Below are positions 1 to 64,000 of a stretch of DNA of 64,000 nt, in pieces. Source of the DNA: Kovacikia minuta CCNUW1 (GTDB lineage: Bacteria > Cyanobacteriota > Cyanobacteriia > Leptolyngbyales > Leptolyngbyaceae). Location of the stretch: NCBI RefSeq assembly GCF_020091585.1, contig NZ_CP083582.1, positions 6,086,536-6,150,535 of the forward strand, written 5' to 3'. Position numbers and translations under genes: made by a program. Below the pieces are notes generated by a model. The model was not told the origin of the DNA and did no database searches. It saw only the letters and a list, made by a program, of their open reading frames with translations. Numbering within the stretch: position 1 is the stretch's first letter; the number at the start of each line of letters is the position of its first letter.

Positions 1-488
1 AGGCAACCGCAGCGATTCGAGGTGACAATGAACTGTGGCTGGGGTTAGCACTCATGTCCGGCGAACTTAATGGTCTTACCCCTTCCCAACTTGCCGCTGC
101 CTGTGCGGCACTGGTGGTCGAAGTTTCCCGTCCCGATAGCTGGACTCGCTACGATTTATCTGGAGAGGTTGAGGAAGCCCTGGCAGGACTGCGGGGAATT
201 CGTCGCCGCCTGTTTCAGCTTCAGCGTAAGCACCAGGTTGTGCTGCCTGTCTGGTTGGAATACGAGTTGGTTGGTCTGGTAGAGCAGTGGGCAGCAGGCG
301 TAGAATGGCTGGAACTTTGTGCAAACACCAGCTTGGACGAGGGAGATGTGGTTCGCATCCTCCGTCGCACGCTTGACTTTCTTTCCCAAATTCCCCACGT
401 CCCCTATCTATCAGCAGAACTCAAAGCAAATGCCCGTCGAGCGATTCAGTTACTCGATCGGTTCCCGGTGAATGAGGGCGTGGAGTAG
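1..488 (+). CDS. DEAD/DEAH-box RNA helicase, Ski2/Mtr4-like, C-terminal end (5' truncated by window)
   Basis: The open frame runs from base 3 without a stop, so the internal Met at base 54 is not the real start and the gene begins upstream of the window. The roughly 160 visible residues resemble the C-terminal DSHCT helical domain of cyanobacterial Ski2-like helicases: a segment LTPSQLAAACAALV, a W-containing helix and a DEGDVVRILRR motif are typical of that domain. Such proteins unwind RNA with ATP, but the helicase core lies outside the window. A short heptamer repeat tract follows the stop. The family call is from memory of the domain and the exact subfamily is not certain. Confidence 0.7.
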   Translation, partial: ATAAIRGDNELWLGLALMSGELNGLTPSQLAAACAALVVEVSRPDSWTRYDLSGEVEEALAGLRGIRRRLFQLQRKHQVVLPVWLEYELVGLVEQWAAGVEWLELCANTSLDEGDVVRILRRTLDFLSQIPHVPYLSAELKANARRAIQLLDRFPVNEGVE

Positions 489-505
489 GGGGCAGGGAGT
501 AGGCG

Positions 506-601
506 TCAGGTGTCAGGTGTCAGAGAAAGGATTAAAACATCCATCACTCCATCACTCCATCCCCCCTTCACCCCTTCCTCTCCTCATCCCACCAATCCCG
601 C
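506..601. repeat. Heptamer-like STRR spacer
   Basis: Short tandem units (GTCAGGT, then CCATCACT-like units and C/T-rich sequence) fill the gap between the convergent helicase and response-regulator genes. They run into the 3' end of the response-regulator gene. Confidence 0.7.
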
Positions 602-1324
602 TCTCAAGGCTCTTACCGCTGCCTGGGTTCGGTCATCGGCACAGAGTTTGTTGAGGATGTTGCGTACATGGGTTTTGACGGTGCCAACGGTGATGTAAAG
701 TTTCTCGGCGATCGCCGCATTGCTGCACCCATCCACAATCAGTTGGAGCACTTCCAACTCCCGCTCTGTCAGGGGATAGGCCTCCAACATCTGGTTATAT
801 TCTGGTTCGGTGGCGCTAATGGCAACGGTCTTGTCCTCTTCTACACCATTGTCAGGCGTTAGCTGACGGGCTTGCTGAAGCACAATCCGGGCGATCGCTG
901 GATCAATCCAGGAGTTGCCCTCACTGGTGACTCGTAGCGCCTCTGCGAGACTGTCCAGGCTGACATCCTTCATGCAGTAGGAATCGGCTCCAGCCGCAAA
1001 AGCAGCCAAAACCACCTCTTCGTCATCCTGCAAAGTCAGAATCAAGACCCTGGTTTCTGGCTTCTCGTGAACGGGTTCCTCCATCTCAGCTAACTCTGTT
1101 TTTAGACCTTTGAAGCGACGGGTCAACTCAACCCCATCCATGTCGGGTAACCCAATATCGACGATCGCCACATCAGGCTTGGTGGTCTCCAGCAGTTTCA
1201 GCCCCTCGATCGCGTTTGCTGCTTCGCCAACAACTTTAAACCCGCCCCGTTGCTGCAACGCCGTCCGCATGCCAACCCGAGTCAGGTCATGGTCTTCAAT
1301 TAAAGCAATCCGAATATCTTCCAT
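584..1324 (-). CDS. NarL/FixJ-family response regulator
   Basis: This is a two-domain DNA-binding response regulator. The N-terminal receiver has the acidic pair E10/D11, the phospho-acceptor D56 in the segment IVDIGLPDMDG, and a lysine in the segment YCMKDVS. The C-terminal LuxR-type helix-turn-helix is seen as LTERELEVLQLI and VGTVKTHVRNILNKL. The loop between receiver and DNA-binding domain is longer than usual and acidic, with a second insertion inside the receiver around residues 75-90. ATG start. No histidine kinase is adjacent, so the partner and regulon are unknown. Its long upstream spacer contains repeats but no promoter I can call. Confidence 0.9.
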   Translation of the reverse strand: MEDIRIALIEDHDLTRVGMRTALQQRGGFKVVGEAANAIEGLKLLETTKPDVAIVDIGLPDMDGVELTRRFKGLKTELAEMEEPVHEKPETRVLILTLQDDEEVVLAAFAAGADSYCMKDVSLDSLAEALRVTSEGNSWIDPAIARIVLQQARQLTPDNGVEEDKTVAISATEPEYNQMLEAYPLTERELEVLQLIVDGCSNAAIAEKLYITVGTVKTHVRNILNKLCADDRTQAAVRALRAGLVG

Positions 1325-1609
1325 AGTCCGTTTCCTTGACTTCCAAAACTAGCTGGGTGTTGCGGGGTTATGCGGGATTCTACTGAAATTCTATACAATC
1401 TAAAATCTTTCGGTTGGGATAGCGAAATTTGTTCACTTTTAATCCTCCTATTAGAGAATTGCAGGATAGCTGATTCAACGCATCTACCCTAGTAAATACT
1501 GAGATCTCTACCCTAGGTTTGATTTTTCGATACCAGGCGTGGGCAGTTTTGATCTACCTAATTGCCTTGTTGCAAAAACGATCGAGCCTCCAGGTCAGCT
1601 ATGGGATCT

Positions 1610-1709
1610 TACAGCGATTTTCCCATCAGTAAGCCCCAGTCTTGTGGAAGTGGGGTGAGGGGCTTCGACGTGAGCTTCCGACCTAAACGCTCAGCCGAAC
1701 GGTGGGGTT
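1610..1709 (+). repeat. Dispersed repeat, copy 1 (other copy 7032-7140, inverted)
   Basis: About 100 bp, beginning ACAGCGATTTTC and including AAGCCCCAGTCTT and GTGGGGTGAGGGG, recurs in inverted orientation at 7.0-7.1 kb with scattered mismatches. It has no coding content and is probably a non-autonomous dispersed repeat. Confidence 0.7.
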
Positions 1710-1942
1710 AATCCTAATGAAACCGACATAAGACTCATTATCTGTGAAGTTTGATTTTTAATTCATCTCTTCCCATAATCTCTGTGCAGCGATTTTAGGA
1801 CGACAGGGATACGCTCAACGAATCAGAATTCAATAAGGAGCATCATCAAACCCAAATAAACCGCTGTCCTTATATACAGAAAGCTGAAGACTCGTTGTGT
1901 TCGTCTACAGCTTTCTGCGGCTCTAAAGTAATGAAGCGGCTC

Positions 1943-2036
1943 TATAACGCTCCTATTTGGATTGTGAAAAAGGATTCCGATGGCATTCTTTCTCACAAAG
2001 CCTCTCCATCTCACAACTGATTTAGGACTGCTCTAT
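1943..2036 (+). repeat. Hairpin-bearing dispersed repeat (related copy near 55316-55384)
   Basis: The arms TTGTGAAAAAG and CTTTCTCACAA form a hairpin around ATTCCGATGG. The same hairpin and flanking AATCCAAATAGGA occur in inverted orientation at 55.3 kb. The following ACTGATTTAGGACTGCT is also found at about 28.1 kb, which suggests a terminal sequence of a small mobile element. Confidence 0.6.
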
Positions 2037-2114
2037 TTATTTTCTACAGGTTGTGGGTCACGACAGGAATACTACTAGGGTCGGTAGTCCTATTTAGAAA
2101 AGGATAGAGATTAA

Positions 2115-2472
2115 GAGGGTGTTTGAAAAGTCCTACTGTCGGTAGCAAAGATGCGATCCCCCTAAATCCCCCTTAATCAGGGGGACTTTAAGCCTGTTTC
2201 CCCCCTTTTTAAGCTACGGTGTACACACAAGTCGATCGCTGATTCGTTTTCCGAAAACCTGATCCTCCACAACCTTGATTTCTCGTTGCCGGTTCTCAAT
2301 AAGCCGAGATTATTGAGATTTCAGCCAATTTCCAAAGTTGAGGCAGAGCAAGGGTTTCAGGACTTGTGTTCACAGATTTCCGACTTGTGTGTACACGGTA
2401 GCCTTTTTAAGGGGGGTTAGGGGGGATCTCTGAGTGTTGCATCTTACAGTCCATACCTTTTCAAACATCCTC
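2115..2472. mobile_element. MITE-like element with IS5/IS1031-type ends, itself interrupted
   Basis: The left end GAGGGTGTTTGAAAAG and right end CTTTTCAAACATCCTC are inverted repeats with one mismatch, flanked by TAA on both sides. A 3 bp TNA duplication fits the IS1031 group of IS5. No transposase is present, so it would be a non-autonomous derivative. It contains a CCCCCTAAATCCCCC palindromic repeat that has been split by a second element. Confidence 0.7.
2214..2401. mobile_element. 188 bp MITE nested inside the outer element
   Basis: The ends CTACGGTGTACACACAAG and CTTGTGTGTACACGGTAG are inverted repeats with one mismatch, continuing inward as TCG/CGA. A 10 bp direct duplication CCTTTTTAAG flanks it at 2204-2213 and 2402-2411. 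The repeat at 9316-9393 represents the same host repeat without this insertion, an effective empty-site comparison. It has no coding capacity. Confidence 0.8.
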
Positions 2473-2485
2473 TAAACCTAAATTG

Positions 2486-2515
2486 AATAAAAAATAGCCC
2501 ACTCTACTGTGGGCT
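2486..2515 (-). terminator. Rho-independent terminator of the DUF4087 gene
   Basis: On the minus strand AGCCCAC and GTGGGCT form a 7 bp stem with a 6-base loop, followed by a run of T. It lies about 30 bases past the stop of the DUF4087 gene. Confidence 0.8.
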
Positions 2516-2543
2516 GGTTCGAAAGCAAGATCAGATTCTTCAG

Positions 2544-2909
2544 TCATTTTTGAGGCAGGGCGGGATCTCTCCGGCAGGTTCTGAGCGGCAATTGCTTTGT
2601 CTTATAAATATGGGTAATTCTCATGGTTCGTCGATTAGCGGTCACATCCATGCAAGCGCAGGCATATCCATAACTGCCATTGGTTGCAATATACTCTCTT
2701 TGAGACAGGTCTGGAATCGTATCCATTCCTCTGGCGCGGTATCCTCCCTGTACTGAAATCGTCCACGTTCCATCCCTGTCAATTAACCACCAGTTTGCAG
2801 GAGTTGGATTTTGGAGCCACCCACATCGCTTCTCAACCGCAGAACTACTGGGGACAACCCCAATCAATACGGACACTAAAGAAAGGCAAACAACAAAGCT
2901 CTTTTTCAC
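2544..2909 (-). CDS. DUF4087 family secreted protein
   Basis: This 121-residue protein has an N-terminal signal peptide (MKKSFVVCLSLVSVLIG, cleavage probably after SSA). The mature part has the family pattern RCGWLQNPTPANWWL, DRDGTWTISVQGG and NGSYGYACACMDV, with several cysteines that may form disulfides in the periplasm. The GTG start is supported by a strong AGGAGG six bases upstream. It is followed by its own terminator and is probably monocistronic. The family is of unknown function. Confidence 0.85.
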   Translation of the reverse strand: MKKSFVVCLSLVSVLIGVVPSSSAVEKRCGWLQNPTPANWWLIDRDGTWTISVQGGYRARGMDTIPDLSQREYIATNGSYGYACACMDVTANRRTMRITHIYKTKQLPLRTCRRDPALPQK

Positions 2910-3109
2910 AACGCGCCTCCTGCGAATGAGTTCAATCTAAATTCAACTTCTGCCCTAACGCTTCAACAAACCGAAGCTGTAAGGAAACTTGGCTGTTTCC
3001 GCAGCCCATAATGCCCAAACGAGACGCCCGTTGAACAGTGCTACGCCTTAATGCACCTGGCAGTTTGGTTGGCAAATTTGCAGTTAACGTTTCGCTTATC
3101 AGACTATGT

Positions 3110-3188
3110 ATGGAGAATAGGGGATTCGAACCCCTTGCCTCTGCGGTGCGATCGCAGCGCTCTACCAATTGAGCTAATTCCCCGAAAA
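3110..3188. repeat. 79 bp direct repeat containing tRNA-Ala, copy 1
   Basis: The stretch from ATGGAGAAT to CCCCGAAAA is identical to 3902-3980. Identity extends only a few bases beyond the tRNA on each side, so the duplication is limited to the tRNA gene. Confidence 0.85.
3111..3183 (-). tRNA. tRNA-Ala (CGC)
   Basis: The 73 nt minus-strand cloverleaf has acceptor stem GGGGAAT/ATTCTCC, D-arm AGCTCAATTGGTAGAGC, anticodon stem CTGCG/CGCAG with loop ATCGCAC giving anticodon CGC (codon GCG), and T-arm GGGGTTCGAATCCCC. CCA is not encoded. An identical copy lies about 790 bp away on the same strand. Confidence 0.95.
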
Positions 3189-3206
3189 TATTTATCAATA
3201 CCCGAA

Positions 3207-3401
3207 TTATTCTTGACTACGATGCGCATTAACTTGCGCCACTATCTCCGCTACATCTAGCCCATCCTGCCATTGGTGACGCTCTTTTGTATAGTCGCCA
3301 CTGCCTGCATCAAGCTGTTGGAGAAAGCGAACCATACCGACGTAGCCAAGTTCCCTACGCAGCGCCGCTAAACCTTGTCTTCTAAGCTCCATCGGGGTCA
3401 T
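3207..3401 (-). CDS. Small antitoxin-like protein paired with PIN-domain gene
   Basis: This 64-residue protein has a charged N-terminus MTPMELRRQGLAALRREL and an acidic C-terminal half. It follows and overlaps the PIN-domain gene by 20 bp, typical of a translationally coupled pair. I chose the internal ATG because AGGAG sits about nine bases before it; an earlier in-frame ATG ten codons upstream lacks such a site. Small proteins of this type next to PIN genes are recurrent in cyanobacteria, but I see no named DNA-binding fold. An antitoxin role is inferred from context. Confidence 0.6.
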   Translation of the reverse strand: MTPMELRRQGLAALRRELGYVGMVRFLQQLDAGSGDYTKERHQWQDGLDVAEIVAQVNAHRSQE

Positions 3402-3861
3402 TATTAGAGTCTCCTGCTTGGAGTGTTTCAATTAGCCATATAGCGGGGTTATCCACAGCTACGGTAAGGAAATGACCACAACGAGCTGCCCTTCTCAATA
3501 ATCGATCATCTGTTGATAAAAAAACATCGACTTGAGCAATTTCAGCACAGGCAAGATGGATAGCATCAAATCCTTGAAATCCCAAATCTTGCAATTCCTC
3601 ACCCCGATTTACAGCTATATCATCGACCAAAATGCGCGATCGCGCCATCAGCAAGGCACCCTCAATTCTTTGCCGTCGCTCCTGATCAGCGATTTGAGTA
3701 ACTTCTATCTCAACCATTTCACTGATAATCAGTTCCCACTCACCCATCTCGCAACGTTCCAAAATTGCTAAAACAGCTTCAGATTCTACCCGAATGCGGG
3801 ATTGGGTCTGATCATCAAAGGGGCGGTTGAAGCAACAAACGTCTAGATAGATGCGCTGCAT
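3382..3861 (-). CDS. PIN-domain ribonuclease-like protein (VapC-like toxin candidate)
   Basis: This 159-residue protein shows the PIN pattern: an early Asp in YLDVCCFNRPFDD (D7), a mid acidic cluster around EMVEIEV, an Asp in GFDAIHLACAE, and a late STDDRLL. These acids coordinate metal in PIN nucleases, so the site looks complete. It overlaps a small downstream gene, as expected for a toxin-antitoxin operon. The pair sits exactly between two identical tRNA-Ala genes. Nuclease activity and toxicity are inferred, not shown. Confidence 0.75.
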   Translation of the reverse strand: MQRIYLDVCCFNRPFDDQTQSRIRVESEAVLAILERCEMGEWELIISEMVEIEVTQIADQERRQRIEGALLMARSRILVDDIAVNRGEELQDLGFQGFDAIHLACAEIAQVDVFLSTDDRLLRRAARCGHFLTVAVDNPAIWLIETLQAGDSNNDPDGA

Positions 3862-3901
3862 CAGAGGCTAAAACTTACTAAAGAATTCGGAGTGCAGGCA
3901 G

Positions 3902-3980
3902 ATGGAGAATAGGGGATTCGAACCCCTTGCCTCTGCGGTGCGATCGCAGCGCTCTACCAATTGAGCTAATTCCCCGAAAA
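3902..3980. repeat. 79 bp direct repeat containing tRNA-Ala, copy 2
   Basis: Identical to 3110-3188 and in the same orientation. Confidence 0.85.
3903..3975 (-). tRNA. tRNA-Ala (CGC), second identical copy
   Basis: The same 73 nt as the copy at 3111-3183, with anticodon CGC in loop ATCGCAC and no encoded CCA. Both copies appear able to fold normally. Confidence 0.95.
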
Positions 3981-4023
3981 AGTGGATGAACCAACGCTTA
4001 GGATCGCGAATTAAATAACCTGC

Positions 4024-4094
4024 GTAGGTTGGGTTGAAGTATGAAACCCAACACCCCCGCAGATGTTGGGTTTCGCAGACTCAACCCAACCTAC
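4024..4094. repeat. Palindromic TAGGTTGGGTTGA-type intergenic repeat
   Basis: A 71 bp imperfect palindrome: GTAGGTTGGGTTGA and GAAACCCAACA on the left, TGTTGGGTTTC and TCAACCCAACCTAC on the right. AATTAAATAA/TTATTTAATT extends the fold outward. This is a common dispersed cyanobacterial hairpin and may also act as a bidirectional transcription stop. Confidence 0.8.
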
Positions 4095-4167
4095 AAAAGT
4101 CGATATTATTTAATTCTTGTCCCTTAGGTATTTTATCACTGGCTGAGAAGGGAGGGGTAATGGCACC

Positions 4168-4891
4168 TCACCCTGCCTTCTGCTCTACCACGTTCCCGGA
4201 GATAACCTGCTGCACTCGCTCCAGTTCTAAGTCTGAGAGATAATCAACCGTCCAGTTGGCGCGGCGTTGAAGCATGTGAAATGGATAACTGTTGGCAACC
4301 CCAACGACAGGAATGCCCGCTCGTTTAGCTGCTTCAATGCCAGAAAAGGTATCTTCGATCGCCAAACAATTCCAGGACGTGAGTTGGAGGTCAGGATATT
4401 GCTGGTTCAGCCGCTCGATCGCCATCAGGTACCCGTCGGGTGCAGGTTTGCCGGGGATGTTCTCATCCCCAGAGACAATCACTGAAAAATACTCCCGCAA
4501 TTGGGCACGCTGTAACACCTGTTCAATTTCAGAACGAATGGCACCACTCACCACTGCCAGCTTCACTTTTGCTGCCCGCAAATTAAAGATAAAATCTGCC
4601 AGACCAGGGTAAATTGGAAGCTTTTTCCAAGGCTTCCAATTCCAGGGCATAGGCTCTCGCCTTACGCGCAATCAGTCCATTCAGAAAATCGTCGGTAACC
4701 ATCCGTCCCCGATTATTAAATAAAACCGTGAGACAGTCGCGATCGCTTCTCCCTAAGCAAAACTGCCGAAATTCCCCGGACTTAGGTCGCAAGTTCTCCT
4801 CAACCAATAATTGATTGATCAACTTCTCATGGAGCGGCTCGTCGTTGATGATGACTCCATTAAAATCGAACAGAACTGCTTTCAGGGACAT
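4168..4891 (-). pseudogene. HAD-superfamily hydrolase (phosphoglucomutase-like), single-base frameshift
   Basis: The first 95 or so residues (MSLKAVLFDFNGVIINDEPL, HAD motif I in the variant form DFNG) and the remainder (motif II region VVSGAI, lysine region GKPAPDGY, motif III IEDTFSGIEAAKRAG) lie in two frames. They join at an A5 run (minus strand GGAAAAAGC, T5 at 4622-4626 on the plus strand). Removing one A gives a continuous roughly 240-residue protein of normal family length reading LEALEKLPIYPGL. It is therefore either a sequencing insertion or a recent frameshift. The likely activity is hydrolysis of a small phosphate ester or phosphosugar isomerisation; the substrate is unknown. Confidence 0.8.
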
Positions 4892-5052
4892 AGAGAATCA
4901 GGCGTTGAGAATTAAGAATTAAAAATTTTGAATTAGGCAGGGGATAATTGGGCAAGGTCACATTCCTTATTCTCGATTACCCATTACCTTCCTGGTTCTT
5001 CAAAGCTATTAACTCATAATTCATCACTCATAAATCCATCATTTATTATTCT

Positions 5053-5925
5053 CTACCCTGCTGCCCACTGTGGGCTGTCGATCGCCTCTAAATCTGCGAA
5101 TAGTTCCGTCTCAGTCAGTTGGTGCGCCAGTGGCTTTACCCCACGGCTCACTTGTTGAATCAGCCAAACATCCTGGGTTCGCACGGCCCCAAAACGCGCC
5201 GCTCCCATCCAGGCATCTACGCTCTCAGCCGCATAGGCAGTGATGTAAGGTTCTTCAAAAATCTGGGTCAGCCATTCCGTCTGACGCAACATCTTTTGAC
5301 TGCCATCGAGGACGACAACTTCACCACCAGCAGTAAGCAAACGGTAACACTCTCGCAAAATTCGTCGCGAGACAGCCGGGGGAGTTTCATGAAAAAGGAG
5401 GGAGGCTGTGATCAAATCAAATGAACGATCGGGGAATCCAGTCTGCTCCGCATTGCCGTGTCGCCACTGGATCTTCAATCCTTCTTTTTTAGCTTTATGC
5501 TCAGCCATCGTCAGCATATAAGGAGACAAATCCAGCCCAATTACCTCCGACTGAGGAAAAGCCCGTTTCAGCCTCAGGGTTGTTGAGCCTGTACCGCAGC
5601 CCAGATCTAAAATTCGACGCGGTTGAGTCTGAATCGCATCAATCAAGCCCTGCCTGACTATAGCCTCTCCAGGAGGCAAGGCATACTGGGTGATGGGGTC
5701 ATAGGAAACTGCGGCTGAAACGTTGAGGTAACCCCCTTCAATGCTGTGGAAGTTTTGATCGGTGTAGTAGCTGGGATACGTCAAAGTTGGATTGCTGAGC
5801 CGAGCAACGGCAGATTTCCAATCGATACTTTCGTATAACCGCCGCATTTCATCCTGATTGATCAGGAAATTTTTGAAAATGGGAGCCAAAAACCGCTCAA
5901 AAATCGTGTCTTTGCGAACTGCCAT
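5053..5925 (-). CDS. Class I SAM-dependent methyltransferase
   Basis: This 290-residue protein has the Rossmann SAM-binding motif I ILDLGCGTGSTTLRL near residue 105, an acidic loop VIGLDLSPYML, and the post-motif sequence SFDLITASLLFHE, which place it in the Methyltransf_11/25 group. The N-terminal 90 residues contain a conserved cyanobacterial-type extension (YTDQNFHSIEGGYLN). The substrate cannot be read from the sequence. It is flanked on both sides by short spacers and appears monocistronic. Confidence 0.85.
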   Translation of the reverse strand: MAVRKDTIFERFLAPIFKNFLINQDEMRRLYESIDWKSAVARLSNPTLTYPSYYTDQNFHSIEGGYLNVSAAVSYDPITQYALPPGEAIVRQGLIDAIQTQPRRILDLGCGTGSTTLRLKRAFPQSEVIGLDLSPYMLTMAEHKAKKEGLKIQWRHGNAEQTGFPDRSFDLITASLLFHETPPAVSRRILRECYRLLTAGGEVVVLDGSQKMLRQTEWLTQIFEEPYITAYAAESVDAWMGAARFGAVRTQDVWLIQQVSRGVKPLAHQLTETELFADLEAIDSPQWAAG

Positions 5926-6177
5926 AGGAAATCAGGATGGGGATTGGGAGGTCAAAAGAGGGAGGAGGATGGGTAGCAAATTCGTACCGGGTCAAAAAAT
6001 AGTTAATTGGGTGAATCATTTCCTTTAGTTTATCGTGTGCATCTCTGGTAGGGAGACCAGGGATTGGAGACGGCGTTTGAAATCATTCGACCCTCGTTTG
6101 GACAAAAATTTCTGGAAACAGGGTAGATTACGAAAGGCACAAATCGCCTCCTACCTACCCCCACCCATTTTCTGCCT

Positions 6178-6942
6178 ATGTCTTCCCGGGTTCCTCGCAC
6201 GCTCTTCTCCTGGCTGGATGTGTTGGCGATCGCAGCCTGGGGCATTCTATTCCTCAAATACTGGGTAACAGGAAAGCTATTTCTATTAATCCATCCCAAC
6301 TACATCTGGTTAACCATCATTGCTGGGTTCGTGCTGCTCGTTTTGGCAGGGATAAGGGCGGTTACGTTATTTCGACGGGCACGCCGAGGTGAACGGATTG
6401 GCGGGTCGGCAACTCAACACCTGACTTTGTTTCCACCGGGTTGGAGTAGCGCCTTGCTGTTAGCAACGGCAATTCTGGGATTATTGATTTCGCCCCGCGC
6501 CTTTGCCAGCCAAACCGCGATCGATCGGGGTGTGAATGACACACTAACCATGACACGAGTTAAGCCTCAGGCATTTCGAGGCATACAGGAGTCAGAGGAC
6601 AAATCGATCGTAGATTGGATCAGGACGTTAACCGTTTATCCAGAGCCAGATGCCTACACCGGACAAAAGGCAAAAGTGCAGGGATTTGTCACCTATCCAC
6701 CGAACCTGCCTGATCAATATCTACTGATTTCTCGCTTCGTCATCACCTGCTGTGCGGCGGATGTGTACCCGGTAAGCTTACCCGTCAAACTTTCCCAAAG
6801 CCGTAAGGCATACAAACCAGATACATGGCTAGAAATTGAAGGGCAAATGATCACCGAAACATTGTCAGAAAAGCGCCAGCTTGTCATTGCAGCCACGGGA
6901 ATCAAAGAGATTTCTGAGCCTAAAAACCCCTACGACTACTAG
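6178..6942 (+). CDS. TIGR03943 / DUF1980 family membrane protein (putative permease subunit)
   Basis: This 254-residue protein has two N-terminal membrane segments (about residues 12-30 and 42-62) and another near 95-110. A periplasmic C-terminal domain contains YTGQKAKVQGFVTYP and a conserved cysteine pair in RFVITCCAADVYPVSLPV. This is the pattern of the DUF1980/YcgQ family, usually encoded beside a PF03773 (DUF318) permease. Here that kind of permease lies 39 kb away at 45444-46577, so the two may still form one complex. The role of the pair (metal or metalloid handling has been suggested for the permease family) is not settled. Confidence 0.8.
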   Translation: MSSRVPRTLFSWLDVLAIAAWGILFLKYWVTGKLFLLIHPNYIWLTIIAGFVLLVLAGIRAVTLFRRARRGERIGGSATQHLTLFPPGWSSALLLATAILGLLISPRAFASQTAIDRGVNDTLTMTRVKPQAFRGIQESEDKSIVDWIRTLTVYPEPDAYTGQKAKVQGFVTYPPNLPDQYLLISRFVITCCAADVYPVSLPVKLSQSRKAYKPDTWLEIEGQMITETLSEKRQLVIAATGIKEISEPKNPYDY

Positions 6943-6947
6943 GGCGT

Positions 6948-7026
6948 CGGTACAGAAACCGGGTTTCTTCTGTGAGATGCTCAAGTTTCGTTGAATATCC
7001 TCACCAGAAACCCGGTTTCTCGAAAT
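6948..7026 (+). repeat. GAAACCCGGTTTC-type dispersed repeat (inverted copy 9430-9512)
   Basis: About 78 bp bounded by AGAAACCGGGTTTCT and AGAAACCCGGTTTCT, with ATGCTCAAGTTTCGTTGAA between them. The same block occurs reversed at 9.4-9.5 kb. Confidence 0.75.
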
Positions 7027-7031
7027 ACTAA

Positions 7032-7140
7032 CCACCCGTTCAGCTGAGCGCCCTTCGGCTCTAGCTCAGGTCGAAGACTCACGCGAAACCCCTCACCCCA
7101 CATCATAAGACTGGGGCTTACCGATCGGAAAACCGCTGTA
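7032..7140 (-). repeat. Dispersed repeat, copy 2 (matches 1610-1709)
   Basis: In reverse complement it matches the 1.6 kb repeat, including AAGCCCCAGTCTT and GTGGGGTGAGGGG. Confidence 0.7.
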
Positions 7141-7172
7141 AACCAGACTCCAGGCTAAAGTCCATCTGGCTT

Positions 7173-7595
7173 TTAATCTCTCATCAGAAGGCTCAAAGCC
7201 TTTTGATACTTTTCATTTCGGATTAAGTCAGCTTCTGTAACCGTCTGTAATCGGCTTAAATTCATATTGTCTTGCAGGTCTGCGATTTTAACCGTGGCGG
7301 CGATCGGATTTTGTTTTACACGCTGAATAAATTCAAAATAGTCTTCCCCTTCCAATCGACTCAGGGTCTTTACCGCAACTGCAACCGTGGTTCCAAAACG
7401 GGCTTCTAATGCTTCAAAGGTAATATGGGTATCTTCTAAGGTGTCATGGAGAACCGCGATGATTTTCTCAGTCTCCCCTTCAACAAGCCCCATGACACGC
7501 AAAGGATGCTCAATATAATCTTTTCCAGCTTTGTCCACCTGTCCTGAATGAAGCTGGGTAGCTAATTCAACGGCTTCTTCTAATTTGGATCTCAT
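7173..7595 (-). CDS. HD-domain phosphohydrolase (RelA/SpoT hydrolase-like, MESH1-like)
   Basis: This 140-residue stand-alone HD domain has THLHSGQVDKAGKDYIEHPLR-like spacing in its first 35 residues (seen as QLHSGQVDKAG and YIEHPLRV) and the metal-binding AVLHDTLEDT. It ends near VKIADLQDNMNLSRL, which matches the hydrolase half of RelA/SpoT and small MESH1-type enzymes. Such proteins can hydrolyse (p)ppGpp or related nucleotides; activity here is inferred. No synthetase domain is attached. Confidence 0.8.
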   Translation of the reverse strand: MRSKLEEAVELATQLHSGQVDKAGKDYIEHPLRVMGLVEGETEKIIAVLHDTLEDTHITFEALEARFGTTVAVAVKTLSRLEGEDYFEFIQRVKQNPIAATVKIADLQDNMNLSRLQTVTEADLIRNEKYQKALSLLMRD

Positions 7596-8980
<1,385 letters not shown>

Positions 8981-9167
8981 TTTGTCCACCTTCATTCCAC
9001 TCCCTGACACGCAAACCCTCCTCCGGTTTGTCGCTTTCTCTTGGGCGTTTTTAGGTGAACTGTTGTTCCTCAACCCCTTGACACCCAAGACAATCGCTAC
9101 CCAGATCTGCAACGTTTACAGTTCAAATTGGTATTAAATACCATTAGAACTTAAATACCATTAAAAA

Positions 9168-9204
9168 CCAAAAAATAGCTGAAAGCGCCCAGCTCTCAGC
9201 TATT
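9168..9204 (-). terminator. Terminator-like hairpin
   Basis: On the minus strand AATAGCTGA and TCAGCTATT pair around a GC-rich loop and are followed by a T run. It lies about 310 bases downstream of the RP-repeat gene and may end its transcript. Confidence 0.55.
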
Positions 9205-9315
9205 CTCGTCAGAAAGTATGAATTTTCGAGGAGAAGCTCGAAATTATCCGCTACATTGCTGGACTGATGTCTAGGACTCGTCCAAACCTTCGGGTTCGTT
9301 TCCTTGACTCTTAGT

Positions 9316-9393
9316 GATCCCCCTAAATCCCCCTTAAAAAGGGGGACTTTGAATAGTTTGGCTCCCTCCTTTTTAAGGAGGGTTGGGGAGGAG
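9316..9393. repeat. CCCCCTAAATCCCCC palindromic repeat, uninterrupted copy
   Basis: GATCCCCCTAAATCCCCC, AAAAAGGGGGACTTT and CTCCTTTTTAAGGAGGG form a long imperfect fold. This copy corresponds to the repeat at 2155-2430 that is split by the 188 bp MITE. Confidence 0.8.
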
Positions 9394-9429
9394 CAAGGGT
9401 TTTAAAACACTGCCTAGAGCATCGGTACA

Positions 9430-9512
9430 GTACTTCGAGAAACCGGGTTTCTGGTGAGGATATTCAACGAAACTTGAGCATCTCACAGAAGAAACCCGGT
9501 TTCTGTACCGGC
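9430..9512 (-). repeat. GAAACCCGGTTTC-type repeat, inverted copy
   Basis: Reverse complement of 6948-7026 with few differences. It ends a few bases from the stop codon of the RP-repeat gene. Confidence 0.75.
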
Positions 9513-9515
9513 GTT

Positions 9516-10113
9516 CTAGTCGATATAGCCCATTAAAGTAGTGGAGTCGTCAATTTCGTTGGAAGCGATCGGACGATTGCCAGGTAAAAAGGAACCTTCT
9601 AACAGCCTGGGGTCACTTTGCATAATTGGACGATCGCCAGGAAGAAGCATTCCTTCAACCATCCGGATTTCGCTCATAAAAACGGGGCGATCGCCAGGTA
9701 GCATTTCATAAATTTGCAGATGACTGGCGGAAACAGGACGACCATTTAAATAGGAGCTGTAGATTTCAAGATTGCTGGCCGCAACGGGACGCACCCCAGC
9801 TTCCATATACGTTCCCGCGATCTCGATATCGCTCGACATCGGCGAAGCATCTGGGAATGCAGAAAACTCATGCAGTTGAATTGCATCTTGCTTTTTCCTG
9901 GGCATCCGCCTGGGCAGGGCGAGCCGAAATTTTTACGACATTATCTGAAGCCATACTTTCGTCCTTATTTGTTTCAGAGGGATCTTGGTCAACCGGATTC
10001 TCAGCACTCATGGCTTTTGCCTCAGCAGTTTTATTTTCTGTTTCAGGGGAGTCAGCCTTCGAACTGCGCTTGCCCCTACGACTGCTTGCCCTAGCTTGAT
10101 TATTAATAGTCAT
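9516..10113 (-). pseudogene. RP-repeat protein of unknown function, single-base frameshift
   Basis: Two frames join at an A5 run (T5 at 9892-9896 on the plus strand). Removing one A gives a 198-residue protein. The N-terminal 80 residues are a basic then acidic low-complexity tail (MTINNQARASSRRGKRSSKA onward), with AGGAA eight bases before the ATG. The C-terminal 125 residues contain about five imperfect repeats of roughly 19 residues with the core RPVxxSxLxIxxxxLPGD (for example GRPVSASHLQIYEMLPGD). I do not recognise a function. The frame break uses the same GGAAAAAGC nonamer as the HAD gene. Confidence 0.65.
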
Positions 10114-10507
10114 ATCAATGATTCCTGAATTGCTAACCGAAGCGTGTCGGTATCGCAGAACGAAAAACAAATGCTCCTATAGCCATAGGCACCAATGTTA
10201 GGAGACTTTGTGTCACTGGAACTTTTGCCACTGGCGATAAATTCCTGCCACCTGCTACCTGCCATCTGACACCTGCTACAGCTTCGCTTTTCCCGCTGAA
10301 ACCTTAAGCAAATATTATAAAACCAAACGGCTTTGTCCTACTCGATTAATCAACCAGTAGAACTCATTACAGTGATTGGATTATCTGATAGACTTTCATA
10401 CCCAATCGACACCCATTGACCAGCGAGAGGAAAGGGCAAATCCTTCCCCTTTCCCCTTCCCCCGCTTTCGCCAAGCTCAGCTATGGCAGATCTAACTGAT
10501 AAATCAA
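10114..10507. other. Intergenic region with a heptamer tract
   Basis: Heptamer units (CACCTGC/TACCTGC) occupy about 10247-10278. The rest shows no gene or recognised signal. Confidence 0.5.
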
Positions 10508-11513
10508 CTACACCCTGGCGGCGATTTTCGCTTCTTTTGAGGTTAACCGCTCATAGGTTGCCCGCATCTTTAGACCGGTTAGCACCTGGAACAAGCCTGG
10601 TTCCATTGGTAGAACCGGGATACTCACGGTGTTGGAGCAATAGTTCGGTTAACTCGCCGCTATATCTAGCAGAAGTTTTGCTGAGGTGTTGCTCAATGTA
10701 AATGACCTCTTCTAAGCGGTCAAATTGCCCATCTACTTCCAGGACTGAGACGCTGTGACCGTAGTAAGCATCAGGCCCATAGTGCATTTTGATTCCAGGG
10801 TAAGAGCAGGTCAGCTTGCGCCCGCAGGGAATCCAATCGATGGTTGAGCCTTCATCAAATAGGTAGGCAGGTTCAAAACCTTCCACCTCATCCCGCTGAA
10901 TCATCTGAACCCGCAGAACCTTCCGTTCCTTGTCGTCTTTAATTAGCTGGGTTGGAAGCACCTGGAGGACAACATCAGCAAACTCTTTCTGAGGATCAAT
11001 ATACGCCTGGAAATCGGGACGGCGAGAGTTGATTGCTGCCAGCACATCTTCGTAGGTATGCCCACGCTCTGCCATGTCGCGTTGGATCTTCCAGGCAATT
11101 TTGACCTCATCGCTGATATCGAGGTAGACGCTGAAATCTAGCAGACCTCGAACCCGTTCATCATAAGGGGGGTGTAACCCTTCAATGACGACGATGTGGT
11201 TGGGTTCAATCTGTTCTGGCGGATCGATCATGCCAGTCTCGTGGTTATAAATTGGCTTGTTAATCGTCTCACCATTTTTTAAGGCTTTGATTTGCTCATA
11301 CATCAAATCAAAATTATTTGCCTTGGGGTTGAGTGCCGTGACGCCGTGCTCTTTGCGTTGTTTGCGATCGAGACTATGGTAGTCATCCAGGCAAATAACG
11401 GTAACGAGTTCTTCTCCAAATAAATCTGAAATCCGGCGTAAAAAGGTGGACTTGCCGCACCCGGAGTCTCCGGCGACGCCAATCAGAACCACGCGGTCTG
11501 GCTTACTGGTCAT
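10508..11513 (-). pseudogene. prk: Phosphoribulokinase (prk), C-terminus frameshifted in this sequence
   Basis: Phosphoribulokinase makes ribulose-1,5-bisphosphate for Rubisco in the Calvin cycle. The P-loop GDSGCGKS spans residues 15-22, and the redox pair Cys19 and Cys41 that responds to thioredoxin is present. A second cysteine pair lies in WIPCGRKLTCSYPG, and the motif VIEGLHPPYDERV is intact. As written the frame ends at 10551 after an aberrant tail. Deleting one base near 10596-10604 restores NGTGLFQVLTGLKMRATYE and a stop at 10508, giving 334 residues, the normal length. Because the enzyme is essential in an autotroph, a sequencing insertion is the likeliest explanation. It is divergent from petH. 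Confidence 0.9.
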
Positions 11514-13120
<1,607 letters not shown>

Positions 13121-13161
13121 TCACGATTAGCTGTTAGCAATTTGATTGTCTAAGTTTCAGG

Positions 13162-13196
13162 AACCAGGAGGATTCAGTGATCCTGCCTGGTTTTTT
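13162..13196 (+). terminator. Rho-independent terminator of petH
   Basis: AACCAGG-AGGAT pairs with ATCCT-G-CCTGGTT (one bulged G) around a TCAGTG loop and is followed by six T. It lies 42 bases past the petH stop. Confidence 0.9.
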
Positions 13197-13209
13197 ATCG
13201 GACGATCGC

Positions 13210-13259
13210 GGGATGGCGGTATAGCAGGTGACAGGTGTTAGGTGACAGGTGTTAGGGAA
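13210..13259. repeat. Heptamer STRR (AGGTGAC/AGGTGTT)
   Basis: Alternating AGGTGAC and AGGTGTT units lie between the petH terminator and the next gene. Confidence 0.6.
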
Positions 13260-13345
13260 GAAATAGCCAGTGCTCAGGGGTTTTGACGATATTTAATGTC
13301 CTAACCCTTATGGCAATGGCTATAAATCGCGCTTGAATAGAAGGA

Positions 13346-14773
13346 ATGAAACAACCTATTTTCAACCAATTTGCCAGGCACCAACTCCCATTTCAAAAGG
13401 TTGCCCCGATCTCGTGGATGGTGGGTGGCAGTGCATTGGTGCTAATGGTTGCCAGCAGTGTGCGGCATCTTTTGTTTCAGTCCAATGGTTGGGACCTGGG
13501 GATTTTTGATCAGGCAGTTTATCTGATTAGCCAGGGCAATCCTCCCATGTCTTCCCTTTTGGGATTTCATATTCTAGGAGATCATGCGGTCTGGATGTTC
13601 TACCCTCTGGCAATCCTGTACAGGCTTTATCCATCGGTTTACTGGTTGTTTGGGGTACAGGCGATCGCGCTTTCAGGGGGTGCCATCCCTACCCGCCAAC
13701 TGGCACTTCAGGCAGGGCTGACGGCTGCTCAGGCAACGGCAATGGCAGGAGTTTACTTGCTATACCCGTTGGTGTTTAACCTGAACCTGTTTGACTTTCA
13801 CCCAGAGGTGATTGCTTTGCCTGCGTTACTATGGGCAGTCCTGGCGGCCCGATCGCAGCGAATGGGTTGGTTCTGCTTTGCCGTTCTAGTGGTTTTGGGT
13901 TGTAAGGAAGCTCTAGCGCTGACTGTGGCAGCAATGGGAATCTGGTTGCTTATTTTTGAAAAACAGCGGATTTATGGAGCGATCGCCTTGGGCAGTGGCA
14001 TCCTCTGGTTCATGATTGCAACCCAAATTGTGATTCCCCATTTTGGTGGCTCGATTGAACGGCACTTAGCCATGTATGGGGCTTTAGGAAGTACCTTCCC
14101 AGAGGTTGCCAGACAACTTCTGCATCGCCCCTGGCTGCTCCTGACTCAGATTTTTACCATCGCCAATCTGATTTATCTATGCCTGCTATTTGCCCCTGTT
14201 CTCTGGGGAATTTCGCTTCCCTACCTGGCTCCCCTGGTGGCTGCCATTCCCCAACTGGCAATTAACTTGCTGACCACCACTCCAGCGCAAAAGGATCTGA
14301 TCCATCAGTATTCCCTGCCCATTTTGCCGTTTCTGCTGTTGTCGGTGATGGCTGCGTGGGCAGCAAAAAAGACCTGGATTCAGAATCAACGGGCGATACT
14401 GCTATGGGCACTGGTTGCTTTTCTGGCTCTGGCAAAATATGGATACTTTGGGTCGATTTACTTGAATTCATTGGATACCTGGCAGGCGACACGGGCGGCG
14501 ATCGCCCAAATCCACACCCAGGGCAGCGTTCTGACCACCCACAACATCGTTCCCCATCTGACCCACCGTTCCCAAATCCAATTCACGCTTGCGAATCAGT
14601 CAGACCTCGATCGGCTCCGATTTGAATACGTGCTGCTTAACATCCGTCATCCCGGTTGGATGAGTACGCCAGAATTTGCCACGGATCGGGTGACTCAACT
14701 TCAGCAAAACCCAGGTTTTCAACTTCTTTATCAGCAGGATCAGGTTTATCTGTTTAAGCAGAAAAATACATAG
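13346..14773 (+). CDS. DUF2079 family integral membrane protein
   Basis: This 475-residue protein has about ten hydrophobic segments. The family signature is visible in SNGWDLGIFDQAVYL near residue 52, LLGFHILGDHAVWMFYPLA, and FDFHPEVIALPALL. DUF2079 proteins resemble membrane glycosyltransferase-like (GT-C) folds, but no substrate is established. The C-terminal 100 residues are soluble. AAGGA lies just before the ATG. The neighbours give no functional hint. Confidence 0.85.
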   Translation: MKQPIFNQFARHQLPFQKVAPISWMVGGSALVLMVASSVRHLLFQSNGWDLGIFDQAVYLISQGNPPMSSLLGFHILGDHAVWMFYPLAILYRLYPSVYWLFGVQAIALSGGAIPTRQLALQAGLTAAQATAMAGVYLLYPLVFNLNLFDFHPEVIALPALLWAVLAARSQRMGWFCFAVLVVLGCKEALALTVAAMGIWLLIFEKQRIYGAIALGSGILWFMIATQIVIPHFGGSIERHLAMYGALGSTFPEVARQLLHRPWLLLTQIFTIANLIYLCLLFAPVLWGISLPYLAPLVAAIPQLAINLLTTTPAQKDLIHQYSLPILPFLLLSVMAAWAAKKTWIQNQRAILLWALVAFLALAKYGYFGSIYLNSLDTWQATRAAIAQIHTQGSVLTTHNIVPHLTHRSQIQFTLANQSDLDRLRFEYVLLNIRHPGWMSTPEFATDRVTQLQQNPGFQLLYQQDQVYLFKQKNT

Positions 14774-14871
14774 GGGTAGCGACGGCTGGATCAGGTGGCA
14801 GGGAGTAAATGGCGAGAAGAACCGTTCTGACAAAGGGGTGAATACCACAATGTTTGCCCAAGCTTGTCCCG

Positions 14872-15387
14872 ATGACTCTATTTTTGAACCCGATGATCGA
14901 TCGCATCCGCACGGCATGTTTGACCGTTCCACGTAGAAAAGATTGGCTCTGGGCTGGTGGGCTTTTGTTGCTCTATGCCCTGATTTACCTCCCGATCGGC
15001 TTTCATTTGGGATTCCTTCAGGTCAGCCCTCAGTCTGGTTGGCAAACCATCATCGGAGTGACAGCACAAGCCTTTCTAATGCCTGGACTATTAGAAGAAC
15101 TGGGGTTTCGGGTATTGCCCATTCCCCATCCTAAGGAGACTGTTGCTGCATCTGTCCGATGGTTTTGGGTTGTTCTCAGTTGGCTACTCTTTCTGGTGTA
15201 TCATCTCAACCCCTTTGCGCCGTTGTTTTTTAGCGAACCAGCTTTCCTAATTGGAGCAGGGCTTTTGGGCGGAGTTTGCACTATTTCCTACCTCCAAAGC
15301 GGTTCCCTCTGGACTCCCGTCGCAATCCATTGGCTCAGCGTTGTAACCTGGCTCCTGTTTTTAGGTGGATTAGAGAAATTTCAGTAA
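14872..15387 (+). CDS. CPBP-family intramembrane protease homologue
   Basis: It has about 170 residues with four or five membrane helices. A glutamate pair in LLEELGFRVLP and a His in AIHWLSVVTW are in positions matching the CPBP (Abi, glutamic-type) intramembrane protease family, although the usual EExxxR is seen here as EELGFR. Three candidate starts exist; I used an in-frame ATG, with a TTG six codons earlier and no good ribosome-binding site for either. Function is inferred from family only. Confidence 0.65.
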   Translation: MTLFLNPMIDRIRTACLTVPRRKDWLWAGGLLLLYALIYLPIGFHLGFLQVSPQSGWQTIIGVTAQAFLMPGLLEELGFRVLPIPHPKETVAASVRWFWVVLSWLLFLVYHLNPFAPLFFSEPAFLIGAGLLGGVCTISYLQSGSLWTPVAIHWLSVVTWLLFLGGLEKFQ

Positions 15388-15436
15388 GAAAGGTAGCAGA
15401 ACCTTCTGCCCTCTGCTTTCTGCCCTCTGTTTTCTG

Positions 15437-18400
15437 CTACGATTTCACCAAAAAATGCTGAATCTGCTCCAGTAACTCTGCCATTGATAGCGAAGAGGGG
15501 AGAACCTGAGTCGCGAGTTGCTGAAGAACTGCTGGCAATGCCCCCTGGGAGGGAGATGGTGCAGTTACACCAGAATTGCGATGATCCAACACCAGAACTG
15601 GGGGAATGTTTTGCAGTTGGCTCAAAGTGGTCAGCATCTGGAGTGTGGTCGATCGGGGTACGGGTTCCGTCCAGCCAATCAACAATAGGTCAACACTGCG
15701 GGACTGCACCTGTTGCAACACCTCCTGCCAGGAGCGCCCCATCAAACCACGTAGATGGGCGGTTTGGAGATATTGAGTTAGCGCCTGTAACCATTCTGAT
15801 TCCTTGGGGAAACTACCAAACGCTTCCTGGGAAGGGCTTAGATACTCCGCCGTATCTCTAGGATTGGAAAGTGCTGTCACATCTAAAGCCAACACAGAGG
15901 GCCGCCAGGCATATCCTGCCGCAACTTGAATTACCTGTAACAACGCCGAAGTCTTCATGTCACCGTCGGAGGTTGCTGCTGGAACAGCCAAACAGGGAAA
16001 AACGAGGAGTCCTGGGACTTGATTTGCTGCCTGAGTTGCTTCCTGGCTCAGGGTGACTAAGGGTAAAGAGGCCAGAAATGCATGTTGGCTGTGTTGTTGG
16101 AAGTAAGCTGTGGGATTATTGAGTGCCCCGTCTAGCAAGACAACGTTCGGTTTCCAGACCCGCGCCAGCAGCTCTGCCTGATCCAAATCATCCGACTCTA
16201 AAACCCGATAGTGGTGTGAGTGAAGCAGATGGTTCAGGTTTAGGGTAGAAAGGGTGGGATCTCGACTGGTCCAGTTTTCTGGGTTCAGCCGCAAAACCGT
16301 TAAAGCAGCGGCAGAACTACTTCGAGATTCTGGTTCTTTCAGCTCCTGTAGGTGTTGGTGTAAGATTTGCTGGAGCGCTTTTGGCTGTACAGGTAAACTC
16401 AACCAACCGTCTGCGTGGCTGCGATGGGTATGCGCTTCATCCACCTTCGTTGTCGTGACAATAACGGGAATCTGCCGAGTTTCCAGGTTGGCTTTTAGCA
16501 GGGTCAAAACGTCCCAACCGGAGAGTAGGGGCAGGACTGGATTCAGAAAGATAATGCCGGGCTGCAACCGTCTCGCTTTTTCCAGTGCTTCTGTGCCCGA
16601 TCGCGCAATGACCACCCGATAGCCGAAGCCAGTCAACCGCTCCGAAAGGGTTTCAATGAATTGGGGTACAACTTCTACAACCAGAACCAGCCGTTGGTCA
16701 TGGTTAGCAAGGGACAACCTGACCTGGGGACTGGGGCAACTCGCCGGACTGGAAGGATTGATAGGCACCTGAACCCCCAGGTACTCAGTCGAGGGTGAGC
16801 GTTCGTCCCGATTGGTTACCAGGGGTTTTTCAGGGGGTTCAGGGGGTAACAGGATCGTAAACTGGCTGCCTTCCCCTTCTTTAGAAAGAAAAGTGACATC
16901 GCCACCGTGCAGACGGGCAAACCGCTGGGTTAGAACCAGGCCCAAGCCTGTGCCCTCAAACCGTCGAGTCAGTGGGTTCTCAAGCTGTTGAAACTTCTGG
17001 AAAATGAGGTGTTGCTTATCAGACGGAATGCCAATGCCCTGATCCCAAATTGTGAAAGCAATCCACCCCCCCCAACGGTTAACTTTTAGCCCAATTTGCC
17101 TATCTATTTCTGTAAATTTGAGGGCATTGGAAAGCAGGTGAACCAACATCTGACGCAGGCGCTGCTCATCAGCGACCAACAAATCTAAACCTGGCTCAAT
17201 TTCCAGCTTATATTGAGGAATGCCAGATCCTTCATCCGTTTCTCCCTGTTGATCATCTAACAGGCGCAGTTGTTTTGCTTGATTCCAGGCACGATCGCAT
17301 ACCGTCGGGATATCGACTGGCTCAGCCACCAGTTCCAGTTGTCCCGTTTCCATCCGTGCCAGATCCAGGATGTCATTCACCACCGCCATTAAATGCCGAC
17401 CACTCTGGTAAATCAGTTGGGCGTAGTGCATCTGACGCTGGTTCATCTCACCAATGGTCTGATCTTTCAGTAGGCTAGATAGCCCCAATACCGCAGTCAG
17501 GGGAGTTCTTAATTCATGGCTAATACAAGCCAGAAATTCATCCTTGAGCCGATTCAGTTGGATCAGGTCAGCATTTTTTGCCGTCAGTTCTCTTGCAAGC
17601 TGCTGCTGCTCAGTCAAATCCTGGGCAAGGACAAGCCACAGTGTCTCTACGGCAGGGGGAGTGGCGGTCACTGTAAGACCTGAGTGGGTTTCCCCAACCC
17701 TCTCACCCTGGGTAATTTCACCGGTGGTAAATTGAGAACCGGACGCTTCCTCTCTAGGAATGAGGGTTGCCAGTCGAAAGTTAGGGGATTCCTCTAAGGT
17801 TGAGAGGCTCTGCCAGTGCAGACGGGTGTCCAGATTGGTTGCCGCTGAAGCGCCATCTTCTGTGCCTGTCTTGATAGACAGCTTTCCAAGGGGAATCTTC
17901 AGGAACTGTAGGACTTGTTCCTGCCCGTTTTTTAGAGGACAGACACAAATACAGGAACCAGGCTTAGAACCTAAATGACACAAGCTTGGACTCAGGCTCG
18001 AATTTATTTCCGCTTCGGTTGCAGTTTCCAAAAATACTGCCGCTTCCTGCCGAATCCAATCAGGGTCGAGCAATTCACCAACCTGTTCGCACCAGATAGA
18101 ATTTTGCCCTAAAACTCTGCCACTGCTGGTCTGCAACATCAGGGGTAAGGGTAACCGCTCTAACAGGCCCAACAAGGGGTTGAGCAACAGGGGGTGAAAG
18201 TATTCATCTGCGATCGCAGTGGGTGGGGTTTTGGCTGCTGCGGCATCCGAAGATACCACCATCCCAATCGCCTGAACCGCCTCCTGAGTAGCAATCAGAC
18301 GATTAATTGTTTGCTGTTGAGACCCTAACTGCATTTCCATCTCAGCTTTTTGTGCCAGCAATTGCTGCACCAGGCGTACATTTTGCCGTTGCTGACGCTT

Positions 18401-18964
18401 CAAAGCTTTCTGTCGGTTCGGTTCCGATGGCTCTATGGGCTGAGAAGTTGGCGGCAGCGGCAATTCCTCGGAACCAAACAGATTCATTGCCAGAGCTTGG
18501 AGGAGACGGGAAGTATCCAGCAGTCCCAGGATTTTTTCATCGTCAATCAGAACGCAGTGGGATGGAATTTCTGCCTCTAAAAAAGGAATGAATTGTGAAA
18601 TCGGCAAGTCTCCAGATAAAACCGTCACCGATTCAATCAGGTTGGGGGCGATCGAACACAGCGGCATCTCCGGTGAGATTGCCCCATCTACGGAGGAACA
18701 GCCTGTAACAGACAAACTCCCGATCAACCCAGCCGCAGTTAAATAGGGCATTAATCGGTGCAGGCTAACCAGACCAAAGGGCTGATGCCGTGCATTCACC
18801 AGGATCAGATGTTGATAAAATGCCTCTGGTGAGCAAACGGATGAATCATTGATCTCGCGGTTGCCCTGACACAAAACCTCAAGTACTTCAATCAGACTTG
18901 CTGTTTCAGGACAATCGGGAACCAGCTCAACAAATTCTCTGAGACAGGTGTTGTGAAAAGCCAT
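15437..18964 (-). CDS. Hybrid histidine kinase: CBS-like, PAS-like, HisKA-HATPase and three receiver-like domains
   Basis: The 1175 residues start with a tandem CBS-like region (about 1-165), then a linker helix (185-225) and a PAS-like segment (250-440). The kinase core follows: His483 in the H-box ISHELRTPLTAV, N-box LVHLLSNALKFT, DQGIGIPSDKQ and GTGLGLVLTQRFARLHGG. The C-terminal third holds a receiver-like domain in which the phospho-acceptor Asp is replaced by Asn (IIFLNPVLPLLSG), followed by two more degenerate receiver-like domains. No transmembrane helix is seen, so it is probably cytoplasmic. It is divergent from kaiA with a 320 bp spacer. A role in clock input or output is an inference from location and pseudo-receivers. 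Confidence 0.8.
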   Translation of the reverse strand: MAFHNTCLREFVELVPDCPETASLIEVLEVLCQGNREINDSSVCSPEAFYQHLILVNARHQPFGLVSLHRLMPYLTAAGLIGSLSVTGCSSVDGAISPEMPLCSIAPNLIESVTVLSGDLPISQFIPFLEAEIPSHCVLIDDEKILGLLDTSRLLQALAMNLFGSEELPLPPTSQPIEPSEPNRQKALKRQQRQNVRLVQQLLAQKAEMEMQLGSQQQTINRLIATQEAVQAIGMVVSSDAAAAKTPPTAIADEYFHPLLLNPLLGLLERLPLPLMLQTSSGRVLGQNSIWCEQVGELLDPDWIRQEAAVFLETATEAEINSSLSPSLCHLGSKPGSCICVCPLKNGQEQVLQFLKIPLGKLSIKTGTEDGASAATNLDTRLHWQSLSTLEESPNFRLATLIPREEASGSQFTTGEITQGERVGETHSGLTVTATPPAVETLWLVLAQDLTEQQQLARELTAKNADLIQLNRLKDEFLACISHELRTPLTAVLGLSSLLKDQTIGEMNQRQMHYAQLIYQSGRHLMAVVNDILDLARMETGQLELVAEPVDIPTVCDRAWNQAKQLRLLDDQQGETDEGSGIPQYKLEIEPGLDLLVADEQRLRQMLVHLLSNALKFTEIDRQIGLKVNRWGGWIAFTIWDQGIGIPSDKQHLIFQKFQQLENPLTRRFEGTGLGLVLTQRFARLHGGDVTFLSKEGEGSQFTILLPPEPPEKPLVTNRDERSPSTEYLGVQVPINPSSPASCPSPQVRLSLANHDQRLVLVVEVVPQFIETLSERLTGFGYRVVIARSGTEALEKARRLQPGIIFLNPVLPLLSGWDVLTLLKANLETRQIPVIVTTTKVDEAHTHRSHADGWLSLPVQPKALQQILHQHLQELKEPESRSSSAAALTVLRLNPENWTSRDPTLSTLNLNHLLHSHHYRVLESDDLDQAELLARVWKPNVVLLDGALNNPTAYFQQHSQHAFLASLPLVTLSQEATQAANQVPGLLVFPCLAVPAATSDGDMKTSALLQVIQVAAGYAWRPSVLALDVTALSNPRDTAEYLSPSQEAFGSFPKESEWLQALTQYLQTAHLRGLMGRSWQEVLQQVQSRSVDLLLIGWTEPVPRSTTLQMLTTLSQLQNIPPVLVLDHRNSGVTAPSPSQGALPAVLQQLATQVLPSSLSMAELLEQIQHFLVKS

Positions 18965-19284
18965 GAAGAACCTGCCTGAAAAGAGTTAACACAGAACGCA
19001 GACTACACCATTGGAGAGCAAGCCTACGATTGCAACACCAAAAAACCCCTCTTAAAAGAACTGGACAACCATCTGAAGCGGGACGGACTAAGGTGCTAAC
19101 AGAGGTATTGATAGAGATACGGTTAAACAAACCTACTCAATTATGCCCTTGGCAAGGGTGGCGCTGTAGGAGAGCGCCTGGTTTGTAACTATAATTAATT
19201 AAATGGAAAAGTATTAAAAAAACCTTAAAATCTTTGTTAAGAATTCACGCCCAGCCTTTCCATTGCCATCCATCCCCAAAGCCC
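18965..19284. promoter_or_regulatory. Divergent region between hybrid kinase and kaiA
   Basis: This 320 bp spacer contains an AT-rich stretch (about 19187-19232) before kaiA. No defined promoter motif can be called. Confidence 0.4.
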
Positions 19285-20181
19285 TTGCATTCACACCTAT
19301 CAATTTGTATCTTCCTGGAATCGGAACCGTTAGCTCAAGCTCTCAAGCAGGGACTGCGGGACGATCGCTATGCTGTGACAGTGCTTGATTCTGATGAAGC
19401 ATTTTTTATCTATATCGAGCAAGAAAAGAGTCAGCTTGACTGCCTGGTGTTGCAAGATAGCCCAAAGCTTCCCCCGATCGCCAACTGGCTCCACGGTCAA
19501 GCTGTTCTACTCCCCGCTGTAATTATTAGCACCGAGACTACCATCCCAGAAGACCATAGCAAACCCCCTCAAAAATTTCCTGTTGCCCATGCACTCAGTT
19601 CCGTATTTACCTATCACACTGCTGAGGTTTGGATTGCCGCCTCTGAAATGGAGCAACTCAGCGTTTATATTGAACGGTCGATCAAGCAATTTTTGAATCT
19701 CTCACCCACGTGCCAAGTTCATGCCTCTACATTCATTCACGATTTAGCGGATGATTCTACACAGAACTTTTTAACGAGCCAGCAACAACGATTAACCGAC
19801 AAGCTGAAAGAGCGCTTAGGATATTTGGGCGTGTATTACAAGCGAAACCCCCAAAATTTCTTCCGACACCTTCCGCCATTGGAGAAGCAAGAACTTCTGG
19901 ATCAATTAAGAGCGGATTACCGGACAATTGTTTTGCGTTATTTCGCTGCTGATAGCAGCTTAAATCAACTCATTGATGATTTTGTCAACACAGTTTTTTT
20001 CGCTGACATTCCCGTTTCCCAGGTCGTAGAAATTCACATGGATCTCATGGATGAGTTTTCCAAACAGCTAAAATTGGAGGGTCGCAGCGAGGATATCCTA
20101 CTGGATTACCGCCTTACCCTAATTGATACGATCGCCCATCTGTGTGAAATGTACCGTCGCTCCATTCCCAGGGAAAGTTAG
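19285..20181 (+). CDS. kaiA: Circadian clock protein KaiA
   Basis: KaiA stimulates KaiC autophosphorylation. This 298-residue version has an N-terminal pseudo-receiver (SHLSICIFLESEPLAQ onward) and the C-terminal KaiC-binding helical domain (RLGYLGVYYKRNPQNFF, VVEIHMDLMDEF, EDILLDYRLTLIDTIAHLCE). No ATG fits the start. I placed it at a TTG whose product aligns with the KaiA N-terminus; another in-frame TTG is 17 codons upstream. Neither has a good ribosome-binding site, so the start is uncertain. It is first of a kaiA-kaiB-kaiC row; 174 bases of STRR and C/T-rich sequence separate it from kaiB. Confidence 0.95.
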   Translation: MHSHLSICIFLESEPLAQALKQGLRDDRYAVTVLDSDEAFFIYIEQEKSQLDCLVLQDSPKLPPIANWLHGQAVLLPAVIISTETTIPEDHSKPPQKFPVAHALSSVFTYHTAEVWIAASEMEQLSVYIERSIKQFLNLSPTCQVHASTFIHDLADDSTQNFLTSQQQRLTDKLKERLGYLGVYYKRNPQNFFRHLPPLEKQELLDQLRADYRTIVLRYFAADSSLNQLIDDFVNTVFFADIPVSQVVEIHMDLMDEFSKQLKLEGRSEDILLDYRLTLIDTIAHLCEMYRRSIPRES

Positions 20182-20189
20182 GGGGTAAG

Positions 20190-20345
20190 GGATAGGTGTC
20201 AGATGTTAGGGGCTAGGGACTGAAATTCATCATTCTCATTACCTCACCATCATCTCTTTCACCCCTCCATCTCCCTCACCTCCCCCATCTCCCTTCTTCC
20301 TCACCGCCCTCATCCCTTACTTCCCCTACTCCATCCCCCCTATTA
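20190..20345. repeat. STRR and C/T-rich spacer between kaiA and kaiB
   Basis: Short heptamer units (GGTGTCA/GATGTTA-like) are followed by a long C/T-rich tract up to the kaiB leader. Confidence 0.5.
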
Positions 20346-20355
20346 ATCTTTATCT

Positions 20356-20676
20356 ATGAGTCCTGCCAAGAAAACCTATGTTTTAAAGCTCTATGTTGCG
20401 GGCAACACTCCGAACTCCATTCGTGCATTGAAAACATTGAACGAAATTCTAGAAAAGGATTTCCAGGGAGTTTATGCATTAAAGGTGATTGATGTCCTGA
20501 AAAACCCACAACTCGCAGAAGAGGACAAAATTTTGGCGACTCCTACTTTGGCGAAGATTTTGCCCCCACCCGTGCGTAAAATTATTGGGGATCTCTCCGA
20601 TCGCGAACGCGTTCTGATCGGATTAGACTTGCTCTATGAAGAACTTCGTGAGGAAGGATTTGATCTGGAAGAATAA
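20356..20676 (+). CDS. kaiB: Circadian clock protein KaiB
   Basis: KaiB binds KaiC and captures KaiA during the night phase. The 106-residue product is of standard length and carries the thioredoxin-like KaiB fold: [20 protein letters not shown] at the N-terminus, [20 protein letters not shown] with the proline loop, and [19 protein letters not shown], ending in an acidic tail. It is 103 bases upstream of kaiC on the same strand and is likely co-transcribed. Confidence 0.98.
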
Positions 20677-20779
20677 TCAGGATTCAAACTCAGAACCATG
20701 AAATAATGGGTATTTTTTATGTTACGTATAGCTAAATCGATTCATATTTTTAGGGGTTCTTAAATCAAGAATTTATACC

Positions 20780-22336
20780 ATGCCTCAAATTAATCCAAAT
20801 CAGCAAAATGGTGAGTTATTGTCAACAGGGGTACAGAAAATTCGTACTCTGATCGAAGGATTTGATGATATCAGTCATGGTGGTTTGCCTATTGGTCGAA
20901 CGACATTAGTAAGTGGCACATCCGGTACAGGCAAAACCCTGCTGGCGATCCAATTTCTCTACAATGGCATCGTTCATTTTGATGAACCCGGTATTTTTGT
21001 TACTTTTGAAGAGTCGCCCACCGATATTATCAAAAATGCCCTGAGCTTCGGTTGGGAATTGCAGAAATTCATCAACGAAGGGAAGCTGTTTATTCTGGAT
21101 GCATCTCCCGATCCAGAGGGGCAGGATATTGCTGGAAACTTTGATCTTTCAGCCCTGATTGAACGGATTCAATACGCGATTCGCAAGTATAAAGCAAAGC
21201 GGGTTTCGATTGATTCAGTCACCGCCGTATTTCAACAATACGATGCTGCATCCGTTGTCCGGCGAGAAATTTTTCGATTGGTGGCGCGCTTAAAACAAGT
21301 TGGCGCAACCACAATTATGACCACTGAACGGGTGGATGAATACGGACCCGTGGCACGGTTTGGCGTGGAAGAGTTCGTCTCAGACAATGTGGCGATTATC
21401 CGCAATGTTTTGGAAGGGGAACGTCGTCGCCGCACGATCGAAATTCTTAAACTGCGGGGCACCACCCACATGAAAGGGGAATACCCGTTTACGATTACCA
21501 ATGATGGAATCAACATCTTCCCCCTGGGAGCAATGCGCCTGACCCAGCGATCGTCGAATGTGCGCGTCTCCTCCGGAGTTAAAACCCTGGATGAGATGTG
21601 TGGGGGTGGTTTTTTCAAAGACTCCATTATTCTGGCAACGGGGGCAACGGGTACGGGCAAAACCCTGCTGGTCAGCATGTTTTTGCAAGACGCCTGTGCC
21701 CGGGGGGAACGCGCGATGCTGTTTGCCTACGAAGAATCCCGCGCCCAGCTTTCCCGTAATGCCTATTCCTGGGGGATCGATTTTGAAGATCTGGAACAAA
21801 AGGGACTGTTGAGAATTCTCTGCACCTACCCCGAATCGTCTGGTCTGGAAGATCACCTGCAAATTATCAAATCCGAAATTGCCGAGTTTCAACCCTCACG
21901 GATTGCGATCGACTCCCTATCTGCCCTGGCACGGGGTGTTAGCAATAATGCCTTTCGCCAGTTTGTGATTGGAGTGACGGGCTTTGCCAAGCAGGAAGAA
22001 ATCACTGGCTTCTTTACCAACACCACCGACCAGTTCATGGGTTCCCACTCAATTACGGATTCCCATATTTCCACCATTACCGATACGATTTTGATGCTGC
22101 AATACGTCGAAATCCGGGGTGAGATGTCCCGTGCCCTGAACGTTTTCAAAATGCGCGGTTCCTGGCATGACAAAGGCATTCGCGAATACAACATCACCGA
22201 AAAAGGTCCCGAAATTAAGGACTCTTTCCGTAACTTTGAACGAATTATCAGCGGTTCCCCCACGCGGATTTCGGTGGATGAAAAGAGCGAACTGTCGCGA
22301 ATTGTCAAAGCAGTCCAGAATCGGGATGGGGAGTGA
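20780..22336 (+). CDS. kaiC: Circadian clock ATPase/kinase KaiC
   Basis: KaiC is the hexameric double-RecA-domain core of the clock. The 518 residues include Walker A motifs SGTSGTGKT in CI and ATGATGTGKT in CII, with catalytic glutamate pairs FEESPTD and YEESRAQ. The phosphorylation Ser-Thr pair in SITDSHISTITDT is conserved near residue 430. The C-terminal A-loop and tail for KaiA binding (FRNFERIISGSP onward) are intact. No frameshift is seen. A heptamer repeat tract follows the stop. Confidence 0.98.
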   Translation: MPQINPNQQNGELLSTGVQKIRTLIEGFDDISHGGLPIGRTTLVSGTSGTGKTLLAIQFLYNGIVHFDEPGIFVTFEESPTDIIKNALSFGWELQKFINEGKLFILDASPDPEGQDIAGNFDLSALIERIQYAIRKYKAKRVSIDSVTAVFQQYDAASVVRREIFRLVARLKQVGATTIMTTERVDEYGPVARFGVEEFVSDNVAIIRNVLEGERRRRTIEILKLRGTTHMKGEYPFTITNDGINIFPLGAMRLTQRSSNVRVSSGVKTLDEMCGGGFFKDSIILATGATGTGKTLLVSMFLQDACARGERAMLFAYEESRAQLSRNAYSWGIDFEDLEQKGLLRILCTYPESSGLEDHLQIIKSEIAEFQPSRIAIDSLSALARGVSNNAFRQFVIGVTGFAKQEEITGFFTNTTDQFMGSHSITDSHISTITDTILMLQYVEIRGEMSRALNVFKMRGSWHDKGIREYNITEKGPEIKDSFRNFERIISGSPTRISVDEKSELSRIVKAVQNRDGE

Positions 22337-22339
22337 AAA

Positions 22340-22509
22340 AGGTGTCAGGTGTCAGGTGTCAGGTGATAGGAAGGCAGAAGGCAGAAGGCAGAAGGGGAAG
22401 ATAGGGAAGATGGGGAAGAAAATGCATTGCCCATTACCCATCATCAAACTCACAACTTAAAACTCAAAACTCTCTTCCCCACACCCCACCCCCCACACCC
22501 CACACCCCG
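22340..22509. repeat. Composite STRR spacer (GTGTCAG, GGCAGAA, AACTCAA, CCCCACA units)
   Basis: Several heptamer families follow one another between kaiC and pyrR: GTGTCAG, GGCAGAA (three copies), A-rich AACTTAA/AACTCAA and C-rich CCCCACA. This is the same G/A-rich, A-rich, C-rich order seen in other tracts of this window. Confidence 0.8.
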
Positions 22510-22513
22510 ATTT

Positions 22514-23051
<538 letters not shown>

Positions 23052-23059
23052 AGCAGAAT

Positions 23060-23165
23060 GACGAGTTAGGAATGATGAGTTATGAGTTATGAATGATGAA
23101 TCGTGGATTGTGAATGATGAACTGGAACTCTAACCCATCATGCTCAATTCTGAATTCTTAATTCT
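23060..23165. repeat. Heptamer STRR (GAGTTAT/GAATGAT)
   Basis: Tandem GAGTTAT and GAATGAT units followed by AT-rich sequence occupy the gap between pyrR and fni. Confidence 0.65.
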
Positions 23166-23173
23166 TGACTCCA

Positions 23174-24211
23174 ATGGAAACCCAAAATCGCAAAGCAGAC
23201 CATCTCCGCATTTGTCTGGATGAAGATGTCCAGTGCCGTCAAATTACCAATGGTTTTGAACACTACCGCTTTACCCATTGCTGTTTACCTGAGTTGAACC
23301 GCGACCAGATTCAGCTAGAAACCACATTTTTGGGGAAACAATTGGGGGCACCGATTCTGATCTCGTCCATGACGGGGGGAACGGATTTAGCAAAGACGAT
23401 CAATACCCGGTTGGCGATCGTTGCTCAACATTACAAATTGGCAATGGGGGTCGGCTCCCAACGGGTTGCGGTGGAAAATCCCGCAGTGGCGGCGACGTTT
23501 GCCGTGCGATCGCTGGCACCCGACATTCCCCTGTTTGCCAACCTGGGAGCTGTGCAACTCAACTACCGCTATGGACTGGAGGAATGTCTGCAAGCGGTGG
23601 ATTTGTTGGAGGCGGATGCCTTAATCCTGCACCTGAACCCCTTGCAGGAATGTGTGCAAACGAAGGGCGATACCAATTTTGAGGGACTGCTGGATAAAAT
23701 CTCCATGCTCTGCGATAAGTTGCCCGTACCCGTGATTGCTAAGGAAGTTGGAAATGGGATCTCTGCATCAATGGCGGAAAAGTTGATTGCGGCAGGGGTA
23801 ACGGCGATCGATGTGGCAGGGGCAGGCGGAACTTCCTGGGCACTGGTTGAAAGTCAGCGAGCACAGGACACCCGTCAGCGCCGCCTGGGAAGAACCTTTG
23901 CCGATTGGGGCTTGCCAACTGCGGACTGTCTGATTGCGGTGCGGGCAGTGCTTCCTGGGGTGCCACTGATTGCTTCGGGTGGGTTACGAGACGGGTTGGA
24001 AGTGGCAAAGGCGATCGCCCTGGGTGCGGATATCGCAGGCATGGCACTTCCCTTTCTCCAGGCTGCCAATGACTCCGAAGAAACGCTCCACGAGTTGGTC
24101 GAGATTTTGATGGCAGAAATTACCACCGTCCTGTTTTGCACTGGCAGCCCCAATTTGTCTGCGTTAAGGGCACCGGGTGTTCTGCAAAGAATTGATGGTG
24201 ACAGGCGATAG
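23174..24211 (+). CDS. fni: Type 2 isopentenyl-diphosphate delta-isomerase
   Basis: This FMN-dependent enzyme interconverts IPP and DMAPP at the end of the MEP pathway, feeding carotenoid and chlorophyll side chains. Visible motifs are [10 protein letters not shown] at the N-terminus, [56 protein letters not shown] and ASGGLRDG, the expected TIM-barrel FMN and substrate sites. The 345 residues match the family length. I used the ATG in [10 protein letters not shown]; a TTG lies three codons earlier. Confidence 0.95.
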
Positions 24212-24231
24212 GAAGTCAGGTGCCAGGAGTT

Positions 24232-24336
24232 AGAAGAGGACACGGAGACGCGGGTACGGGGAGAACTCTTCAATTCAAAATTCTTCCTCCCCACTCCCCA
24301 CTCCCTACTCCCCACTCCCTACTCCCCACTCCCCAT
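24232..24336. repeat. Composite STRR (GACACGGAGAC, ATTCAAA, CCCCACT/CCCTACT)
   Basis: A purine-rich part with GACACGGAGAC is followed by CTTCAATTCAAAATTC and then alternating CCCCACT and CCCTACT heptamers. The order matches tracts found inside cruA, the permease and the glmS remnant. Confidence 0.8.
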
Positions 24337-25158
24337 ATGCTGCTTAAACCACGCCTGAAGCCGTTGCCAGCCGTCCTTCGCCTCTGTTTCCCGGTAGGAG
24401 GGGCGGTAATCGGCAAAAAATGCGTGGGGCGCATCGGCATAAACAATGATCTCAGAGTTGCTGCTGCTGGCTTTGAGGCGATCGCGCATCTGCTCCACCG
24501 TATCTAGTGGAATGCCCGTATCTTTACCCCCATAAAGCCCAAGTATAGGCACTTTCAGTGTCGATGCCACATCTACCGGATGCCTGGGAGTGAGGGGAGT
24601 ATCCTTTCCAACCAGGCGTCCGTACCAGGCAGCCCCTGTTTTGACCTCCGGGTTGTGCGCTGCATACAACCAGGTAATCCGCCCTCCCCAACAAAAACCG
24701 GTAATTGCCAGTCTGGTCCCATCTCCCTTAGCCGATTTAATCGCCCAGTCTACCGTCGCATCCAAATCGGATAGCACCTGGGCATCGGGCACCTTCGCTG
24801 TGATTTGCCGAATTTCATCAATGTTGCTCAGCTTCGAGACATCACCCTGGCGCACAAACATTTCAGGCGCGATCGCCAGATACCCCAACTTGGCAAAGCG
24901 GCGGCAAACATCCTGGATATGTTCATGCACGCCAAAGATTTCATGGATCACCAAAACGATCGGAAAATTTTCACCGGTACTGGGCACTGCCCTGTAGGCA
25001 GGAATTTCTCCATCTTTGACCGGAATTTTGACCGCCCCTGCCGTTAGCCCCGCACTATCTGTGGTAACGACTTTTGCGGAGATTGGCTGCACCGCGATCG
25101 CAAAACCCGTTGCGAGAGCCGCAGTCGTGATAAATTGACGACGTGTTACTTCCTTCAT
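24319..25158 (-). CDS. Dienelactone hydrolase family protein with Tat signal
   Basis: This 279-residue alpha/beta hydrolase is preceded by a twin-arginine signal ([18 protein letters not shown]), so export to the periplasm in folded form is likely. The catalytic triad is visible as Cys in [13 protein letters not shown], Asp in [11 protein letters not shown] and His in [15 protein letters not shown], typical of the DLH family. The natural substrate is unknown. The 3' end (GSGE) lies within the heptamer repeat tract, so the stop codon is supplied by repeat sequence. Confidence 0.9.
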
Positions 25159-25261
25159 CCTTGTACGATTAGTCCACAGCTAAGCAGGTAAAGTTCTATC
25201 AGTAGAAACCGCTACAAACCACCTAACAATAGTCACTAATGCATCCAATGGGGTCTTCCCT

Positions 25262-25669
25262 ATGAGCGATTTAATTGAGTACGAAGCCGCCTGTGATGAG
25301 GTGCGTGTAGTTTATGACGATATCCGCGCTACCCGTCAGACGGAATACATCAACAATTTTTGGAAGGCGATCGCCAACCATCCCCCTACCTTAAGGCGAA
25401 CCTGGAACACCGTAAAAGAGGTTATGACAGGTCCAGGGCAACTCGATCCATTCGTGCGAGAGCTGATTTATATTGCCGTGAGTGTAACCAATGGCTGTGA
25501 ATATTGCATTGCATCCCACATCGCCGCAGCTCGTACCAAAGGCATGGACGATGAACTCTTAGGCGAATTGCTGGCGATCGTGGCAACAGCAAACGCCACA
25601 AATCGTCTTGCGAATGGCTACCAGATTCCAATTGACGCCCAGTTTAAGCCAGAAGCAGCGAAGCAGTAA
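25262..25669 (+). CDS. Carboxymuconolactone decarboxylase family protein (AhpD-like)
   Basis: This 135-residue all-helical protein has the CMD/AhpD active-site motif NGCEYCIASHIAAARTKGM. The two cysteines and following His support peroxide or disulfide reduction in AhpD-type members. It is divergent from the Tat-exported hydrolase, with about 100 bases between. Start ATG. The substrate is not known. Confidence 0.88.
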   Translation: MSDLIEYEAACDEVRVVYDDIRATRQTEYINNFWKAIANHPPTLRRTWNTVKEVMTGPGQLDPFVRELIYIAVSVTNGCEYCIASHIAAARTKGMDDELLGELLAIVATANATNRLANGYQIPIDAQFKPEAAKQ

Positions 25670-25679
25670 CGAAGGAATA

Positions 25680-25800
25680 GGAATTAGGTAGGTTCGGCAT
25701 TGGTTAGGGGCGGGTTTTGCTGTCAAATCCATTGCGGGGGATAGATTGGGCTGCTAAACCCGCCCGTACAGTTTGCGATTGATTAAATCCACGAGCCTAC
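25680..25800. repeat. GGGCGGGTTT/AAACCCGCCC inverted repeat
   Basis: GGGGCGGGTTTTGCTG and GCTAAACCCGCCCG form an imperfect fold resembling the repeats at 27.95 and 55.18 kb. It is probably a member of the same dispersed family. Confidence 0.55.
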
Positions 25801-25896
25801 GTGAGAGACCTGACCGTTTCGTAAAAAATTTTAATTCCAGTCCTTAAAATTGCTGGTACTCTGGCAGAAAATCCAAAATATCTTGAGAAATCTGAC

Positions 25897-26317
25897 ATGA
25901 ACCGATCAGTTGTTTCCCTGCTCATCGCTTCCAGTGTTGCCATTGGGGTCGCTTCCCTTTCGTACCAGAGCGCTATCCCAACCAGAGCCGGACCCCTCTC
26001 CCACCCCTCAACCAGCCCCCTCTGAACCAGCCCCTGCCAAACCAGCCAGTGCTCAGCCCAAGGTCATCAACAGTGTCCGTTACAAGTGCGATGCGGGGAA
26101 AAGTTTCGATGCTGTTTACTATTCAAATCAGACTGTAAAAGCAACCTTTGGCAGCAAAGTCATCACACTCCCCCAGGTTGAGTCCGGCTCTGGCATCAGA
26201 TACAGCAACGGCAGCGTCACGCTTCACGGCAAAGGAGATACAGCTTTTGTGGAAGTGGGTGACAGAGTCCTTTTCGACAACTGTGTGGTTTCAGGATCGG
26301 TGCCAGCGCTTTGGTAG
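25897..26317 (+). pseudogene. MliC-domain lysozyme-inhibitor-like secreted protein, single-base frameshift
   Basis: The ATG frame encodes a good signal peptide (MNRSVVSLLIASSVAIGVAS). The mature part lies one base away: a proline-rich linker (PEPDPSPTPQPAP) and an MliC-type domain with RYKCDAGKSFDAVYY, a glycine-rich middle and DNCVVSG, where the two cysteines would form a disulfide. Removing one base near 25961-25975 joins them. MliC domains inhibit c-type lysozyme, but in cyanobacteria the role is unclear. The stop is followed at once by heptamer repeats. Confidence 0.75.
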
Positions 26318-26466
26318 GTGATAGGTGATAGGTGATAGGTGTCAGGTGATAGGTGTCAGGTGGTAGGTGGTAGGATGGGAATTTAGCAATTAATGACCGA
26401 TGCCAACAACTAATGACCAACAACCAACAACTAATCAACACTAATGACCAATGAGCAATGACCAAT
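26316..26466. repeat. STRR tract (GTGATAG, GTGTCAG, GTGGTAG, then ACCAACA, ACCAATG units)
   Basis: Eight or so heptamers of the GTGATAG type are followed by ACCAACA and ACCAATG units. The ATG of the next gene is contained in the last units. Confidence 0.85.
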
Positions 26467-27335
26467 GGAAACCCATTGCTGCCCACATCGGGCAGGTGAC
26501 TGGACAGCCATTTGAGGTCAGCGATCGCCGATCGGTGGGGGGTGGCTGCATTAATCGGGGTTACGCGCTTTCCGATGGGAGCCGCACCTTTTTTGTCAAA
26601 CTCAACCAGGCAAGTCAGATTGCCATGTTTGAGGCAGAGGCAGCAGGCTTACAAGAAATGCAGGCGACCCGAACGATTCGGGTGCCGACGCCGATTTGCT
26701 ATGGAATGGCTGGTTCAGACAGCTACATTGTGCTGGAATGGATTGATTTGGGGCAGGGAGGCAGTCGTCCCTGGCGGGAAATGGGGCGGCAACTGGCGGC
26801 AATGCACCAGAAAACGATCCGTTCAGGTTTCGGTTGGGATCGAGATAATACGATCGGTTCAACGCCCCAAATTAATCGCTGGACAAAAAGCTGGACTGAG
26901 TTTTGGGTGGATTGCCGAATTAACTATCAACTACGGCTGGCAAACCGTAGAGGGGGGCATTTCCCAAATCACGGAAATCTACTGGAGGCGATTCCCAAAC
27001 TGCTGGCGGGCTATACGCCCCAACCCTCACTGGTACACGGCGATTTATGGTCTGGGAATGCCGCGATCGCCCAATCCGGTGATCCGGTGATTTTTGATCC
27101 AGCAACCTATTACGGCGATCGGGAGGTGGATCTTGCCATGACCGAACTATTTGGCAGTTTCCCAACGGAATTCTACTGGGGCTACAACGAAGTCTTTCCG
27201 CTGGATGTCGGTTACAAACGACGCAAAACCCTCTACAACCTGTACCACATCCTCAACCACTTCAACCTTTTCGGTGGCAGCTACGAATCCCAGGCAAACC
27301 GCATGATTCAGCAAATTGTAGCTGAAGTCAGGTAA
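26451..27335 (+). CDS. Fructosamine/ketosamine-3-kinase family protein
   Basis: This 294-residue kinase repairs glycated proteins in characterised relatives by phosphorylating the sugar moiety. Features: N-terminal SVGGGCINRGYAL and FFVKLN (nucleotide loop and Lys), catalytic LVHGDLWSGNAA, and metal-binding VIFDPATYYGDREVDLAMTELFG. The length is normal and the frame intact. The start ATG arises within ACCAATG/AGCAATG heptamer units; an alternative start is not obvious. Confidence 0.9.
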   Translation: MSNDQWKPIAAHIGQVTGQPFEVSDRRSVGGGCINRGYALSDGSRTFFVKLNQASQIAMFEAEAAGLQEMQATRTIRVPTPICYGMAGSDSYIVLEWIDLGQGGSRPWREMGRQLAAMHQKTIRSGFGWDRDNTIGSTPQINRWTKSWTEFWVDCRINYQLRLANRRGGHFPNHGNLLEAIPKLLAGYTPQPSLVHGDLWSGNAAIAQSGDPVIFDPATYYGDREVDLAMTELFGSFPTEFYWGYNEVFPLDVGYKRRKTLYNLYHILNHFNLFGGSYESQANRMIQQIVAEVR

Positions 27336-27411
27336 ACGAGAAGTCATGCTCCGGAGCGGTCAGCGATCGGCTTTTCACTGACTGCTGCCCTCTGGTAGCA
27401 GGGCTGAACAG

Positions 27412-27789
27412 CTAATTCAGAACATATTTGCTCAAAACAGCATAAACCTCATTAATGTTCACCGTCTTCCTAAATTCCCTAACAATAGGGGCTGGATCAC
27501 TACCAACCCATATCTTTAACTCGGCATCTAGGTCGAGATGGCCAGCACTTTCTTTTGAAAACTTTGTGATCTTTGAGTAGGGGATCGAGAGAAACTCAAC
27601 TTTTTTCCCTGTAATACCTTGCTTATCGACTAGAATCAGGCGTTTATTCGTGAATACAAAAATGTCTCGGATCAACTGATATGCCTTCTCAACTTGTTCA
27701 TGCTCGATCAATACCTCATTAAAGAGTTTGTCAATTTTCTCACTGGACACTTCTGAAGCGTTACCCAGCAAGCCCGAAATTAGCCCCAT
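27412..27789 (-). CDS. PH-like domain protein (bPH_1/DUF1696)
   Basis: This 125-residue protein starts MGLISGLLGNASEVSSEKI and has the bacterial PH-like strand pattern IRDIFVFTNKRLILVDKQG, EFLSIPYSKITKFSKESAGHLDLDAELKIWVG. It matches the small soluble bPH_1 family of unknown function. AGGAGGAATG-type sequence before the ATG gives a strong ribosome site. It is convergent with the kinase gene. Confidence 0.85.
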   Translation of the reverse strand: MGLISGLLGNASEVSSEKIDKLFNEVLIEHEQVEKAYQLIRDIFVFTNKRLILVDKQGITGKKVEFLSIPYSKITKFSKESAGHLDLDAELKIWVGSDPAPIVREFRKTVNINEVYAVLSKYVLN

Positions 27790-28149
27790 ACATTCCTCCT
27801 TATTTCGTTGCCACTCAAGATAAATCGGTAGACTTGCCGCAGTATTCCCAACGAACCGGAACGTTTAACTTTCAACTGTAATCTGTGATTTCTCATCCGC
27901 TTCATCCGTTTCCTATCCGCTGCCCACATACTTTTCACCCTTTAAAAAATTTCTCATACCCAATTAAATTGAGAATAGGGCAGATACCTGTAGGGACAGG
28001 TTTAGTCCGTACCGATTCAGCTAAACCAACAATCTAACAAAACCCGCCCCTACGATTGGTCGCATTTGCCCAGAAGTTCATTTGAATCGGTATTACAACT
28101 GATTTAGGACTGCTATAGGATAGGCAGTAGCGCGCTTTCAAGAACACCT
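27790..28149. other. Intergenic region upstream of the Uma2 gene
   Basis: Nothing gene-like is present. Its right half is the dispersed repeat described separately, followed by CAACTGATTTAGGACTGCTAT, also seen at 2.0 kb. Confidence 0.5.
27953..28096 (-). repeat. About 140 bp dispersed repeat, copy 1 (inverted copy 55177-55318)
   Basis: It runs from CTCATACCCAATTAAATTG to TTTGAATCGGTATTAC and contains GTAGGGACAGGTTTAGTCCG and CCGCCCCTACGATTGG. The copy at 55.2 kb is nearly identical in reverse orientation. It is non-coding and probably a non-autonomous mobile element. Confidence 0.8.
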
Positions 28150-28752
28150 ATGACAGTCGCCAAAAACCCGTCACCCATTCGAGTTGAAACAGGTCAAGGA
28201 GATATCCGCACGATTCAGTGGGGAAGAACTTGGGAGCAGTTCAAGCACCTGCAAAAAGGTTTTGAGAACACCCGTGGGGTCAGGCTGTTCTATTACAATG
28301 GTACGATCGAAATTCTTATGCCTGGTGAAGCACACCAGTTGTTCAAAAGTATCATTGGCTTTCTGGTAGAAACGTTTCTGTTTAATCGTGAGATCGAATT
28401 CAAGCCTACAGGATCAATGACCCAGGAAAAAGAAGGGATTGCTTCTACTGAGGCAGACGAATCTTACGAAATTGAAGGATTTAAACTGTCGATTGAAGTC
28501 AATTTCACCAGTAGTGATGTCTCAAAACTAAAGCGTTATCAAGCCCTGGATGTCCATGAGGTTTGGATTTGGGAAGACGGGGTATTAGCTGTTTACCATC
28601 TCCAATCTGGTGAATACAAAAAAGTGGATCGTAGTCTCATTCCGGCGCTTTCTGCGATCGATCTCAAGCTGATGTCGGAGTGCATCCTGATCGGAGAAAC
28701 TTCCAGAATCAAGGCTGCTAAAAAGCTGCTAGAGTCTTCCCGTAGCTTGTAG
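28150..28752 (+). CDS. Uma2 family (DUF820) putative restriction-like endonuclease
   Basis: This 200-residue protein belongs to the PD-(D/E)XK-like Uma2 family, which is amplified in cyanobacteria. Visible features are GVRLFYYNGTIEILMPGEAH, an acidic residue in ADESYEIEG, and LSIEVNFTSSDVSKLKRYQ followed by VHEVWIWEDGVLAVY. Biological function is unproven; some copies travel with mobile DNA. It ends two bases from the stop of the convergent reductase gene and follows a dispersed repeat. Confidence 0.85.
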   Translation: MTVAKNPSPIRVETGQGDIRTIQWGRTWEQFKHLQKGFENTRGVRLFYYNGTIEILMPGEAHQLFKSIIGFLVETFLFNREIEFKPTGSMTQEKEGIASTEADESYEIEGFKLSIEVNFTSSDVSKLKRYQALDVHEVWIWEDGVLAVYHLQSGEYKKVDRSLIPALSAIDLKLMSECILIGETSRIKAAKKLLESSRSL

Positions 28753-28754
28753 GG

Positions 28755-29792
28755 CTATCCTAGCCACTCTGGATTTTTGGCGGTTCCGTCAAATCGATTG
28801 CTTGTTTTGTACAGTTCGGATTGTCCTTTTAATGCGGTTTCACGAGTTCGCTCCAGCAACGCTGCGACCTGGGATTGATCCATGGGCTTAAACGATTGCA
28901 CAGCAGCGATCGCCTGGTCGAGAAGTTGCAAATTCTCCATGCCTGTAATCACGGTTGAAACGGGCAAATTCATTGCATAGTGGAGACACTCGATCGGTTT
29001 CACCACATTGCTTTTGAGGATGTATGAATCTCCCATTGACTTCATCCCCAACACAGCAATCTCATCCTTAATCAACCTGGGCAACACTTGCCGTTCAAAA
29101 CTTCTAAAGTGGGCATCCATCACATTCAACGGCATCTGTACCGCATCGAAACGGAAGTTATTTTGGGCGGCAATTTCCAACATCCTGAGATGAACCAGCG
29201 GGTCTTTGTGACCTGTAAACCCGATGTAGCGGATTTTGCCTGCTTTTTGTGCCTCTAAGATTGCCTCCTGCGCCCCACCCGCAGCAAAGATGCGATCGGG
29301 ATCTTCCATCCGAATCACTTCATGGTGTTGCATTAAATCGATCGTATCGACTTGCAATCGTTTCAAAGATTCGTCAATTTGTCGAGCCGCCGCTGCCTTT
29401 GTGCGACCATCAATTTTGCTCATGAGAAATGCTTTGTCCCGGTAGCCACCCTGAAGCGCTTTACCCATGCGGATTTCGCTGCCTCCGTTGTGGTAATCCC
29501 AGCAGTTGTCCATAAAATTGATGCCCCGGTCGATCGCACTGCGGATAATTCTGATCCCTTCCTGTTCGTCTTTCGGTCGTCCAATGTGGTGTCCGCCCAA
29601 GCCAATGACAGAAATTTTTTCCTTTGCCCGCCCCAGGGTTCGGTAGATCATGCCACCCTGTTGAGTTGTACCCTGAGCCAGCTCATTACTGGCAAAAATT
29701 GGCTTAACAACTCCTTCTAAAACCGTGACGCCTGCGGCAACTAACCCTGAGGTAGAAGCGATCTTCAAAAAATTTCGTCTATTAATATCCAC
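28755..29792 (-). CDS. Aldo/keto reductase with Tat signal
   Basis: The N-terminus MDINRRNFLKIASTSGLVAA carries a twin-arginine motif, so the enzyme is probably exported. The AKR barrel follows: GLGGHHIGRP, the Asp/Tyr in INFMDNCWDYHNGG, Lys in LMSKIDGRTK, His in LMQHHEVIR, and the C-terminal STVITGMENLQLLDQA. I placed the start at a GTG with AGAGGAAA eight bases upstream, in preference to a TTG nine codons earlier. The substrate is unknown. Confidence 0.85.
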   Translation of the reverse strand: MDINRRNFLKIASTSGLVAAGVTVLEGVVKPIFASNELAQGTTQQGGMIYRTLGRAKEKISVIGLGGHHIGRPKDEQEGIRIIRSAIDRGINFMDNCWDYHNGGSEIRMGKALQGGYRDKAFLMSKIDGRTKAAAARQIDESLKRLQVDTIDLMQHHEVIRMEDPDRIFAAGGAQEAILEAQKAGKIRYIGFTGHKDPLVHLRMLEIAAQNNFRFDAVQMPLNVMDAHFRSFERQVLPRLIKDEIAVLGMKSMGDSYILKSNVVKPIECLHYAMNLPVSTVITGMENLQLLDQAIAAVQSFKPMDQSQVAALLERTRETALKGQSELYKTSNRFDGTAKNPEWLG

Positions 29793-30206
29793 GCACTGTT
29801 TCCTCTCTAAAGACGGCAAACTCTTACTCAGAGCGTCACATAGCTATAGAACCCGTGCATCTGACCATTGGTAGAGAGAGATCGGGCAGCAAGGCAGAGA
29901 GGGGTTGGGAGACATAGTTTTGAAGTTATGTAGAGTCAAATGGCACCGACTTAAGGAATTTCAGATCCCCAGATTCTTCAAGAATTGGGGGATCTGGACG
30001 CGACACGGTTTGTCAAAGCCGGAAGCCTTACACGAACGTTACAACTCATTACACCTGCCAGAATTTTGCGGTTGCTTTCCGGAATAGCGCGGAATACTCG
30101 TGTAGCAAGCGGCACTCAATTCTTTCGGGAATCTACTGCTTATACTTGTTCCTTTTCACCGCTCGGTTTAGCACTTAACAACAAATTAATAGAGAGGTTC
30201 ACCTGC
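29793..30206. other. Divergent intergenic region with an inverted repeat
   Basis: CAGATCCCC and GGGGATCTG form an inverted repeat at 29962-29996. The region also contains the exosortase ribosome site GAGAGG. No separate gene is supported; the open frame upstream of 30207 has no coding signature. Confidence 0.5.
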
Positions 30207-31715
30207 ATGACCAGCAGTAACCTGGTTCGTTTGAATACTCGATCGCAGCCCCTTAGCAAGCTAGAACAAATGGGCACAGGGGCACTGCTCCTAAGCTGGC
30301 TATTGCTAAATGGGACTTCATTGTTCTGGTTGGTGCAGACTGTTCAAGAAATTTCTTCCTTCAATCAGATCCTGTTGCTGGCTGGAGTTGCATTTCTGTT
30401 GATTCAGGGGGTTCGCCATCGACAACAGTTCCAATTCTCGGCAGTTCCAACGCTTCGTTGGATGCCACTGGTCTTACTGTTGAGCAGTGCCCTGGGAACG
30501 ATTGCCGCCCGCTGGTTCCTCATCCTCGATCAAGTGCCTGTGGTATTTGCGTTGCTGGGCACCTATGGGTTGCTGGGGTTGTTTCTGGAGCCTGGAATCT
30601 GGCGCAAAGGGTTACCCATTGGGGTTGCGATCTCGCTCATTTTGCCATTTGGAGCGCAATACACAACTGGGTTAGGGTTTCCAGCTCGCATTTTGACTGC
30701 CCACCTGGTTGAATTTTTGCTCAAAACCTGGAAGGTGGTGGCACTGTCCTCAGAAGACATTATTGTGCTGGATACGGGCATTGCGCGGGTAGACTTGCCC
30801 TGTAGTGGGCTGAGAAGTCTGTGGACTGGCACATTATTTTTCTTGATCACAACCTGGCTGGAACGGCGACAGTTCGGACTGCGTTGGTTGGTAATATTCC
30901 TCGCAAATTTGGGGATGCTGGTAATCATCAACGTTGCCCGCGTCCTGACATTGGTTTTGGTCGCCCAGGGGTGGCAGCAATCTGCTCTGGCAGAGATTCT
31001 GCATGTCCCTCTGGGAGTGATTGGATTCATGGCTGCTTGCGGTTTCACGTTGTTGCTGCTTCGCTGGGTTCCACGACAGGCGACTTCAGTTCAGCCCGAA
31101 TCTGGTCAGGCAAACGACCCCTCAAACTCGGTTTCCAACTCCAAAATTTCCTTTCTGCTTACCGCCTGCTTCCTGGCACTGATGCTAGTTCCTCACCCCC
31201 CCACTGTGGCTGCGCTACCCGATCTAACAAGGTTGAACTGGTCGATCGCCGCTCAGCCCCAGGCGATCCCACTGACACCCACCGAACAGGAATTTTTTGC
31301 CACTGATCCCAGGGTGGTTGTAAGTAAGCAGCGCTTCAACGATGGGGGATTAACCGGATCGGTGCTGTTCGTCGCCAGCCCTCGTTTACAGATGCACCAC
31401 GCACCAGAGCTTTGTTTGATTGGTAGTGGGTTTCATCTCGATCACATGATTTCACAGTTGTTTGAGGCGGGACTGTCGGCACGCTGGCTGTCGCTGGATC
31501 AGAAAAAGCAAACGGCGGTCTACTGGTTCCAGTCACCCCAGCAAACAACGGGAGATTTTTTGACCCGATTCTGGCAAGAAGCTTCCCGGCAGCAGTCATC
31601 CTGGACGCTGGTTTCAATCTTGTTTGATGACTTCCATCCTCCCACCGATCCAAAGCTGCAAGCGATCGTCACAGAGATCTATCGATCGCTGAATCAGACC
31701 CTCCAAAAAGCCTGA
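30207..31715 (+). CDS. Exosortase O-like transpeptidase with C-terminal EpsI-like domain
   Basis: Exosortases cleave and sort proteins bearing a PEP-CTERM tail at the cytoplasmic membrane. About 350 N-terminal residues form the multi-helix core, with catalytic Cys in RVDLPCSGLRSLW, Arg in NVARVLTLVLVAQG and His in LHVPLGVIGFMAA. After a linker, residues from about 380 resemble the EpsI/DUF3485 domain (HHAPELCLIGSGFHLDH). ATG start with GAGAGG nine bases before it. The next gene encodes a protein ending in a PEP-CTERM signal, probably the dedicated substrate. Confidence 0.85.
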   Translation: MTSSNLVRLNTRSQPLSKLEQMGTGALLLSWLLLNGTSLFWLVQTVQEISSFNQILLLAGVAFLLIQGVRHRQQFQFSAVPTLRWMPLVLLLSSALGTIAARWFLILDQVPVVFALLGTYGLLGLFLEPGIWRKGLPIGVAISLILPFGAQYTTGLGFPARILTAHLVEFLLKTWKVVALSSEDIIVLDTGIARVDLPCSGLRSLWTGTLFFLITTWLERRQFGLRWLVIFLANLGMLVIINVARVLTLVLVAQGWQQSALAEILHVPLGVIGFMAACGFTLLLLRWVPRQATSVQPESGQANDPSNSVSNSKISFLLTACFLALMLVPHPPTVAALPDLTRLNWSIAAQPQAIPLTPTEQEFFATDPRVVVSKQRFNDGGLTGSVLFVASPRLQMHHAPELCLIGSGFHLDHMISQLFEAGLSARWLSLDQKKQTAVYWFQSPQQTTGDFLTRFWQEASRQQSSWTLVSILFDDFHPPTDPKLQAIVTEIYRSLNQTLQKA

Positions 31716-31834
31716 CTTCTTTCTGCGCTGCTTCTAGTCATCGCCATAACGTTAGGACTGCTTACGACGCCGAAACCCCTGGTTACGGGATCTTGGCTCC
31801 CTGCCATCTGGCACCTGTTGTATAACCCAATGCC

Positions 31835-34534
31835 ATGAACAAACTATTCGCTGTTTTTTTCTGGATCTTCAACGCGACGCTGCTACTTATTGTTTACCTG
31901 GGAGTTTTGCCTTTTGTGGGGTTGGCACTTTTAAACGATGCCGCCACAGGGCAGGTGCCGCTCAATTTTCTGGTTACGTTTGTTGGGTTGGTCGGAGTTC
32001 CCATAACCTGCTCGATTGCGGGCTTCCGAACCACAGTGCGACAACCAATACTGCTGTTTGAGCTATTCTATGGCATCGAGGCACCGCTGTTGATCGTCTG
32101 TATTGCCCGCTTTTTCTGGTTGCGCGACCTGACACCGCCGACCACATTTTTGCTATTAGCCCTGCTGGTGGGCACGATCGCTACCGGGCACTGGCTCCTG
32201 AGTCGGCGCGAAAATCTGCTGCGGGTGAACCTCTGGCATTTAGCGGGTCAGGTGCTGGTGTTGACCATTGCCCTCTATCTTGCAGCGCTCCTTTCCTTCT
32301 ACGTGCTACCTACGATCGCGGTTGTTTTGGAAGCATCGCCGATTCTGCTGCCCTATGCCCTTTTGCTACTGCCCTTGACCGTTCTGATCCTTGGCATCTG
32401 CACCTTGCCATTTGGCGTGGTCGTCATGTACGGGCGATCGCTGCACAGCACCCTGAAGCAACTGGGTACCCGCTATGGCGAATGGCAGGTAAGGGCATTT
32501 TCGGCAGCCGTTTTAGCCGGTGGGTTGGGAATCTTTCTGCTCTTGCAGCAGCAACCTCAAATTGCAGCGTTTCGTCTGCTCAACCCAGCACCACAGACCG
32601 ATCAGCAGCGTCAAGCCGTGCTGCAAAAATCGGATGTCATCCGCAATGGCTTACTGAATGCCTACCTGTCTGCCTACCGCTATCCGCGATCGAACAATGG
32701 TGAGATGCAAAGTCTTTACCAAAGTACACTCCACGTTTCAGACGCGATCGGGCAAACCGTTCAGAATGGATTCAATACCCTGATGGCTCCGTTTACCTAT
32801 CAGGGCACCCAGGCAGACATCGACAAAGCCGCCCAGCTCTACGCTCAGTTTTTTGATGCGCCCATTCTGCGAGGAGAGCACACTGCCATTCAAAAAGCCT
32901 TACAGTCTACCTTCGATCGAGGTGCGGCAAAAGCAGGGCTGGATAACATCAACCAGAAGCGGGTGTGGCTAGAAGAACAGCATGTCACGGTTACACCCCA
33001 GGGAGACTGGGCAGAGGTGGAAATTTATGAAGTGTATCAAAACAAGACGAACCTGCCGGAAGAAGTTCTCTACTACTTCTCATTGCCAGAAAGTGCCGCT
33101 GTTACCGGCTTGTGGCTAAGTGACGAGGCAACAGTTCCCAAAAAGTATCCGTTTGCGATCGCGCCTCGCGGAGCGGCGCAACAGGTCTACTCTAACCAGG
33201 TGCAGCGCAACGTCGATCCCGCATTACTGGAGCAGGTTGGTCCCCAACAGTATCGGTTACGGGCGTTTCCGGTGCCAGTCGTACCGCCCGTATCTGCTTC
33301 GTCAGTGGGGCAGCAAAAGCTATACCTCTGGTTGCGCTACAAGGTGCTGAAGCAACCGTCTGGTTGGCAGTTGCCAGAACTACGAGAACAGCGCAATATT
33401 TTCTGGACAGGTGCAACGAAACGCCTGATTAATGGCAAAACGGTGTCAGGCTCAGATCGATGGTTGCCCACGACCCTTCCGGCTGAAAACACACCACCCA
33501 CTTCGCATCAAATGACCCTACCCTGGGGTGCCCATGTGCTGGCAATGCCCATGCCCCAAACGGATTACCAGCCCCCGCAGGGTAAGCGGTTTGCCGTGAT
33601 TCTGGACGGGTCTCGCAGTATGGAAGCCCAGCGGCAGGAAGTTATCGAGAGTTTCCGCTGGCTAAAAGACAAAATTCTGCCTCAAAATAGTGTGGATTTA
33701 TATCTCCCAGCGATCGCCCCCACCCCACCGCTGCGAATTGATCATCTTCAACAAAGCAATTTTGATCCAGCCAAACTGGTTTTCTATGGTATGGTGCAGC
33801 CCAAGGATCTGCTGGCGCAGTTCCAGCAGTTGCGGGGAGAACGCCAGTACGACGCCATTCTGGTAATCACCGATGCTGGCAGTTATGAATTGAATAATGA
33901 CACCAAACTAGCAGGGAAAATGCCAGCTCCACTCTGGTTTGTCCACCTGGGTGGGCTAGCACTCGCCTACGATGACGCGACTTTAAAGGCAATCCAGGAT
34001 AGTAACGGTGGTGCAGCCACCCAGGTTCAAACGGTAATGCAACGAATTGCCACACAACCGTCGCGGGGTGAGGGCACCTCATTTTTGAACCTGGTCGATG
34101 GCTATGCCTGGTTCCTCACCAGGGAGGGCACTTCATCTTCCAAGGAGTCTACCCATCAGGAGTTTGGGGCACTGGCTGCCCGTCAGTGGGCAACTCACCT
34201 GAGCCGTTACCTGCAACCGAGCCAGATGAAGGAGTTAGATGCAATTCATGCGGCTGCAAAGCAATATGGTATTGTGACCCCCTACTCATCGATGATTGTG
34301 CTGGTGAACAATCAACAGCGCCAGGAGCTGAAACAGGCGGAACAACAGACCGATCGCTTCGATCGCGAGGTAGAAGACGCCCAACTGCCCCCACCCCCCA
34401 AGTCTAATATTAGTGCTGTGCCCGAACCTGCCGAGTGGCTGTTGTTGCTTGCCGCAGCAGGAACGATCTCAGTTGCCAACTGGGTGAGGAATAAGCAGGA
34501 GGCAGGAGGCAGGAGGCAGAAGATGTTATCGTGA
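31835..34534 (+). CDS. TIGR02921-type PEP-CTERM integral membrane protein with VIT/vWA-like regions
   Basis: The 899 residues contain about seven N-terminal membrane helices (1-235), a soluble region with a VIT-like segment (WAEVEIYEVYQNKTNLPEEV), and a vWA-like segment with the MIDAS pattern DGSRS in FAVILDGSRSMEAQRQEV. Near the C-terminus lies the PEP-CTERM signal VPEPAEWLLLLAAAGT with a basic stop-transfer. The last dozen residues (QEAGGRRQKMLS) are translated from a CAGGAGG heptamer tract, so the original stop was probably earlier. It lies 120 bases after the exosortase and is its likely target. Confidence 0.85.
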   Translation: MNKLFAVFFWIFNATLLLIVYLGVLPFVGLALLNDAATGQVPLNFLVTFVGLVGVPITCSIAGFRTTVRQPILLFELFYGIEAPLLIVCIARFFWLRDLTPPTTFLLLALLVGTIATGHWLLSRRENLLRVNLWHLAGQVLVLTIALYLAALLSFYVLPTIAVVLEASPILLPYALLLLPLTVLILGICTLPFGVVVMYGRSLHSTLKQLGTRYGEWQVRAFSAAVLAGGLGIFLLLQQQPQIAAFRLLNPAPQTDQQRQAVLQKSDVIRNGLLNAYLSAYRYPRSNNGEMQSLYQSTLHVSDAIGQTVQNGFNTLMAPFTYQGTQADIDKAAQLYAQFFDAPILRGEHTAIQKALQSTFDRGAAKAGLDNINQKRVWLEEQHVTVTPQGDWAEVEIYEVYQNKTNLPEEVLYYFSLPESAAVTGLWLSDEATVPKKYPFAIAPRGAAQQVYSNQVQRNVDPALLEQVGPQQYRLRAFPVPVVPPVSASSVGQQKLYLWLRYKVLKQPSGWQLPELREQRNIFWTGATKRLINGKTVSGSDRWLPTTLPAENTPPTSHQMTLPWGAHVLAMPMPQTDYQPPQGKRFAVILDGSRSMEAQRQEVIESFRWLKDKILPQNSVDLYLPAIAPTPPLRIDHLQQSNFDPAKLVFYGMVQPKDLLAQFQQLRGERQYDAILVITDAGSYELNNDTKLAGKMPAPLWFVHLGGLALAYDDATLKAIQDSNGGAATQVQTVMQRIATQPSRGEGTSFLNLVDGYAWFLTREGTSSSKESTHQEFGALAARQWATHLSRYLQPSQMKELDAIHAAAKQYGIVTPYSSMIVLVNNQQRQELKQAEQQTDRFDREVEDAQLPPPPKSNISAVPEPAEWLLLLAAAGTISVANWVRNKQEAGGRRQKMLS
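34496..34525. repeat. CAGGAGG heptamer STRR at gene end
   Basis: Three to four CAGGAGG units overlap the last codons of the PEP-CTERM protein gene. Confidence 0.8.
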
Positions 34535-34776
34535 ATTCTGACTTCTGATTCTCATCCTGGAAATTCAATTTAGGAAAGGGTGGAGATTAAAAGAGTGAGG
34601 GTGAACATGTAAGATAATGGGCGCTTCGCGCGCTCTTGCCCACTCACCATCCTTTCCTTGGGGAAACATCTTTCCCTCAGTGCTAAGATTTCTCCATTCC
34701 ATCTTTTTGGGCTTGCCACTATGGAAAAGGTAAAGCGATCGCGAAAAGAATTAAGAGACAGGGATGGATAAACGCT

Positions 34777-35247
34777 ATGAATGCTGTCCGACCATGGTTG
34801 TATATTGGCAAATATAGCGAGACACTCGACCTTATAGGCTTGCAGCACATTGGTATTCAGGCGATTTTACACCTGGTGGAACGGGTGACGCACCCCAACA
34901 TTACAGTTCTGTATTTGCCGATTGAAGATGGTGTGCCCCTCGCTCACGATCTTCTCCAGCAGGGTATAGACTTCATTAAACTCGCCTACCAGCAGCAGCG
35001 TTGCCTGCTCGTTGCATGCGGTGCTGGTATTAGTCGTTCAGCAACATTTGCCATCATCGCCTTGAAAGAAATTGAGCAGTGTTCACTCTGGGATGCCTAT
35101 ACTCAGGTAAAACAGCAGCATCTTGATACAGTGCCCCATATGGCATTATGGGAGTCGTTATGCACCCACTACAATGAGCCAATTCCATACATTAAGCTGA
35201 TTCGGTATGCCCGTATCCAGTCCAGCATGCACAAGGAGCATCCATGA
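34777..35247 (+). CDS. Dual-specificity-type protein phosphatase
   Basis: This 156-residue protein has the cysteine phosphatase loop VACGAGISRSATFAIIALK (C-x5-R) and a probable general-acid Asp in YLPIEDGVPLA. The fold order matches small DSP-like phosphatases. The usual His before the catalytic Cys is Ala here. It overlaps the following ABC transporter start by four bases (ATGA), so the two are translationally coupled. The substrate and link to transport are unknown. Confidence 0.85.
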   Translation: MNAVRPWLYIGKYSETLDLIGLQHIGIQAILHLVERVTHPNITVLYLPIEDGVPLAHDLLQQGIDFIKLAYQQQRCLLVACGAGISRSATFAIIALKEIEQCSLWDAYTQVKQQHLDTVPHMALWESLCTHYNEPIPYIKLIRYARIQSSMHKEHP

Positions 35248-37029
35248 GGGGTGGGGGGCCGATAGTCGCAGCGGAACAAAAAGCGAGTCAACAACTGCCC
35301 ACCCTGCGGCGGTTTCTGCAATACCTGCAACCTTACCGGAAAGAAACTCCGATCGCCCTGCTGATGGTGATGATTGGAGCGGCAACCCAATCCCTGGGTC
35401 CGTTTTTGCTGGGTTGGTCGATCGACCACCTGATCGCCTATAGCAACTTACAGGGGCTAATGCTGCTGCTGGGGCTGCTGGCGATCGTCTACCTGGTTGG
35501 TAACTGGGCAATCCGACAGCAGATTTGGCGGGTTGGCTCCATCATGCAGCGATTGCTGGCTCAACTGCGGCAGGATATTTTCATCAAAATTCAAAGTTTA
35601 CCGCTTAGCTTTTTTGACCGCAGTGAAGCGGGTGACTTGATGAGCCGCTTGTTAAATGATGTCAACACGGTTAACCAGGCGTTTGGACAAACGATCGCCC
35701 AAATGTTGGGTAATTTCTTCAGCCTGATTGGGATTGTTATTGCCATGCTGGCAATTAATCTGCAACTTGGCCTGTTGAGTAACCTCGTTGTGCCGCTGAT
35801 GATTTTCACCACAGGCTTGTTTGCCCGCTGGGCAAGAGCCAGATTTCGTGTGACTCGCCAGACGATCGGGGAACTTTCTGCCCGCCTGGAAGAGGATATC
35901 AGCAGTGTGCGGGAGGCACAGGCATTCAACCGGGTGCAGCTCAACATTGAAGAATTTGATTTGCTCAACGCGGCGAATCGGGATGCTAATGTTCAGGCGG
36001 TCGCTATCACCGCGGCATTTCTGCCGTCGATCGACTTTCTCAATACCCTGGCGACCGCGGGTGTGCTGGCTTATGGGGGCTATCTCGCCGTTACAGGAGC
36101 GGCAACGGTAGGGGTTGTTACTTCCTTCTTACTCTACGTGCAGCAGTTTTTTCGCCCCATTCAAATTCTAAGCCAGTTTTATACCCAGGCACAGTCGGCA
36201 ATTGCAGGTTTAGAACGAATTTTTCTGTTGCTGGATGAACCCTCCCAACTGAACGATGCCCCCGATGCGATTGCCCTGCCCCTGGTTGAGGGTGAAGTCA
36301 CCTTCGAGGATGTATCCTTTGGCTACACCCCTGACCAACTGGTTCTGAGAAACGTCAACCTGCATGCCCAACCAGGTCAGATGGTGGCGCTGGTTGGACC
36401 CACCGGAGCCGGAAAGAGCACGATCATCAACCTGATTCTGCGCTTTTATGATGTCTCGAGGGGGTGCCGTCAAAATTGATGGCATCGATGTTCGCAGTGT
36501 CACCCAGGCAAGTTTGCGCCATCAGATTGGAATTGTTTTGCAGGATAATATTCTATTTAGTGGCACCGTGGCTGACAACATTGCCTTTGGAGTGCCCAGC
36601 GCCACCCAGGCGGAAATTGAAGCAGCAGCCCAGCTGGCAAATGTGCACGACTTTATCACATCCCTGCCCCAGGGCTACACCACCCAGCTGGGAGAACGGG
36701 GTGCCCCCCTGAGCCAGGGACAGCGCCAACTGATCAGCATTGCCCGTGCGGTTCTGATTAATCCCCGGATTCTAATTTTGGATGAAGCCACCAGTAGCAT
36801 TGACACCCGCACAGAAGCTCTGGTTCAAGCTGCGATCGCCCGCCTGCTGCAAAACCGCACCAGTTTTGTGATTGCCCACCGTCTCAGCACGGTTGCCCAG
36901 GCAGACCAGGTACTCGTCATCCAGCAGGGACAAATTGCGGAACAGGGCAGTCACGCAGAACTATTGGAGAAGCAGGGCGTCTATGCCAATCTTTATGCAC
37001 TTCAGTTGGGAGTAGGGAGTGGGGAGTAG
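35244..37029 (+). pseudogene. ABC exporter (membrane + ATPase half-transporter), single-base frameshift
   Basis: The N-terminal membrane domain has about six helices, then the ATPase: Walker A LVGPTGAGKSTII, Q-loop IGIVLQDNILFSG, signature LSQGQRQLISIARA, Walker B ILILDEATSSID and H-loop IAHRLSTV. The frame breaks at GGGGG 36460-36464. Removing one G restores YDVSRGAVKIDGID and about 594 residues, as expected for an MsbA/MdlA-like half-transporter. The C-terminal LGVGSGE is encoded by GGGAGTA-type repeat sequence. It is coupled to the phosphatase gene by a four-base overlap. Confidence 0.85.
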
Positions 37030-37155
37030 GGAGTGGGGAAGGGGAGTTTTGAATTTTGAGTTTTGAATTTTTAATTGGGACTAGTGCCAAGTGCTGAGTG
37101 CTATTCTCTACCACCTACCACCTACCACCTGCCACCTACCACCTACCACCTACCT
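37005..37155. repeat. Composite STRR (GGGAGTA/GGGAGTG, TTTTGAA/TTTTGAG, CCACCTA)
   Basis: The minus strand reads A-rich ATTCAAA-type heptamers, then C-rich CCCCACT/CCCTACT units, the same order as elsewhere. A separate block of six CCACCTA/CCACCTG units follows at about 37110-37153. Confidence 0.85.
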
Positions 37156-38028
37156 TCATCCCTTCCCTGATTCCGCCAAAAACTCGCGGATATACTGATT
37201 TACCAACTGCGGTTGTTCCTGCTGTACCCAGTGGCTGCATTGGGGAATATAGCGGATGCGAAAATCTCGCACATATTTTTCAGTCCCATAGGTCAATTCT
37301 TTGCCCAGGGGAATATCTTCTTCCCCCCAAATCATCAAGGTTGGCATTTCCAGAACGCTCCAGGATGGTTTCTCTATCAAACCTTGCTGAAACAGATTGC
37401 GGTAGTAGTTAATTGCTGCGGTCAGTGCGCCGGGTTTCGCGATCGCGGCTTTGTAGTCCTCAAGGTCTGCATCGGTAAAAGCATTTTTGTTGATAGCCAT
37501 GCCTCTAAATGCCTGGTCTAGAGCCTGGTAATGATTAAGCTGAATCAATAACTCTGGCAACCAGGGGATTTGGAAGAAAAATATATACCAGCTACGGAAT
37601 AATTGCTGGGGTGTTCGCAGTCCCTGGGCGAATTTAGCCGGATGGGGGATATTAAGAACAATGAGCCGTTCTACCCAGGTTGGATAGGCGTAGGAGAATT
37701 GCCAGGCAATCATTCCACCCCAATCATGCCCGACTAAGATGCAGCGCTCATACCCCAACGCTGCCACAACACCCTTAACATCCTCGATGAATTCTGCCAT
37801 GATATAGGCAGATTGGGGGTCTGGCTTGTCGCTATCGTTATAACCTCGTAAATCCAGGGCAACTACTTTGTAATCTTGAGCAAATTCAGGGATCTGATGC
37901 CGCCAGGAATACCAGAATTCGGGAAATCCGTGGAGCAAAAGCATTAAGGGACCTTCTCCCTGAGTGACGTAGTGAAGTTTAATTCTATTCGTCAGGAGGT
38001 ATTGCCGTTTCCAGGATTCTTCTAGCAT
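37156..38028 (-). CDS. Alpha/beta hydrolase, epoxide hydrolase-like
   Basis: This 290-residue protein has the oxyanion motif LLHGFPEFWYSWR, the nucleophile Asp in LVGHDWGGMIAW (Asp rather than Ser points to epoxide hydrolase or haloalkane dehalogenase), an acidic residue in IWGEEDIPLG and His in PQCSHWVQQEQP. The cap domain contains two Tyr candidates. It is probably cytoplasmic. Substrate unknown. Confidence 0.85.
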   Translation of the reverse strand: MLEESWKRQYLLTNRIKLHYVTQGEGPLMLLLHGFPEFWYSWRHQIPEFAQDYKVVALDLRGYNDSDKPDPQSAYIMAEFIEDVKGVVAALGYERCILVGHDWGGMIAWQFSYAYPTWVERLIVLNIPHPAKFAQGLRTPQQLFRSWYIFFFQIPWLPELLIQLNHYQALDQAFRGMAINKNAFTDADLEDYKAAIAKPGALTAAINYYRNLFQQGLIEKPSWSVLEMPTLMIWGEEDIPLGKELTYGTEKYVRDFRIRYIPQCSHWVQQEQPQLVNQYIREFLAESGKG

Positions 38029-38205
38029 GATGGCTGCTTAATCTAGGGTAGCTTTAGAGGCAGTCTACCAGCCTGTCCTGAAGGGTTATCAATTCCCCCT
38101 AAGAGGGAATTGTTTCACCCAATTTTGCTAGGTCAGTGAAATCTGAAGTCCGAAATCATTCCACGGGATTGAGTACCCTTCGCTTACAACATTCGTTTAA
38201 CGCCT

Positions 38206-40447
38206 GTGAGTTCGAAAAGTTTCTTTTCCAGAAAATCGTCTTTTCCCAAGAAATCGTCGGCACTCCAATTTTCAAATTCCTACCGCTCCAAAAAGCTGCC
38301 TTTGCGGGCTGTGTTGATTGTTCCGTTTGTTCTGGAAGTGGCGATCGCCGTTGGCTTAACGGGTTACCTCTCCTTCCGCAATGGGCAACAGGCTGTGAAC
38401 CAGCTTGCCAACCGCTTGATGGGCGAGTTCAGCACCCATATTGCCCAACGCCTGGACAGCTATCTGGATAGCGCCAAACGAGAGAATGAAAAAAACGCTA
38501 CCGCCCTCAAGATTGGTGGTTTGAACCCGAACAATCTGCACCAACTCGGTGTTTTTTTTTGGAGTCAAACCCAAACCCATCGCTTTAGCTATGTAAATTT
38601 CCAACATGTTAGCGGCGGGTCGATCGGGGCTGGCTATGCCAAAGGAGTCTGGCACATTGGGGAGCAATCTAAACCTGGTGCCGGTGGTACAGATATTTAC
38701 AGTGTGGATCCCTGGGGAGAGCAGACCTATCTGTTTAATCTACCTGAAAATGAAAATCCCAGGTTGAAGGAATGGTTTGTTGCTGCGAGTCGCGCACGCC
38801 AACAGGTCTGGACTCCCATTTGGATTTCGGATGATCGACCCGCCGCTGCAAATATCGCGGTCAGCACTCCAATTTTCGATCGTACCAACCGCTTGGTTGG
38901 GGTTACGAGTGTTGCGCTCAGTCTGCGGGAAATTCATCAATTTCTCAGCAGCATCAGAGCGAGTAAGAACGCAACGGTTTTCATTGTGGAACGTTCCGGT
39001 CTGTTGGTTGCGAGTTCCAACGAGCAACCGATTTACAGAACCGTGAACGGGACTTTGCAAAGACTGCACTCCTCGGATCGGTGGAATTCTCTGATGGCGG
39101 CTGCCACTGACCATTTGCAGGAGAAATTTGGTGGGCTGGAGGCGATTCAGACTAGCCATCAGTTGAGCTTTGTTCGGGATGATGAGCGGCAATTTATTCA
39201 GGTCACTCCCTACAGGGATGAGCTAGGGCTGGATTGGCTGGTTGTTGTGGCGGTGCCCGAATCGGATTTCATTGGAGAAATCTATAACAATACCCACACG
39301 ACAATTTTCCTTTGTGCAATCGCCCTTGCCGGGGCGATCGTGCTTGGCTTTGTCACCTCCCACTGGATTGCTGAACCAATTCTGCGCCTGAGTGATGCCA
39401 GCCGAGACCTAGCCCTGGGAAAATTGGATGCCCCGGTTAAAGAAGCGAGCCTGATTGCCGAACTGGATGTTCTAGCCCATTCTTTTAACCAGATGACGGA
39501 GCATTTGCAGCAGTCCTTTGATGAGGTGACCGTTGCGCTCCAGGAGTCTGAGGAAAAATTCACCAAAGTCTTTCGCACCAGTCCCGATCCGATCGCCATT
39601 TCTACCCTGGAGGGCAAATTTCTAGAAGTAAACGACAGTTTTGTCAATGTTTTTGGTTACCCCCGGGAAGAGGTGGTTGGGCGCACCGCTCAAGAAGTTG
39701 GGTTGTGGGCAAATATTGAAGACCGGGAAAAGCTTGCCCAGGCATTAAAACAGGACGGCGTCATGTGCAACCTGGAGTACAACTTTTATTCCAGTTCTGG
39801 CGAATTACTAACCCTCCTATTTTCCTCCGAAATCATTGAGCTGAATGGGAAAGCCTGCATGTTGGGGGTTGCCAAAGATATTACCGGACGCAAACAGGCG
39901 GAAGAAGCTCTGAGGCAAAGCGAACAACGGTTTCGGGGAGCATTAGGCCACCAGTGCATTGGGTATTGCAATTACTTCCCCGGAAGGAAGAATTTTGCAG
40001 GCAAACCCTTCTCTCTGTGAAATGTTGGGCTATGTCGAATCGGAACTCTTGAATCGAACATTTCAGGAAATTACCCATCCTGAAGATGTGGAGAAGGATC
40101 TGGGATATGTCGATCAATTAACCTCAGGAAAAATTCCCTACTTCCAGATTCAGAAGCGCTACCTGCATCGAAATGGAACGGTTCTCTGGGGTTCTCTGAG
40201 TGTTTCCCTGGTGCGCGATCGCGATCGTCAACCCCTTTATCTGGTAGCACAGATTCAGGATGTTACCGATCGGAAACAGGCTGAAGCTGAGTTAAACGCC
40301 CAAAAAACGCTTCTCCGCCAGTTAATCGAGGTCGTTCCTGGCTCGATTCTGCTCAGGAATCGGGAAGGAAATTTTATTCCAATGAATGAATCAACCGTAG
40401 AACTCTATGGCACCGCCCAGGAGAACCTGCCTGGTAAGGAGAAGTAG
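38206..40447 (+). pseudogene. dCache-HAMP-PAS-PAS sensor protein (copy A), frameshifted and lacking an output domain
   Basis: A GTG start gives a first membrane helix (LRAVLIVPFVLEVAIAVGL), a periplasmic dCache-type region (about 60-350), a second helix (FLCAIALAGAIVLGFVT), HAMP (PILRLSDASRDLALGKLD), then PAS domains. A one-base insertion near 39947-39952 (GGCCACC) breaks the second PAS; removing it restores GTSAMGIAITSPEGRIL. The frame ends inside a third PAS with no kinase, cyclase or methyl-accepting domain. It is about 45-50 percent similar by eye to copy B immediately downstream. Confidence 0.75.
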
Positions 40448-40688
40448 GGAGAACGTCAGCACAATGGTGAACCAGGAATGAGGGGTCAGGCATTAGCATG
40501 CGGTTTTTGCTATATCACTCATAAAGGGGGGGTGTCTTCAAAAATCTGTCAGTAGGATTGCGGAGGGCACATTTACAACCCGTAGCCCATCCTTAAGCTG
40601 TTTCAAAATTAAAGGGAACTGACAATATTTTGCTGCATCTTCAGTCCTATTTCTACTTTCAGTCCTATTTTTACTTGATTAACTAATT
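40448..40688. other. Spacer between the two sensor paralogues
   Basis: It contains TCAGTCCTATTT direct repeats near 40640-40675. No gene is visible. It may include eroded 3' sequence of copy A. Confidence 0.4.
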
Positions 40689-42361
40689 GTGCGATCGCCT
40701 GATACCTCAAAGGGTCAACCGCTTCTGCAAAAAGGCTTAAACTCCTGGCTTGCCCGCCACTCCTGGAAACTTCCACTGCGGGTTGTATTGGTTGTTCCCT
40801 TCGTATTGGAAGTGATTATTGCTGTGAGTTTGACGGGTTATCTTGCCTATCGCAACGGGCAGCAGGCAGTTAATAACCTAGCAACTCGGCTAATTCAGGC
40901 AGAAAGCGATCGGGTTCATCACCAACTTGACAATTATTTGGCCATTCCTGTCCAGGTTTCGCAAGCGACGGCAAATGTGGTTGAGCTAGATATGCTGGAC
41001 CCCTCGGATTTACACAGCACGGGGCAGTATTTTCTGAAACAGCAACTGCTGTTTCCAGACCTTTGCTATATCGGCTTTAGTAACCCCAGGGGGGAGTTTG
41101 TTGGAACCTATGGGTTGGGTAATAGGTCTGTGATTGAGCTGTTCCAGAAGTCCCTGGGGCAGAAGGCTCCTATCTACAAGGTTGATCGTTCTAACAAACC
41201 TTCCTATCCAATGGGGAGCCAGTTAGACTCCCCCTTAGCCAATCCTGGTTGGACTCCCCCAGCGATTCCCGCCAGAAATATTGGGTCGAAGGAAATTTAC
41301 TACAACCCAGGGTGATAAGGCACTGGCTATTGCGTTTAACTCCCCCATGTACAGCCGCGATCGGCGTTTGTTGGGAGTTTTGCATGCGCACCAGAGCTTG
41401 CTTCAAATGAGCCAGTTTTTGAATCACCTGCGCCTCAATCAGGGGGGCAGAATTTTCATTATGGAGCGTTCTGAGTTTTTGATTGCCAGTTCCGGTGATC
41501 ATCCGGTTTACAAACTGAGGAAGGACCAACTCCATCGGCTAAAGGCTTCCGACAGTGCAGACGGGCAAATTTCAGAAATTACGGAACGGCTAAATCAGCA
41601 ATTTGGTCATATTCGCAACATTCCTGGCAATACGCAACTAAACTTTTCGATTCAGGAAGAAACCTACTTTGTTCAGGTGACTCCGTACAAAAATCAACTT
41701 GGGCTGGATTGGTTCATTGTGGCGGTAGTCCCAGAGTCTGGGTTCATGGCAGAAATTGAGCGCAATAACCGCAACACGGTTTTGCTCTGTGCTGCTGCGT
41801 TGTTTGGGGCGATCGTGCTGGGATGGCTAACGGCACAGTGGATCGCTGGCCCCATTCTGCGGTTAAGTCGGGTCATTCGGGCACTTACCCTGGGGGAATG
41901 GGAACATCCCATTGAAGATGCCAGTAGGATTGCCGAACTAGAAGTTTTGGCGCACTCCTTCCGGCAAATGGCAGAACAGTTGCAGAAATCTTTTGATCAG
42001 GTCAAAACGGCGCTGGAAGAATCGGAAGAAAAATTTACTAAGGTTTTTCGGACTAGCCCGGACGCGGTCAACATTGTGACTATTCCAGAAGCGAGATACC
42101 TGGATGTAAATGACAGTTTTCTGGAAACGACGGGTTACTCCCGGGAAGAGGTTATCGGTCGGACAGCCTTTGAACTGAAGCTGATTGCTGATGTAGAGCA
42201 GGTGCAAAAACTCCAGTACCTGGTCGAAACAAACCAGGAGATTCGGAATGTGGAATTTGATTTTTGTACTAAATCGGGACAAATCCGGACTGCGCTCCTG
42301 TCCTGTGAGGTAATCGAGCTGGAAGGGCAACGGTGCATTCTCTCGGTTTCCAGGGATATTA

Positions 42362-42368
42362 GCGATCG
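42362..42368. repeat. Target-site duplication GCGATCG, left
   Basis: Matches GCGATCG at 43747-43753. The original site was a HIP1 octamer GCGATCGC. Confidence 0.85.
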
Positions 42369-43746
42369 GTTAGTGTCACGAATTTTTCGCCATTAGACAG
42401 AGAAAAAAGATTCAGTGACAGTAGAGGAACTCCATCGAGAGGGGAGCTTCCCATGACCATAGCCCAACGAGAACAACAAATCCATCGAGTCAAAGCCGTC
42501 AGTTTTCAACCTGAACTGGATGAGGCGTTAGAACAGGCCCTCAGAGAGGCCGTCATCAGTGCCGTCAAAATCACCTTGGAGAGCGCACTGAAAGAGGAAC
42601 TCAAGGCAGAACTAGCCAAAATGGGAGACGATCGACCTCGACGTTCCGGGTATTTTCAACGGAGACTCGATACCCAGTATGGCCAGGTGAAGGATTTGCG
42701 AGTTCCGAAATTACGAGAACGCAACCCAGAACGAGAGTGGCAGATTCTCCAACGTTACCAACGGGGCTTAGGCAACCTGCTCAACTGGTTGTGTTGTTTG
42801 TATGTGATGGGACTGTCGTTGAGAGATTTGCAAGAGGCGCTATATTTTCTCATAGGACATGTGCTTTCCCGCAGTGCTGTGAACCAAGTCACCCTCCAGA
42901 TTCAGCAACACTTAGACACTCGTCGCTTAGCCCCGATTGGCAAAACCCCTGCGATATTAATCGTCGATGGGGTGTGGGTAGAGATTCAATATACCCGAGA
43001 AGCGTTTAAGCTAGACCGGGCAGGACATCTGCGACAAAGTCGGCAGGCCGAAGAACGGGTAATTTTGGCAGTTCTAGCCGTCTGGGAGGATGGGTCTTAT
43101 GAAATCCTGCATTATGAGATTGCCTCCGACGAAGGAGAAGCAGAGTGGGAGGCCTTGTTTGAGCATTTAATCGCCCGAGGACTGCAAGCCGATGCGGTGA
43201 AATTAGTGGTCAGTGATGGCAGTTTGGGATTGCCCAAGGCGTTGAAAAAGACCTTGCCCCAGGCCCAACAGCAACGCTGTATCACGCACAAAATCCGAGG
43301 GATTGAGCGCTATTTGAGTTATGAGGATTTGCCGAAAACCGATGAGCAGGAACAACCCCTGAAGCGGGAAGATGCCAAACGGCAGCGTCGATTTGAAATT
43401 GCCTCTGAGGCTTATCAAATCTACAATGCAGAGACTTTGGAGCAGGCAAGGCAACGGTTAGAGCAATTCATCACCAAATGGGAAACACAAGAACCCAAAG
43501 CCATCCAAGTCTTTCAACGCGATCTAGAGTTGACCCTGACTTTCTATCAATTTGCACCAAACCTGCATCGGCATATTCGCACCACTAATCATTTGGAGCG
43601 GCTATTTCGAGAATTTCGCACCAAGTCAGATGAAATTGGGGCATTCCCGCATGAAACGAGTTGCCTCACTGTCTTTTTCCTCGTGATTGAGCGTGATCAT
43701 GCCAAACATGACCGTAAAACCGTGGCGAAAAATTCGTGACACTAAC
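42369..43746. mobile_element. IS256-type insertion sequence, 1378 bp, complete
   Basis: The left end GTTAGTGTCACGAATTTTTC is perfectly inverted at the right end over 24 bp. One transposase fills the element. A 7 bp GCGATCG duplication flanks it (8-9 bp is more usual for IS256). The element looks intact and recent. Confidence 0.9.
42453..43739 (+). CDS. IS256-family (mutator-type) transposase
   Basis: This 428-residue DDE transposase has Asp in ILIVDGVWVEIQYT, Asp in KLVVSDGSLGLPKAL, the C-terminal zinc/structural HKIRGIERYLSYEDLP and catalytic Glu in RTTNHLERLFREFRTKSDE. The last codons lie within the right terminal repeat. The frame is complete, so the element may be active. It is inserted in the sensor gene in the same orientation. 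Confidence 0.88.
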   Translation: MTIAQREQQIHRVKAVSFQPELDEALEQALREAVISAVKITLESALKEELKAELAKMGDDRPRRSGYFQRRLDTQYGQVKDLRVPKLRERNPEREWQILQRYQRGLGNLLNWLCCLYVMGLSLRDLQEALYFLIGHVLSRSAVNQVTLQIQQHLDTRRLAPIGKTPAILIVDGVWVEIQYTREAFKLDRAGHLRQSRQAEERVILAVLAVWEDGSYEILHYEIASDEGEAEWEALFEHLIARGLQADAVKLVVSDGSLGLPKALKKTLPQAQQQRCITHKIRGIERYLSYEDLPKTDEQEQPLKREDAKRQRRFEIASEAYQIYNAETLEQARQRLEQFITKWETQEPKAIQVFQRDLELTLTFYQFAPNLHRHIRTTNHLERLFREFRTKSDEIGAFPHETSCLTVFFLVIERDHAKHDRKTVAKNS

Positions 43747-43753
43747 GCGATCG
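43747..43753. repeat. Target-site duplication GCGATCG, right
   Basis: Matches 42362-42368. Confidence 0.85.
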
Positions 43754-44693
43754 CAAACAACTAGAAATTGCCCTGCAACGTTCTGAAGCAAAACTAAAAG
43801 ATGTGCTGAATAGTGCAACGGTTGGTATTTGTTCGTTTCGCCGCTATATCGACGACAGTCTGGAGTATGAATACTTTTCTGCGGGGCATGCGCTGATTTA
43901 TGGGTACACTTCAAAAGAACTGATGGCAGATATTCATCTCTGGAAATCGCGGGTTCATCCGGAGGATCTGAAAAATATTGTTCTTCCTGCCCACAAAAAA
44001 CTTCTGAAGCACCACTCCTGTTCAATGGAGTACCGATTTTTCCATAAGGATGGAAGCGTCCGTTGGATTTCTGAGGATTTGACCGCTCGCTGGGATGAAG
44101 TGGTGGATTGTTTAGTTATCACTTCTGCTGCGGTTGACCGGACTGCGCGTAAACAGGCAGAGGAAGCGTTGCGTCAAAGTGAGGCAACAAAAAATCAGAT
44201 TCTTAAAGCAATTCCAGATTTAATGGTCTGGATGACGATCGATGGCGTTTGTCTGGATGTGATTGACGACAACCCAGACAGTGCCATTCCGCGCTGGGTG
44301 GCGATCGGAAAAAATCTCTATGACCTGCTTCCGGCTGAAGTGGCACAAAAACGCAAACAAGCGGTTCAACAAGCTTTGCAAACGGGGGAAGTGCAGGTTT
44401 ATGAACATCAATTTACGATGCGAGGAAAAACCTTCAACGAAGAGATCCGGGTGGTGGTGGTTGGAACCGACCGGGTTTTAGTCATCGTTCGTGACATGAC
44501 CGATCGCAGATCTGTTGCCAGCTAATTGCTTTGAGCTTTGAGCCTGTTGGGTTAGGAGTTTTGTAAAAATAATTCGGGTAGCGTCTCGCCAGTGTGACAG
44601 GATGCCTGTACCAGGGCTAAAAACCTGTTCAACTAATTCCTATAAGCTGCCTTAAGATGTTCTTTTGACTCGAAGCGATCGAATGGTGCCCTG

Positions 44694-45419
44694 ATGTCCA
44701 GTGGTGCAATACCCTTTCCCAATAGCGACATCTTGGTTGTAGACGACACACCGAGTAACTTACGGTTGCTCTCCGATTTGTTGACGGCTCAAGGATACCA
44801 GGTTCGAAAAATTGCCGATGGACGGTGGGCAATTCAAGCCGCCCAATTGAGCCCACCCGATCTCATTCTGCTAGATATCGTCATGCCTGGGATAAACGGC
44901 TATGAAGTTTGCCGCCTATTGAAGGCGAATGAGCGCACCCGCGAAGTTCCGGTCATTTTTCTGAGTGTCAATGATGAAGTGCTGGACAAGGTTCAGGCGT
45001 TTCGGATGGGGGGAGTGGATTACATCACGAAGCCGTTTGAGCCAGCGGAGGTGTTAGTCAGGGTAGAAACTCAGTTAAAACTGAGCCAGTTGCAAAAACA
45101 AGTGCAGGAACAAAATCTGCAACTACAAACCCAAAATCTGCGGCTCCAGAAGGAAATGAGCGATCGCACAGCTACCCAGTTAGCCCTGGATACGCTCACC
45201 CAAAACTTAGAAACCAAACTCCGGGTTAATACATCTGAACTAACCAAACAAAATCAACAACTTCTCCATTTGCAGGCACAACTGAAAGAAGCCCTGGAAC
45301 AAACGCAACGGTTGAGTCAGCTCAAGTCGGAACTGCTGCATGCGATCGTGCAGGAATTTTACAACCAAACCCAAACTTCATTTCCATCCGATAGAATGAC
45401 TCATCCTCCGTTAGAATGA
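44694..45419 (+). CDS. Response regulator with receiver and long coiled coil, no output domain
   Basis: The 241 residues hold a CheY-like receiver (DILVVDDTPSNLRLLSD; phospho-acceptor in DLILLDIVMPGINGYEV; Lys in YITKPFEPAEV). A coiled coil of about 90 residues follows (LQKQVQEQNLQLQTQNLRLQ onward). The last segment LKSELLHAIVQEF aligns with the start of a histidine-kinase dimerisation helix but has Gln where the phospho-His is expected, then stops. It therefore looks like a receiver-kinase protein cut at the H-box, or a phospho-signal adaptor. It lies 168 bases after sensor copy B. Confidence 0.8.
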   Translation: MSSGAIPFPNSDILVVDDTPSNLRLLSDLLTAQGYQVRKIADGRWAIQAAQLSPPDLILLDIVMPGINGYEVCRLLKANERTREVPVIFLSVNDEVLDKVQAFRMGGVDYITKPFEPAEVLVRVETQLKLSQLQKQVQEQNLQLQTQNLRLQKEMSDRTATQLALDTLTQNLETKLRVNTSELTKQNQQLLHLQAQLKEALEQTQRLSQLKSELLHAIVQEFYNQTQTSFPSDRMTHPPLE

Positions 45420-45443
45420 CCTGATGTTGCGATCGCTCGACGG

Positions 45444-46577
45444 ATGAATTGGAACCAACTCAACAGCGCCTTTACGCTCTTTCTCAGTTTGTTGGTAGAA
45501 GCAGTGCCCTTCCTGCTTCTGGGGGTGCTGTTTTCTGGCATTCTGCTATTTTTTATTGATGAGCGTAAGCTGATCCGGCTGATGCCAAAACATCCACTCC
45601 TGGGTGCATTGGTGGGAAGTTGTATTGGGTTTCTGTTTCCCGTTTGTGAGTGTGGAAATGTGCCTGTGGCACGACGGTTGTTGATGCAGGGTGTGCCTTC
45701 TCCCGTTGCGATCGGCTTTTTGCTGGCGGCTCCAACCATTAACCCGATCGTGTTCTGGGCAACCTGGACAGCCTTTCGAGACCAACCTGAAATTGTGTTC
45801 ATGCGGGTGGGATTTTCTCTGGCGATCGCCACTATTATTGGCTGGGTTTTTAGCGTTCAAAAGGATCTACGTCCCTTCCTCCAACCTGTTGTTGCCCGTG
45901 CGATTACAGCCAGGAGGCAGGAGGCAGGAGGCAGGAGGCAAGAGGCAGGCGACGGAGAGGCAGCGAGAAGCGGAGAAGCAGGGAACGCTTCAATTCAAAA
46001 CTTAAAACTTAAAACTCAAAACGCTTACTCTACACCCCAATCTCCAACCTCCAACCCTCTGCTCCAGTCTGGTACCTACTGGTTGGGTAACGCTGGTCAG
46101 TCTGAGCGGGTGGATGTGGCTGAGCTTCAGGCGTCCATGCTTTCGGCGACTGTGGCACACAAACCACTTTCCTACAAGTTGGGGTTACTGCTAGAAAATA
46201 CGGTGCAGGAATTTCGGGAATTAGGCGGAGTCCTGGTTCTGGGAAGCGCGATCGCGGCTATTCTGCAAGTTTTTGTGCCACGCGATTTAATTTTGGGGTT
46301 AGGGCAAAGCCCCGTCACTTCCATCCTTGCCATGATGCTTCTGGCAACCGTTGTTTCAATTTGTTCTACCGTCGATTCCTTCTTTGCCCTTGCCTTCGCT
46401 TCCACCTTTACCACAGGTTCGCTGCTGGCGTTCCTGGTCTTCGGTCCCATGATTGACCTCAAAGGCATTGGCTTAATGCTGTCCATCTTCAAACCCAGAG
46501 CTGTTTTCTACCTGTTTGCCCTGGCAGCGATGTTGACGTTTGTGCTGACATTATTTGTCAACCTTTATGTCGGTTGA
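45444..46577 (+). CDS. PF03773 (DUF318/ArsP-like) permease with in-frame repeat insertion
   Basis: The 377 residues have about eight membrane segments in two halves. The family cysteine motif is seen as FPVCECGNVPVARRL and the paired core as AAPTINPIVFWATW. Between the halves, about residues 155-206 are translated repeat DNA (CAGGAGG units giving RRQEAGGRRQEAG; ATTCAAA-type units giving SIQNLKLKTQNA), which is not part of the normal fold. Relatives export organoarsenicals (ArsP) or pair with DUF1980 proteins. It is convergent with the arsenosugar-type cluster, which supports a metalloid role. Confidence 0.82.
   Translation: MNWNQLNSAFTLFLSLLVEAVPFLLLGVLFSGILLFFIDERKLIRLMPKHPLLGALVGSCIGFLFPVCECGNVPVARRLLMQGVPSPVAIGFLLAAPTINPIVFWATWTAFRDQPEIVFMRVGFSLAIATIIGWVFSVQKDLRPFLQPVVARAITARRQEAGGRRQEAGDGEAARSGEAGNASIQNLKLKTQNAYSTPQSPTSNPLLQSGTYWLGNAGQSERVDVAELQASMLSATVAHKPLSYKLGLLLENTVQEFRELGGVLVLGSAIAAILQVFVPRDLILGLGQSPVTSILAMMLLATVVSICSTVDSFFALAFASTFTTGSLLAFLVFGPMIDLKGIGLMLSIFKPRAVFYLFALAAMLTFVLTLFVNLYVG
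45911..46060. repeat. Composite STRR inside the permease coding sequence
   Basis: CAGGAGG units, a GACGGAGAGGC purine-rich part, CTTCAATTCAAAACTTAAA-type A-rich heptamers and a short C-rich part run in this order without a frame break. Confidence 0.85.
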
Positions 46578-46611
46578 AGCACATTCACCCTTGTTTATCT
46601 CTGTAGCCCCC

Positions 46612-47277
46612 TCACCCCCCACTCCTTTCTTTCTGAATCAACATCGGTAGAACAGAAAGCAGGGTCAAAAAACTGAGCGCGAGAAAGAGGGGCAGACGAT
46701 CGCCGCCATGCAATGCCTGGATTCCACTCATCCCTAACCAGGCGTAGGCAAGCGAAAGTGGAATGATGCCCAGGAACGTCCCCAATGCGTAGGTTCTCAG
46801 GCTAATGGGGGTCAGACCAAACAGGAAGTTGACCAGACTGAAGGGCGAAAGGGGGGTCAACCGGACTGCCAGCACAAAGTTAAACGGGTTACGGGCGATC
46901 GCCTGGTTTAAGCCGCGCAGCATCGCGTGTTTACCCAGGTAGTGGTCTGCCCACTGGTGCAATGAGTAACGCGCCAGCAGAAACGCGCCCGTTGCTCCTA
47001 ACGTTGCCCCAATAACTGACCACACTGCCCCCCAAAACACCCCAAAGACAGCCCCCGCTGCAACCGACATCACATTTCCTGGAAACCCCAGGCTTGTGGC
47101 TCCAGCAAAAACCAACACAAAAAAAGGGGCGGCACTGCCTCCCAAAGCATGCAACCGCTGAACTAAAAAAGCTTCATCAAACAATTCCTTGACGGGACTC
47201 AGCAGGCAAACGGCTAAAAACGAAAGAAGCGCGAGGGCGATCCAGAATTGGGTCTTAAAGCGTTTAGTGGGAGTCAT
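46612..47277 (-). CDS. TVP38/TMEM64 family (DedA-like) membrane protein
   Basis: About 221 residues with five or six membrane segments and the family core GFPGNVMSVAAGAVFGVFWG and NPFNFVLAVRLTPLSPFSLV. The ATG lies two bases after the stop of the glycosyltransferase gene, and GAGGG from that gene's end serves as ribosome site, so they form an operon. An earlier GTG/ATG upstream is less likely. The transported substrate is unknown; TVP38-like genes recur beside arsenosugar genes. Confidence 0.85.
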   Translation of the reverse strand: MTPTKRFKTQFWIALALLSFLAVCLLSPVKELFDEAFLVQRLHALGGSAAPFFVLVFAGATSLGFPGNVMSVAAGAVFGVFWGAVWSVIGATLGATGAFLLARYSLHQWADHYLGKHAMLRGLNQAIARNPFNFVLAVRLTPLSPFSLVNFLFGLTPISLRTYALGTFLGIIPLSLAYAWLGMSGIQALHGGDRLPLFLALSFLTLLSVLPMLIQKERSGG

Positions 47278-47279
47278 AA

Positions 47280-47975
47280 TTACCCTCGACGATACCATTT
47301 AACGATTGTTTCAGGAGGGATTTTGAGCGTATAAGCAAGCACAAACAGTTGGTTCATGAGGGTGGTTTTGCAGACGCCAAGCTTTTGCCAGCGCCGACCA
47401 GAGGTGAGAACGGCGGCAGGGGCGATCGCAATTTTGCCCAACGCCCTCAACCGGGAAATCATCTCAAAGTCTTCCATAATCGGCAAGTCTGGGAAACCTC
47501 CAATTTCCTGAAACACGGATGCTTTTAGGAAAATCGCCTGATCGCCGTAGGGCATCTGAAGCAGGTGCGATCGCCCCTTTACGCCCCACTCAACCAGCCG
47601 CAAGCCCCAGCTTGCCCCATCAATTTTGAGATCAAAGGCACCCGCGATCACGTTGGGTCGGCTCAAGGTTTGCCAGATTAAATGGTCAAAATTTTGCGGT
47701 AAAAGTGTATCTCCATGCAGAAACAGTAGCGTATTTCCCCTGGCAGCTTTTGCCCCTACATTCATTTGTCGGGCGCGACCAGGTAGGGAAATGATCACGC
47801 GTGCGCCTGCTGCTTCAGCAAGTTCAACCGTCGCATCCCGACTGCCCCCATCCACGACAATCACTTCCGTTGGGCTTGCGGTTTGAGCCGCTCTTAAGGT
47901 CGCAGGCAAATGTTTCGCTTCATTCAAAACTGGAACCACGATGGAAAGGGTTACTTTTGCTTCGTCATTCGTCAT
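47280..47975 (-). CDS. TIGR04283-type arsenosugar biosynthesis glycosyltransferase
   Basis: This 231-residue GT2-fold protein has LSIVVPVLNEAKHLPATL, EVIVVDGGSRDATVELA, GRARQMNVGAKAARG, LLFLHGDTLLP, QMPYGDQAIFLK and IMEDFEMISRLR. In cyanobacteria this family clusters with ArsM and TIGR04282 and is annotated as arsenosugar biosynthesis. The start codon falls within ATGACGA heptamer repeats and overlaps the TIGR04282 stop by four bases. The specific sugar donor is not known. Confidence 0.88.
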   Translation of the reverse strand: MTNDEAKVTLSIVVPVLNEAKHLPATLRAAQTASPTEVIVVDGGSRDATVELAEAAGARVIISLPGRARQMNVGAKAARGNTLLFLHGDTLLPQNFDHLIWQTLSRPNVIAGAFDLKIDGASWGLRLVEWGVKGRSHLLQMPYGDQAIFLKASVFQEIGGFPDLPIMEDFEMISRLRALGKIAIAPAAVLTSGRRWQKLGVCKTTLMNQLFVLAYTLKIPPETIVKWYRRG

Positions 47976-48066
47976 TCGTCATTCGTCATTGGGGTGTGGG
48001 GTGTGGGGTGTGGGGTGTGGGGTGTGGGGTGTGGGGTGTGGGGTGTGGGGTGTGGGGTGTGGGGTG
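47962..48066. repeat. STRR (CGTCATT)3 and (GGGGTGT)10 inside coding sequence
   Basis: Three CGTCATT units directly precede ten perfect GGGGTGT units and a partial one. On the minus strand they encode the HTPHPTP tail, the TIGR04282 stop and the TIGR04283 start. Confidence 0.95.
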
Positions 48067-48709
48067 ATTTTTTTCTTTGCCAAATTTTTAGGTCTTGAGG
48101 ATGGTCTACATCTGATAGGGTTGGGAGGTAGGCGATCGCCAGGTTCAACCGTTCTGCGATCGCTACCGTTTGGGAAAGAACTTGTGATGTACTCCAGGCA
48201 ATTCCCTGGAACAGTTCTGGGATGGGATGATGTAAACCAATCAGGTAGTAGCCTCCGTCTGTCGCTGGTCCTAAAACCAGATCATGGTGGTGCAATGTTT
48301 GAAACGCTTTTTGCATCAGTAACGTATCCAATTCGGGGCAGTCGGTCCCAATGATCAGGGTGGCGTCACTCCCGTTGTTATAGGCAGATTGGAAGGACTG
48401 GAACATGCGATCGCCCAGATCTCCCTCTGGTTGCACCTGGTAATCCAGATTTGCTCCCAACCAGCTTTGCATGCGGGCAGCATCCCCACCCGCAAAGCGC
48501 ACTTCCACCTTCAGAGTACGGATTGCTTGTAGCCCTCTGATTTGTGCCAGCGTATGCTCTGCCATCTGACGATGCAATTCAGCAGCACCCTCCGCACCCA
48601 GCACCGGAATCAAGCGCGTCTTGGCTTTTCCTGGTTCTGGATAGCGGGTAAAAACAATCAGATGTTCCCGATTAGCAGCAACTTTCTGGACCACAGCAAG
48701 CACTATCAA
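47972..48709 (-). CDS. TIGR04282-type arsenosugar biosynthesis glycosyltransferase with repeat-encoded tail
   Basis: This 245-residue nucleotidyl/glycosyltransferase-like protein has LIVFTRYPEPGKAKTRLIP, LIIGTDCPELDTLL, DLVLGPATDGGYYLIGL and LSDVDHPQDLKIW. After KIWQRK, about 30 residues (HTPHPTP repeats then PMTNDE) are encoded by ten GGGGTGT heptamers and ATGACGA units; the natural stop has been lost or replaced. The gene begins within the end of arsM; TTG and GTG are candidate starts. Overlaps on both sides indicate translational coupling. Confidence 0.85.
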   Translation of the reverse strand: MIVLAVVQKVAANREHLIVFTRYPEPGKAKTRLIPVLGAEGAAELHRQMAEHTLAQIRGLQAIRTLKVEVRFAGGDAARMQSWLGANLDYQVQPEGDLGDRMFQSFQSAYNNGSDATLIIGTDCPELDTLLMQKAFQTLHHHDLVLGPATDGGYYLIGLHHPIPELFQGIAWSTSQVLSQTVAIAERLNLAIAYLPTLSDVDHPQDLKIWQRKKSPHTPHPTPHTPHPTPHTPHPTPHTPMTNDE

Positions 48710-49883
48710 GATTGGTCACGGTTGCACGGTACTCCGCGCCTTTTGTCTCGCGCGGATGGCGCAATTCGTTGTGGCTACAGTCAAAAGGTTGGGCTGCACA
48801 AAGGGGAATTTCCTCGTAGGGGGGCAGGGGGAGAATACCCAGGTGATAGGGACCGTTGGGGTCAGTGTAGAGCTTGAAGGTTTTGTCGCAGACTGCCATC
48901 CGCTGTCCCCGATAGAGGGTGTGCCCATCATCATCCTGAACAGCCTTCCACGGACCTTTATAAACCACAGCCTGGTTGCGTTCCCAGCAGGGGCCTTCTT
49001 TACCCTTGAATGCCCGCACCGTCATCGATCGAAACTCAATTCCATCCACCACCTGCCAGGGTTGGTCTTGCCGAACCAGAATTTCCACCCCATAGAATCC
49101 GGCATCTTCAAACATTTTCAGGAACACATCTTCCCGAAATGCGCCCGCAATACAACCGCTCCATAGTTGGGCATCATTCAAAATTTGGGGCGTGGGGTCT
49201 TCGTCACAAACAATGTCGGAAATCACTGCGCGTCCACCCCGTTTCAAGACGCGATAAATTTCTCGAAAGAGTTGCTGTTTATCCTGGGGACGCACCAGAT
49301 TCAGCACACAGTTAGAAATGACCACATCTACACTGTTATCAGCAATCAGGGGTTGCTCCTGACGCAGGCGATCGCATACCGCCTCAAAGGCTGCCACCTG
49401 ATCGAACCGGGTAATAGGGTGCTGATTCAGCCATGCCTGTGCCTGATCCAGGTTCAATGCCAAATCCTGAATTTTGCCTTTGACAAAAGCAACATTGCGA
49501 TAGCCCAATTTATCTGCCATCTCATCCAGGTATTTGCGAGACAGAGCTAACATTTCTTCATTAAAGTCAACTCCAATTACCTGTCCCGATGCACCCACCT
49601 TCTGGGCCAGAATATAGCAATTTTTGCCAGCCCCCGAACCCAGATCCACAACGGTTTCGCCCACTGCAACGTAGCGGGTTGGGTCTCCACAACCGTAATC
49701 CTTTTCAATAATTTCCTGGGGCAGGCGATCGAGGTAGCCAGGCTCGTATTCCGTTGGGCAGCAAAGTTCAGCTTCGGGCTGTTGTGCCCCAGCCCCATAG
49801 CGTTGCAGCACAGCTTGCTCGACATCGTAACTGCTTCCAGCTTGAACGGAGTCTACCTGTTGGTGCGTTATCGCTTCAGCCAT
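48672..49883 (-). CDS. arsM: Arsenite S-adenosylmethionine methyltransferase, ArsM-like (arsenosugar type)
   Basis: It methylates trivalent arsenic in characterised relatives. The 403 residues contain the SAM motif VVDLGSGAGKNCYILAQ, conserved thiols in AELCCPTEYEP, VVISNCVLNLV and WSGCIAGAF, and a C-terminal domain ending in a Cys-rich CCGPESCC. The insert around residues 125-185 is typical of the larger cyanobacterial form. It is the first gene of the arsM-TIGR04282-TIGR04283-TVP38 run. The radical-SAM partner ArsS is not in the window. Confidence 0.9.
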   Translation of the reverse strand: MAEAITHQQVDSVQAGSSYDVEQAVLQRYGAGAQQPEAELCCPTEYEPGYLDRLPQEIIEKDYGCGDPTRYVAVGETVVDLGSGAGKNCYILAQKVGASGQVIGVDFNEEMLALSRKYLDEMADKLGYRNVAFVKGKIQDLALNLDQAQAWLNQHPITRFDQVAAFEAVCDRLRQEQPLIADNSVDVVISNCVLNLVRPQDKQQLFREIYRVLKRGGRAVISDIVCDEDPTPQILNDAQLWSGCIAGAFREDVFLKMFEDAGFYGVEILVRQDQPWQVVDGIEFRSMTVRAFKGKEGPCWERNQAVVYKGPWKAVQDDDGHTLYRGQRMAVCDKTFKLYTDPNGPYHLGILPLPPYEEIPLCAAQPFDCSHNELRHPRETKGAEYRATVTNLDSACCGPESCC

Positions 49884-50035
49884 GCACGCTTTCCTCTTAA
49901 TCCGTGAGTTGTATTTGGATGAGTTCCATCTTACGCGCCATCATCCAACTTCTGGTAGACAATAGAGCAACAGTATTCGGTTCAGGTTGAACCTGAGCCA
50001 GATTCCTGTAACCTCGTTGCTGGATAATTCTGTCT

Positions 50036-50542
50036 TTGAACAAGTCGGCTTTTAATGCATATGTCTGGTATCCAACGAAGCTCCAAAGCGTTAGCTGGTT
50101 TCGGGAAGAGTTTACTGCTCATCAAGAAAAGAAACTCGCCCAGCAGTTATTTGGTGTAACCCTCAATGAACCCATCATCCGCACCTATTCGGAATACCAG
50201 CAGCATCTTTTGCGCCGTTTAACCGAGGCATTTCAGCGCGAATCAGAAACCATTAGCGTCACTACCGTCATTTCCTCTCTGATTGGGTTACCCCATGAAG
50301 TCATTGAAGAACTGGTGCCCAAACGGATCAGCCTCAATCCAGGGCTGGAAACCTTTCTTTCAGACCCGTTTAGACTCACTTTTGAGGTAGAAATGCAGAA
50401 TGAAACCTTTCCCCTCATCGCCTGTCGGGAAACGGCTGCCATCATTACCGTTGAGTCAACCTCTTTCCAAACCTGGCTCCAGGCATGGCATACCCTCGAT
50501 GGGCTGAACAATCGCATCATTGATCTGGACCTGGATGAGTAG
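50036..50542 (+). CDS. Conserved-looking hypothetical protein
   Basis: I do not recognise a domain in these 168 residues. The composition is that of a soluble protein, with segments FREEFTAHQEKKLAQQLF and LIGLPHEVIEELVPKRISL, and an acidic C-terminus DLDLDE. The only plausible start is TTG. It is divergent from arsM. A long CCCCACA heptamer tract follows within 40 bases of the stop. Confidence 0.65.
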   Translation: MNKSAFNAYVWYPTKLQSVSWFREEFTAHQEKKLAQQLFGVTLNEPIIRTYSEYQQHLLRRLTEAFQRESETISVTTVISSLIGLPHEVIEELVPKRISLNPGLETFLSDPFRLTFEVEMQNETFPLIACRETAAIITVESTSFQTWLQAWHTLDGLNNRIIDLDLDE

Positions 50543-50577
50543 GGGAAGAGGACTTTTATCCTTTATTCTTTCCCCAT

Positions 50578-50694
50578 ACCACACACACACCCCAACCCCA
50601 CACCCCACACCCCACACCCCACATCCCCCAACCCACACCCCACACCCCACACCCCACACCCCACACCCCACACCCCACACCCCCACACCCCCCT
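50578..50694. repeat. (CCCCACA)n heptamer STRR
   Basis: About fifteen units of CCCCACA with a few variants (CCCCAAC, CCCACAT). It gives rise to several spurious open frames on both strands. Confidence 0.95.
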
Positions 50695-50806
50695 CTGCCC
50701 CCTCTCCAAAAAAAAAGCCCCGACCTTGCGAGCGGGGAAATTATGGAAACCAGGGTTCATGATACATGCGGTTAGGCAAAGCGAGTGAGGAATTTTGGAT
50801 GGGTGA

Positions 50807-51376
50807 TCAGTTATTTAAGGAACTACTAGACCAACGAAAAACCGTCTTCTTATCGGGTTGAATTTCTACGTATTCCGAATGGTAGAGCGTTTCAGGCAAA
50901 TGAACCCGAAACCAGATGCGACTGTAGCGGGTTTTTAGCCCAGGATAGGAAAATGATTCTGTGGTTTCAATAATTTCGGGGTCTGATGCGGGCAGGCATT
51001 CAAATATTAGGTTTTCGGTTGGAATGCCTAATTCTTCCTGAATTGCTCGTCTCGCGGCAGCTTCGGGAGGCTCGTCGGGTTTCCGTTTTTCTGCCAGTTC
51101 CTGCATTCCCCGTTTGCGAATTCTGCCATCGGAAAATTCTTGGTAGGCTTCAATCAACCTTTCCCCTTTATGGGAAATGACAATGACCAGGACGACATTC
51201 ACCAGCCGAATGGGTTGTTTTTCCTCCCAAACAATTTCGCAATCTCCCGTCTTGATTTCTTCTAGAAGGGCAGTAAATTCTTTGGCGTTCCCCTTGCCAT
51301 AGGTGGACAGGGATTCTGCCAGCGCTGCCCTTAATCGATCGAGTTCTTGCGTTTCCAGGTTCCTTCCAGCATCCAT
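50807..51376 (-). CDS. Nudix-like hydrolase with degenerate Nudix box
   Basis: The C-terminal 120 of 189 residues resemble a Nudix fold. The box region reads KRKPDEPPEAAARRAIQEEL, keeping the first Glu, Arg and the EE pair but with Ala where the first catalytic Glu of REUXEE is expected, and no leading Gly. The N-terminal 60 residues are helical. Hydrolase activity is therefore doubtful; a pseudo-enzyme role is possible. Start ATG. Confidence 0.65.
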   Translation of the reverse strand: MDAGRNLETQELDRLRAALAESLSTYGKGNAKEFTALLEEIKTGDCEIVWEEKQPIRLVNVVLVIVISHKGERLIEAYQEFSDGRIRKRGMQELAEKRKPDEPPEAAARRAIQEELGIPTENLIFECLPASDPEIIETTESFSYPGLKTRYSRIWFRVHLPETLYHSEYVEIQPDKKTVFRWSSSSLNN

Positions 51377-51572
51377 GAGACTGTAGGTTTATGTTTCCGT
51401 GAAATGCGCCTGGTCCCTGGCTTTCCTCATAGGAATCGTCTGCCAATTTCCGTCGCAAATCGAGGTCATTCTATATTGAGAGCTTATCGCATCTGAACCG
51501 CTCAAATTTAGAGGATTCAAACCTGAGATCGATCGCCCACTCAGCTGGCTTAGGGAACACTCAAAATAGAAT

Positions 51573-52922
51573 GTGTACCCTCACCCCCTCAATCTTTTGC
51601 TGAACTCCCAACCGCCCACCCAAAACCTGAATTCTTTCGCTGCTGAAGTTGAGGATTTCCCCCATTTCATGCTGAAGGAAATCTACGAACAACCCGCAAC
51701 GATTCAAACCTGCCTGACAAAGTACCTCAACCCTCTCCAGTTTCCAGTTTCCAGCCTTCAGTCTCCAGTCTCCAGTCTTCAGTCTCCAGTCTCCAGTCTT
51801 CAGTCTCCAGTCTCCAGTCCTCAGTCTCCAGTTCCCCACACCCCACACCCCACACCCCATACCCCTATACTCCACACCCCAGCTTCAATTCAAAATTCAA
51901 AACTCAAAATTCAAAATTCTCCCCTCCCCACTTCCTACTCTTCCCCTCTGAACCAAATCCACATCCTCGCCTGTGGCACCAGTCGCCATGCAGGGTTGGT
52001 TGCCCAATACTGGTTTGAACAACTGGTGGGGGTTCCAACGCGGGTGCGATCGGCATCGGAGTTTGTTTCTGCGCCCCTGCCGCTGACATCAGAGACCCTG
52101 ACGATCGCCATTACCCAATCGGGGGAAACGGCGGATACGCTGGCAGCCGTGGAACGGCAGAAGGAACGCTACGCCGTACTGCCAATTACGCAGCCAAGGA
52201 TAATTGGAATTACCAATCATCCGGATAGTTCCCTGGCGAAGCAGGTTGATGGCACCTTGTCTACCTTGGCTGGGGCTGAAGTTGGGGTGGCTGCAACCAA
52301 AACGTTTACGGCTCAATTAGCGGTACTGGCTGGTTTGGCGCTGGATCTTGCCCATCAGTTCCAGACAATCAGGGATGAGGCGATGCCCCAGCTTCTGGCA
52401 GAGGTGAGATCGCTCCCGGATCTGATCGCAGCGATCCTGACGCAAGAGGGGAAATCAATCTCCGAACTTGCCGTGAAACTGGCAACCGCTAAGGACTGTA
52501 TCGTTTTGGGACAGGGGGTGAACCGGGCAATTGCCCTGGAAGGCGCATTAAAACTGAAGGAGACCACCTACATCCATGCGGAGGGTTATGCCGCAGGGGA
52601 GTTTTTGCATGGGCCGATCGCCCTGCTGGATTAGACGATTCCTGTCATTGCGATCGCGCCTGCGGATCAGACCTATCAGCAAATGCTGACAACGGTTCGG
52701 CGGGTGAAATCCCACGGTTCTCCGGTAATTGGAATTACAACTGCTGCCGCTGATCCAGAAGCCACACAGCTATTTGACGATCAAATTCTCCTCCCCACCA
52801 GCCATGAACTCCTGACCCCGTTTTTGAGTGTGATTCCTTTGCAATTGCTGGCATACCATACTGCGGTTCACAAAGGCTTGGATGTCGATCGCCCCAGGAA
52901 TATCACAAAAGTGGTGATCTAA
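51573..52922 (+). pseudogene. glmS-like remnant: SIS (isomerase) half only, with repeat insertion and nonsense codon
   Basis: Full GlmS makes glucosamine-6-phosphate. Here the glutaminase half is missing. What remains starts with the linker DFPHFMLKEIYEQPATIQTC, then 70 or so residues of translated repeats (SLQSPVS, HTPHPTP, SIQNSKLKIQNS units), then two SIS domains (ILACGTSRHAGL; ITQSGETADTLAA; VAATKTFTAQLAVL; GQGVNRAIALEGALKLKET). In-frame TAG at 52632 stands where GlmS has Glu (ALLD-stop-TIPVIAIAPADQ). The reading then continues to LDVDRPRNITKVVI, the normal GlmS end. This looks like a truly decayed gene. Confidence 0.82.
51736..51945. repeat. Composite STRR inside the glmS remnant
   Basis: About a dozen CAGTCTC/CAGTCTT units, then CCCCACA units, then CTTCAATTCAAAATTCAAA-type units, then C-rich sequence. 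All are read in frame. Confidence 0.92.
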
Positions 52923-53159
52923 TTGGCTCAATCTTTGCCTCTGGAATTGATCCTGTTCTGAGTCCTTCAACAAACTCATGAAAATTGTCATCAGAATGGC
53001 GATTCCCACAAACATCCAGAAGATATTGGGGAACTCGTCACCCACATCGCTTAGATAGCGCCACTCCCCACAGACTCTGCAATACTCGACCCCCTGCTTT
53101 TGGGGATGCGCCTCAACATGGCAAGGAGGCGTCATGCTCTTACTGTATGGACATTTCAT
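52770..53159 (-). CDS. Small Cys-rich membrane protein, hypothetical
   Basis: From MKCPYSKSMTPPCHVEAHP the product has two Cys pairs (KCPY, PPCH; EYCRVCGEW) that could bind zinc, and one membrane helix (IFWMFVGIAILMTIFMSLL). The C-terminal 45 residues are antisense to the glmS remnant and probably not original coding sequence. No function is known. The start was chosen at the Met before the first Cys. Confidence 0.45.
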   Translation of the reverse strand: MKCPYSKSMTPPCHVEAHPQKQGVEYCRVCGEWRYLSDVGDEFPNIFWMFVGIAILMTIFMSLLKDSEQDQFQRQRLSQLDHHFCDIPGAIDIQAFVNRSMVCQQLQRNHTQKRGQEFMAGGEENLIVK

Positions 53160-53588
53160 AGGACATCCAGGTAATTCAGTGTGGTTTACGAGATGAAGGA
53201 GCAATGGTGCCATTGCCCATGTAATTCTTTTGTATATCATATGTATTTCAAAAAATAGATGTATACAGTATTATGCGATACAAAATTTAAACCTGGAGTC
53301 ATACACAGTAAATAGATAAACTATTTTTAGTTGCTAGGGATAAACATCAGCACTTGTTGATTCAGGGATCGGGTTAATCTGATCTGTTTGAGTTAATGGC
53401 TCATAATGAGCTGAATTTGCACCACTAACCGTCCGGTTTGTATCCGTGTAACTGTCTGGTAGTAGGAAGTGTAAATAATTAATGAACTCAGCGATCGAAC
53501 TCCATTTCTGGGATCTAAGTCAGATACAATTGGTAGCCGTATGAGCTTTAATTCCATCAAATGTATAGCAGAACACTTTGAAGCCGAC
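53160..53588. other. AT-rich intergenic region upstream of the RHH gene
   Basis: It contains an AT-rich stretch with TATATCATATGTAT near 53236. No gene or clear promoter is visible. Confidence 0.4.
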
Positions 53589-54134
53589 ATGGATAGAAAA
53601 TCGGACAGAAAATTGGTCAGCTTCCGGCTACCCGAAAATCTGATGCAAGACCTTAGAGAACGGGCAGAGAGCGACAACATTTCGGTCACTGAACTTGTTT
53701 GTAGACTGTTGCGCCAGGGTTTACAAACGACGGTGGACGATCGCATCGCCAGCTTAGAGGCAGAAGTTCAGGAGCTAAGAAAACTGAAACAGGTCAACTT
53801 GGGTGGGATTGCTCCCGCTTCCATTTACACAATGGTTCCCCATAATGGCTTTGCAACAGAGGGGGATAGCGAAACGAAGCGTCGGGTTGCTGACCTGGAA
53901 TCCCGCATGGAGGAGGTTCTGTCTAGTGTTAGACATATCGGCGCTTTACCCACCTATCTTGCCAAACTAGAAACCTTGATCGAGGAGGTGCAAACCAACC
54001 AGGCTGCTGCTTACAATCGCTCGATTCATTCCCAGGAAGAAACCCTTTGTGAGGAGATTGACCAGAAAAAACGTGACCGGGCAACTGCCCAATCAACGAT
54101 TCAAAAGCCCAAGCCGTCCTCAAGTTCAGCATGA
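53589..54134 (+). CDS. Ribbon-helix-helix/coiled-coil protein (putative DNA-binding partner of PIN-LeuA gene)
   Basis: From MDRKSDRKLVSFRLPENLMQ the first 45 residues match an RHH/CopG-type fold (strand KLVSFRLP, helices LMQDLRERAESDNISVTELV). A coiled-coil region follows (RIASLEAEVQELRKLKQV, RRVADLESRMEEVLSSVR), then a polar tail. RHH proteins bind operators as dimers and are common antitoxins or repressors. The next gene, 96 bases downstream on the same strand, encodes a PIN/LeuA-type fusion, so the two may be an operon. An earlier ATG exists 16 codons upstream. Confidence 0.72.
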   Translation: MDRKSDRKLVSFRLPENLMQDLRERAESDNISVTELVCRLLRQGLQTTVDDRIASLEAEVQELRKLKQVNLGGIAPASIYTMVPHNGFATEGDSETKRRVADLESRMEEVLSSVRHIGALPTYLAKLETLIEEVQTNQAAAYNRSIHSQEETLCEEIDQKKRDRATAQSTIQKPKPSSSSA

Positions 54135-54229
54135 TCGTCTGAGGAATTGACCGAAACAAGAAGGTGCCAAATGCGTTTTTGACGTGATTGGGTTTGCTCC
54201 GGGGTTTGCATGATGTCCCAGAAGGTCTT

Positions 54230-55172
54230 ATGCGTAACGCCCTAATTACTGCAAATGTTTTCCAAAATGTATTTAAGGACATTTTAGGGAGACCTGATCT
54301 TTCCCCCAGGTACTATGCTGACCTGATTCGCCGTCTCGCTGATCAGCCCGTCACCTGGTACATGACAGCGCTTGATTATGCCACTGGCGTGTGCCTTCTG
54401 GGACATTTTCAGGTTGCGCGTCGATGAAGCCTGCCAGAAGGCATACTGGGACGTGCTGCAACTGGTTCGGGTGTGTCCCATTGACGAGTGGATTTTGGAG
54501 GAGTCGGGTTATTACTCCCCGATTAACTTTTGCGATGCGCTGCGACTTGCGACCGCTGTTGCCAACAACCTGGATGCGATCGTCACCTGGGAACCCCATC
54601 TATTTGTCCGCACGGTCAAAGAACACCACCAGTTTGAAAATAACTGGTATTTCTTTATCAACATCCCAACCCGCAGTGCAGAGCTGGATGATACGGCTGA
54701 ATGCAAGATTGGTGTATTTGCCGTTGGTGCTTTCTTGCTATCGCTGGATCAGGATGAGGAACGGCGATTTTTGGAATGGTCGCGGTTGCAGCATTTCTGT
54801 TTGGAACGGTGTGATCTGATCTGCACCGATACGCACGAAGCTTCGGTGATTTTGTGCGTACCCAGTGGTGAGCAATTGGCGGCAACTGCGATCGGCAACA
54901 GTCCATTTGATGCGATTCAAAGGGCAGTGGATCAGGTAGTCAGCCAATCCCATCCAGCTCTGCCCCCCCGCTATCTGAGCCGCTTTTTTGTCCCCCAGGC
55001 AACTTTATTTGGTGCCGATGCTCCTGTAGAAGTGGTGATTCGGGTGGAATGTGCCGGGGAAAGCTTCCAGGAATGCTCCAGTCACAGCAGCGTCTTTTGG
55101 GCTGCCGCCGATGCCTACGTGAAAGTGATTAACAAAATTTGCCGCTATCCCAATCTGCCGATCGTGGCGTGA
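54230..55172 (+). pseudogene. PIN-like domain fused to LeuA allosteric-type domain, single-base frameshift
   Basis: AGAAGG precedes the ATG. One base must be removed at GG 54386-54387 to join TWYMTALDYAT with CAFWDIFRLRVDEA, giving 313 residues. Residues 1-135 look PIN-like (NFCDALRLATAVANNLDAIV, TWEPHLF), but the N-terminal acidic residue of PIN nucleases is absent (ITANVF where DTNVF is usual). Residues about 200-305 resemble the isopropylmalate synthase regulatory domain: EASVILCVPSGEQL, GNSPFDAIQRAVDQVV, and the second repeat VEVVIRVECAGESFQ, WAAADAYVKVINKI. A ligand-sensing role is inferred. It follows an RHH gene. Confidence 0.72.
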
Positions 55173-55176
55173 GCCT

Positions 55177-55318
55177 AATACCGATTAAATGAACTTCTGG
55201 GCAAATGCGCCCAATCGTAGGGGCGGGTTTTGTTAGATTGTTGGTTTAGCTGAATCGGTACGGACTAAACCTGCCCCTACAGGTATCTGCCCTATTCTCA
55301 ATTTAATTGGGTATGAGA
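55177..55318 (+). repeat. About 140 bp dispersed repeat, copy 2
   Basis: Reverse complement of 27953-28096 with few differences. It lies just after the PIN-LeuA gene. Confidence 0.8.
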
Positions 55319-55384
55319 TTGAAAGGCTTTGTGAGAAAGGGTTCCGATGGAATACTTTCTCACAATCCAAATAGGATCGCTATA
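55316..55384 (-). repeat. Hairpin-bearing repeat (related to 1943-2010)
   Basis: TTGTGAGAAAG and CTTTCTCACAA form an 11 bp stem at 55329-55365 around GGTTCCGATGG. It is directly joined to the preceding dispersed repeat. Confidence 0.7.
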
Positions 55385-55494
55385 TCTAGCTAATGTCAAC
55401 TTAAGAGGTAGCGTCTGCGGACTCAACCCGTCATCGTTTGGGGCAAACCACGCGGGGACTACCTCTCCGCATTCATCCCCAGATTCTCTAATAC

Positions 55495-57288
55495 CTATCC
55501 TTTTGTCGATCGCTTCACCTGCGATTCCAAAATCACGCCATAAAAGGGACTCGTTCGCATCAATTCTTCGTGGGTTCCCTGGGCTACGAGCCGTCCCTTA
55601 TCAACGAGCAAAATTCGATCGGCATTCTGGATCGTGCTGATGCGTTGCGCCACCACAAAGGTGACACATGCCTTTTGCTGCATCAGATCATCCAGCGCGG
55701 TTTGGATCTGGGAGGCAGTTTTGGCATCCACCGCGGAAGTGCTATCATCCAAAATCAGAATTTTGTAATCGGTGAGCAGGGTGCGGGCGATCGCCACACG
55801 CTGCTTTTGTCCCCCGGACAAACCAATGCCCCGCTCACCCACAGCTGTCTCATAACCATCCGGGAGACTGGCAATAAAATCATGAATCTGCGCGGTTTTG
55901 GCAACCTCAATCACTTCTTCTAAAGCAGCATCGGGTTTGGCGTAGGCAATGTTTTCCCGCAGCGTCCCAGAAAACAACGTGGTTTCTTGAAACACGATGC
56001 CAATATGGGTACGCAGACTTTGCAGGGTAAAATCGCGCACATCCTGTCCATCCAGGCGAATGGCTCCCGCTGTGACATCATAAAAGCGGGGAATCAGGTT
56101 CATGATGGTGCTTTTGCCCGAACCCGTCATGCCCAACACCGCAATTAACTCATTCGGTTTGGTTTCAAACGAAACTTCCTTCAAGGCTTCGGTCGCGGAA
56201 CCAGGATAGCGAAAGGAAACATTCTCAAACGTGACCCTCCCACTACAGGCTGTAAATGGCACCGCATGGGGACGATCGCGAATTTCAATCCTGGCATCCA
56301 CCACTTCGTAGACCCGGGCTGCCGATGCTGCCGCCTGGGCGATCGCTGGAGCCGCAAACCCAATCAACAAAATGGGTTGCAGAATCAGCAGCAGATAGGA
56401 ATTGAACGCCACCAGTTCCCCGACCGAAAACCTGCCCTCAATCACCTGTGCGCCCCCAAAGCCAAACACTACCAGCGTCACCAAATTGCTCAGCAAAAAA
56501 ATGAAGGGGAACGTGTTGCGGATGGCGCGGATGGTTTTCATGTTCGTCCGCACCAGAATGTCATTCATGGTGGTGTAGCGACTTGCCTCGGCAGACTCGC
56601 GCACAAAGGCTTTGACCACCCGAATGCCGACTAGATTCTCTTGCAGCACGGCATTGAGGTCGCCCAATTGCTCTTGCACCTGTCGAAATAAGCCATCATT
56701 TTTGGTCAGAAATCGCGCCAGCAACCATCCCGCCACGGGCACCACCGTTAGCGTAATTAACGCCAATTGCCAGTTCATGACCAGCAAAATGATGGCGATC
56801 GTGACCAGGGTGACGCCCGAACTGATCACCTGAATCAAGCTGGTGCTGAGGGCAGACCGAATCTGGTCAATATCATTCGTTACACGGGTCAGCAGTTGGG
56901 AGGTCTGGGACTGGTCGTGATAGCTAAAGCTAAGATTTTGAATCTTGCTAAAAATCTGATTCCGCAAATCGTAGGCAACCCCCTGAGAAGCCGCTTCTGC
57001 CCAGTAGCTTTGCCCAAAGTTGAACAAGCCACGGGCGATCGCTGCCACCACCAACCATCCAGCACTGTAAAGAACAACCTGCAAATTCTGTTTGGCAATA
57101 CCCTGGTCAATGCCCCAGCGAAACAGTTGCGGAGTAACTGCATTTGCAAACGTCAGGAATAGCAGACTAAACACCGCTCCCAGAGCCAGCCAGCGGTAGG
57201 CTTGCAGGCTGCCCAACACCCGCCAGAGCGGTTGTACGGATGAAGGCTCGTCGAGTTCCGGTTGCTGTGCCAAAAAACAGTACCTCAC
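55495..57288 (-). CDS. ABC exporter, membrane and ATPase half-transporter (MsbA/MdlA-like)
   Basis: The 597 residues are intact. About six membrane helices (20-310) are followed by an ATPase with Walker A VLGMTGSGKSTIMNL, Q-loop IGIVFQETTLFSG, signature LSGGQKQRVAIART, Walker B ILILDDSTSAVD and H-loop replaced by Gln (FVVAQRISTI). The Asp after Walker B stands where the catalytic Glu is usual, so ATP hydrolysis at this site may be weak, as in one half of heterodimeric exporters. GTG start. The substrate is unknown; the other ABC gene in this window (35.2 kb) has the normal Glu and His. Confidence 0.9.
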   Translation of the reverse strand: MRYCFLAQQPELDEPSSVQPLWRVLGSLQAYRWLALGAVFSLLFLTFANAVTPQLFRWGIDQGIAKQNLQVVLYSAGWLVVAAIARGLFNFGQSYWAEAASQGVAYDLRNQIFSKIQNLSFSYHDQSQTSQLLTRVTNDIDQIRSALSTSLIQVISSGVTLVTIAIILLVMNWQLALITLTVVPVAGWLLARFLTKNDGLFRQVQEQLGDLNAVLQENLVGIRVVKAFVRESAEASRYTTMNDILVRTNMKTIRAIRNTFPFIFLLSNLVTLVVFGFGGAQVIEGRFSVGELVAFNSYLLLILQPILLIGFAAPAIAQAAASAARVYEVVDARIEIRDRPHAVPFTACSGRVTFENVSFRYPGSATEALKEVSFETKPNELIAVLGMTGSGKSTIMNLIPRFYDVTAGAIRLDGQDVRDFTLQSLRTHIGIVFQETTLFSGTLRENIAYAKPDAALEEVIEVAKTAQIHDFIASLPDGYETAVGERGIGLSGGQKQRVAIARTLLTDYKILILDDSTSAVDAKTASQIQTALDDLMQQKACVTFVVAQRISTIQNADRILLVDKGRLVAQGTHEELMRTSPFYGVILESQVKRSTKG

Positions 57289-57395
57289 CCTGAGGGGATT
57301 TTCACCTTAATACTGTATATCGTTCCGGTTGAGCGGGTGCAAGTAACTTTCGCATCAGCACCAAGATCTCATGTCAGTCCGCTCCAACCGGGTTG

Positions 57396-58034
57396 TTATG
57401 CTTCGTCACCACTTGAACCCCAATCTACATCATCCAATGTTTTCAGCAATAAATCGATGAATGCGATGATTGCCCCACCAACCTCTGGACTGGGATCTAT
57501 AATTCGGTGCGCATAGGGATTCCGAAAAACAGCCATCATACCTGCATATAAATCACGATATGCCTTGAGTTGCTTCTCATCAAGCTTGCCAGCTAGCACT
57601 GGGTTCTTACCAGCAAAAATGAGGTTCACGATACCTTCACCAGTAGCATCTCGATTGATAGATTCAGTCTTTCCAAGCTTTCTTAACCGCTCTTCCAAAA
57701 CCACCGTTGCTGTACGAACTGCTTTATCCCAAGCTCTAGGATCATCGCCACCAGAACTCAACGAAAAACGACATCTTTCCCACAACTCAGGATCTAAATG
57801 CTTAACTTCAGTCAGAGGGATCAAGCGAGGAATAGCAGACAAGTCAGGATCACCCAGATTAGACCCCTCCGCTTTATTCTTAGCGATTTCTTGTTCTCGA
57901 AGACTCAACAAAAACTGTATTTTTCTATCGTGCGCTCTTTCCGCGTTAGGGTCACCAAAACCACCGCCATTTTCTGTTAACGATATGAGGTAATCAAGTT
58001 CTTTATCTATATCCTCTATGGTTCTTCTTTCCAT
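57396..58034 (-). CDS. TIGR02391 (Ymh) family protein with HEPN-like motif
   Basis: About 212 residues. The C-terminal half has the family block AVRTATVVLEERLRKLGK, TGEGIVNLIFAGKNPVL and MMAVFRNPYAHRIID. RNPYAH fits the R-x4-H motif of HEPN-type ribonucleases, which occur in toxin and phage-defence systems. GGAG five bases before the ATG supports MERRTIEDIDKEL as the start. Function is unproven. It is on the same strand as, and 106 bases downstream of, two small overlapping genes. Confidence 0.8.
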   Translation of the reverse strand: MERRTIEDIDKELDYLISLTENGGGFGDPNAERAHDRKIQFLLSLREQEIAKNKAEGSNLGDPDLSAIPRLIPLTEVKHLDPELWERCRFSLSSGGDDPRAWDKAVRTATVVLEERLRKLGKTESINRDATGEGIVNLIFAGKNPVLAGKLDEKQLKAYRDLYAGMMAVFRNPYAHRIIDPSPEVGGAIIAFIDLLLKTLDDVDWGSSGDEA

Positions 58035-58139
58035 TGGTTCTCCAAGAAGCATAGTTCAGAAGCATAACAAAGCGCTTAAGGCTGAAATAGGTGCGAGGTG
58101 TCAGGTAAGGGAAAAAGCGTCATCGATGGAAGCTAACTG

Positions 58140-58364
58140 CTAAGCGGCATCGTTGGAAGCTTGTTGCTCGGTGAATTTCCTGGCTTCCTCTGCTTCCATC
58201 TCAGCCAGAATCGCAGTCCACTCCGCCAGTTGACGCGCCATATTGGCACGAAGTACTGGATTCTTTTCCTTCCAAAGCCAGACATTTTCAAAGTAGACTG
58301 TATACCGCCAGTCTGTAATAGATTCTTGTAAAACACTCTGCCTATCAAAATTTGCTTCACTCAT
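58140..58364 (-). CDS. Small hypothetical protein
   Basis: This 74-residue, charged, probably helical protein (MARQLAEWTAILAEMEAEEA near the C-terminus) begins by a four-base ATGA overlap with the preceding gene, so the pair is one operon. No family is recognised. Confidence 0.6.
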   Translation of the reverse strand: MSEANFDRQSVLQESITDWRYTVYFENVWLWKEKNPVLRANMARQLAEWTAILAEMEAEEARKFTEQQASNDAA

Positions 58365-58684
58365 GGTAAGTAATTAACTTCTGTTTCAATTGCAACCAAC
58401 CTTCGTTGAGGTTCATTGTAGATGAATCGGATTCCAAAGATAGCTTTATCCATCAGGCTTACGTCCTGTCGGGCTTCTGTTGGTTCTAAATCTGGGTGTC
58501 TCGCAATGATAGTGTAATTCCCTGAGATCAAATTCTGAAACGTTGCTAAAGCGCCTCGGAGGGTAACGGGACACTGTTCTTCAAATAGAGCATTACGAAT
58601 GATAAGAACCGTTACTATCTCCCCACTAATGGAGGACATGGCAAATCCATCTTGATTTCTGATTGCTACATAAATGTCTGCCAT
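58361..58684 (-). CDS. Hypothetical protein, beta-sandwich-like
   Basis: About 107 residues from MADIYVAIRNQDGFAMSS. The pattern TLRGALATFQNLISGNYTII then a polar strand resembles small carboxypeptidase-regulatory-like (beta-sandwich) domains. The start was chosen 20 codons into a longer frame. It overlaps the next gene by four bases. Function unknown. Confidence 0.6.
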   Translation of the reverse strand: MADIYVAIRNQDGFAMSSISGEIVTVLIIRNALFEEQCPVTLRGALATFQNLISGNYTIIARHPDLEPTEARQDVSLMDKAIFGIRFIYNEPQRRLVAIETEVNYLP

Positions 58685-58941
58685 GTGTTCGATAAACACC
58701 GTTAACAGGGTATTGATGAGGAGACGGGGTAGGCATATAGGCACTTCTCCAATGCAACAATTATCTCTTCATTTAGCAGCGCTGGATTTCTGGTTACCCA
58801 GATCGAAAGAACGATCGAGCCAAATCCCCATAGAGACGTTCCATTGGGCAGGGGTCTTGGCTTTACAGCGATCGAAGTACCGTAGAAGCAAGATACCCGG
58901 AATCTTTGAAGACTCCAGAGATCTGAATCAAACGATGATTT

Positions 58942-59175
58942 TTAAGGCAATTTTTCCCAGGCGGCAGCAATAATTTCGCTGAGCCAGCGGCGTTGCTGAA
59001 CATCCAATAGGGCATCATCCGCCAGAACTTCTGCCATCAGTTCTTCCAGGGATTGACCTTTGGAACGAGCAACCTTGACCACTCCCGCGATCGCCGCTGC
59101 AATCAACTCCTCGCTCACAGGATTTTGCCGGAGTGCAACGACTTCTTGGGGATTGGCTGGAATAGGATAGTTCAT
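58942..59175 (-). CDS. Small conserved cyanobacterial-type hypothetical protein
   Basis: This 77-residue protein is rich in Ala and Glu with predicted helices (EELIAAAIAGVVKVARSKG; LEELMAEVLADDALLD; RRWLSEIIAAAWEKLP). It is divergent from cruA. I recall similar short proteins in cyanobacteria but no function. Confidence 0.65.
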   Translation of the reverse strand: MNYPIPANPQEVVALRQNPVSEELIAAAIAGVVKVARSKGQSLEELMAEVLADDALLDVQQRRWLSEIIAAAWEKLP

Positions 59176-59337
59176 GGCGGACCTAATTTGCAGACTTCAC
59201 CTGCCCGAATAAATGTGAGAATGAATTATGAGAAAACTGTAACGTTTTTTTGCCAGAATGTGACCTGTAGTTTAGCGCATTTTAATGCCTTCTTAACCCC
59301 TTTTCCTCAGCCAATTAATGGAGTTTATCTCTCTTAG

Positions 59338-61575
59338 ATGAAAGAAATCCTTTACATCGAAGTCCCTACCCCCGCAACTGAAAGCGTTCGAGCCTGGTTA
59401 CAGCAGGAATTTAACCCCTCTCTTGGTGAGAAAATTCCAGCTAGCAGCGGAATTCGGTTACAACTTCGCAAGCCTACAGCATCAGAACTGGCTATTTCTG
59501 AAAGTCAACCTGACTTATGTAACGAACTCTCAATATTTGTCTGGACTGTTCAACGCACCACCTATCTCAAGGTTTTTCGCTGGGCAGACCAACCCCTCCC
59601 CCAGGAGCCACAACTCCTGCACCATTTAACGACAGAAATTCGCGATCGCTTCCCCAATCAATATCCCCAACCTCCGGCGATCGATCCACACCAGTCGATT
59701 TTTGATGCGCTGATGGCGCAATACCCCCTCACTGTCCAGCACTTTCAAAAAATGCCGCATGGTGAATATGACCTGAGACGGGTCTACTGGTGGGAACAGC
59801 GCTGGCGGGAAGGCGTCAGGAATCCGCAGCAACCGAAGCAAGTGGTGTTTCGGAGGGATGAGGGCGCAGGGATAAGGGCAGAGGATGACGCGGAGATGCG
59901 GAGACACGGAGACACGGAGAATTCAATTCAAAATTCAAAATTCAAAATTCAAAATTCTCCCCCCACACCCCACACCCCACACCCCACACCCTCCTCCTAT
60001 GACCTGATCTACATCGGTGGTGCCCTGGGTGTCATCCATGCAGCTGTGATGGCCCGACTGGGTTACCGAGTGCTGCTGATTGAACGGTTACCCTTTGGCA
60101 GAATGAACCGGGAATGGAATATTTCCCGCAGTGAATTCCAATCCCTGATTGACCTGGGGTTATGTACTCCCGCTGAGTTTGAAAGCCTGATTGCACGAGA
60201 ATATATTGACGGGTTCCACAAATTTTTTGATGCCAACAACCCGCCCCAGTGTAAGGCTCCGATTTTGCACACACCGACCGTTTTGAATGTGGGGTTGGAT
60301 GCGGAGAAACTACTTCGGCTGTGTGGCGATAAACTGCGGCAAGCAGGGGGAGAAATTTGGGACGAGACAGAGTTTATTCGAGCAGACATCGACTCCGAGA
60401 AAGTGGTGGTTCAGTGCAACCATCTGACGACCCAGACATTGCGGTCAGCCAACGGGCGATTACTGGTGGATGCGATGGGAACCGCTTCCCCCATCGCCTG
60501 GCAACTGAACGGGGGACGGGCATTTGATAGTGTTTGCCCAACCGTGGGGGCGGTGGTTGCCAGTGGGTTTGAGCCAGGGGTTTGGGATGCCCGCTATGGG
60601 GATGTGTTGAACAGCCACGGAGATATTTCCAAGGGGCGGCAGTTAATCTGGGAACTTTTTCCGGCTGAGGGCGAAGAACTGACGATTTATCTGTTTCATT
60701 ACCACCAGGTTCACCCCGATAATCCCGGTTCCCTCTTAGAAATGTATGAAGACTTTTTTACAATTCTGCCGGAGTACCGCCGCTGCAATATGGACCAACT
60801 AGTCTGGAAAAAGCCTACATTTGGTTACATTCCAGGTCACTTCAGCGTCAGCGGGCGCGATCGCCAGGTTGCCTACGACCGCCTCATTTCGATCGGAGAT
60901 GCCGCTTCGCTCCAGTCCCCCCTCATCTTTACTGGATTTGGCTCTCTAGTCAGAAACCTGTCCCGGCTGACTCACCTTCTGGACACCGCACTCCGCCATG
61001 ACTTGCTGACCGCAACCCATTTGAATCAAATTCGTGCTTATCAGAGCAATGTTTCTGTCACCTGGCTGTTCTCGAAGGGCATGATGGTTCCCACTGGACG
61101 AAATATTCCTCCAGAGCGGGTTAACGCCATGCTGAACACGTTCTTTGGCATCCTGGCAGCGGAACCACCCGCCATCGCCGAAGCCTTTATTAAAGATCGG
61201 GTAGATTGGGTTTCATTCAACCGCATGGCGTTGAAGGCTGCCTGGCAAAACCCATCCCTGCTCCTGTGGATTTGGGATCTAGCCGGACCCGCCGATCTGC
61301 TGCGCTGGCTCCGCAGTTATCTTGACTTTACTTTAGGCGCATTTCTTAGTGCCCTACTCCATACCTGGTTCCCAGGTTTCCTCAGCCAGATCCAACCCTG
61401 GCTAGAACCCCGCTTTCCCTCCCTCTGGCTCTGGTTGCTTGCCCAAAACTACGCCTATACCGATGGGATCGGCAAAACAAAAGCCAGGGGAAGAGGTGAG
61501 CAGAAGGCAGAAGGCAGAGGGCAGAAGGCAAAAGGGGATGAGGGAGATGGGGAAGGGGAAGGGGTGAGGGGGTAG
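59338..61575 (+). CDS. cruA: Lycopene cyclase, CruA-type, with in-frame repeat insertion and repeat-encoded tail
   Basis: CruA cyclises lycopene toward gamma- and beta-carotene. The 745 residues have an N-terminal extension of about 175 typical of CruA, then the FAD-binding core: DLIYIGGALGVIHAAVMARL, ERLPFGRMNREWNISRSEF, VDAMGTASPIAW, and ISIGDAASLQSPLIFTGFG. Between the extension and FAD domain, about 45 residues (RRHGDTEN, SIQNSKFKIQNS, PHTPHPTP) are translated repeats. The C-terminal 35 or so residues (KAEGRGQKAKGDEGDGEGEG) come from GGCAGAA-type repeats, so the stop is also repeat-derived. The related CruP is an alternative call. Confidence 0.82.
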   Translation: MKEILYIEVPTPATESVRAWLQQEFNPSLGEKIPASSGIRLQLRKPTASELAISESQPDLCNELSIFVWTVQRTTYLKVFRWADQPLPQEPQLLHHLTTEIRDRFPNQYPQPPAIDPHQSIFDALMAQYPLTVQHFQKMPHGEYDLRRVYWWEQRWREGVRNPQQPKQVVFRRDEGAGIRAEDDAEMRRHGDTENSIQNSKFKIQNSPPTPHTPHPTPSSYDLIYIGGALGVIHAAVMARLGYRVLLIERLPFGRMNREWNISRSEFQSLIDLGLCTPAEFESLIAREYIDGFHKFFDANNPPQCKAPILHTPTVLNVGLDAEKLLRLCGDKLRQAGGEIWDETEFIRADIDSEKVVVQCNHLTTQTLRSANGRLLVDAMGTASPIAWQLNGGRAFDSVCPTVGAVVASGFEPGVWDARYGDVLNSHGDISKGRQLIWELFPAEGEELTIYLFHYHQVHPDNPGSLLEMYEDFFTILPEYRRCNMDQLVWKKPTFGYIPGHFSVSGRDRQVAYDRLISIGDAASLQSPLIFTGFGSLVRNLSRLTHLLDTALRHDLLTATHLNQIRAYQSNVSVTWLFSKGMMVPTGRNIPPERVNAMLNTFFGILAAEPPAIAEAFIKDRVDWVSFNRMALKAAWQNPSLLLWIWDLAGPADLLRWLRSYLDFTLGAFLSALLHTWFPGFLSQIQPWLEPRFPSLWLWLLAQNYAYTDGIGKTKARGRGEQKAEGRGQKAKGDEGDGEGEGVRG
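59870..59996. repeat. Composite STRR inside cruA
   Basis: A purine-rich part with GGAGACACGGAGACACGGAG is followed by four ATTCAAA units and four CCCCACA units. The frame is kept open through all of it. Confidence 0.95.
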
Positions 61576-61625
61576 GGAAGTTTTAATTTTGAGTTTTGAG
61601 TTTTAAATGAGGAGCGAAGGATGGG
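61498..61625. repeat. STRR at the 3' end of cruA (GGCAGAA, then TTTTGAG units)
   Basis: GGCAGAA/GGCAGAG units are translated at the cruA C-terminus. TTTTGAG/TTTTAAA heptamers follow the stop. Confidence 0.85.
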
Positions 61626-61679
61626 GGTTAAAAAATAATTTTATCCTTTATCCCTCACCCTCTCCCTACCCCTGCCCCC

Positions 61680-63695
61680 TTACCTCGCCTTTGGGAATGA
61701 GGGTAGTTCTACTGCTGCCAGAGACTTCAATTTGCGGGAAGGACGGAGGGGGTAAACAACTGGGGAGGGCCAGCTACCTGAGATTAGTTCGCTGTTGAAG
61801 GAGCCTGAGCTGCCTGCTGCTTCCGGTTGACTTTGGGCAGCAGCAACGGAAACTTTGTCAGCAGCAGGCATTGGCGTATTTTTAACCGGAGACTGGGGTG
61901 CAATCGATCGCAGATGGGTATTTCGGGTCGCTGATTTATCCGAACGCGGTTTCCAGGATGCCAGCTGAGGCGTCTTTTTGACAGGAGAAACCGTTTCCTG
62001 GTCTGCGGTGTTGCCCGTGGCAGCATCCGGAGCCAAAGCTTCCTGGTCGCTGGCCACTTCAATGGTGGGAAAAGGCTTGATCTGGTTGGAGGGGGAAGCT
62101 TGCAGGGGGCGATCGTTAACCTGAGCAGTGTCTGCGTCAACGCCAGTACCGCTGGCAACAGCAGCATCCTGTGACTTCGCTGGTGCATCCTCTGAGGGGG
62201 CTGGCGAATCAATCAATTTTGCCAAATCATCCCATAGCGTCTCTTCCGTATGGGATGGCTGCCCCCATTGGAACGCTCCCAGGGGACTCCCCAACTCGTC
62301 GGAATCCAGGGGAACAGCCGCCAACATTTGTAGCAAATCCTGATCTTTCCGATCTACATTTGGCTTTTGAGTCATTGAATCTTCTGATTCCTGGGCAGCA
62401 GAAACGCCAGAAACAGTTGCCTCGCCTTCTAAAAATGGACTGAGGTCAAAAATGGAGTTCACTGACTGCGGATCGTTGGCAAGGTGGGATTGGCTATCCG
62501 GAGTTTCAACAAAGATTAAATTCATCCAATCCGCAGTTGCCTGCGCCTCCCCTGAAGCGGGTTCATCCCAGGGAGATACCGCTGCCGCATCGGTGAGGTT
62601 AAGCCCATCGGCAGTATCTGGATTGACCAGCTTGGACAAAAATCGGGGGAGAGCAGCAAAATTGTCCGCCAGGGCAGGATCATCGGTATCCTGCAAGCCG
62701 GAGGAAACAGACCAGGGGCGAACAGGTTGATTTTTGGGCGTTAAGGGTTGAGCGGATGCAGCCACGATCGCCGCACTGGCATCAGAACTTTCATCATCCG
62801 ACTGAAGATCGGGCATGAAATGGGTTTGCCGATAGGTAGTCGGCATTTCCAGGCATTTCTCCAGGGCTGCTTTGAACTGGAGGGTATGCCGTTGTTGACG
62901 ATGCAACCGCATACGCAGATCGCGACAGGTATTCTCGGCTTGTAGGAGTTGCTGCACCTGTTCGTTGTAGCGCTGTTGGGCAAGGGCGCAGTCACGCTCT
63001 AGCTGGGCAATCCGCTCCTGGCTGCTCTCCAACTGCTGGCTCAGGGTTTCGACCAAAATTTGCTGGCGTTGAGCGGTTTGCTGGGACAGATCTAATTCCC
63101 TGAACAGTTGGCTGATGCGCTCCTGTGCGGCTACCAGATCCTGGACTGGGTGGATGTCGGGAACTGGCAAATGGGCAGAATCGGCAGTATCCCTATGGAG
63201 CGATCGCGCCACTTCGAGCTGAAACTCAATTTGCTGTTGTGCCAGATCCTGTTCCAGTTGGGTAATGCGATCGTGCAGCTCACTGTTTTCCCGTTGCAAC
63301 TGCTGCAACAGCCCCGCAAACTGATTGTCTTGCTGAGAAATTTCCTGAGCGGAAGCAACCCCATGCAATTTCGGTTTGGTCGCCATCTCAACCGTTTCCA
63401 CCTCAGCATTGGATTGGGGATCTGAAGGCTCCGGTAGGGCTTCTCCAGCCAGGGAAGCAAGGGCGGAAACGACCTCCGGATCAGAAGCCAGAGTCTCTAC
63501 ATCAGGGCTTTGCGATCGGGGGATCGCATCTACACTTATTGCACCGGGAAAATCGAGTGTCTGCCAACCCGCTTCATCAGCTGCTTTAGGAGATGAACCG
63601 GATGCTTGCAAATCGACGCTTGCAGCAGATTCGTCAACGGACTGAACAGACTCAGGCAAACCGGGATCTCTGTTAGGGTTATCAGCTTCACTCAT
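61680..63695 (-). CDS. Large coiled-coil protein of unknown function
   Basis: 671 residues from MSEADNPNRDPGL, a start preceded by AGGA at good spacing (an ATG three codons earlier has none). The N-terminus is acidic and disordered. Residues about 110-285 form a long Gln-rich coiled coil (LLQQLQRENSELHDRITQLE; RISQLFRELDLSQQTAQRQQ; QRYNEQVQQLLQAENTCRDL). The rest is Ser/Ala/Asp-rich with low complexity. The C-terminus is basic (PLRPSRKLKSLAAVELPSFP). It is convergent with cruA. A structural or scaffold role is possible but unsupported. Confidence 0.7.
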   Translation of the reverse strand: MSEADNPNRDPGLPESVQSVDESAASVDLQASGSSPKAADEAGWQTLDFPGAISVDAIPRSQSPDVETLASDPEVVSALASLAGEALPEPSDPQSNAEVETVEMATKPKLHGVASAQEISQQDNQFAGLLQQLQRENSELHDRITQLEQDLAQQQIEFQLEVARSLHRDTADSAHLPVPDIHPVQDLVAAQERISQLFRELDLSQQTAQRQQILVETLSQQLESSQERIAQLERDCALAQQRYNEQVQQLLQAENTCRDLRMRLHRQQRHTLQFKAALEKCLEMPTTYRQTHFMPDLQSDDESSDASAAIVAASAQPLTPKNQPVRPWSVSSGLQDTDDPALADNFAALPRFLSKLVNPDTADGLNLTDAAAVSPWDEPASGEAQATADWMNLIFVETPDSQSHLANDPQSVNSIFDLSPFLEGEATVSGVSAAQESEDSMTQKPNVDRKDQDLLQMLAAVPLDSDELGSPLGAFQWGQPSHTEETLWDDLAKLIDSPAPSEDAPAKSQDAAVASGTGVDADTAQVNDRPLQASPSNQIKPFPTIEVASDQEALAPDAATGNTADQETVSPVKKTPQLASWKPRSDKSATRNTHLRSIAPQSPVKNTPMPAADKVSVAAAQSQPEAAGSSGSFNSELISGSWPSPVVYPLRPSRKLKSLAAVELPSFPKAR

Positions 63696-63929
63696 GGCTC
63701 TCATCCTGCGGTGGAAAATCCTTAAGCACGGTGCATTGCAGCGATATTCATCATATATCCAGTTTTTAAATCCGTCCGTTGATTTTGGGATTTGTTTTTT
63801 TACTAACGTTTTAACGATCGCTGAAATGCACAAAAAAATCGAAACTCAAACCTGGATCTAAACATTGAATCTAAACTTCATACCAAATAAGTTCTCTTTT
63901 CAGGGGAATTGTTAGACAAATATACAAAG

Positions 63930-63990
63930 GCAGGGGGAAGGGCGAAGGGGGAAGGGCGAAGGGGGAAGGGCGAAGGGGGAAGGGGAAAGA
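63930..63990. repeat. GGGGGAAGGGCGAA tandem repeat
   Basis: Four or so units of a G/A-rich 14-mer, made of two heptamer-like halves, lie close to the window end. Confidence 0.85.
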
Positions 63991-64000
63991 TAAAGAGTCT

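Follow-up and report, generated by a model that had tools for sequence, protein, structure and literature searches.

Anabaena and Nostoc carry STRR repeats of the form GGGGA(T/C)T, of which, in Anabaena 7120, 68% are intergenic and often at most 50 bp from a stop codon (Rehm et al. 2015, PMC4692102), implying that about one-third are intragenic. The repeats of Kovacikia minuta CCNUW1 share with them the 7-bp unit and the many scattered arrays but, set against that account of location and strand, differ in the variety of their words, the ordering of their modules, and their presence in frame within core enzymes. Rickettsia palindromic elements form families, about 150 bp long, whose encoded peptide is conserved, and they lie in frame within unrelated metabolic genes (PMC10969869). 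The repeats described here also lie in frame inside unrelated protein genes, but they are heptamer arrays built of modules, lack a single consensus, and are at most putatively mobile. Enterobacterial RU units are intergenic and also intragenic, with the RU amino acid sequence maintained, and have fixed lengths of 103 to 168 bp (Delihas 2007, PMC2759123), whereas our arrays vary in length and occupy loops of housekeeping enzymes. REPINs, which go with a RAYT transposase, are short, hairpin-prone elements scattered in many copies (PMC3116915); ours are likewise numerous, dispersed, and short, and some can fold into hairpins, but they show no association with Y1 loci (10 loci).

Results

In the window, the 64,000-nt stretch of K. 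minuta CCNUW1 (contig NZ_CP083582.1) analyzed here, repeats called with TRF place period-7 tracts in frame within three genes, for a PF03773 permease, a GlmS-like protein, and a CruA-like flavoprotein (Table 1), as the initial annotation had proposed. At these sites the loops of most relatives are shorter. Its figure of 45 to 70 added residues needs correction, since the permease and the CruA-like protein each have a net gain of about 37 residues (relative to short-looped relatives) and the GlmS-like protein one of about 60. A single PF03773 match runs across the permease insert, an NCBIfam CuZnOut_SO0444 match covers residues 13 to 375 under the model cut-off, and the loop measures 58 aa versus 20.8 aa (20th percentile) among relatives, 25 of 29 of which were parsed. 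The alignment of relatives at the permease and GlmS-like inserts left out minus-strand relatives; later comparisons were made in six frames.

The GlmS-like insert aligns to the loop ahead of the first SIS domain. This gene had been labeled a glmS remnant, but the paralogue is intact in all 12 relatives examined (ORFs of 378 to 478 aa, from 29 fetched loci of which several are true GlmS). The window copy is a truncated-type, isomerase-only GlmS-like paralogue with one in-frame TAG, full-length glmS lying elsewhere. The name cruA comes from the initial annotation: the CruA-like protein is matched by no model of NCBIfam (E 1e-10) or of Pfam (E 1e-5), and its predicted fold matches FAD oxidoreductases (AlphaFold2 and Foldseek). 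Residues 165 to 215 are predicted to be disordered (pLDDT <50), and tail residues 709 to 745 also have pLDDT <50 (AlphaFold2); the insert lies between folded parts and the tail after them.

Table 1. Repeat tracts in the window and the ORFs that carry them
Feature	Position	Strand	Remarks
Intergenic-type composite: purine arms, AAACTCA core, CCCCACA arm	22340..22508	.	Begins just past stop of ORF 20780-22336
(GCAGGAG)n, in-frame C-terminal end of ORF 31835-34534	34495..34519	+	
Composite between convergent ORFs: AGTGGGG arm, TTTTGAA core, CTACCAC arm	37004..37154	.	
PF03773 (ArsP_1) permease ORF, 377 aa	45444..46577	+	Pfam match: residues 6-373 on profile 2-293 of 294
Permease insert: (CAGGAGG)n purine arm, degenerate middle, (AAAACTT)n core, pyrimidine-rich end	45911..46060	+	TRF; period-7 arrays 45911-45949, 45997-46022
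(TTCGTCA)n and (TGGGGTG)n at junction of two minus-strand genes	47961..48066	-	When translated, C-terminal repeat tail of ORF 47972-48709
Intergenic (CACACCC)n array, 15 copies	50586..50691	.	Comparison case
GlmS-like (SIS, isomerase-only) ORF, 353 aa	51573..52634	+	Ends at in-frame TAG 52632-52634
GlmS-like insert: (TCTCCAG)n, (CCCCACA)n, (AATTCAA)n, pyrimidine-rich end	51734..51940	+	TRF; period-7 arrays 51734-51832, 51834-51881, 51887-51919
Post-TAG continuation of GlmS-like frame, 95 codons	52635..52922	+	Matches relatives' C terminus
CruA-like FAD-type protein ORF, 745 aa	59338..61575	+	
CruA-like linker insert: purine arm including (GACACGGA)n, (AATTCAA)n core, (CCCCACA)n arm	59857..59996	+	TRF; period-7 arrays 59925-59957, 59961-59991; period-8 array 59887-59920
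Second CruA-like tract: (GCAGAAG)n, in-frame C-terminal tail	61500..61577	+	TRF, translation

Several such tracts in one window had been thought unusual, but they proved to be genome-wide. Our census sampled four stretches, 1.264 Mb in total, of the 8.56-Mb genome (assembly in 3 contigs, 100% complete, 4.11% contamination). The commonest TRF period was 7 in all four stretches, and 604 merged period-7k arrays made up 24,047 bp. Of 429 dispersed period-7 clusters, chiefly intergenic, 86 lie inside coding ORFs (45 of them at least 60 bp long), and the other 343 have no spanning coding ORF. As a control for chance, a real 400-kb block held 225 period-7k arrays versus 1 in one codon-chunk-shuffled block. 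Extrapolating the 86 to 8.56 Mb gives about 580 in-gene clusters, a number that is only indicative, blocks B and C having been chosen after hits were seen there. In-frame tracts are present in 38 sampled ORFs for unrelated proteins, a count that retains four (ORFs 10, 11, 13, and 28) with the look of ordinary protein repeats; dozens of repeat-carrying proteins were found, and there are probably hundreds across the genome. Peptide words do recur in unrelated proteins, as first remarked: the 30-residue peptide of the CruA-like insert matches at 130 places in this genome (96 merged loci), 79 of these falling within open frames no shorter than 200 aa, with 150 of 543 candidates scored.

The in-gene clusters include those of GlmS, IleS, PyrD, PanC-Cmk, NAD synthase, RecG, and Mfd. 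Family models run across the insert in GlmS (677 aa; model 1-601 of 601), RecG (residues 13-871 on model 9-826 of 826), and IleS (residues 18-865 on model 20-857 of 861), and across two inserts in NAD synthase (residues 1-606 on model 5-543 of 546). In PyrD and PanC-Cmk the insert divides the family match into two stretches, and a second full match for either is absent from this genome. Insertion sites are not interdomain linkers alone, as had been supposed, but include loops within domains (GlmS, PyrD, IleS).

Random insertion is expected to fall out of frame in two-thirds of cases. Compared with the 86 in-frame clusters, we found six genes whose two parts, on either side of a tract, lie in different frames, so the notion that tracts never break genes was dropped. 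Four are clear (AnmK, MenD, MiaA, and a histidine kinase), and an AIRC-family and a WD40 protein are probably split as well. The search covered 24 candidate pairs and passed over some 290 clusters that have coding sequence on one side or on neither. AnmK is split by a second tract. PurE is intact elsewhere, the split AIRC-family ORF being a second copy. The ThiL ORF changes frame near its N terminus with no tract at that point, suggesting that sequence errors or general gene decay may contribute. The split genes may reflect decay, error, or switching by phase variation, and their existence indicates that purging is incomplete.

The longer clusters are modular: a purine-rich arm comes first, followed by an AT-rich core, for example (AATTCAA)n, and then by a pyrimidine-rich arm. 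Among 104 clusters of at least 80 bp, 60 run from purine to pyrimidine and none the reverse, 33 being same-skew and 11 weak. Module pairs were RK 27 to KR 0, RY 24 to YR 0, and KY 28 to YK 9. The inserts mix many different heptamer words, whose classes follow a preferred order, and no single consensus of about 100 to 150 bp with a conserved peptide was seen among them. Uniform hairpin folding was rejected, since only some clusters fold (z < -2 in 6 of 19 in-frame clusters).

Read in any frame, a pure heptamer array yields one and the same set of seven residues, so that the three frames of a strand are either all stop-free or none is, and the array is readable from any entry frame on the right strand, provided that the total added length is a multiple of three. 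The AATTCAA core in genes lies on the sense strand in 34 cases and on the opposite strand in none. However, a sense bias of 8:1 also holds at codirectional coding flanks outside one open frame, and thus the 34:0 ratio is not creditable to translation alone. Tests of orientation and words are partly circular, since in-gene arrays are defined as spanned by an open ORF. An enrichment of arrays stop-free on both strands (80 of 147 in-gene versus 89 of 372 others) was set aside as weak support on the same ground; of the 140 arrays whose sense strand is stop-free, 80 lack stops on the opposite strand too, versus about 73% expected over all heptamers. Word choice in genes departs further from that elsewhere than the open-ORF definition accounts for (in-gene versus elsewhere, ACACCCC 30:17, ACCACCT 1:39, and ACACCTG 1:33). 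A shortening of in-gene arrays through selection against slippage was rejected, neither the median copy number (4.7 in-gene versus 4.6 elsewhere, p 0.47) nor the share of arrays with at least 8 copies (4 of 92 versus 45 of 438, p 0.08) differing significantly. A reversed-pattern control for dispersed copies went unused because the reversed pattern is one of the genome's own repeat words, AAAACTT.

Consistent with the original proposal of intergenic-type heptamer elements at tolerant sites, an alignment check found the segments missing or different in most orthologues. The IleS insert has counterparts in 2 of 21 parsed relatives (22 in total), of which 17 lack it and 2 have 4 extra residues; the insert of relative G013 is related by sequence, and that of G003 has other words at the same site. 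The PyrD loop is long in 11 of 28 parsed relatives (29 in total), 8 being periodic beyond 100 shuffles, and the PanC loop in 9 of 29, including the mis-parsed L360, with 5 periodic. For the CruA-like protein, 72 of 80 named loci could be parsed; 38 of the linkers are long, and 33 of these are periodic beyond 50 shuffles, with unit sizes of 7, 8, and 9 in differing lineages. Loops of PyrD, PanC, IleS, and the CruA-like protein hold different repeat words in other genera, and related species appear to have filled some of the same loops independently. Between close strains, whose downstream DNA is 94.6 to 98.6% identical, the CruA-like linkers of L227 and L261 are wholesale different, and those of L231/L233 and L244/L252 have a net difference of 66 to 78 nt. 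The linkers of L233, L244, L255, and L191 contain blocks that we take, by eye, to resemble the small dispersed repeats of Nostoc. Elhai and colleagues reportedly described in 2008 very small mobile repeats there that insert into heptamer arrays, and we know of none in frame within proteins. A joined-flank self-BLAST of this genome returned no empty sites, and the relatives are too distant for DNA-level borders.

Discussion

With the presence of the tracts, their in-frame continuity, lineage specificity, recurrence in the same loops, and modular polarity established, together with the great excess of in-frame over frame-breaking cases found, we think it probable that STRR-type elements of the intergenic kind were copied into tolerant loops, are kept mainly where frame and stops permit, and are translated as disordered segments. 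The genome would hold a population of cyanobacterial heptamer (STRR) elements, mostly between genes, copies of which would repeatedly enter genes at tolerant surface loops, linkers, and C termini. New copies may arrive by ectopic recombination or template switching among the many existing ones, followed by slippage. Gene-breaking copies would mostly be purged, with selection acting on frame and fold only, and the survivors would be translated as disordered, low-complexity loops, near-neutral passengers of their proteins. More tentatively, modular palindrome-like heptamer elements might copy themselves, land in protein loops, and feed disordered segments to core enzymes, with the same loops refilled across lineages; such elements would be pre-adapted to translation, since a seven-base unit gives the same peptide in every frame.

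A true mobile element, a MITE- or REPIN-like palindrome moved by a transposase and landing in genes as Rickettsia palindromic elements do, would fit the class-level palindrome of purine arm then pyrimidine arm (60:0), the numerous dispersed copies, and the net in-frame insertions between close strains. We give it a minority chance, as a single consensus is not seen, so few in-frame clusters fold, and just 2 of 10 Y1-transposase loci have a period-7 array in their fetched flanks, where the genome average predicts about 16 arrays in 33 kb; a RAYT/Y1 transposase link was rejected for lack of association at these loci. Growth of tandem repeats in place, by replication slippage in unconstrained loops and with no copied element, could explain why unit size in the CruA-like linkers varies by lineage, and such loops are variable anyway. 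It is unlikely, however, in view of identical words in identical order in unrelated genes of one genome, the strongly polar module order, and the wholesale or 66- to 78-nt differences between linkers of close strains.

The unit length of 7 is not a multiple of 3, so that one unit shifts the frame, and some of the six split genes encode core enzymes (MenD, MiaA), which is odd as plain loss; both facts would suit inserts with a function, as selected linkers or phase-variation switches. Yet the sequence of the segments is unconserved between genera, many relatives do without them, core enzymes are poor candidates for on-off switching, and the split genes may be sequence error, which together make function improbable. 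Some composites can fold into hairpins, as might be expected if ribosomal bypass or RNA processing skipped the inserts, but skipping needs neither the kept frame nor the lack of stops that the 52 open in-frame clusters have (by definition), and in-frame cases far exceed the split genes found, so that we regard it as scarcely credible. An assembly artefact or pseudogenes might be suspected from the TAG in the GlmS-like gene, the second tract in AnmK, and the frame change in ThiL; with the contig number, completeness, and contamination given above, an IleS insert common to another genome, and full family models spanning the inserts, this too is highly improbable.

Under our preferred reading, the copying of STRR-type elements into tolerant loops, the inserts would mostly add floppy loops and leave the rest of the protein still readable. 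Annotators of filamentous cyanobacteria should beware of such segments, which skew gene lengths, alignments, and structure prediction. The loops of the CruA-like protein, PyrD, PanC, and IleS would offer natural experiments on insertion-tolerant positions and on the rate of repeat turnover. If this reading is true, repeat DNA would be a steady supply of new protein sequence in a bacterium, at hundreds of sites, core enzymes included.

Results

Heptamer arrays in the genome and the order

The Kovacikia minuta CCNUW1 genome comprises 8.56 Mb in 3 contigs, with the window at C1:6086536-6150535, and our repeat census covered the window and three further 400-kb blocks (1.2 Mb), 1.264 Mb in total. 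This sample contained 604 merged arrays whose period is a multiple of 7 (period-7k arrays), together 24,047 bp; a real 400-kb block held 225 of them, compared with 1 in a codon-chunk-shuffled block. When 429 clusters of neighboring arrays were sorted by the codon statistics of the flanking DNA, 52 were flanked on both sides by coding DNA that keeps one frame and meets no stop, 26 had codirectional coding flanks in different frames, and in 9 such flanks shared a frame but were separated by a stop. A further 13 clusters lay between convergent coding stretches and 1 between divergent ones, while 223 had one coding flank and 105 had none. By a more sensitive ORF test, a coding ORF spans 86 of the 429 clusters, 45 of them at least 60 bp long.

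A 30-residue peptide from the insert of the CruA-like protein matched at least 96 loci genome-wide, of which at least 79 lie in open frames 200 aa or longer; both are lower bounds, with 150 of 543 candidates scored. It was matched (E 0.001) in 9 of 42 genomes of the order, K. minuta included, and the density of period-7 arrays was 0 to 14 per 40 kb in samples from 20 relatives, compared with 19.1 in K. minuta. One relative from another family (G057; loci L286 and L306) carries 25 tandem arrays of other periods per 40 kb in addition to 13 of period 7k.

Tracts within conserved genes

The initial annotation reported in-frame heptamer tracts in three genes of the window, and Tandem Repeats Finder recovered period-7 arrays at all three sites, within open frames. 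In the permease, a single PF03773 match crosses the insert, aligning residues 6-373 with positions 2-293 of the 294-position profile. The second gene had been labeled a glmS remnant, which we revise: its protein has SIS domains (Pfam), its ORF is intact (378-478 aa) in 12 of 12 relatives inspected, and a full-length glmS lies elsewhere on the same contig, C1 (C1:3815720; 677 aa, spanning positions 1-601 of the 601-position model). This GlmS-like gene is an isomerase-only type paralogue and no remnant of glmS. The window copy has a single in-frame TAG at 52632-52634 followed by 95 open codons, and the relatives inspected have no stop there. The CruA-like protein matched no NCBIfam (E 1e-10) or Pfam (E 1e-5) model, and its predicted structure resembles FAD oxidoreductases. 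In its AlphaFold2 model, which has moderate confidence (29 sequences, mean pLDDT 61.8), residues 165-215 and the tail 709-745 fall below pLDDT 50, between and after the folded parts. Repeat tracts also form C-terminal protein tails in the window (61500-61577, 34495-34519, and 47961-48066). A second CruA-like match, possibly CruP-type, is in two pieces at C1:1000924-1002238, one with 2 TGA codons; most relatives listed have a single frame of ~510-600 aa.

Our first list of 38 ORFs with in-frame tracts, in which entries 10, 11, 13, and 28 resemble ordinary protein repeats and are kept in the counts, includes GlmS, RecG, Mfd, IleS, a quinone-type PyrD, a PHO4 phosphate transporter, a GH116 protein, NAD synthase with two inserts, and PanC-Cmk with three tracts. 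Family matches were found on either side of the inserts in these proteins, and the genome yielded no second full-length match to PyrD or PanC-Cmk. AnmK and ThiL are listed too, but both ORFs are incomplete; ThiL (L156:15037-16192) changes frame near its N terminus, where there is no tract.

Composite anatomy and reading frame

Base skew was scored in 104 clusters 80 bp or longer. In 60 of them a G-rich end gives way to a C-rich one and in 0 the order is opposite; 33 keep a single skew throughout and 11 have a weak one. With clusters turned to the orientation of the AT-rich core (K), such as (AATTCAA)n, pairs of neighboring arrays involving this core, the purine arm (R), and the pyrimidine arm (Y) numbered RK 27 and KR 0, RY 24 and YR 0, and KY 28 and YK 9. 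The composite is a palindrome at class level, since the order of purine arm and pyrimidine arm is unchanged when the other strand is read; folding was clearly better than in shuffles in only part of the clusters.

Because 7 and 3 are coprime, a pure heptamer array gives the identical seven residues from any entry frame, and its in-frame fate depends on strand, word, and total length, not on entry frame. The AATTCAA core is sense-oriented in 34 of 34 in-gene clusters carrying it in one orientation, a count that is partly definitional, and codirectional clusters outside a single open frame show the same bias, at 8 to 1.

Codirectional coding DNA flanks 87 clusters, and 52 of these are open and in frame, leaving 35 that are not. 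In 21 of these 35, the stop codon of the upstream frame comes before the tract, the arrangement of a gap between two genes. (Of 35 codirectional gene gaps of this genome, 30 have the upstream stop no more than 30 nt from the start of the tract.) By Pfam, the remaining 14 comprise 11 pairs of different proteins (in 2 of these pairs just one side matched) and 3 that resemble a single gene broken across two frames. A relaxed scan added 43 pairs, 34 with the stop ahead of the tract; the other 9 include MiaA, the WD40 protein, and one pair without a family match. For every gene in the table except AnmK, a period-7 tract marks the place where the two halves occupy different, overlapping or adjoining frames.

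Split genes at period-7 tracts (L-numbers, individual loci; blocks A and B, 400-kb stretches of the K. minuta genome)
Gene	Status	Block position	Locus	Basis
MenD	split	block B 42152	L151:1523-3269	Pfam
Histidine kinase	split	block A 72731	L132:10716-13099	Pfam
AIRC-family protein	probably split	block B 173699	L157:13259-14159	Pfam
MiaA	split	block B 26443	L150:6120-7297	relaxed scan
WD40 protein	probably split	block B 294745	L163:13925-17829	relaxed scan
AnmK	split at a second composite tract, which lies downstream of the in-frame tract		L131:13460-14855	

Recurrence at the same loops

The IleS loop flanked by the DSGSSW and YPAD motifs is ~19 residues longer in K. minuta and in the relative G013, and the insert DNA is related between them; by sequence comparison, this insert is common to both. 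The same loop is also lengthened in G003, through different words, while among 21 relatives 2 have 4 extra residues and 17 have none. The PyrD loop exceeds the short class by at least 12 residues in 11 of 28 parsed relatives (8 of the 11 periodic beyond 100 shuffles), and PanC has a long loop in 9 of 29 (1 mis-parsed, 5 periodic). Long loops occur in 1 of 14 relatives for GlmS and 1 of 25 for the permease, both periodic.

CruA-like linkers, readable in 72 of 80 named loci, vary from 13 to 74 residues. Among the 38 with at least 25 residues, 33 show periodicity exceeding that of 50 shuffles; the unit is 7 in 12 of these linkers, 8 in 11, 9 in 7, and 14 in 3. The first half is purine-richer in 37 of 38 long linkers, compared with 21 of 34 short ones. 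Loci L227 and L261 are 98.6% identical downstream, yet their linkers are unrelated; since L261 resembles L243, allele exchange between Nostoc-group strains could explain the difference. Linkers of L244 and L252 (95.4% identical downstream) differ by a net 78 nt and those of L233 and L231 (94.6%) by a net 66 nt, through blocks resembling small dispersed repeats. Such blocks are nested within the repeat arrays of the open, conserved CruA-like gene in L233, L244, L255, and L191.

Discussion

Heptamer repeats of Anabaena 7120 are reported as 68% intergenic (PMC4692102), and in-frame repeat elements are known in Rickettsia (PMC10969869) and enterobacteria (PMC2759123). Among the papers listed by searches of open-access literature, with most subscription journals outside it and priority not established, we recognized none that describes heptamer elements residing in frame within conserved enzymes of cyanobacteria.

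We found six split genes against 86 in-frame clusters, whereas with insert lengths drawn at random two-thirds would fall out of frame. The split-gene count is partial, covering clusters and pairs with coding DNA on both sides. The split genes could be read as decay, as sequence error, or as switching by unit number. We saw no link of a Y1 transposase to period-7 arrays and found no empty site within the sampled stretches of the genome. The explanation that fits best is that intergenic elements would have been copied into loops, then modified by slippage and exchange, with most gene-breaking copies being lost.

What the first reader, a model, noticed from the sequence alone, without database searches (positions are those of the whole stretch)
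53589..55172. RHH protein followed by a PIN-like/LeuA-regulatory-domain fusion: candidate undescribed ligand-responsive system
A putative DNA-binding RHH/coiled-coil protein precedes a protein that appears to join a PIN-like domain lacking its first metal-binding Asp to a domain resembling the leucine-sensing domain of isopropylmalate synthase, with no synthase barrel. RHH plus PIN resembles a VapBC-type pair, but the degenerate PIN site and the allosteric domain point to a metabolite sensor acting with a repressor.
Basis: inference. Interest (0 to 1): 0.7.

Follow-up and report, generated by a model that had tools for sequence, protein, structure and literature searches.

The report
RHH–PIN–LeuA sensor cassette in cyanobacteria
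Next to a small DNA-binding protein, some cyanobacteria carry a conserved fusion of an apparently disarmed toxin-type (PIN) domain with the leucine-sensing domain of a leucine-biosynthesis enzyme; the pair looks like a toxin–antitoxin-derived, possibly amino-acid-responsive repressor that controls its own operon and a neighbouring membrane-protein gene.

Summary
Window 53589-54134 encodes a ribbon-helix-helix (RHH) protein; 54230-55172 encodes a PIN–LeuA-regulatory-domain fusion, split here by a one-base frameshift but intact as one ORF in most relatives. The model (pLDDT 83) gives a VapC-like PIN fold (Z 10.4) joined to an isoleucine/leucine-binding regulatory fold (Z 15.4). The first catalytic Asp of the PIN domain is Thr (once Cys) in every copy aligned, while the other three acids are kept. 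The RHH gene lies 31-291 bp upstream in all 16 loci measured; the two genes co-occur (p = 3e-10) and co-diverge (r = 0.84). New here: a divergent small Cys-rich membrane-protein gene (8 of 11 fusion genomes, 0 of 47 others) and 11-bp-spaced TGTATATC repeats between the divergent genes. The tandem pattern occurs once in the 8.56-Mb genome, at this locus. Best reading: a VapBC/FitAB-derived autorepressor with a pseudo-PIN co-repressor and a LeuA-type sensor. Ligand binding, RNase loss, complex formation and DNA binding are inferred. It was found only in cyanobacteria, is patchy and apparently vertically inherited with repeated loss; the window copy may be decaying. No published description was found in the papers searched.

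The parts
52770..53159 (-). Divergent small protein gene: N-terminal Cys/His pattern (CP..C..HP..YC..C, zinc-ribbon-like) followed by one hydrophobic, probably membrane-spanning segment; C-terminal part of this ORF overlaps the end of glmS and is not conserved
   Evidence: Aligned in 9 loci with invariant C3, C13, H18, C27, C30; in 8 of 11 fusion genomes and 0 of 47 others
53231..53249 (+). Operator-like tandem repeat TGTATATC-ATA-TGTATTTC, half-sites 11 bp apart, in the divergent intergenic region
   Evidence: Only match (up to 1 mismatch) in the 8.56-Mb genome; half-site enrichment and 11-bp spacing across loci
53589..54134 (+). RHH (CopG/Arc-like) DNA-binding protein with long C-terminal helices
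   Evidence: directly upstream of the fusion in all 16 loci measured
54230..55172 (+). PIN–LeuA regulatory domain fusion gene; one-base frameshift at about 54377-54382 in the window, intact copies exist in relatives
54230..54650 (+). PIN (VapC-like) domain; Thr at 54248-54250 in place of the first catalytic Asp; Asp (54534-54536) and Glu (54591-54593) retained
   Evidence: Structure matches, profile comparison, alignment
54789..55139 (+). LeuA allosteric (regulatory) domain, PF08502
   Evidence: Pfam 37.3 bits, cut-off 24.9; 3f6h Z 15.4 for the relative's model

Best explanation
A vertically inherited, dispensable cyanobacterial cassette derived from a VapBC/FitAB-type locus. The RHH protein binds 11-bp-spaced TGTATATC repeats in the divergent promoter region and represses its own operon and the divergent Cys-rich membrane-protein gene. 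The fusion protein acts as co-repressor: its PIN domain, disarmed by loss of the first metal-binding Asp, binds the C-terminal helices of the RHH protein as VapC/FitB bind VapB/FitA, and its LeuA-type domain dimerises the complex and binds a small metabolite (a branched-chain amino acid or 2-oxo acid most likely) that tunes DNA binding. Shown by computation: gene pair, folds, loss of the Asp, operator-like repeats, co-occurrence, purifying selection. Inferred: complex formation, DNA binding, loss of RNase activity, the ligand and its identity, and the direction of regulation.
For: Fusion and fold: PF08502 in the window and all 14 relatives; AF2 model with VapC (Z 10.4) and LiCMS/LeuA regulatory (Z 15.4) folds; PIN_3 profile match. 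Asp lost throughout, other acids kept. RHH gene 31-291 bp upstream in all 16 loci measured, 11 of 11 genomes with the fusion versus 2 of 47 without, p 3e-10; distance correlation r 0.84. Half-sites 45 observed vs 1.7 expected, 46 in 9.5 kb vs 8 in 99.7 kb, 11-bp spacing, one genomic match in G000, all seven perfect matches in 17 genomes at the locus. Hydrophobic pocket positions partly conserved. dN far below dS in both genes.
Against: No experiment. The LeuA loop GTGPVDA is altered, so ligand binding may be lost. Three PIN acids are kept, which would be unexpected if only a binding scaffold remained. The tandem pattern is not at the locus in G001, G037, G262, G198 and G239, and L070 has no half-sites. 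The motif was read off the same loci. pTM of the fusion is only 0.54, so the domain arrangement is unknown.
Confidence: 0.5

Rival explanations
1. A working toxin-antitoxin system: the PIN domain is still a ribonuclease with an altered metal site, neutralised by the RHH antitoxin, and the LeuA-type domain gates toxicity according to amino-acid supply.
For: Asp45, Asp98 and Glu117 stay invariant or nearly so across distant copies; gene order antitoxin-then-toxin and autoregulatory-type repeats are VapBC-like.
Against: The first of the four acids that PIN catalysis requires (PMC3384007) is Thr/Cys in every copy, and a second Asp invariant in PIN_3 relatives is Asn. The RHH protein is longer (about 80-190 aa, mostly 130-180) than typical antitoxins.
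Confidence: 0.2
2. Same repressor complex, but the LeuA-type domain is only a dimerisation module and binds no ligand.
For: PF08502 is itself a dimerisation domain; the GTGPVDA loop and NTDI motif are altered in the fusions.
Against: Leu/Ile/Met at L451, an aromatic residue at Y454 in most, and V468/E469 are largely kept; purifying selection on this half is as strong as on the PIN half.
Confidence: 0.2
3. The divergent Cys-rich membrane protein is the effector (for example a stress or toxic membrane protein) and the RHH/fusion pair exists to keep it silent.
For: That gene was found only in genomes with the fusion (8 of 11 vs 0 of 47); the repeats lie about 70-100 bp upstream of its start in the window and L002.
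Against: Not detected in G001, G008 and G037, which have the pair; no known family for it and no PADLOC hit.
Confidence: 0.07

Closest known systems
FitAB / VapBC type II toxin-antitoxin with RHH antitoxin (N. gonorrhoeae FitAB; M. tuberculosis Rv0300-Rv0301, 3h87)
   Same: RHH protein gene directly followed by a PIN protein gene; PIN fold matches VapC; repeats upstream as expected for autoregulation
   Different: PIN lacks the first catalytic Asp; PIN carries a C-terminal LeuA regulatory domain; long RHH C-terminus; third divergent gene
Regulatory domain of 2-isopropylmalate synthase (LeuA) / citramalate synthase (LiCMS, 3f6g, 3f6h)
   Same: Fold (Z 15.4, 2.5 A), PF08502, several pocket positions
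   Different: No catalytic barrel; GxGPVDA and NTDI motifs altered; attached to a PIN domain
PIN_3 (PF13470) VapC-like proteins of related cyanobacteria
   Same: Nearest PIN relatives by profile
   Different: They are 137-199-aa single-domain ORFs with the canonical D-T-N motif and lack the LeuA domain
Ligand-responsive RHH regulators such as NikR and PutA
   Same: Logic of an RHH module coupled to a small-molecule domain; both appear in the RHH match list
   Different: Here the proposed sensor sits on a separate protein linked through a PIN domain

Membership tests
VapBC/FitAB type II toxin-antitoxin | PIN fold in the second gene's product | tested here: met
VapBC/FitAB type II toxin-antitoxin | Four conserved acidic catalytic residues | tested here: not met
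   First Asp is Thr (Cys in L013) in all copies aligned; other three kept; four acids required per PMC3384007
VapBC/FitAB type II toxin-antitoxin | DNA-binding partner gene immediately upstream | tested here: met
   All 16 loci measured, gap 31-291 bp
VapBC/FitAB type II toxin-antitoxin | Autoregulatory operator upstream | tested here: inconclusive
   Locus-confined repeats but no binding shown
VapBC/FitAB type II toxin-antitoxin | Toxicity and neutralisation | not testable with these tools
   Needs expression experiments
LeuA allosteric domain PF08502 | Pfam gathering score | tested here: met
   37.3 bits vs 24.9
LeuA allosteric domain PF08502 | Leucine/isoleucine pocket residues | tested here: inconclusive
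   Partly conserved; site residues of LiCMS recalled from memory
2-isopropylmalate synthase | HMGL-like catalytic barrel | tested here: not met
   Single ORFs of about 290-360 aa made of PIN + regulatory domain
RHH/CopG superfamily | beta-alpha-alpha fold and sequence signature | tested here: inconclusive
   Conserved KLVSFRLPEDL..TEL core; RHH structures dominate the match list but Z is at most 5.4 and Foldseek E at best 0.2; the monomer model shows the two helices but no assigned strand; Pfam below cut-off

The most novel reading that the evidence does not exclude
A previously undescribed metabolite-gated regulatory system in which a toxin-antitoxin pair was converted into a sensor: a pseudo-PIN co-repressor carrying the leucine/isoleucine-sensing domain controls an RHH repressor and a dedicated membrane-protein gene in response to branched-chain amino-acid status.
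Probability: 0.35. Interest if true: 0.8.

Novelty: new variant of a known kind. Interest (0 to 1): 0.6.

Why it matters
It would be an example of a type II toxin-antitoxin pair turned into a metabolite-responsive transcription switch, with a biosynthetic enzyme's allosteric domain reused on a non-enzyme. It offers a small testable system (two or three genes, a candidate operator, a short list of ligands) for how toxin-antitoxin complexes evolve into ordinary regulators.

Tried and rejected
Chance or artefact fusion: rejected; intact single ORFs in several cyanobacterial families. Frameshift as a programmed feature: rejected; among the copies examined only the window has it. Mobile or viral cargo: no relatives in viral contigs or plasmids; a deletion scar next to glmS in G015 and the shared glmS neighbourhood in L060/L062 favour vertical inheritance with loss. 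Defence system: no PADLOC hit to the fusion or the small protein, only a weak one to the RHH protein. Global regulon: in the own genome the tandem pattern is found nowhere else. Literature: no paper in the held library joins LeuA_dimer/PF08502 or isopropylmalate synthase with PIN/RHH; the library lacks most subscription journals. Gave little: phmmer of one fusion protein against PDB (no hits); Foldseek of the RHH model (weak); a paper listing the LiCMS isoleucine site was not found, so those residues are from memory. A first residue mapping without LeuA sequences put an invariant Arg in the pocket; it did not survive the better alignment. A four-letter-word reading of the frameshift misread later codons and was discarded.

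Full report
OBSERVATION. The window lies in a cyanobacterial genome (G000, 8.56 Mb, 3 contigs; its named relatives are mostly Leptolyngbya-like). An RHH-type ORF runs 53541-54134 with the conserved start at 53589; the next gene starts at 54230 and ends at 55172, but is split into two overlapping frames by a one-base frameshift at about 54377-54382. The second frame matches PF08502 LeuA_dimer above its gathering score. Relatives encode the same protein as one ORF: 10 in the first 58 genomes searched (the G022 copy lacks its 3' end), 18 of 390 genomes sampled in the class if the window and the truncated copies are counted, and 13 named loci in a scan of one genome per species for 84,980 species, all cyanobacterial (that scan rests on two peptide patterns).

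FOLD. AF2 of the L059 protein with 14 rows gives pLDDT 82.9 and pTM 0.54, so the placement of the two domains relative to each other is uncertain. Residues 185-305 match the isoleucine-bound regulatory domain of Leptospira citramalate synthase (3f6h, Z 15.4, 2.5 A, 117 residues) and M. tuberculosis LeuA (Z about 11.6); residues 1-163 match VapC proteins (7by3, Z 10.4). Profile comparison with PIN_3/VapC-like proteins of related cyanobacteria gives 98% probability, E 2e-13, and aligns their D-T-N motif with T-A-N of the fusion. The first Asp is Thr in every copy aligned except Cys in the most distant (L013); Asp45, Asp98 and Glu117 (L059 numbering) are invariant or nearly so. PIN catalysis needs four acids (PMC3384007), so loss of RNase activity is likely but not shown.

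PARTNER. The RHH gene lies directly upstream on the same strand in all 16 loci measured, 31-291 bp away. Among 58 genomes it is in 11 of 11 with the fusion and in 2 of 47 without (Fisher p 3e-10); of these two, G015 holds a remnant of the fusion on another contig and G016 is a weak hit. Protein distances of the two genes correlate at r 0.84, with 0 of 5000 permutations as high; shared descent of the hosts contributes to this. Both genes show dN far below dS, including both halves of the window fusion against L002. AF2 of the window RHH protein gives two short helices and then long helices; RHH repressors (Arc, CopG, AtaR, NikR, PutA) dominate the match list but with low Z, 5.4 or less.

THIRD GENE AND OPERATOR-LIKE REPEATS (not in the finding). 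A divergent gene (window 52770-53159, minus strand) encodes a small protein with an invariant C-C-H-C-C pattern and a hydrophobic segment; it is in 8 of 11 fusion genomes and 0 of 47 others. The DNA upstream of the RHH gene holds TGTATATC/A-type half-sites: 45 versus 1.7 expected in 16 regions, and 46 in 9.5 kb versus 8 in 99.7 kb of the rest of 17 loci, with a spacing peak at 11 bp, the spacing of half-sites in operators of some RHH repressors such as Arc (my knowledge). The 19-bp tandem pattern, with up to one mismatch, occurs once in G000, at window 53231-53249. In 17 genomes (about 103 Mb) all seven perfect matches are at the locus. Because I read the pattern off these loci, matches at the locus are partly by construction; the rarity elsewhere is the informative part. 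Two loci looked at afterwards gave 4 half-sites (L048, clear) and 1 (L063, not significant). L070 has none, and in G001, G037, G262, G198 and G239 the tandem pattern is not at the locus.

LIGAND. Aligned with LiCMS and 23 cyanobacterial LeuA domains, the fusions keep Leu/Ile/Met at L451, an aromatic residue at Y454 in most, Val at V468 in most and Glu/Asp at E469, but change the GTGPVDA loop to Gx[S/T]PxDA and also the NTDI motif. The LiCMS site residues are from memory. A small hydrophobic amino or oxo acid is plausible; nothing here proves a ligand.

EVOLUTION. The cassette is patchy and often damaged: a frameshift in the window, a 3' truncation followed by a transposase-like ORF in G022 (L010), an ORF ending after the PIN domain in G198 (L048), and in G015 a scar in which glmS is followed directly by about the last 30 codons of the fusion. 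glmS also precedes the cassette in L060 and L062. No relatives were found in viral contigs or plasmids. This points to vertical inheritance with repeated loss. The window copy may be recently broken, or the break may be an assembly error; the neighbouring glmS copy also has an in-frame stop, while a second, intact glmS lies elsewhere in the genome.

VERDICT. It works like a VapBC/FitAB-type autoregulatory complex but I do not file it as a member, since the four-acid criterion fails. With the LeuA-type domain it is a new variant of a known kind.

Noticed in passing
window 51573-52922 (+): glmS-like gene upstream of the cassette has an in-frame TAG (52632-52634) and a repeat-rich insertion near its start; a second, intact GlmS ORF (691 aa) lies at G000:C1:3817190.
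   Followed up: partly
L123:1571-1716 (G015:C318): Deletion scar: glmS is followed directly by about the last 30 codons of the PIN–LeuA fusion.
   Followed up: yes
L010:2194-3570 (G022): The fusion gene loses its 3' end where a transposase-like ORF follows.
   Followed up: no
L048:1480-2100 (G198): Copy that ends after the PIN domain (207-aa open frame) with Asn in place of the conserved Asp98; RHH gene still upstream.
   Followed up: partly
L004-L009, downstream of the fusion: A fructosamine-kinase-like gene lies convergent next to the cassette in several relatives; together with glmS this hints at an amino-sugar neighbourhood, or just synteny.
   Followed up: no
L122:1694-2002 (G015:C100): A solitary RHH paralogue without a PIN–LeuA partner in a genome that lost the cassette.
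   Followed up: no
window 50520-50762: Short tandem repeats read as (HTPHPTP)n, also seen near 51700-51850 and inside the 59338-61575 ORF; likely a dispersed repeat.
   Followed up: no
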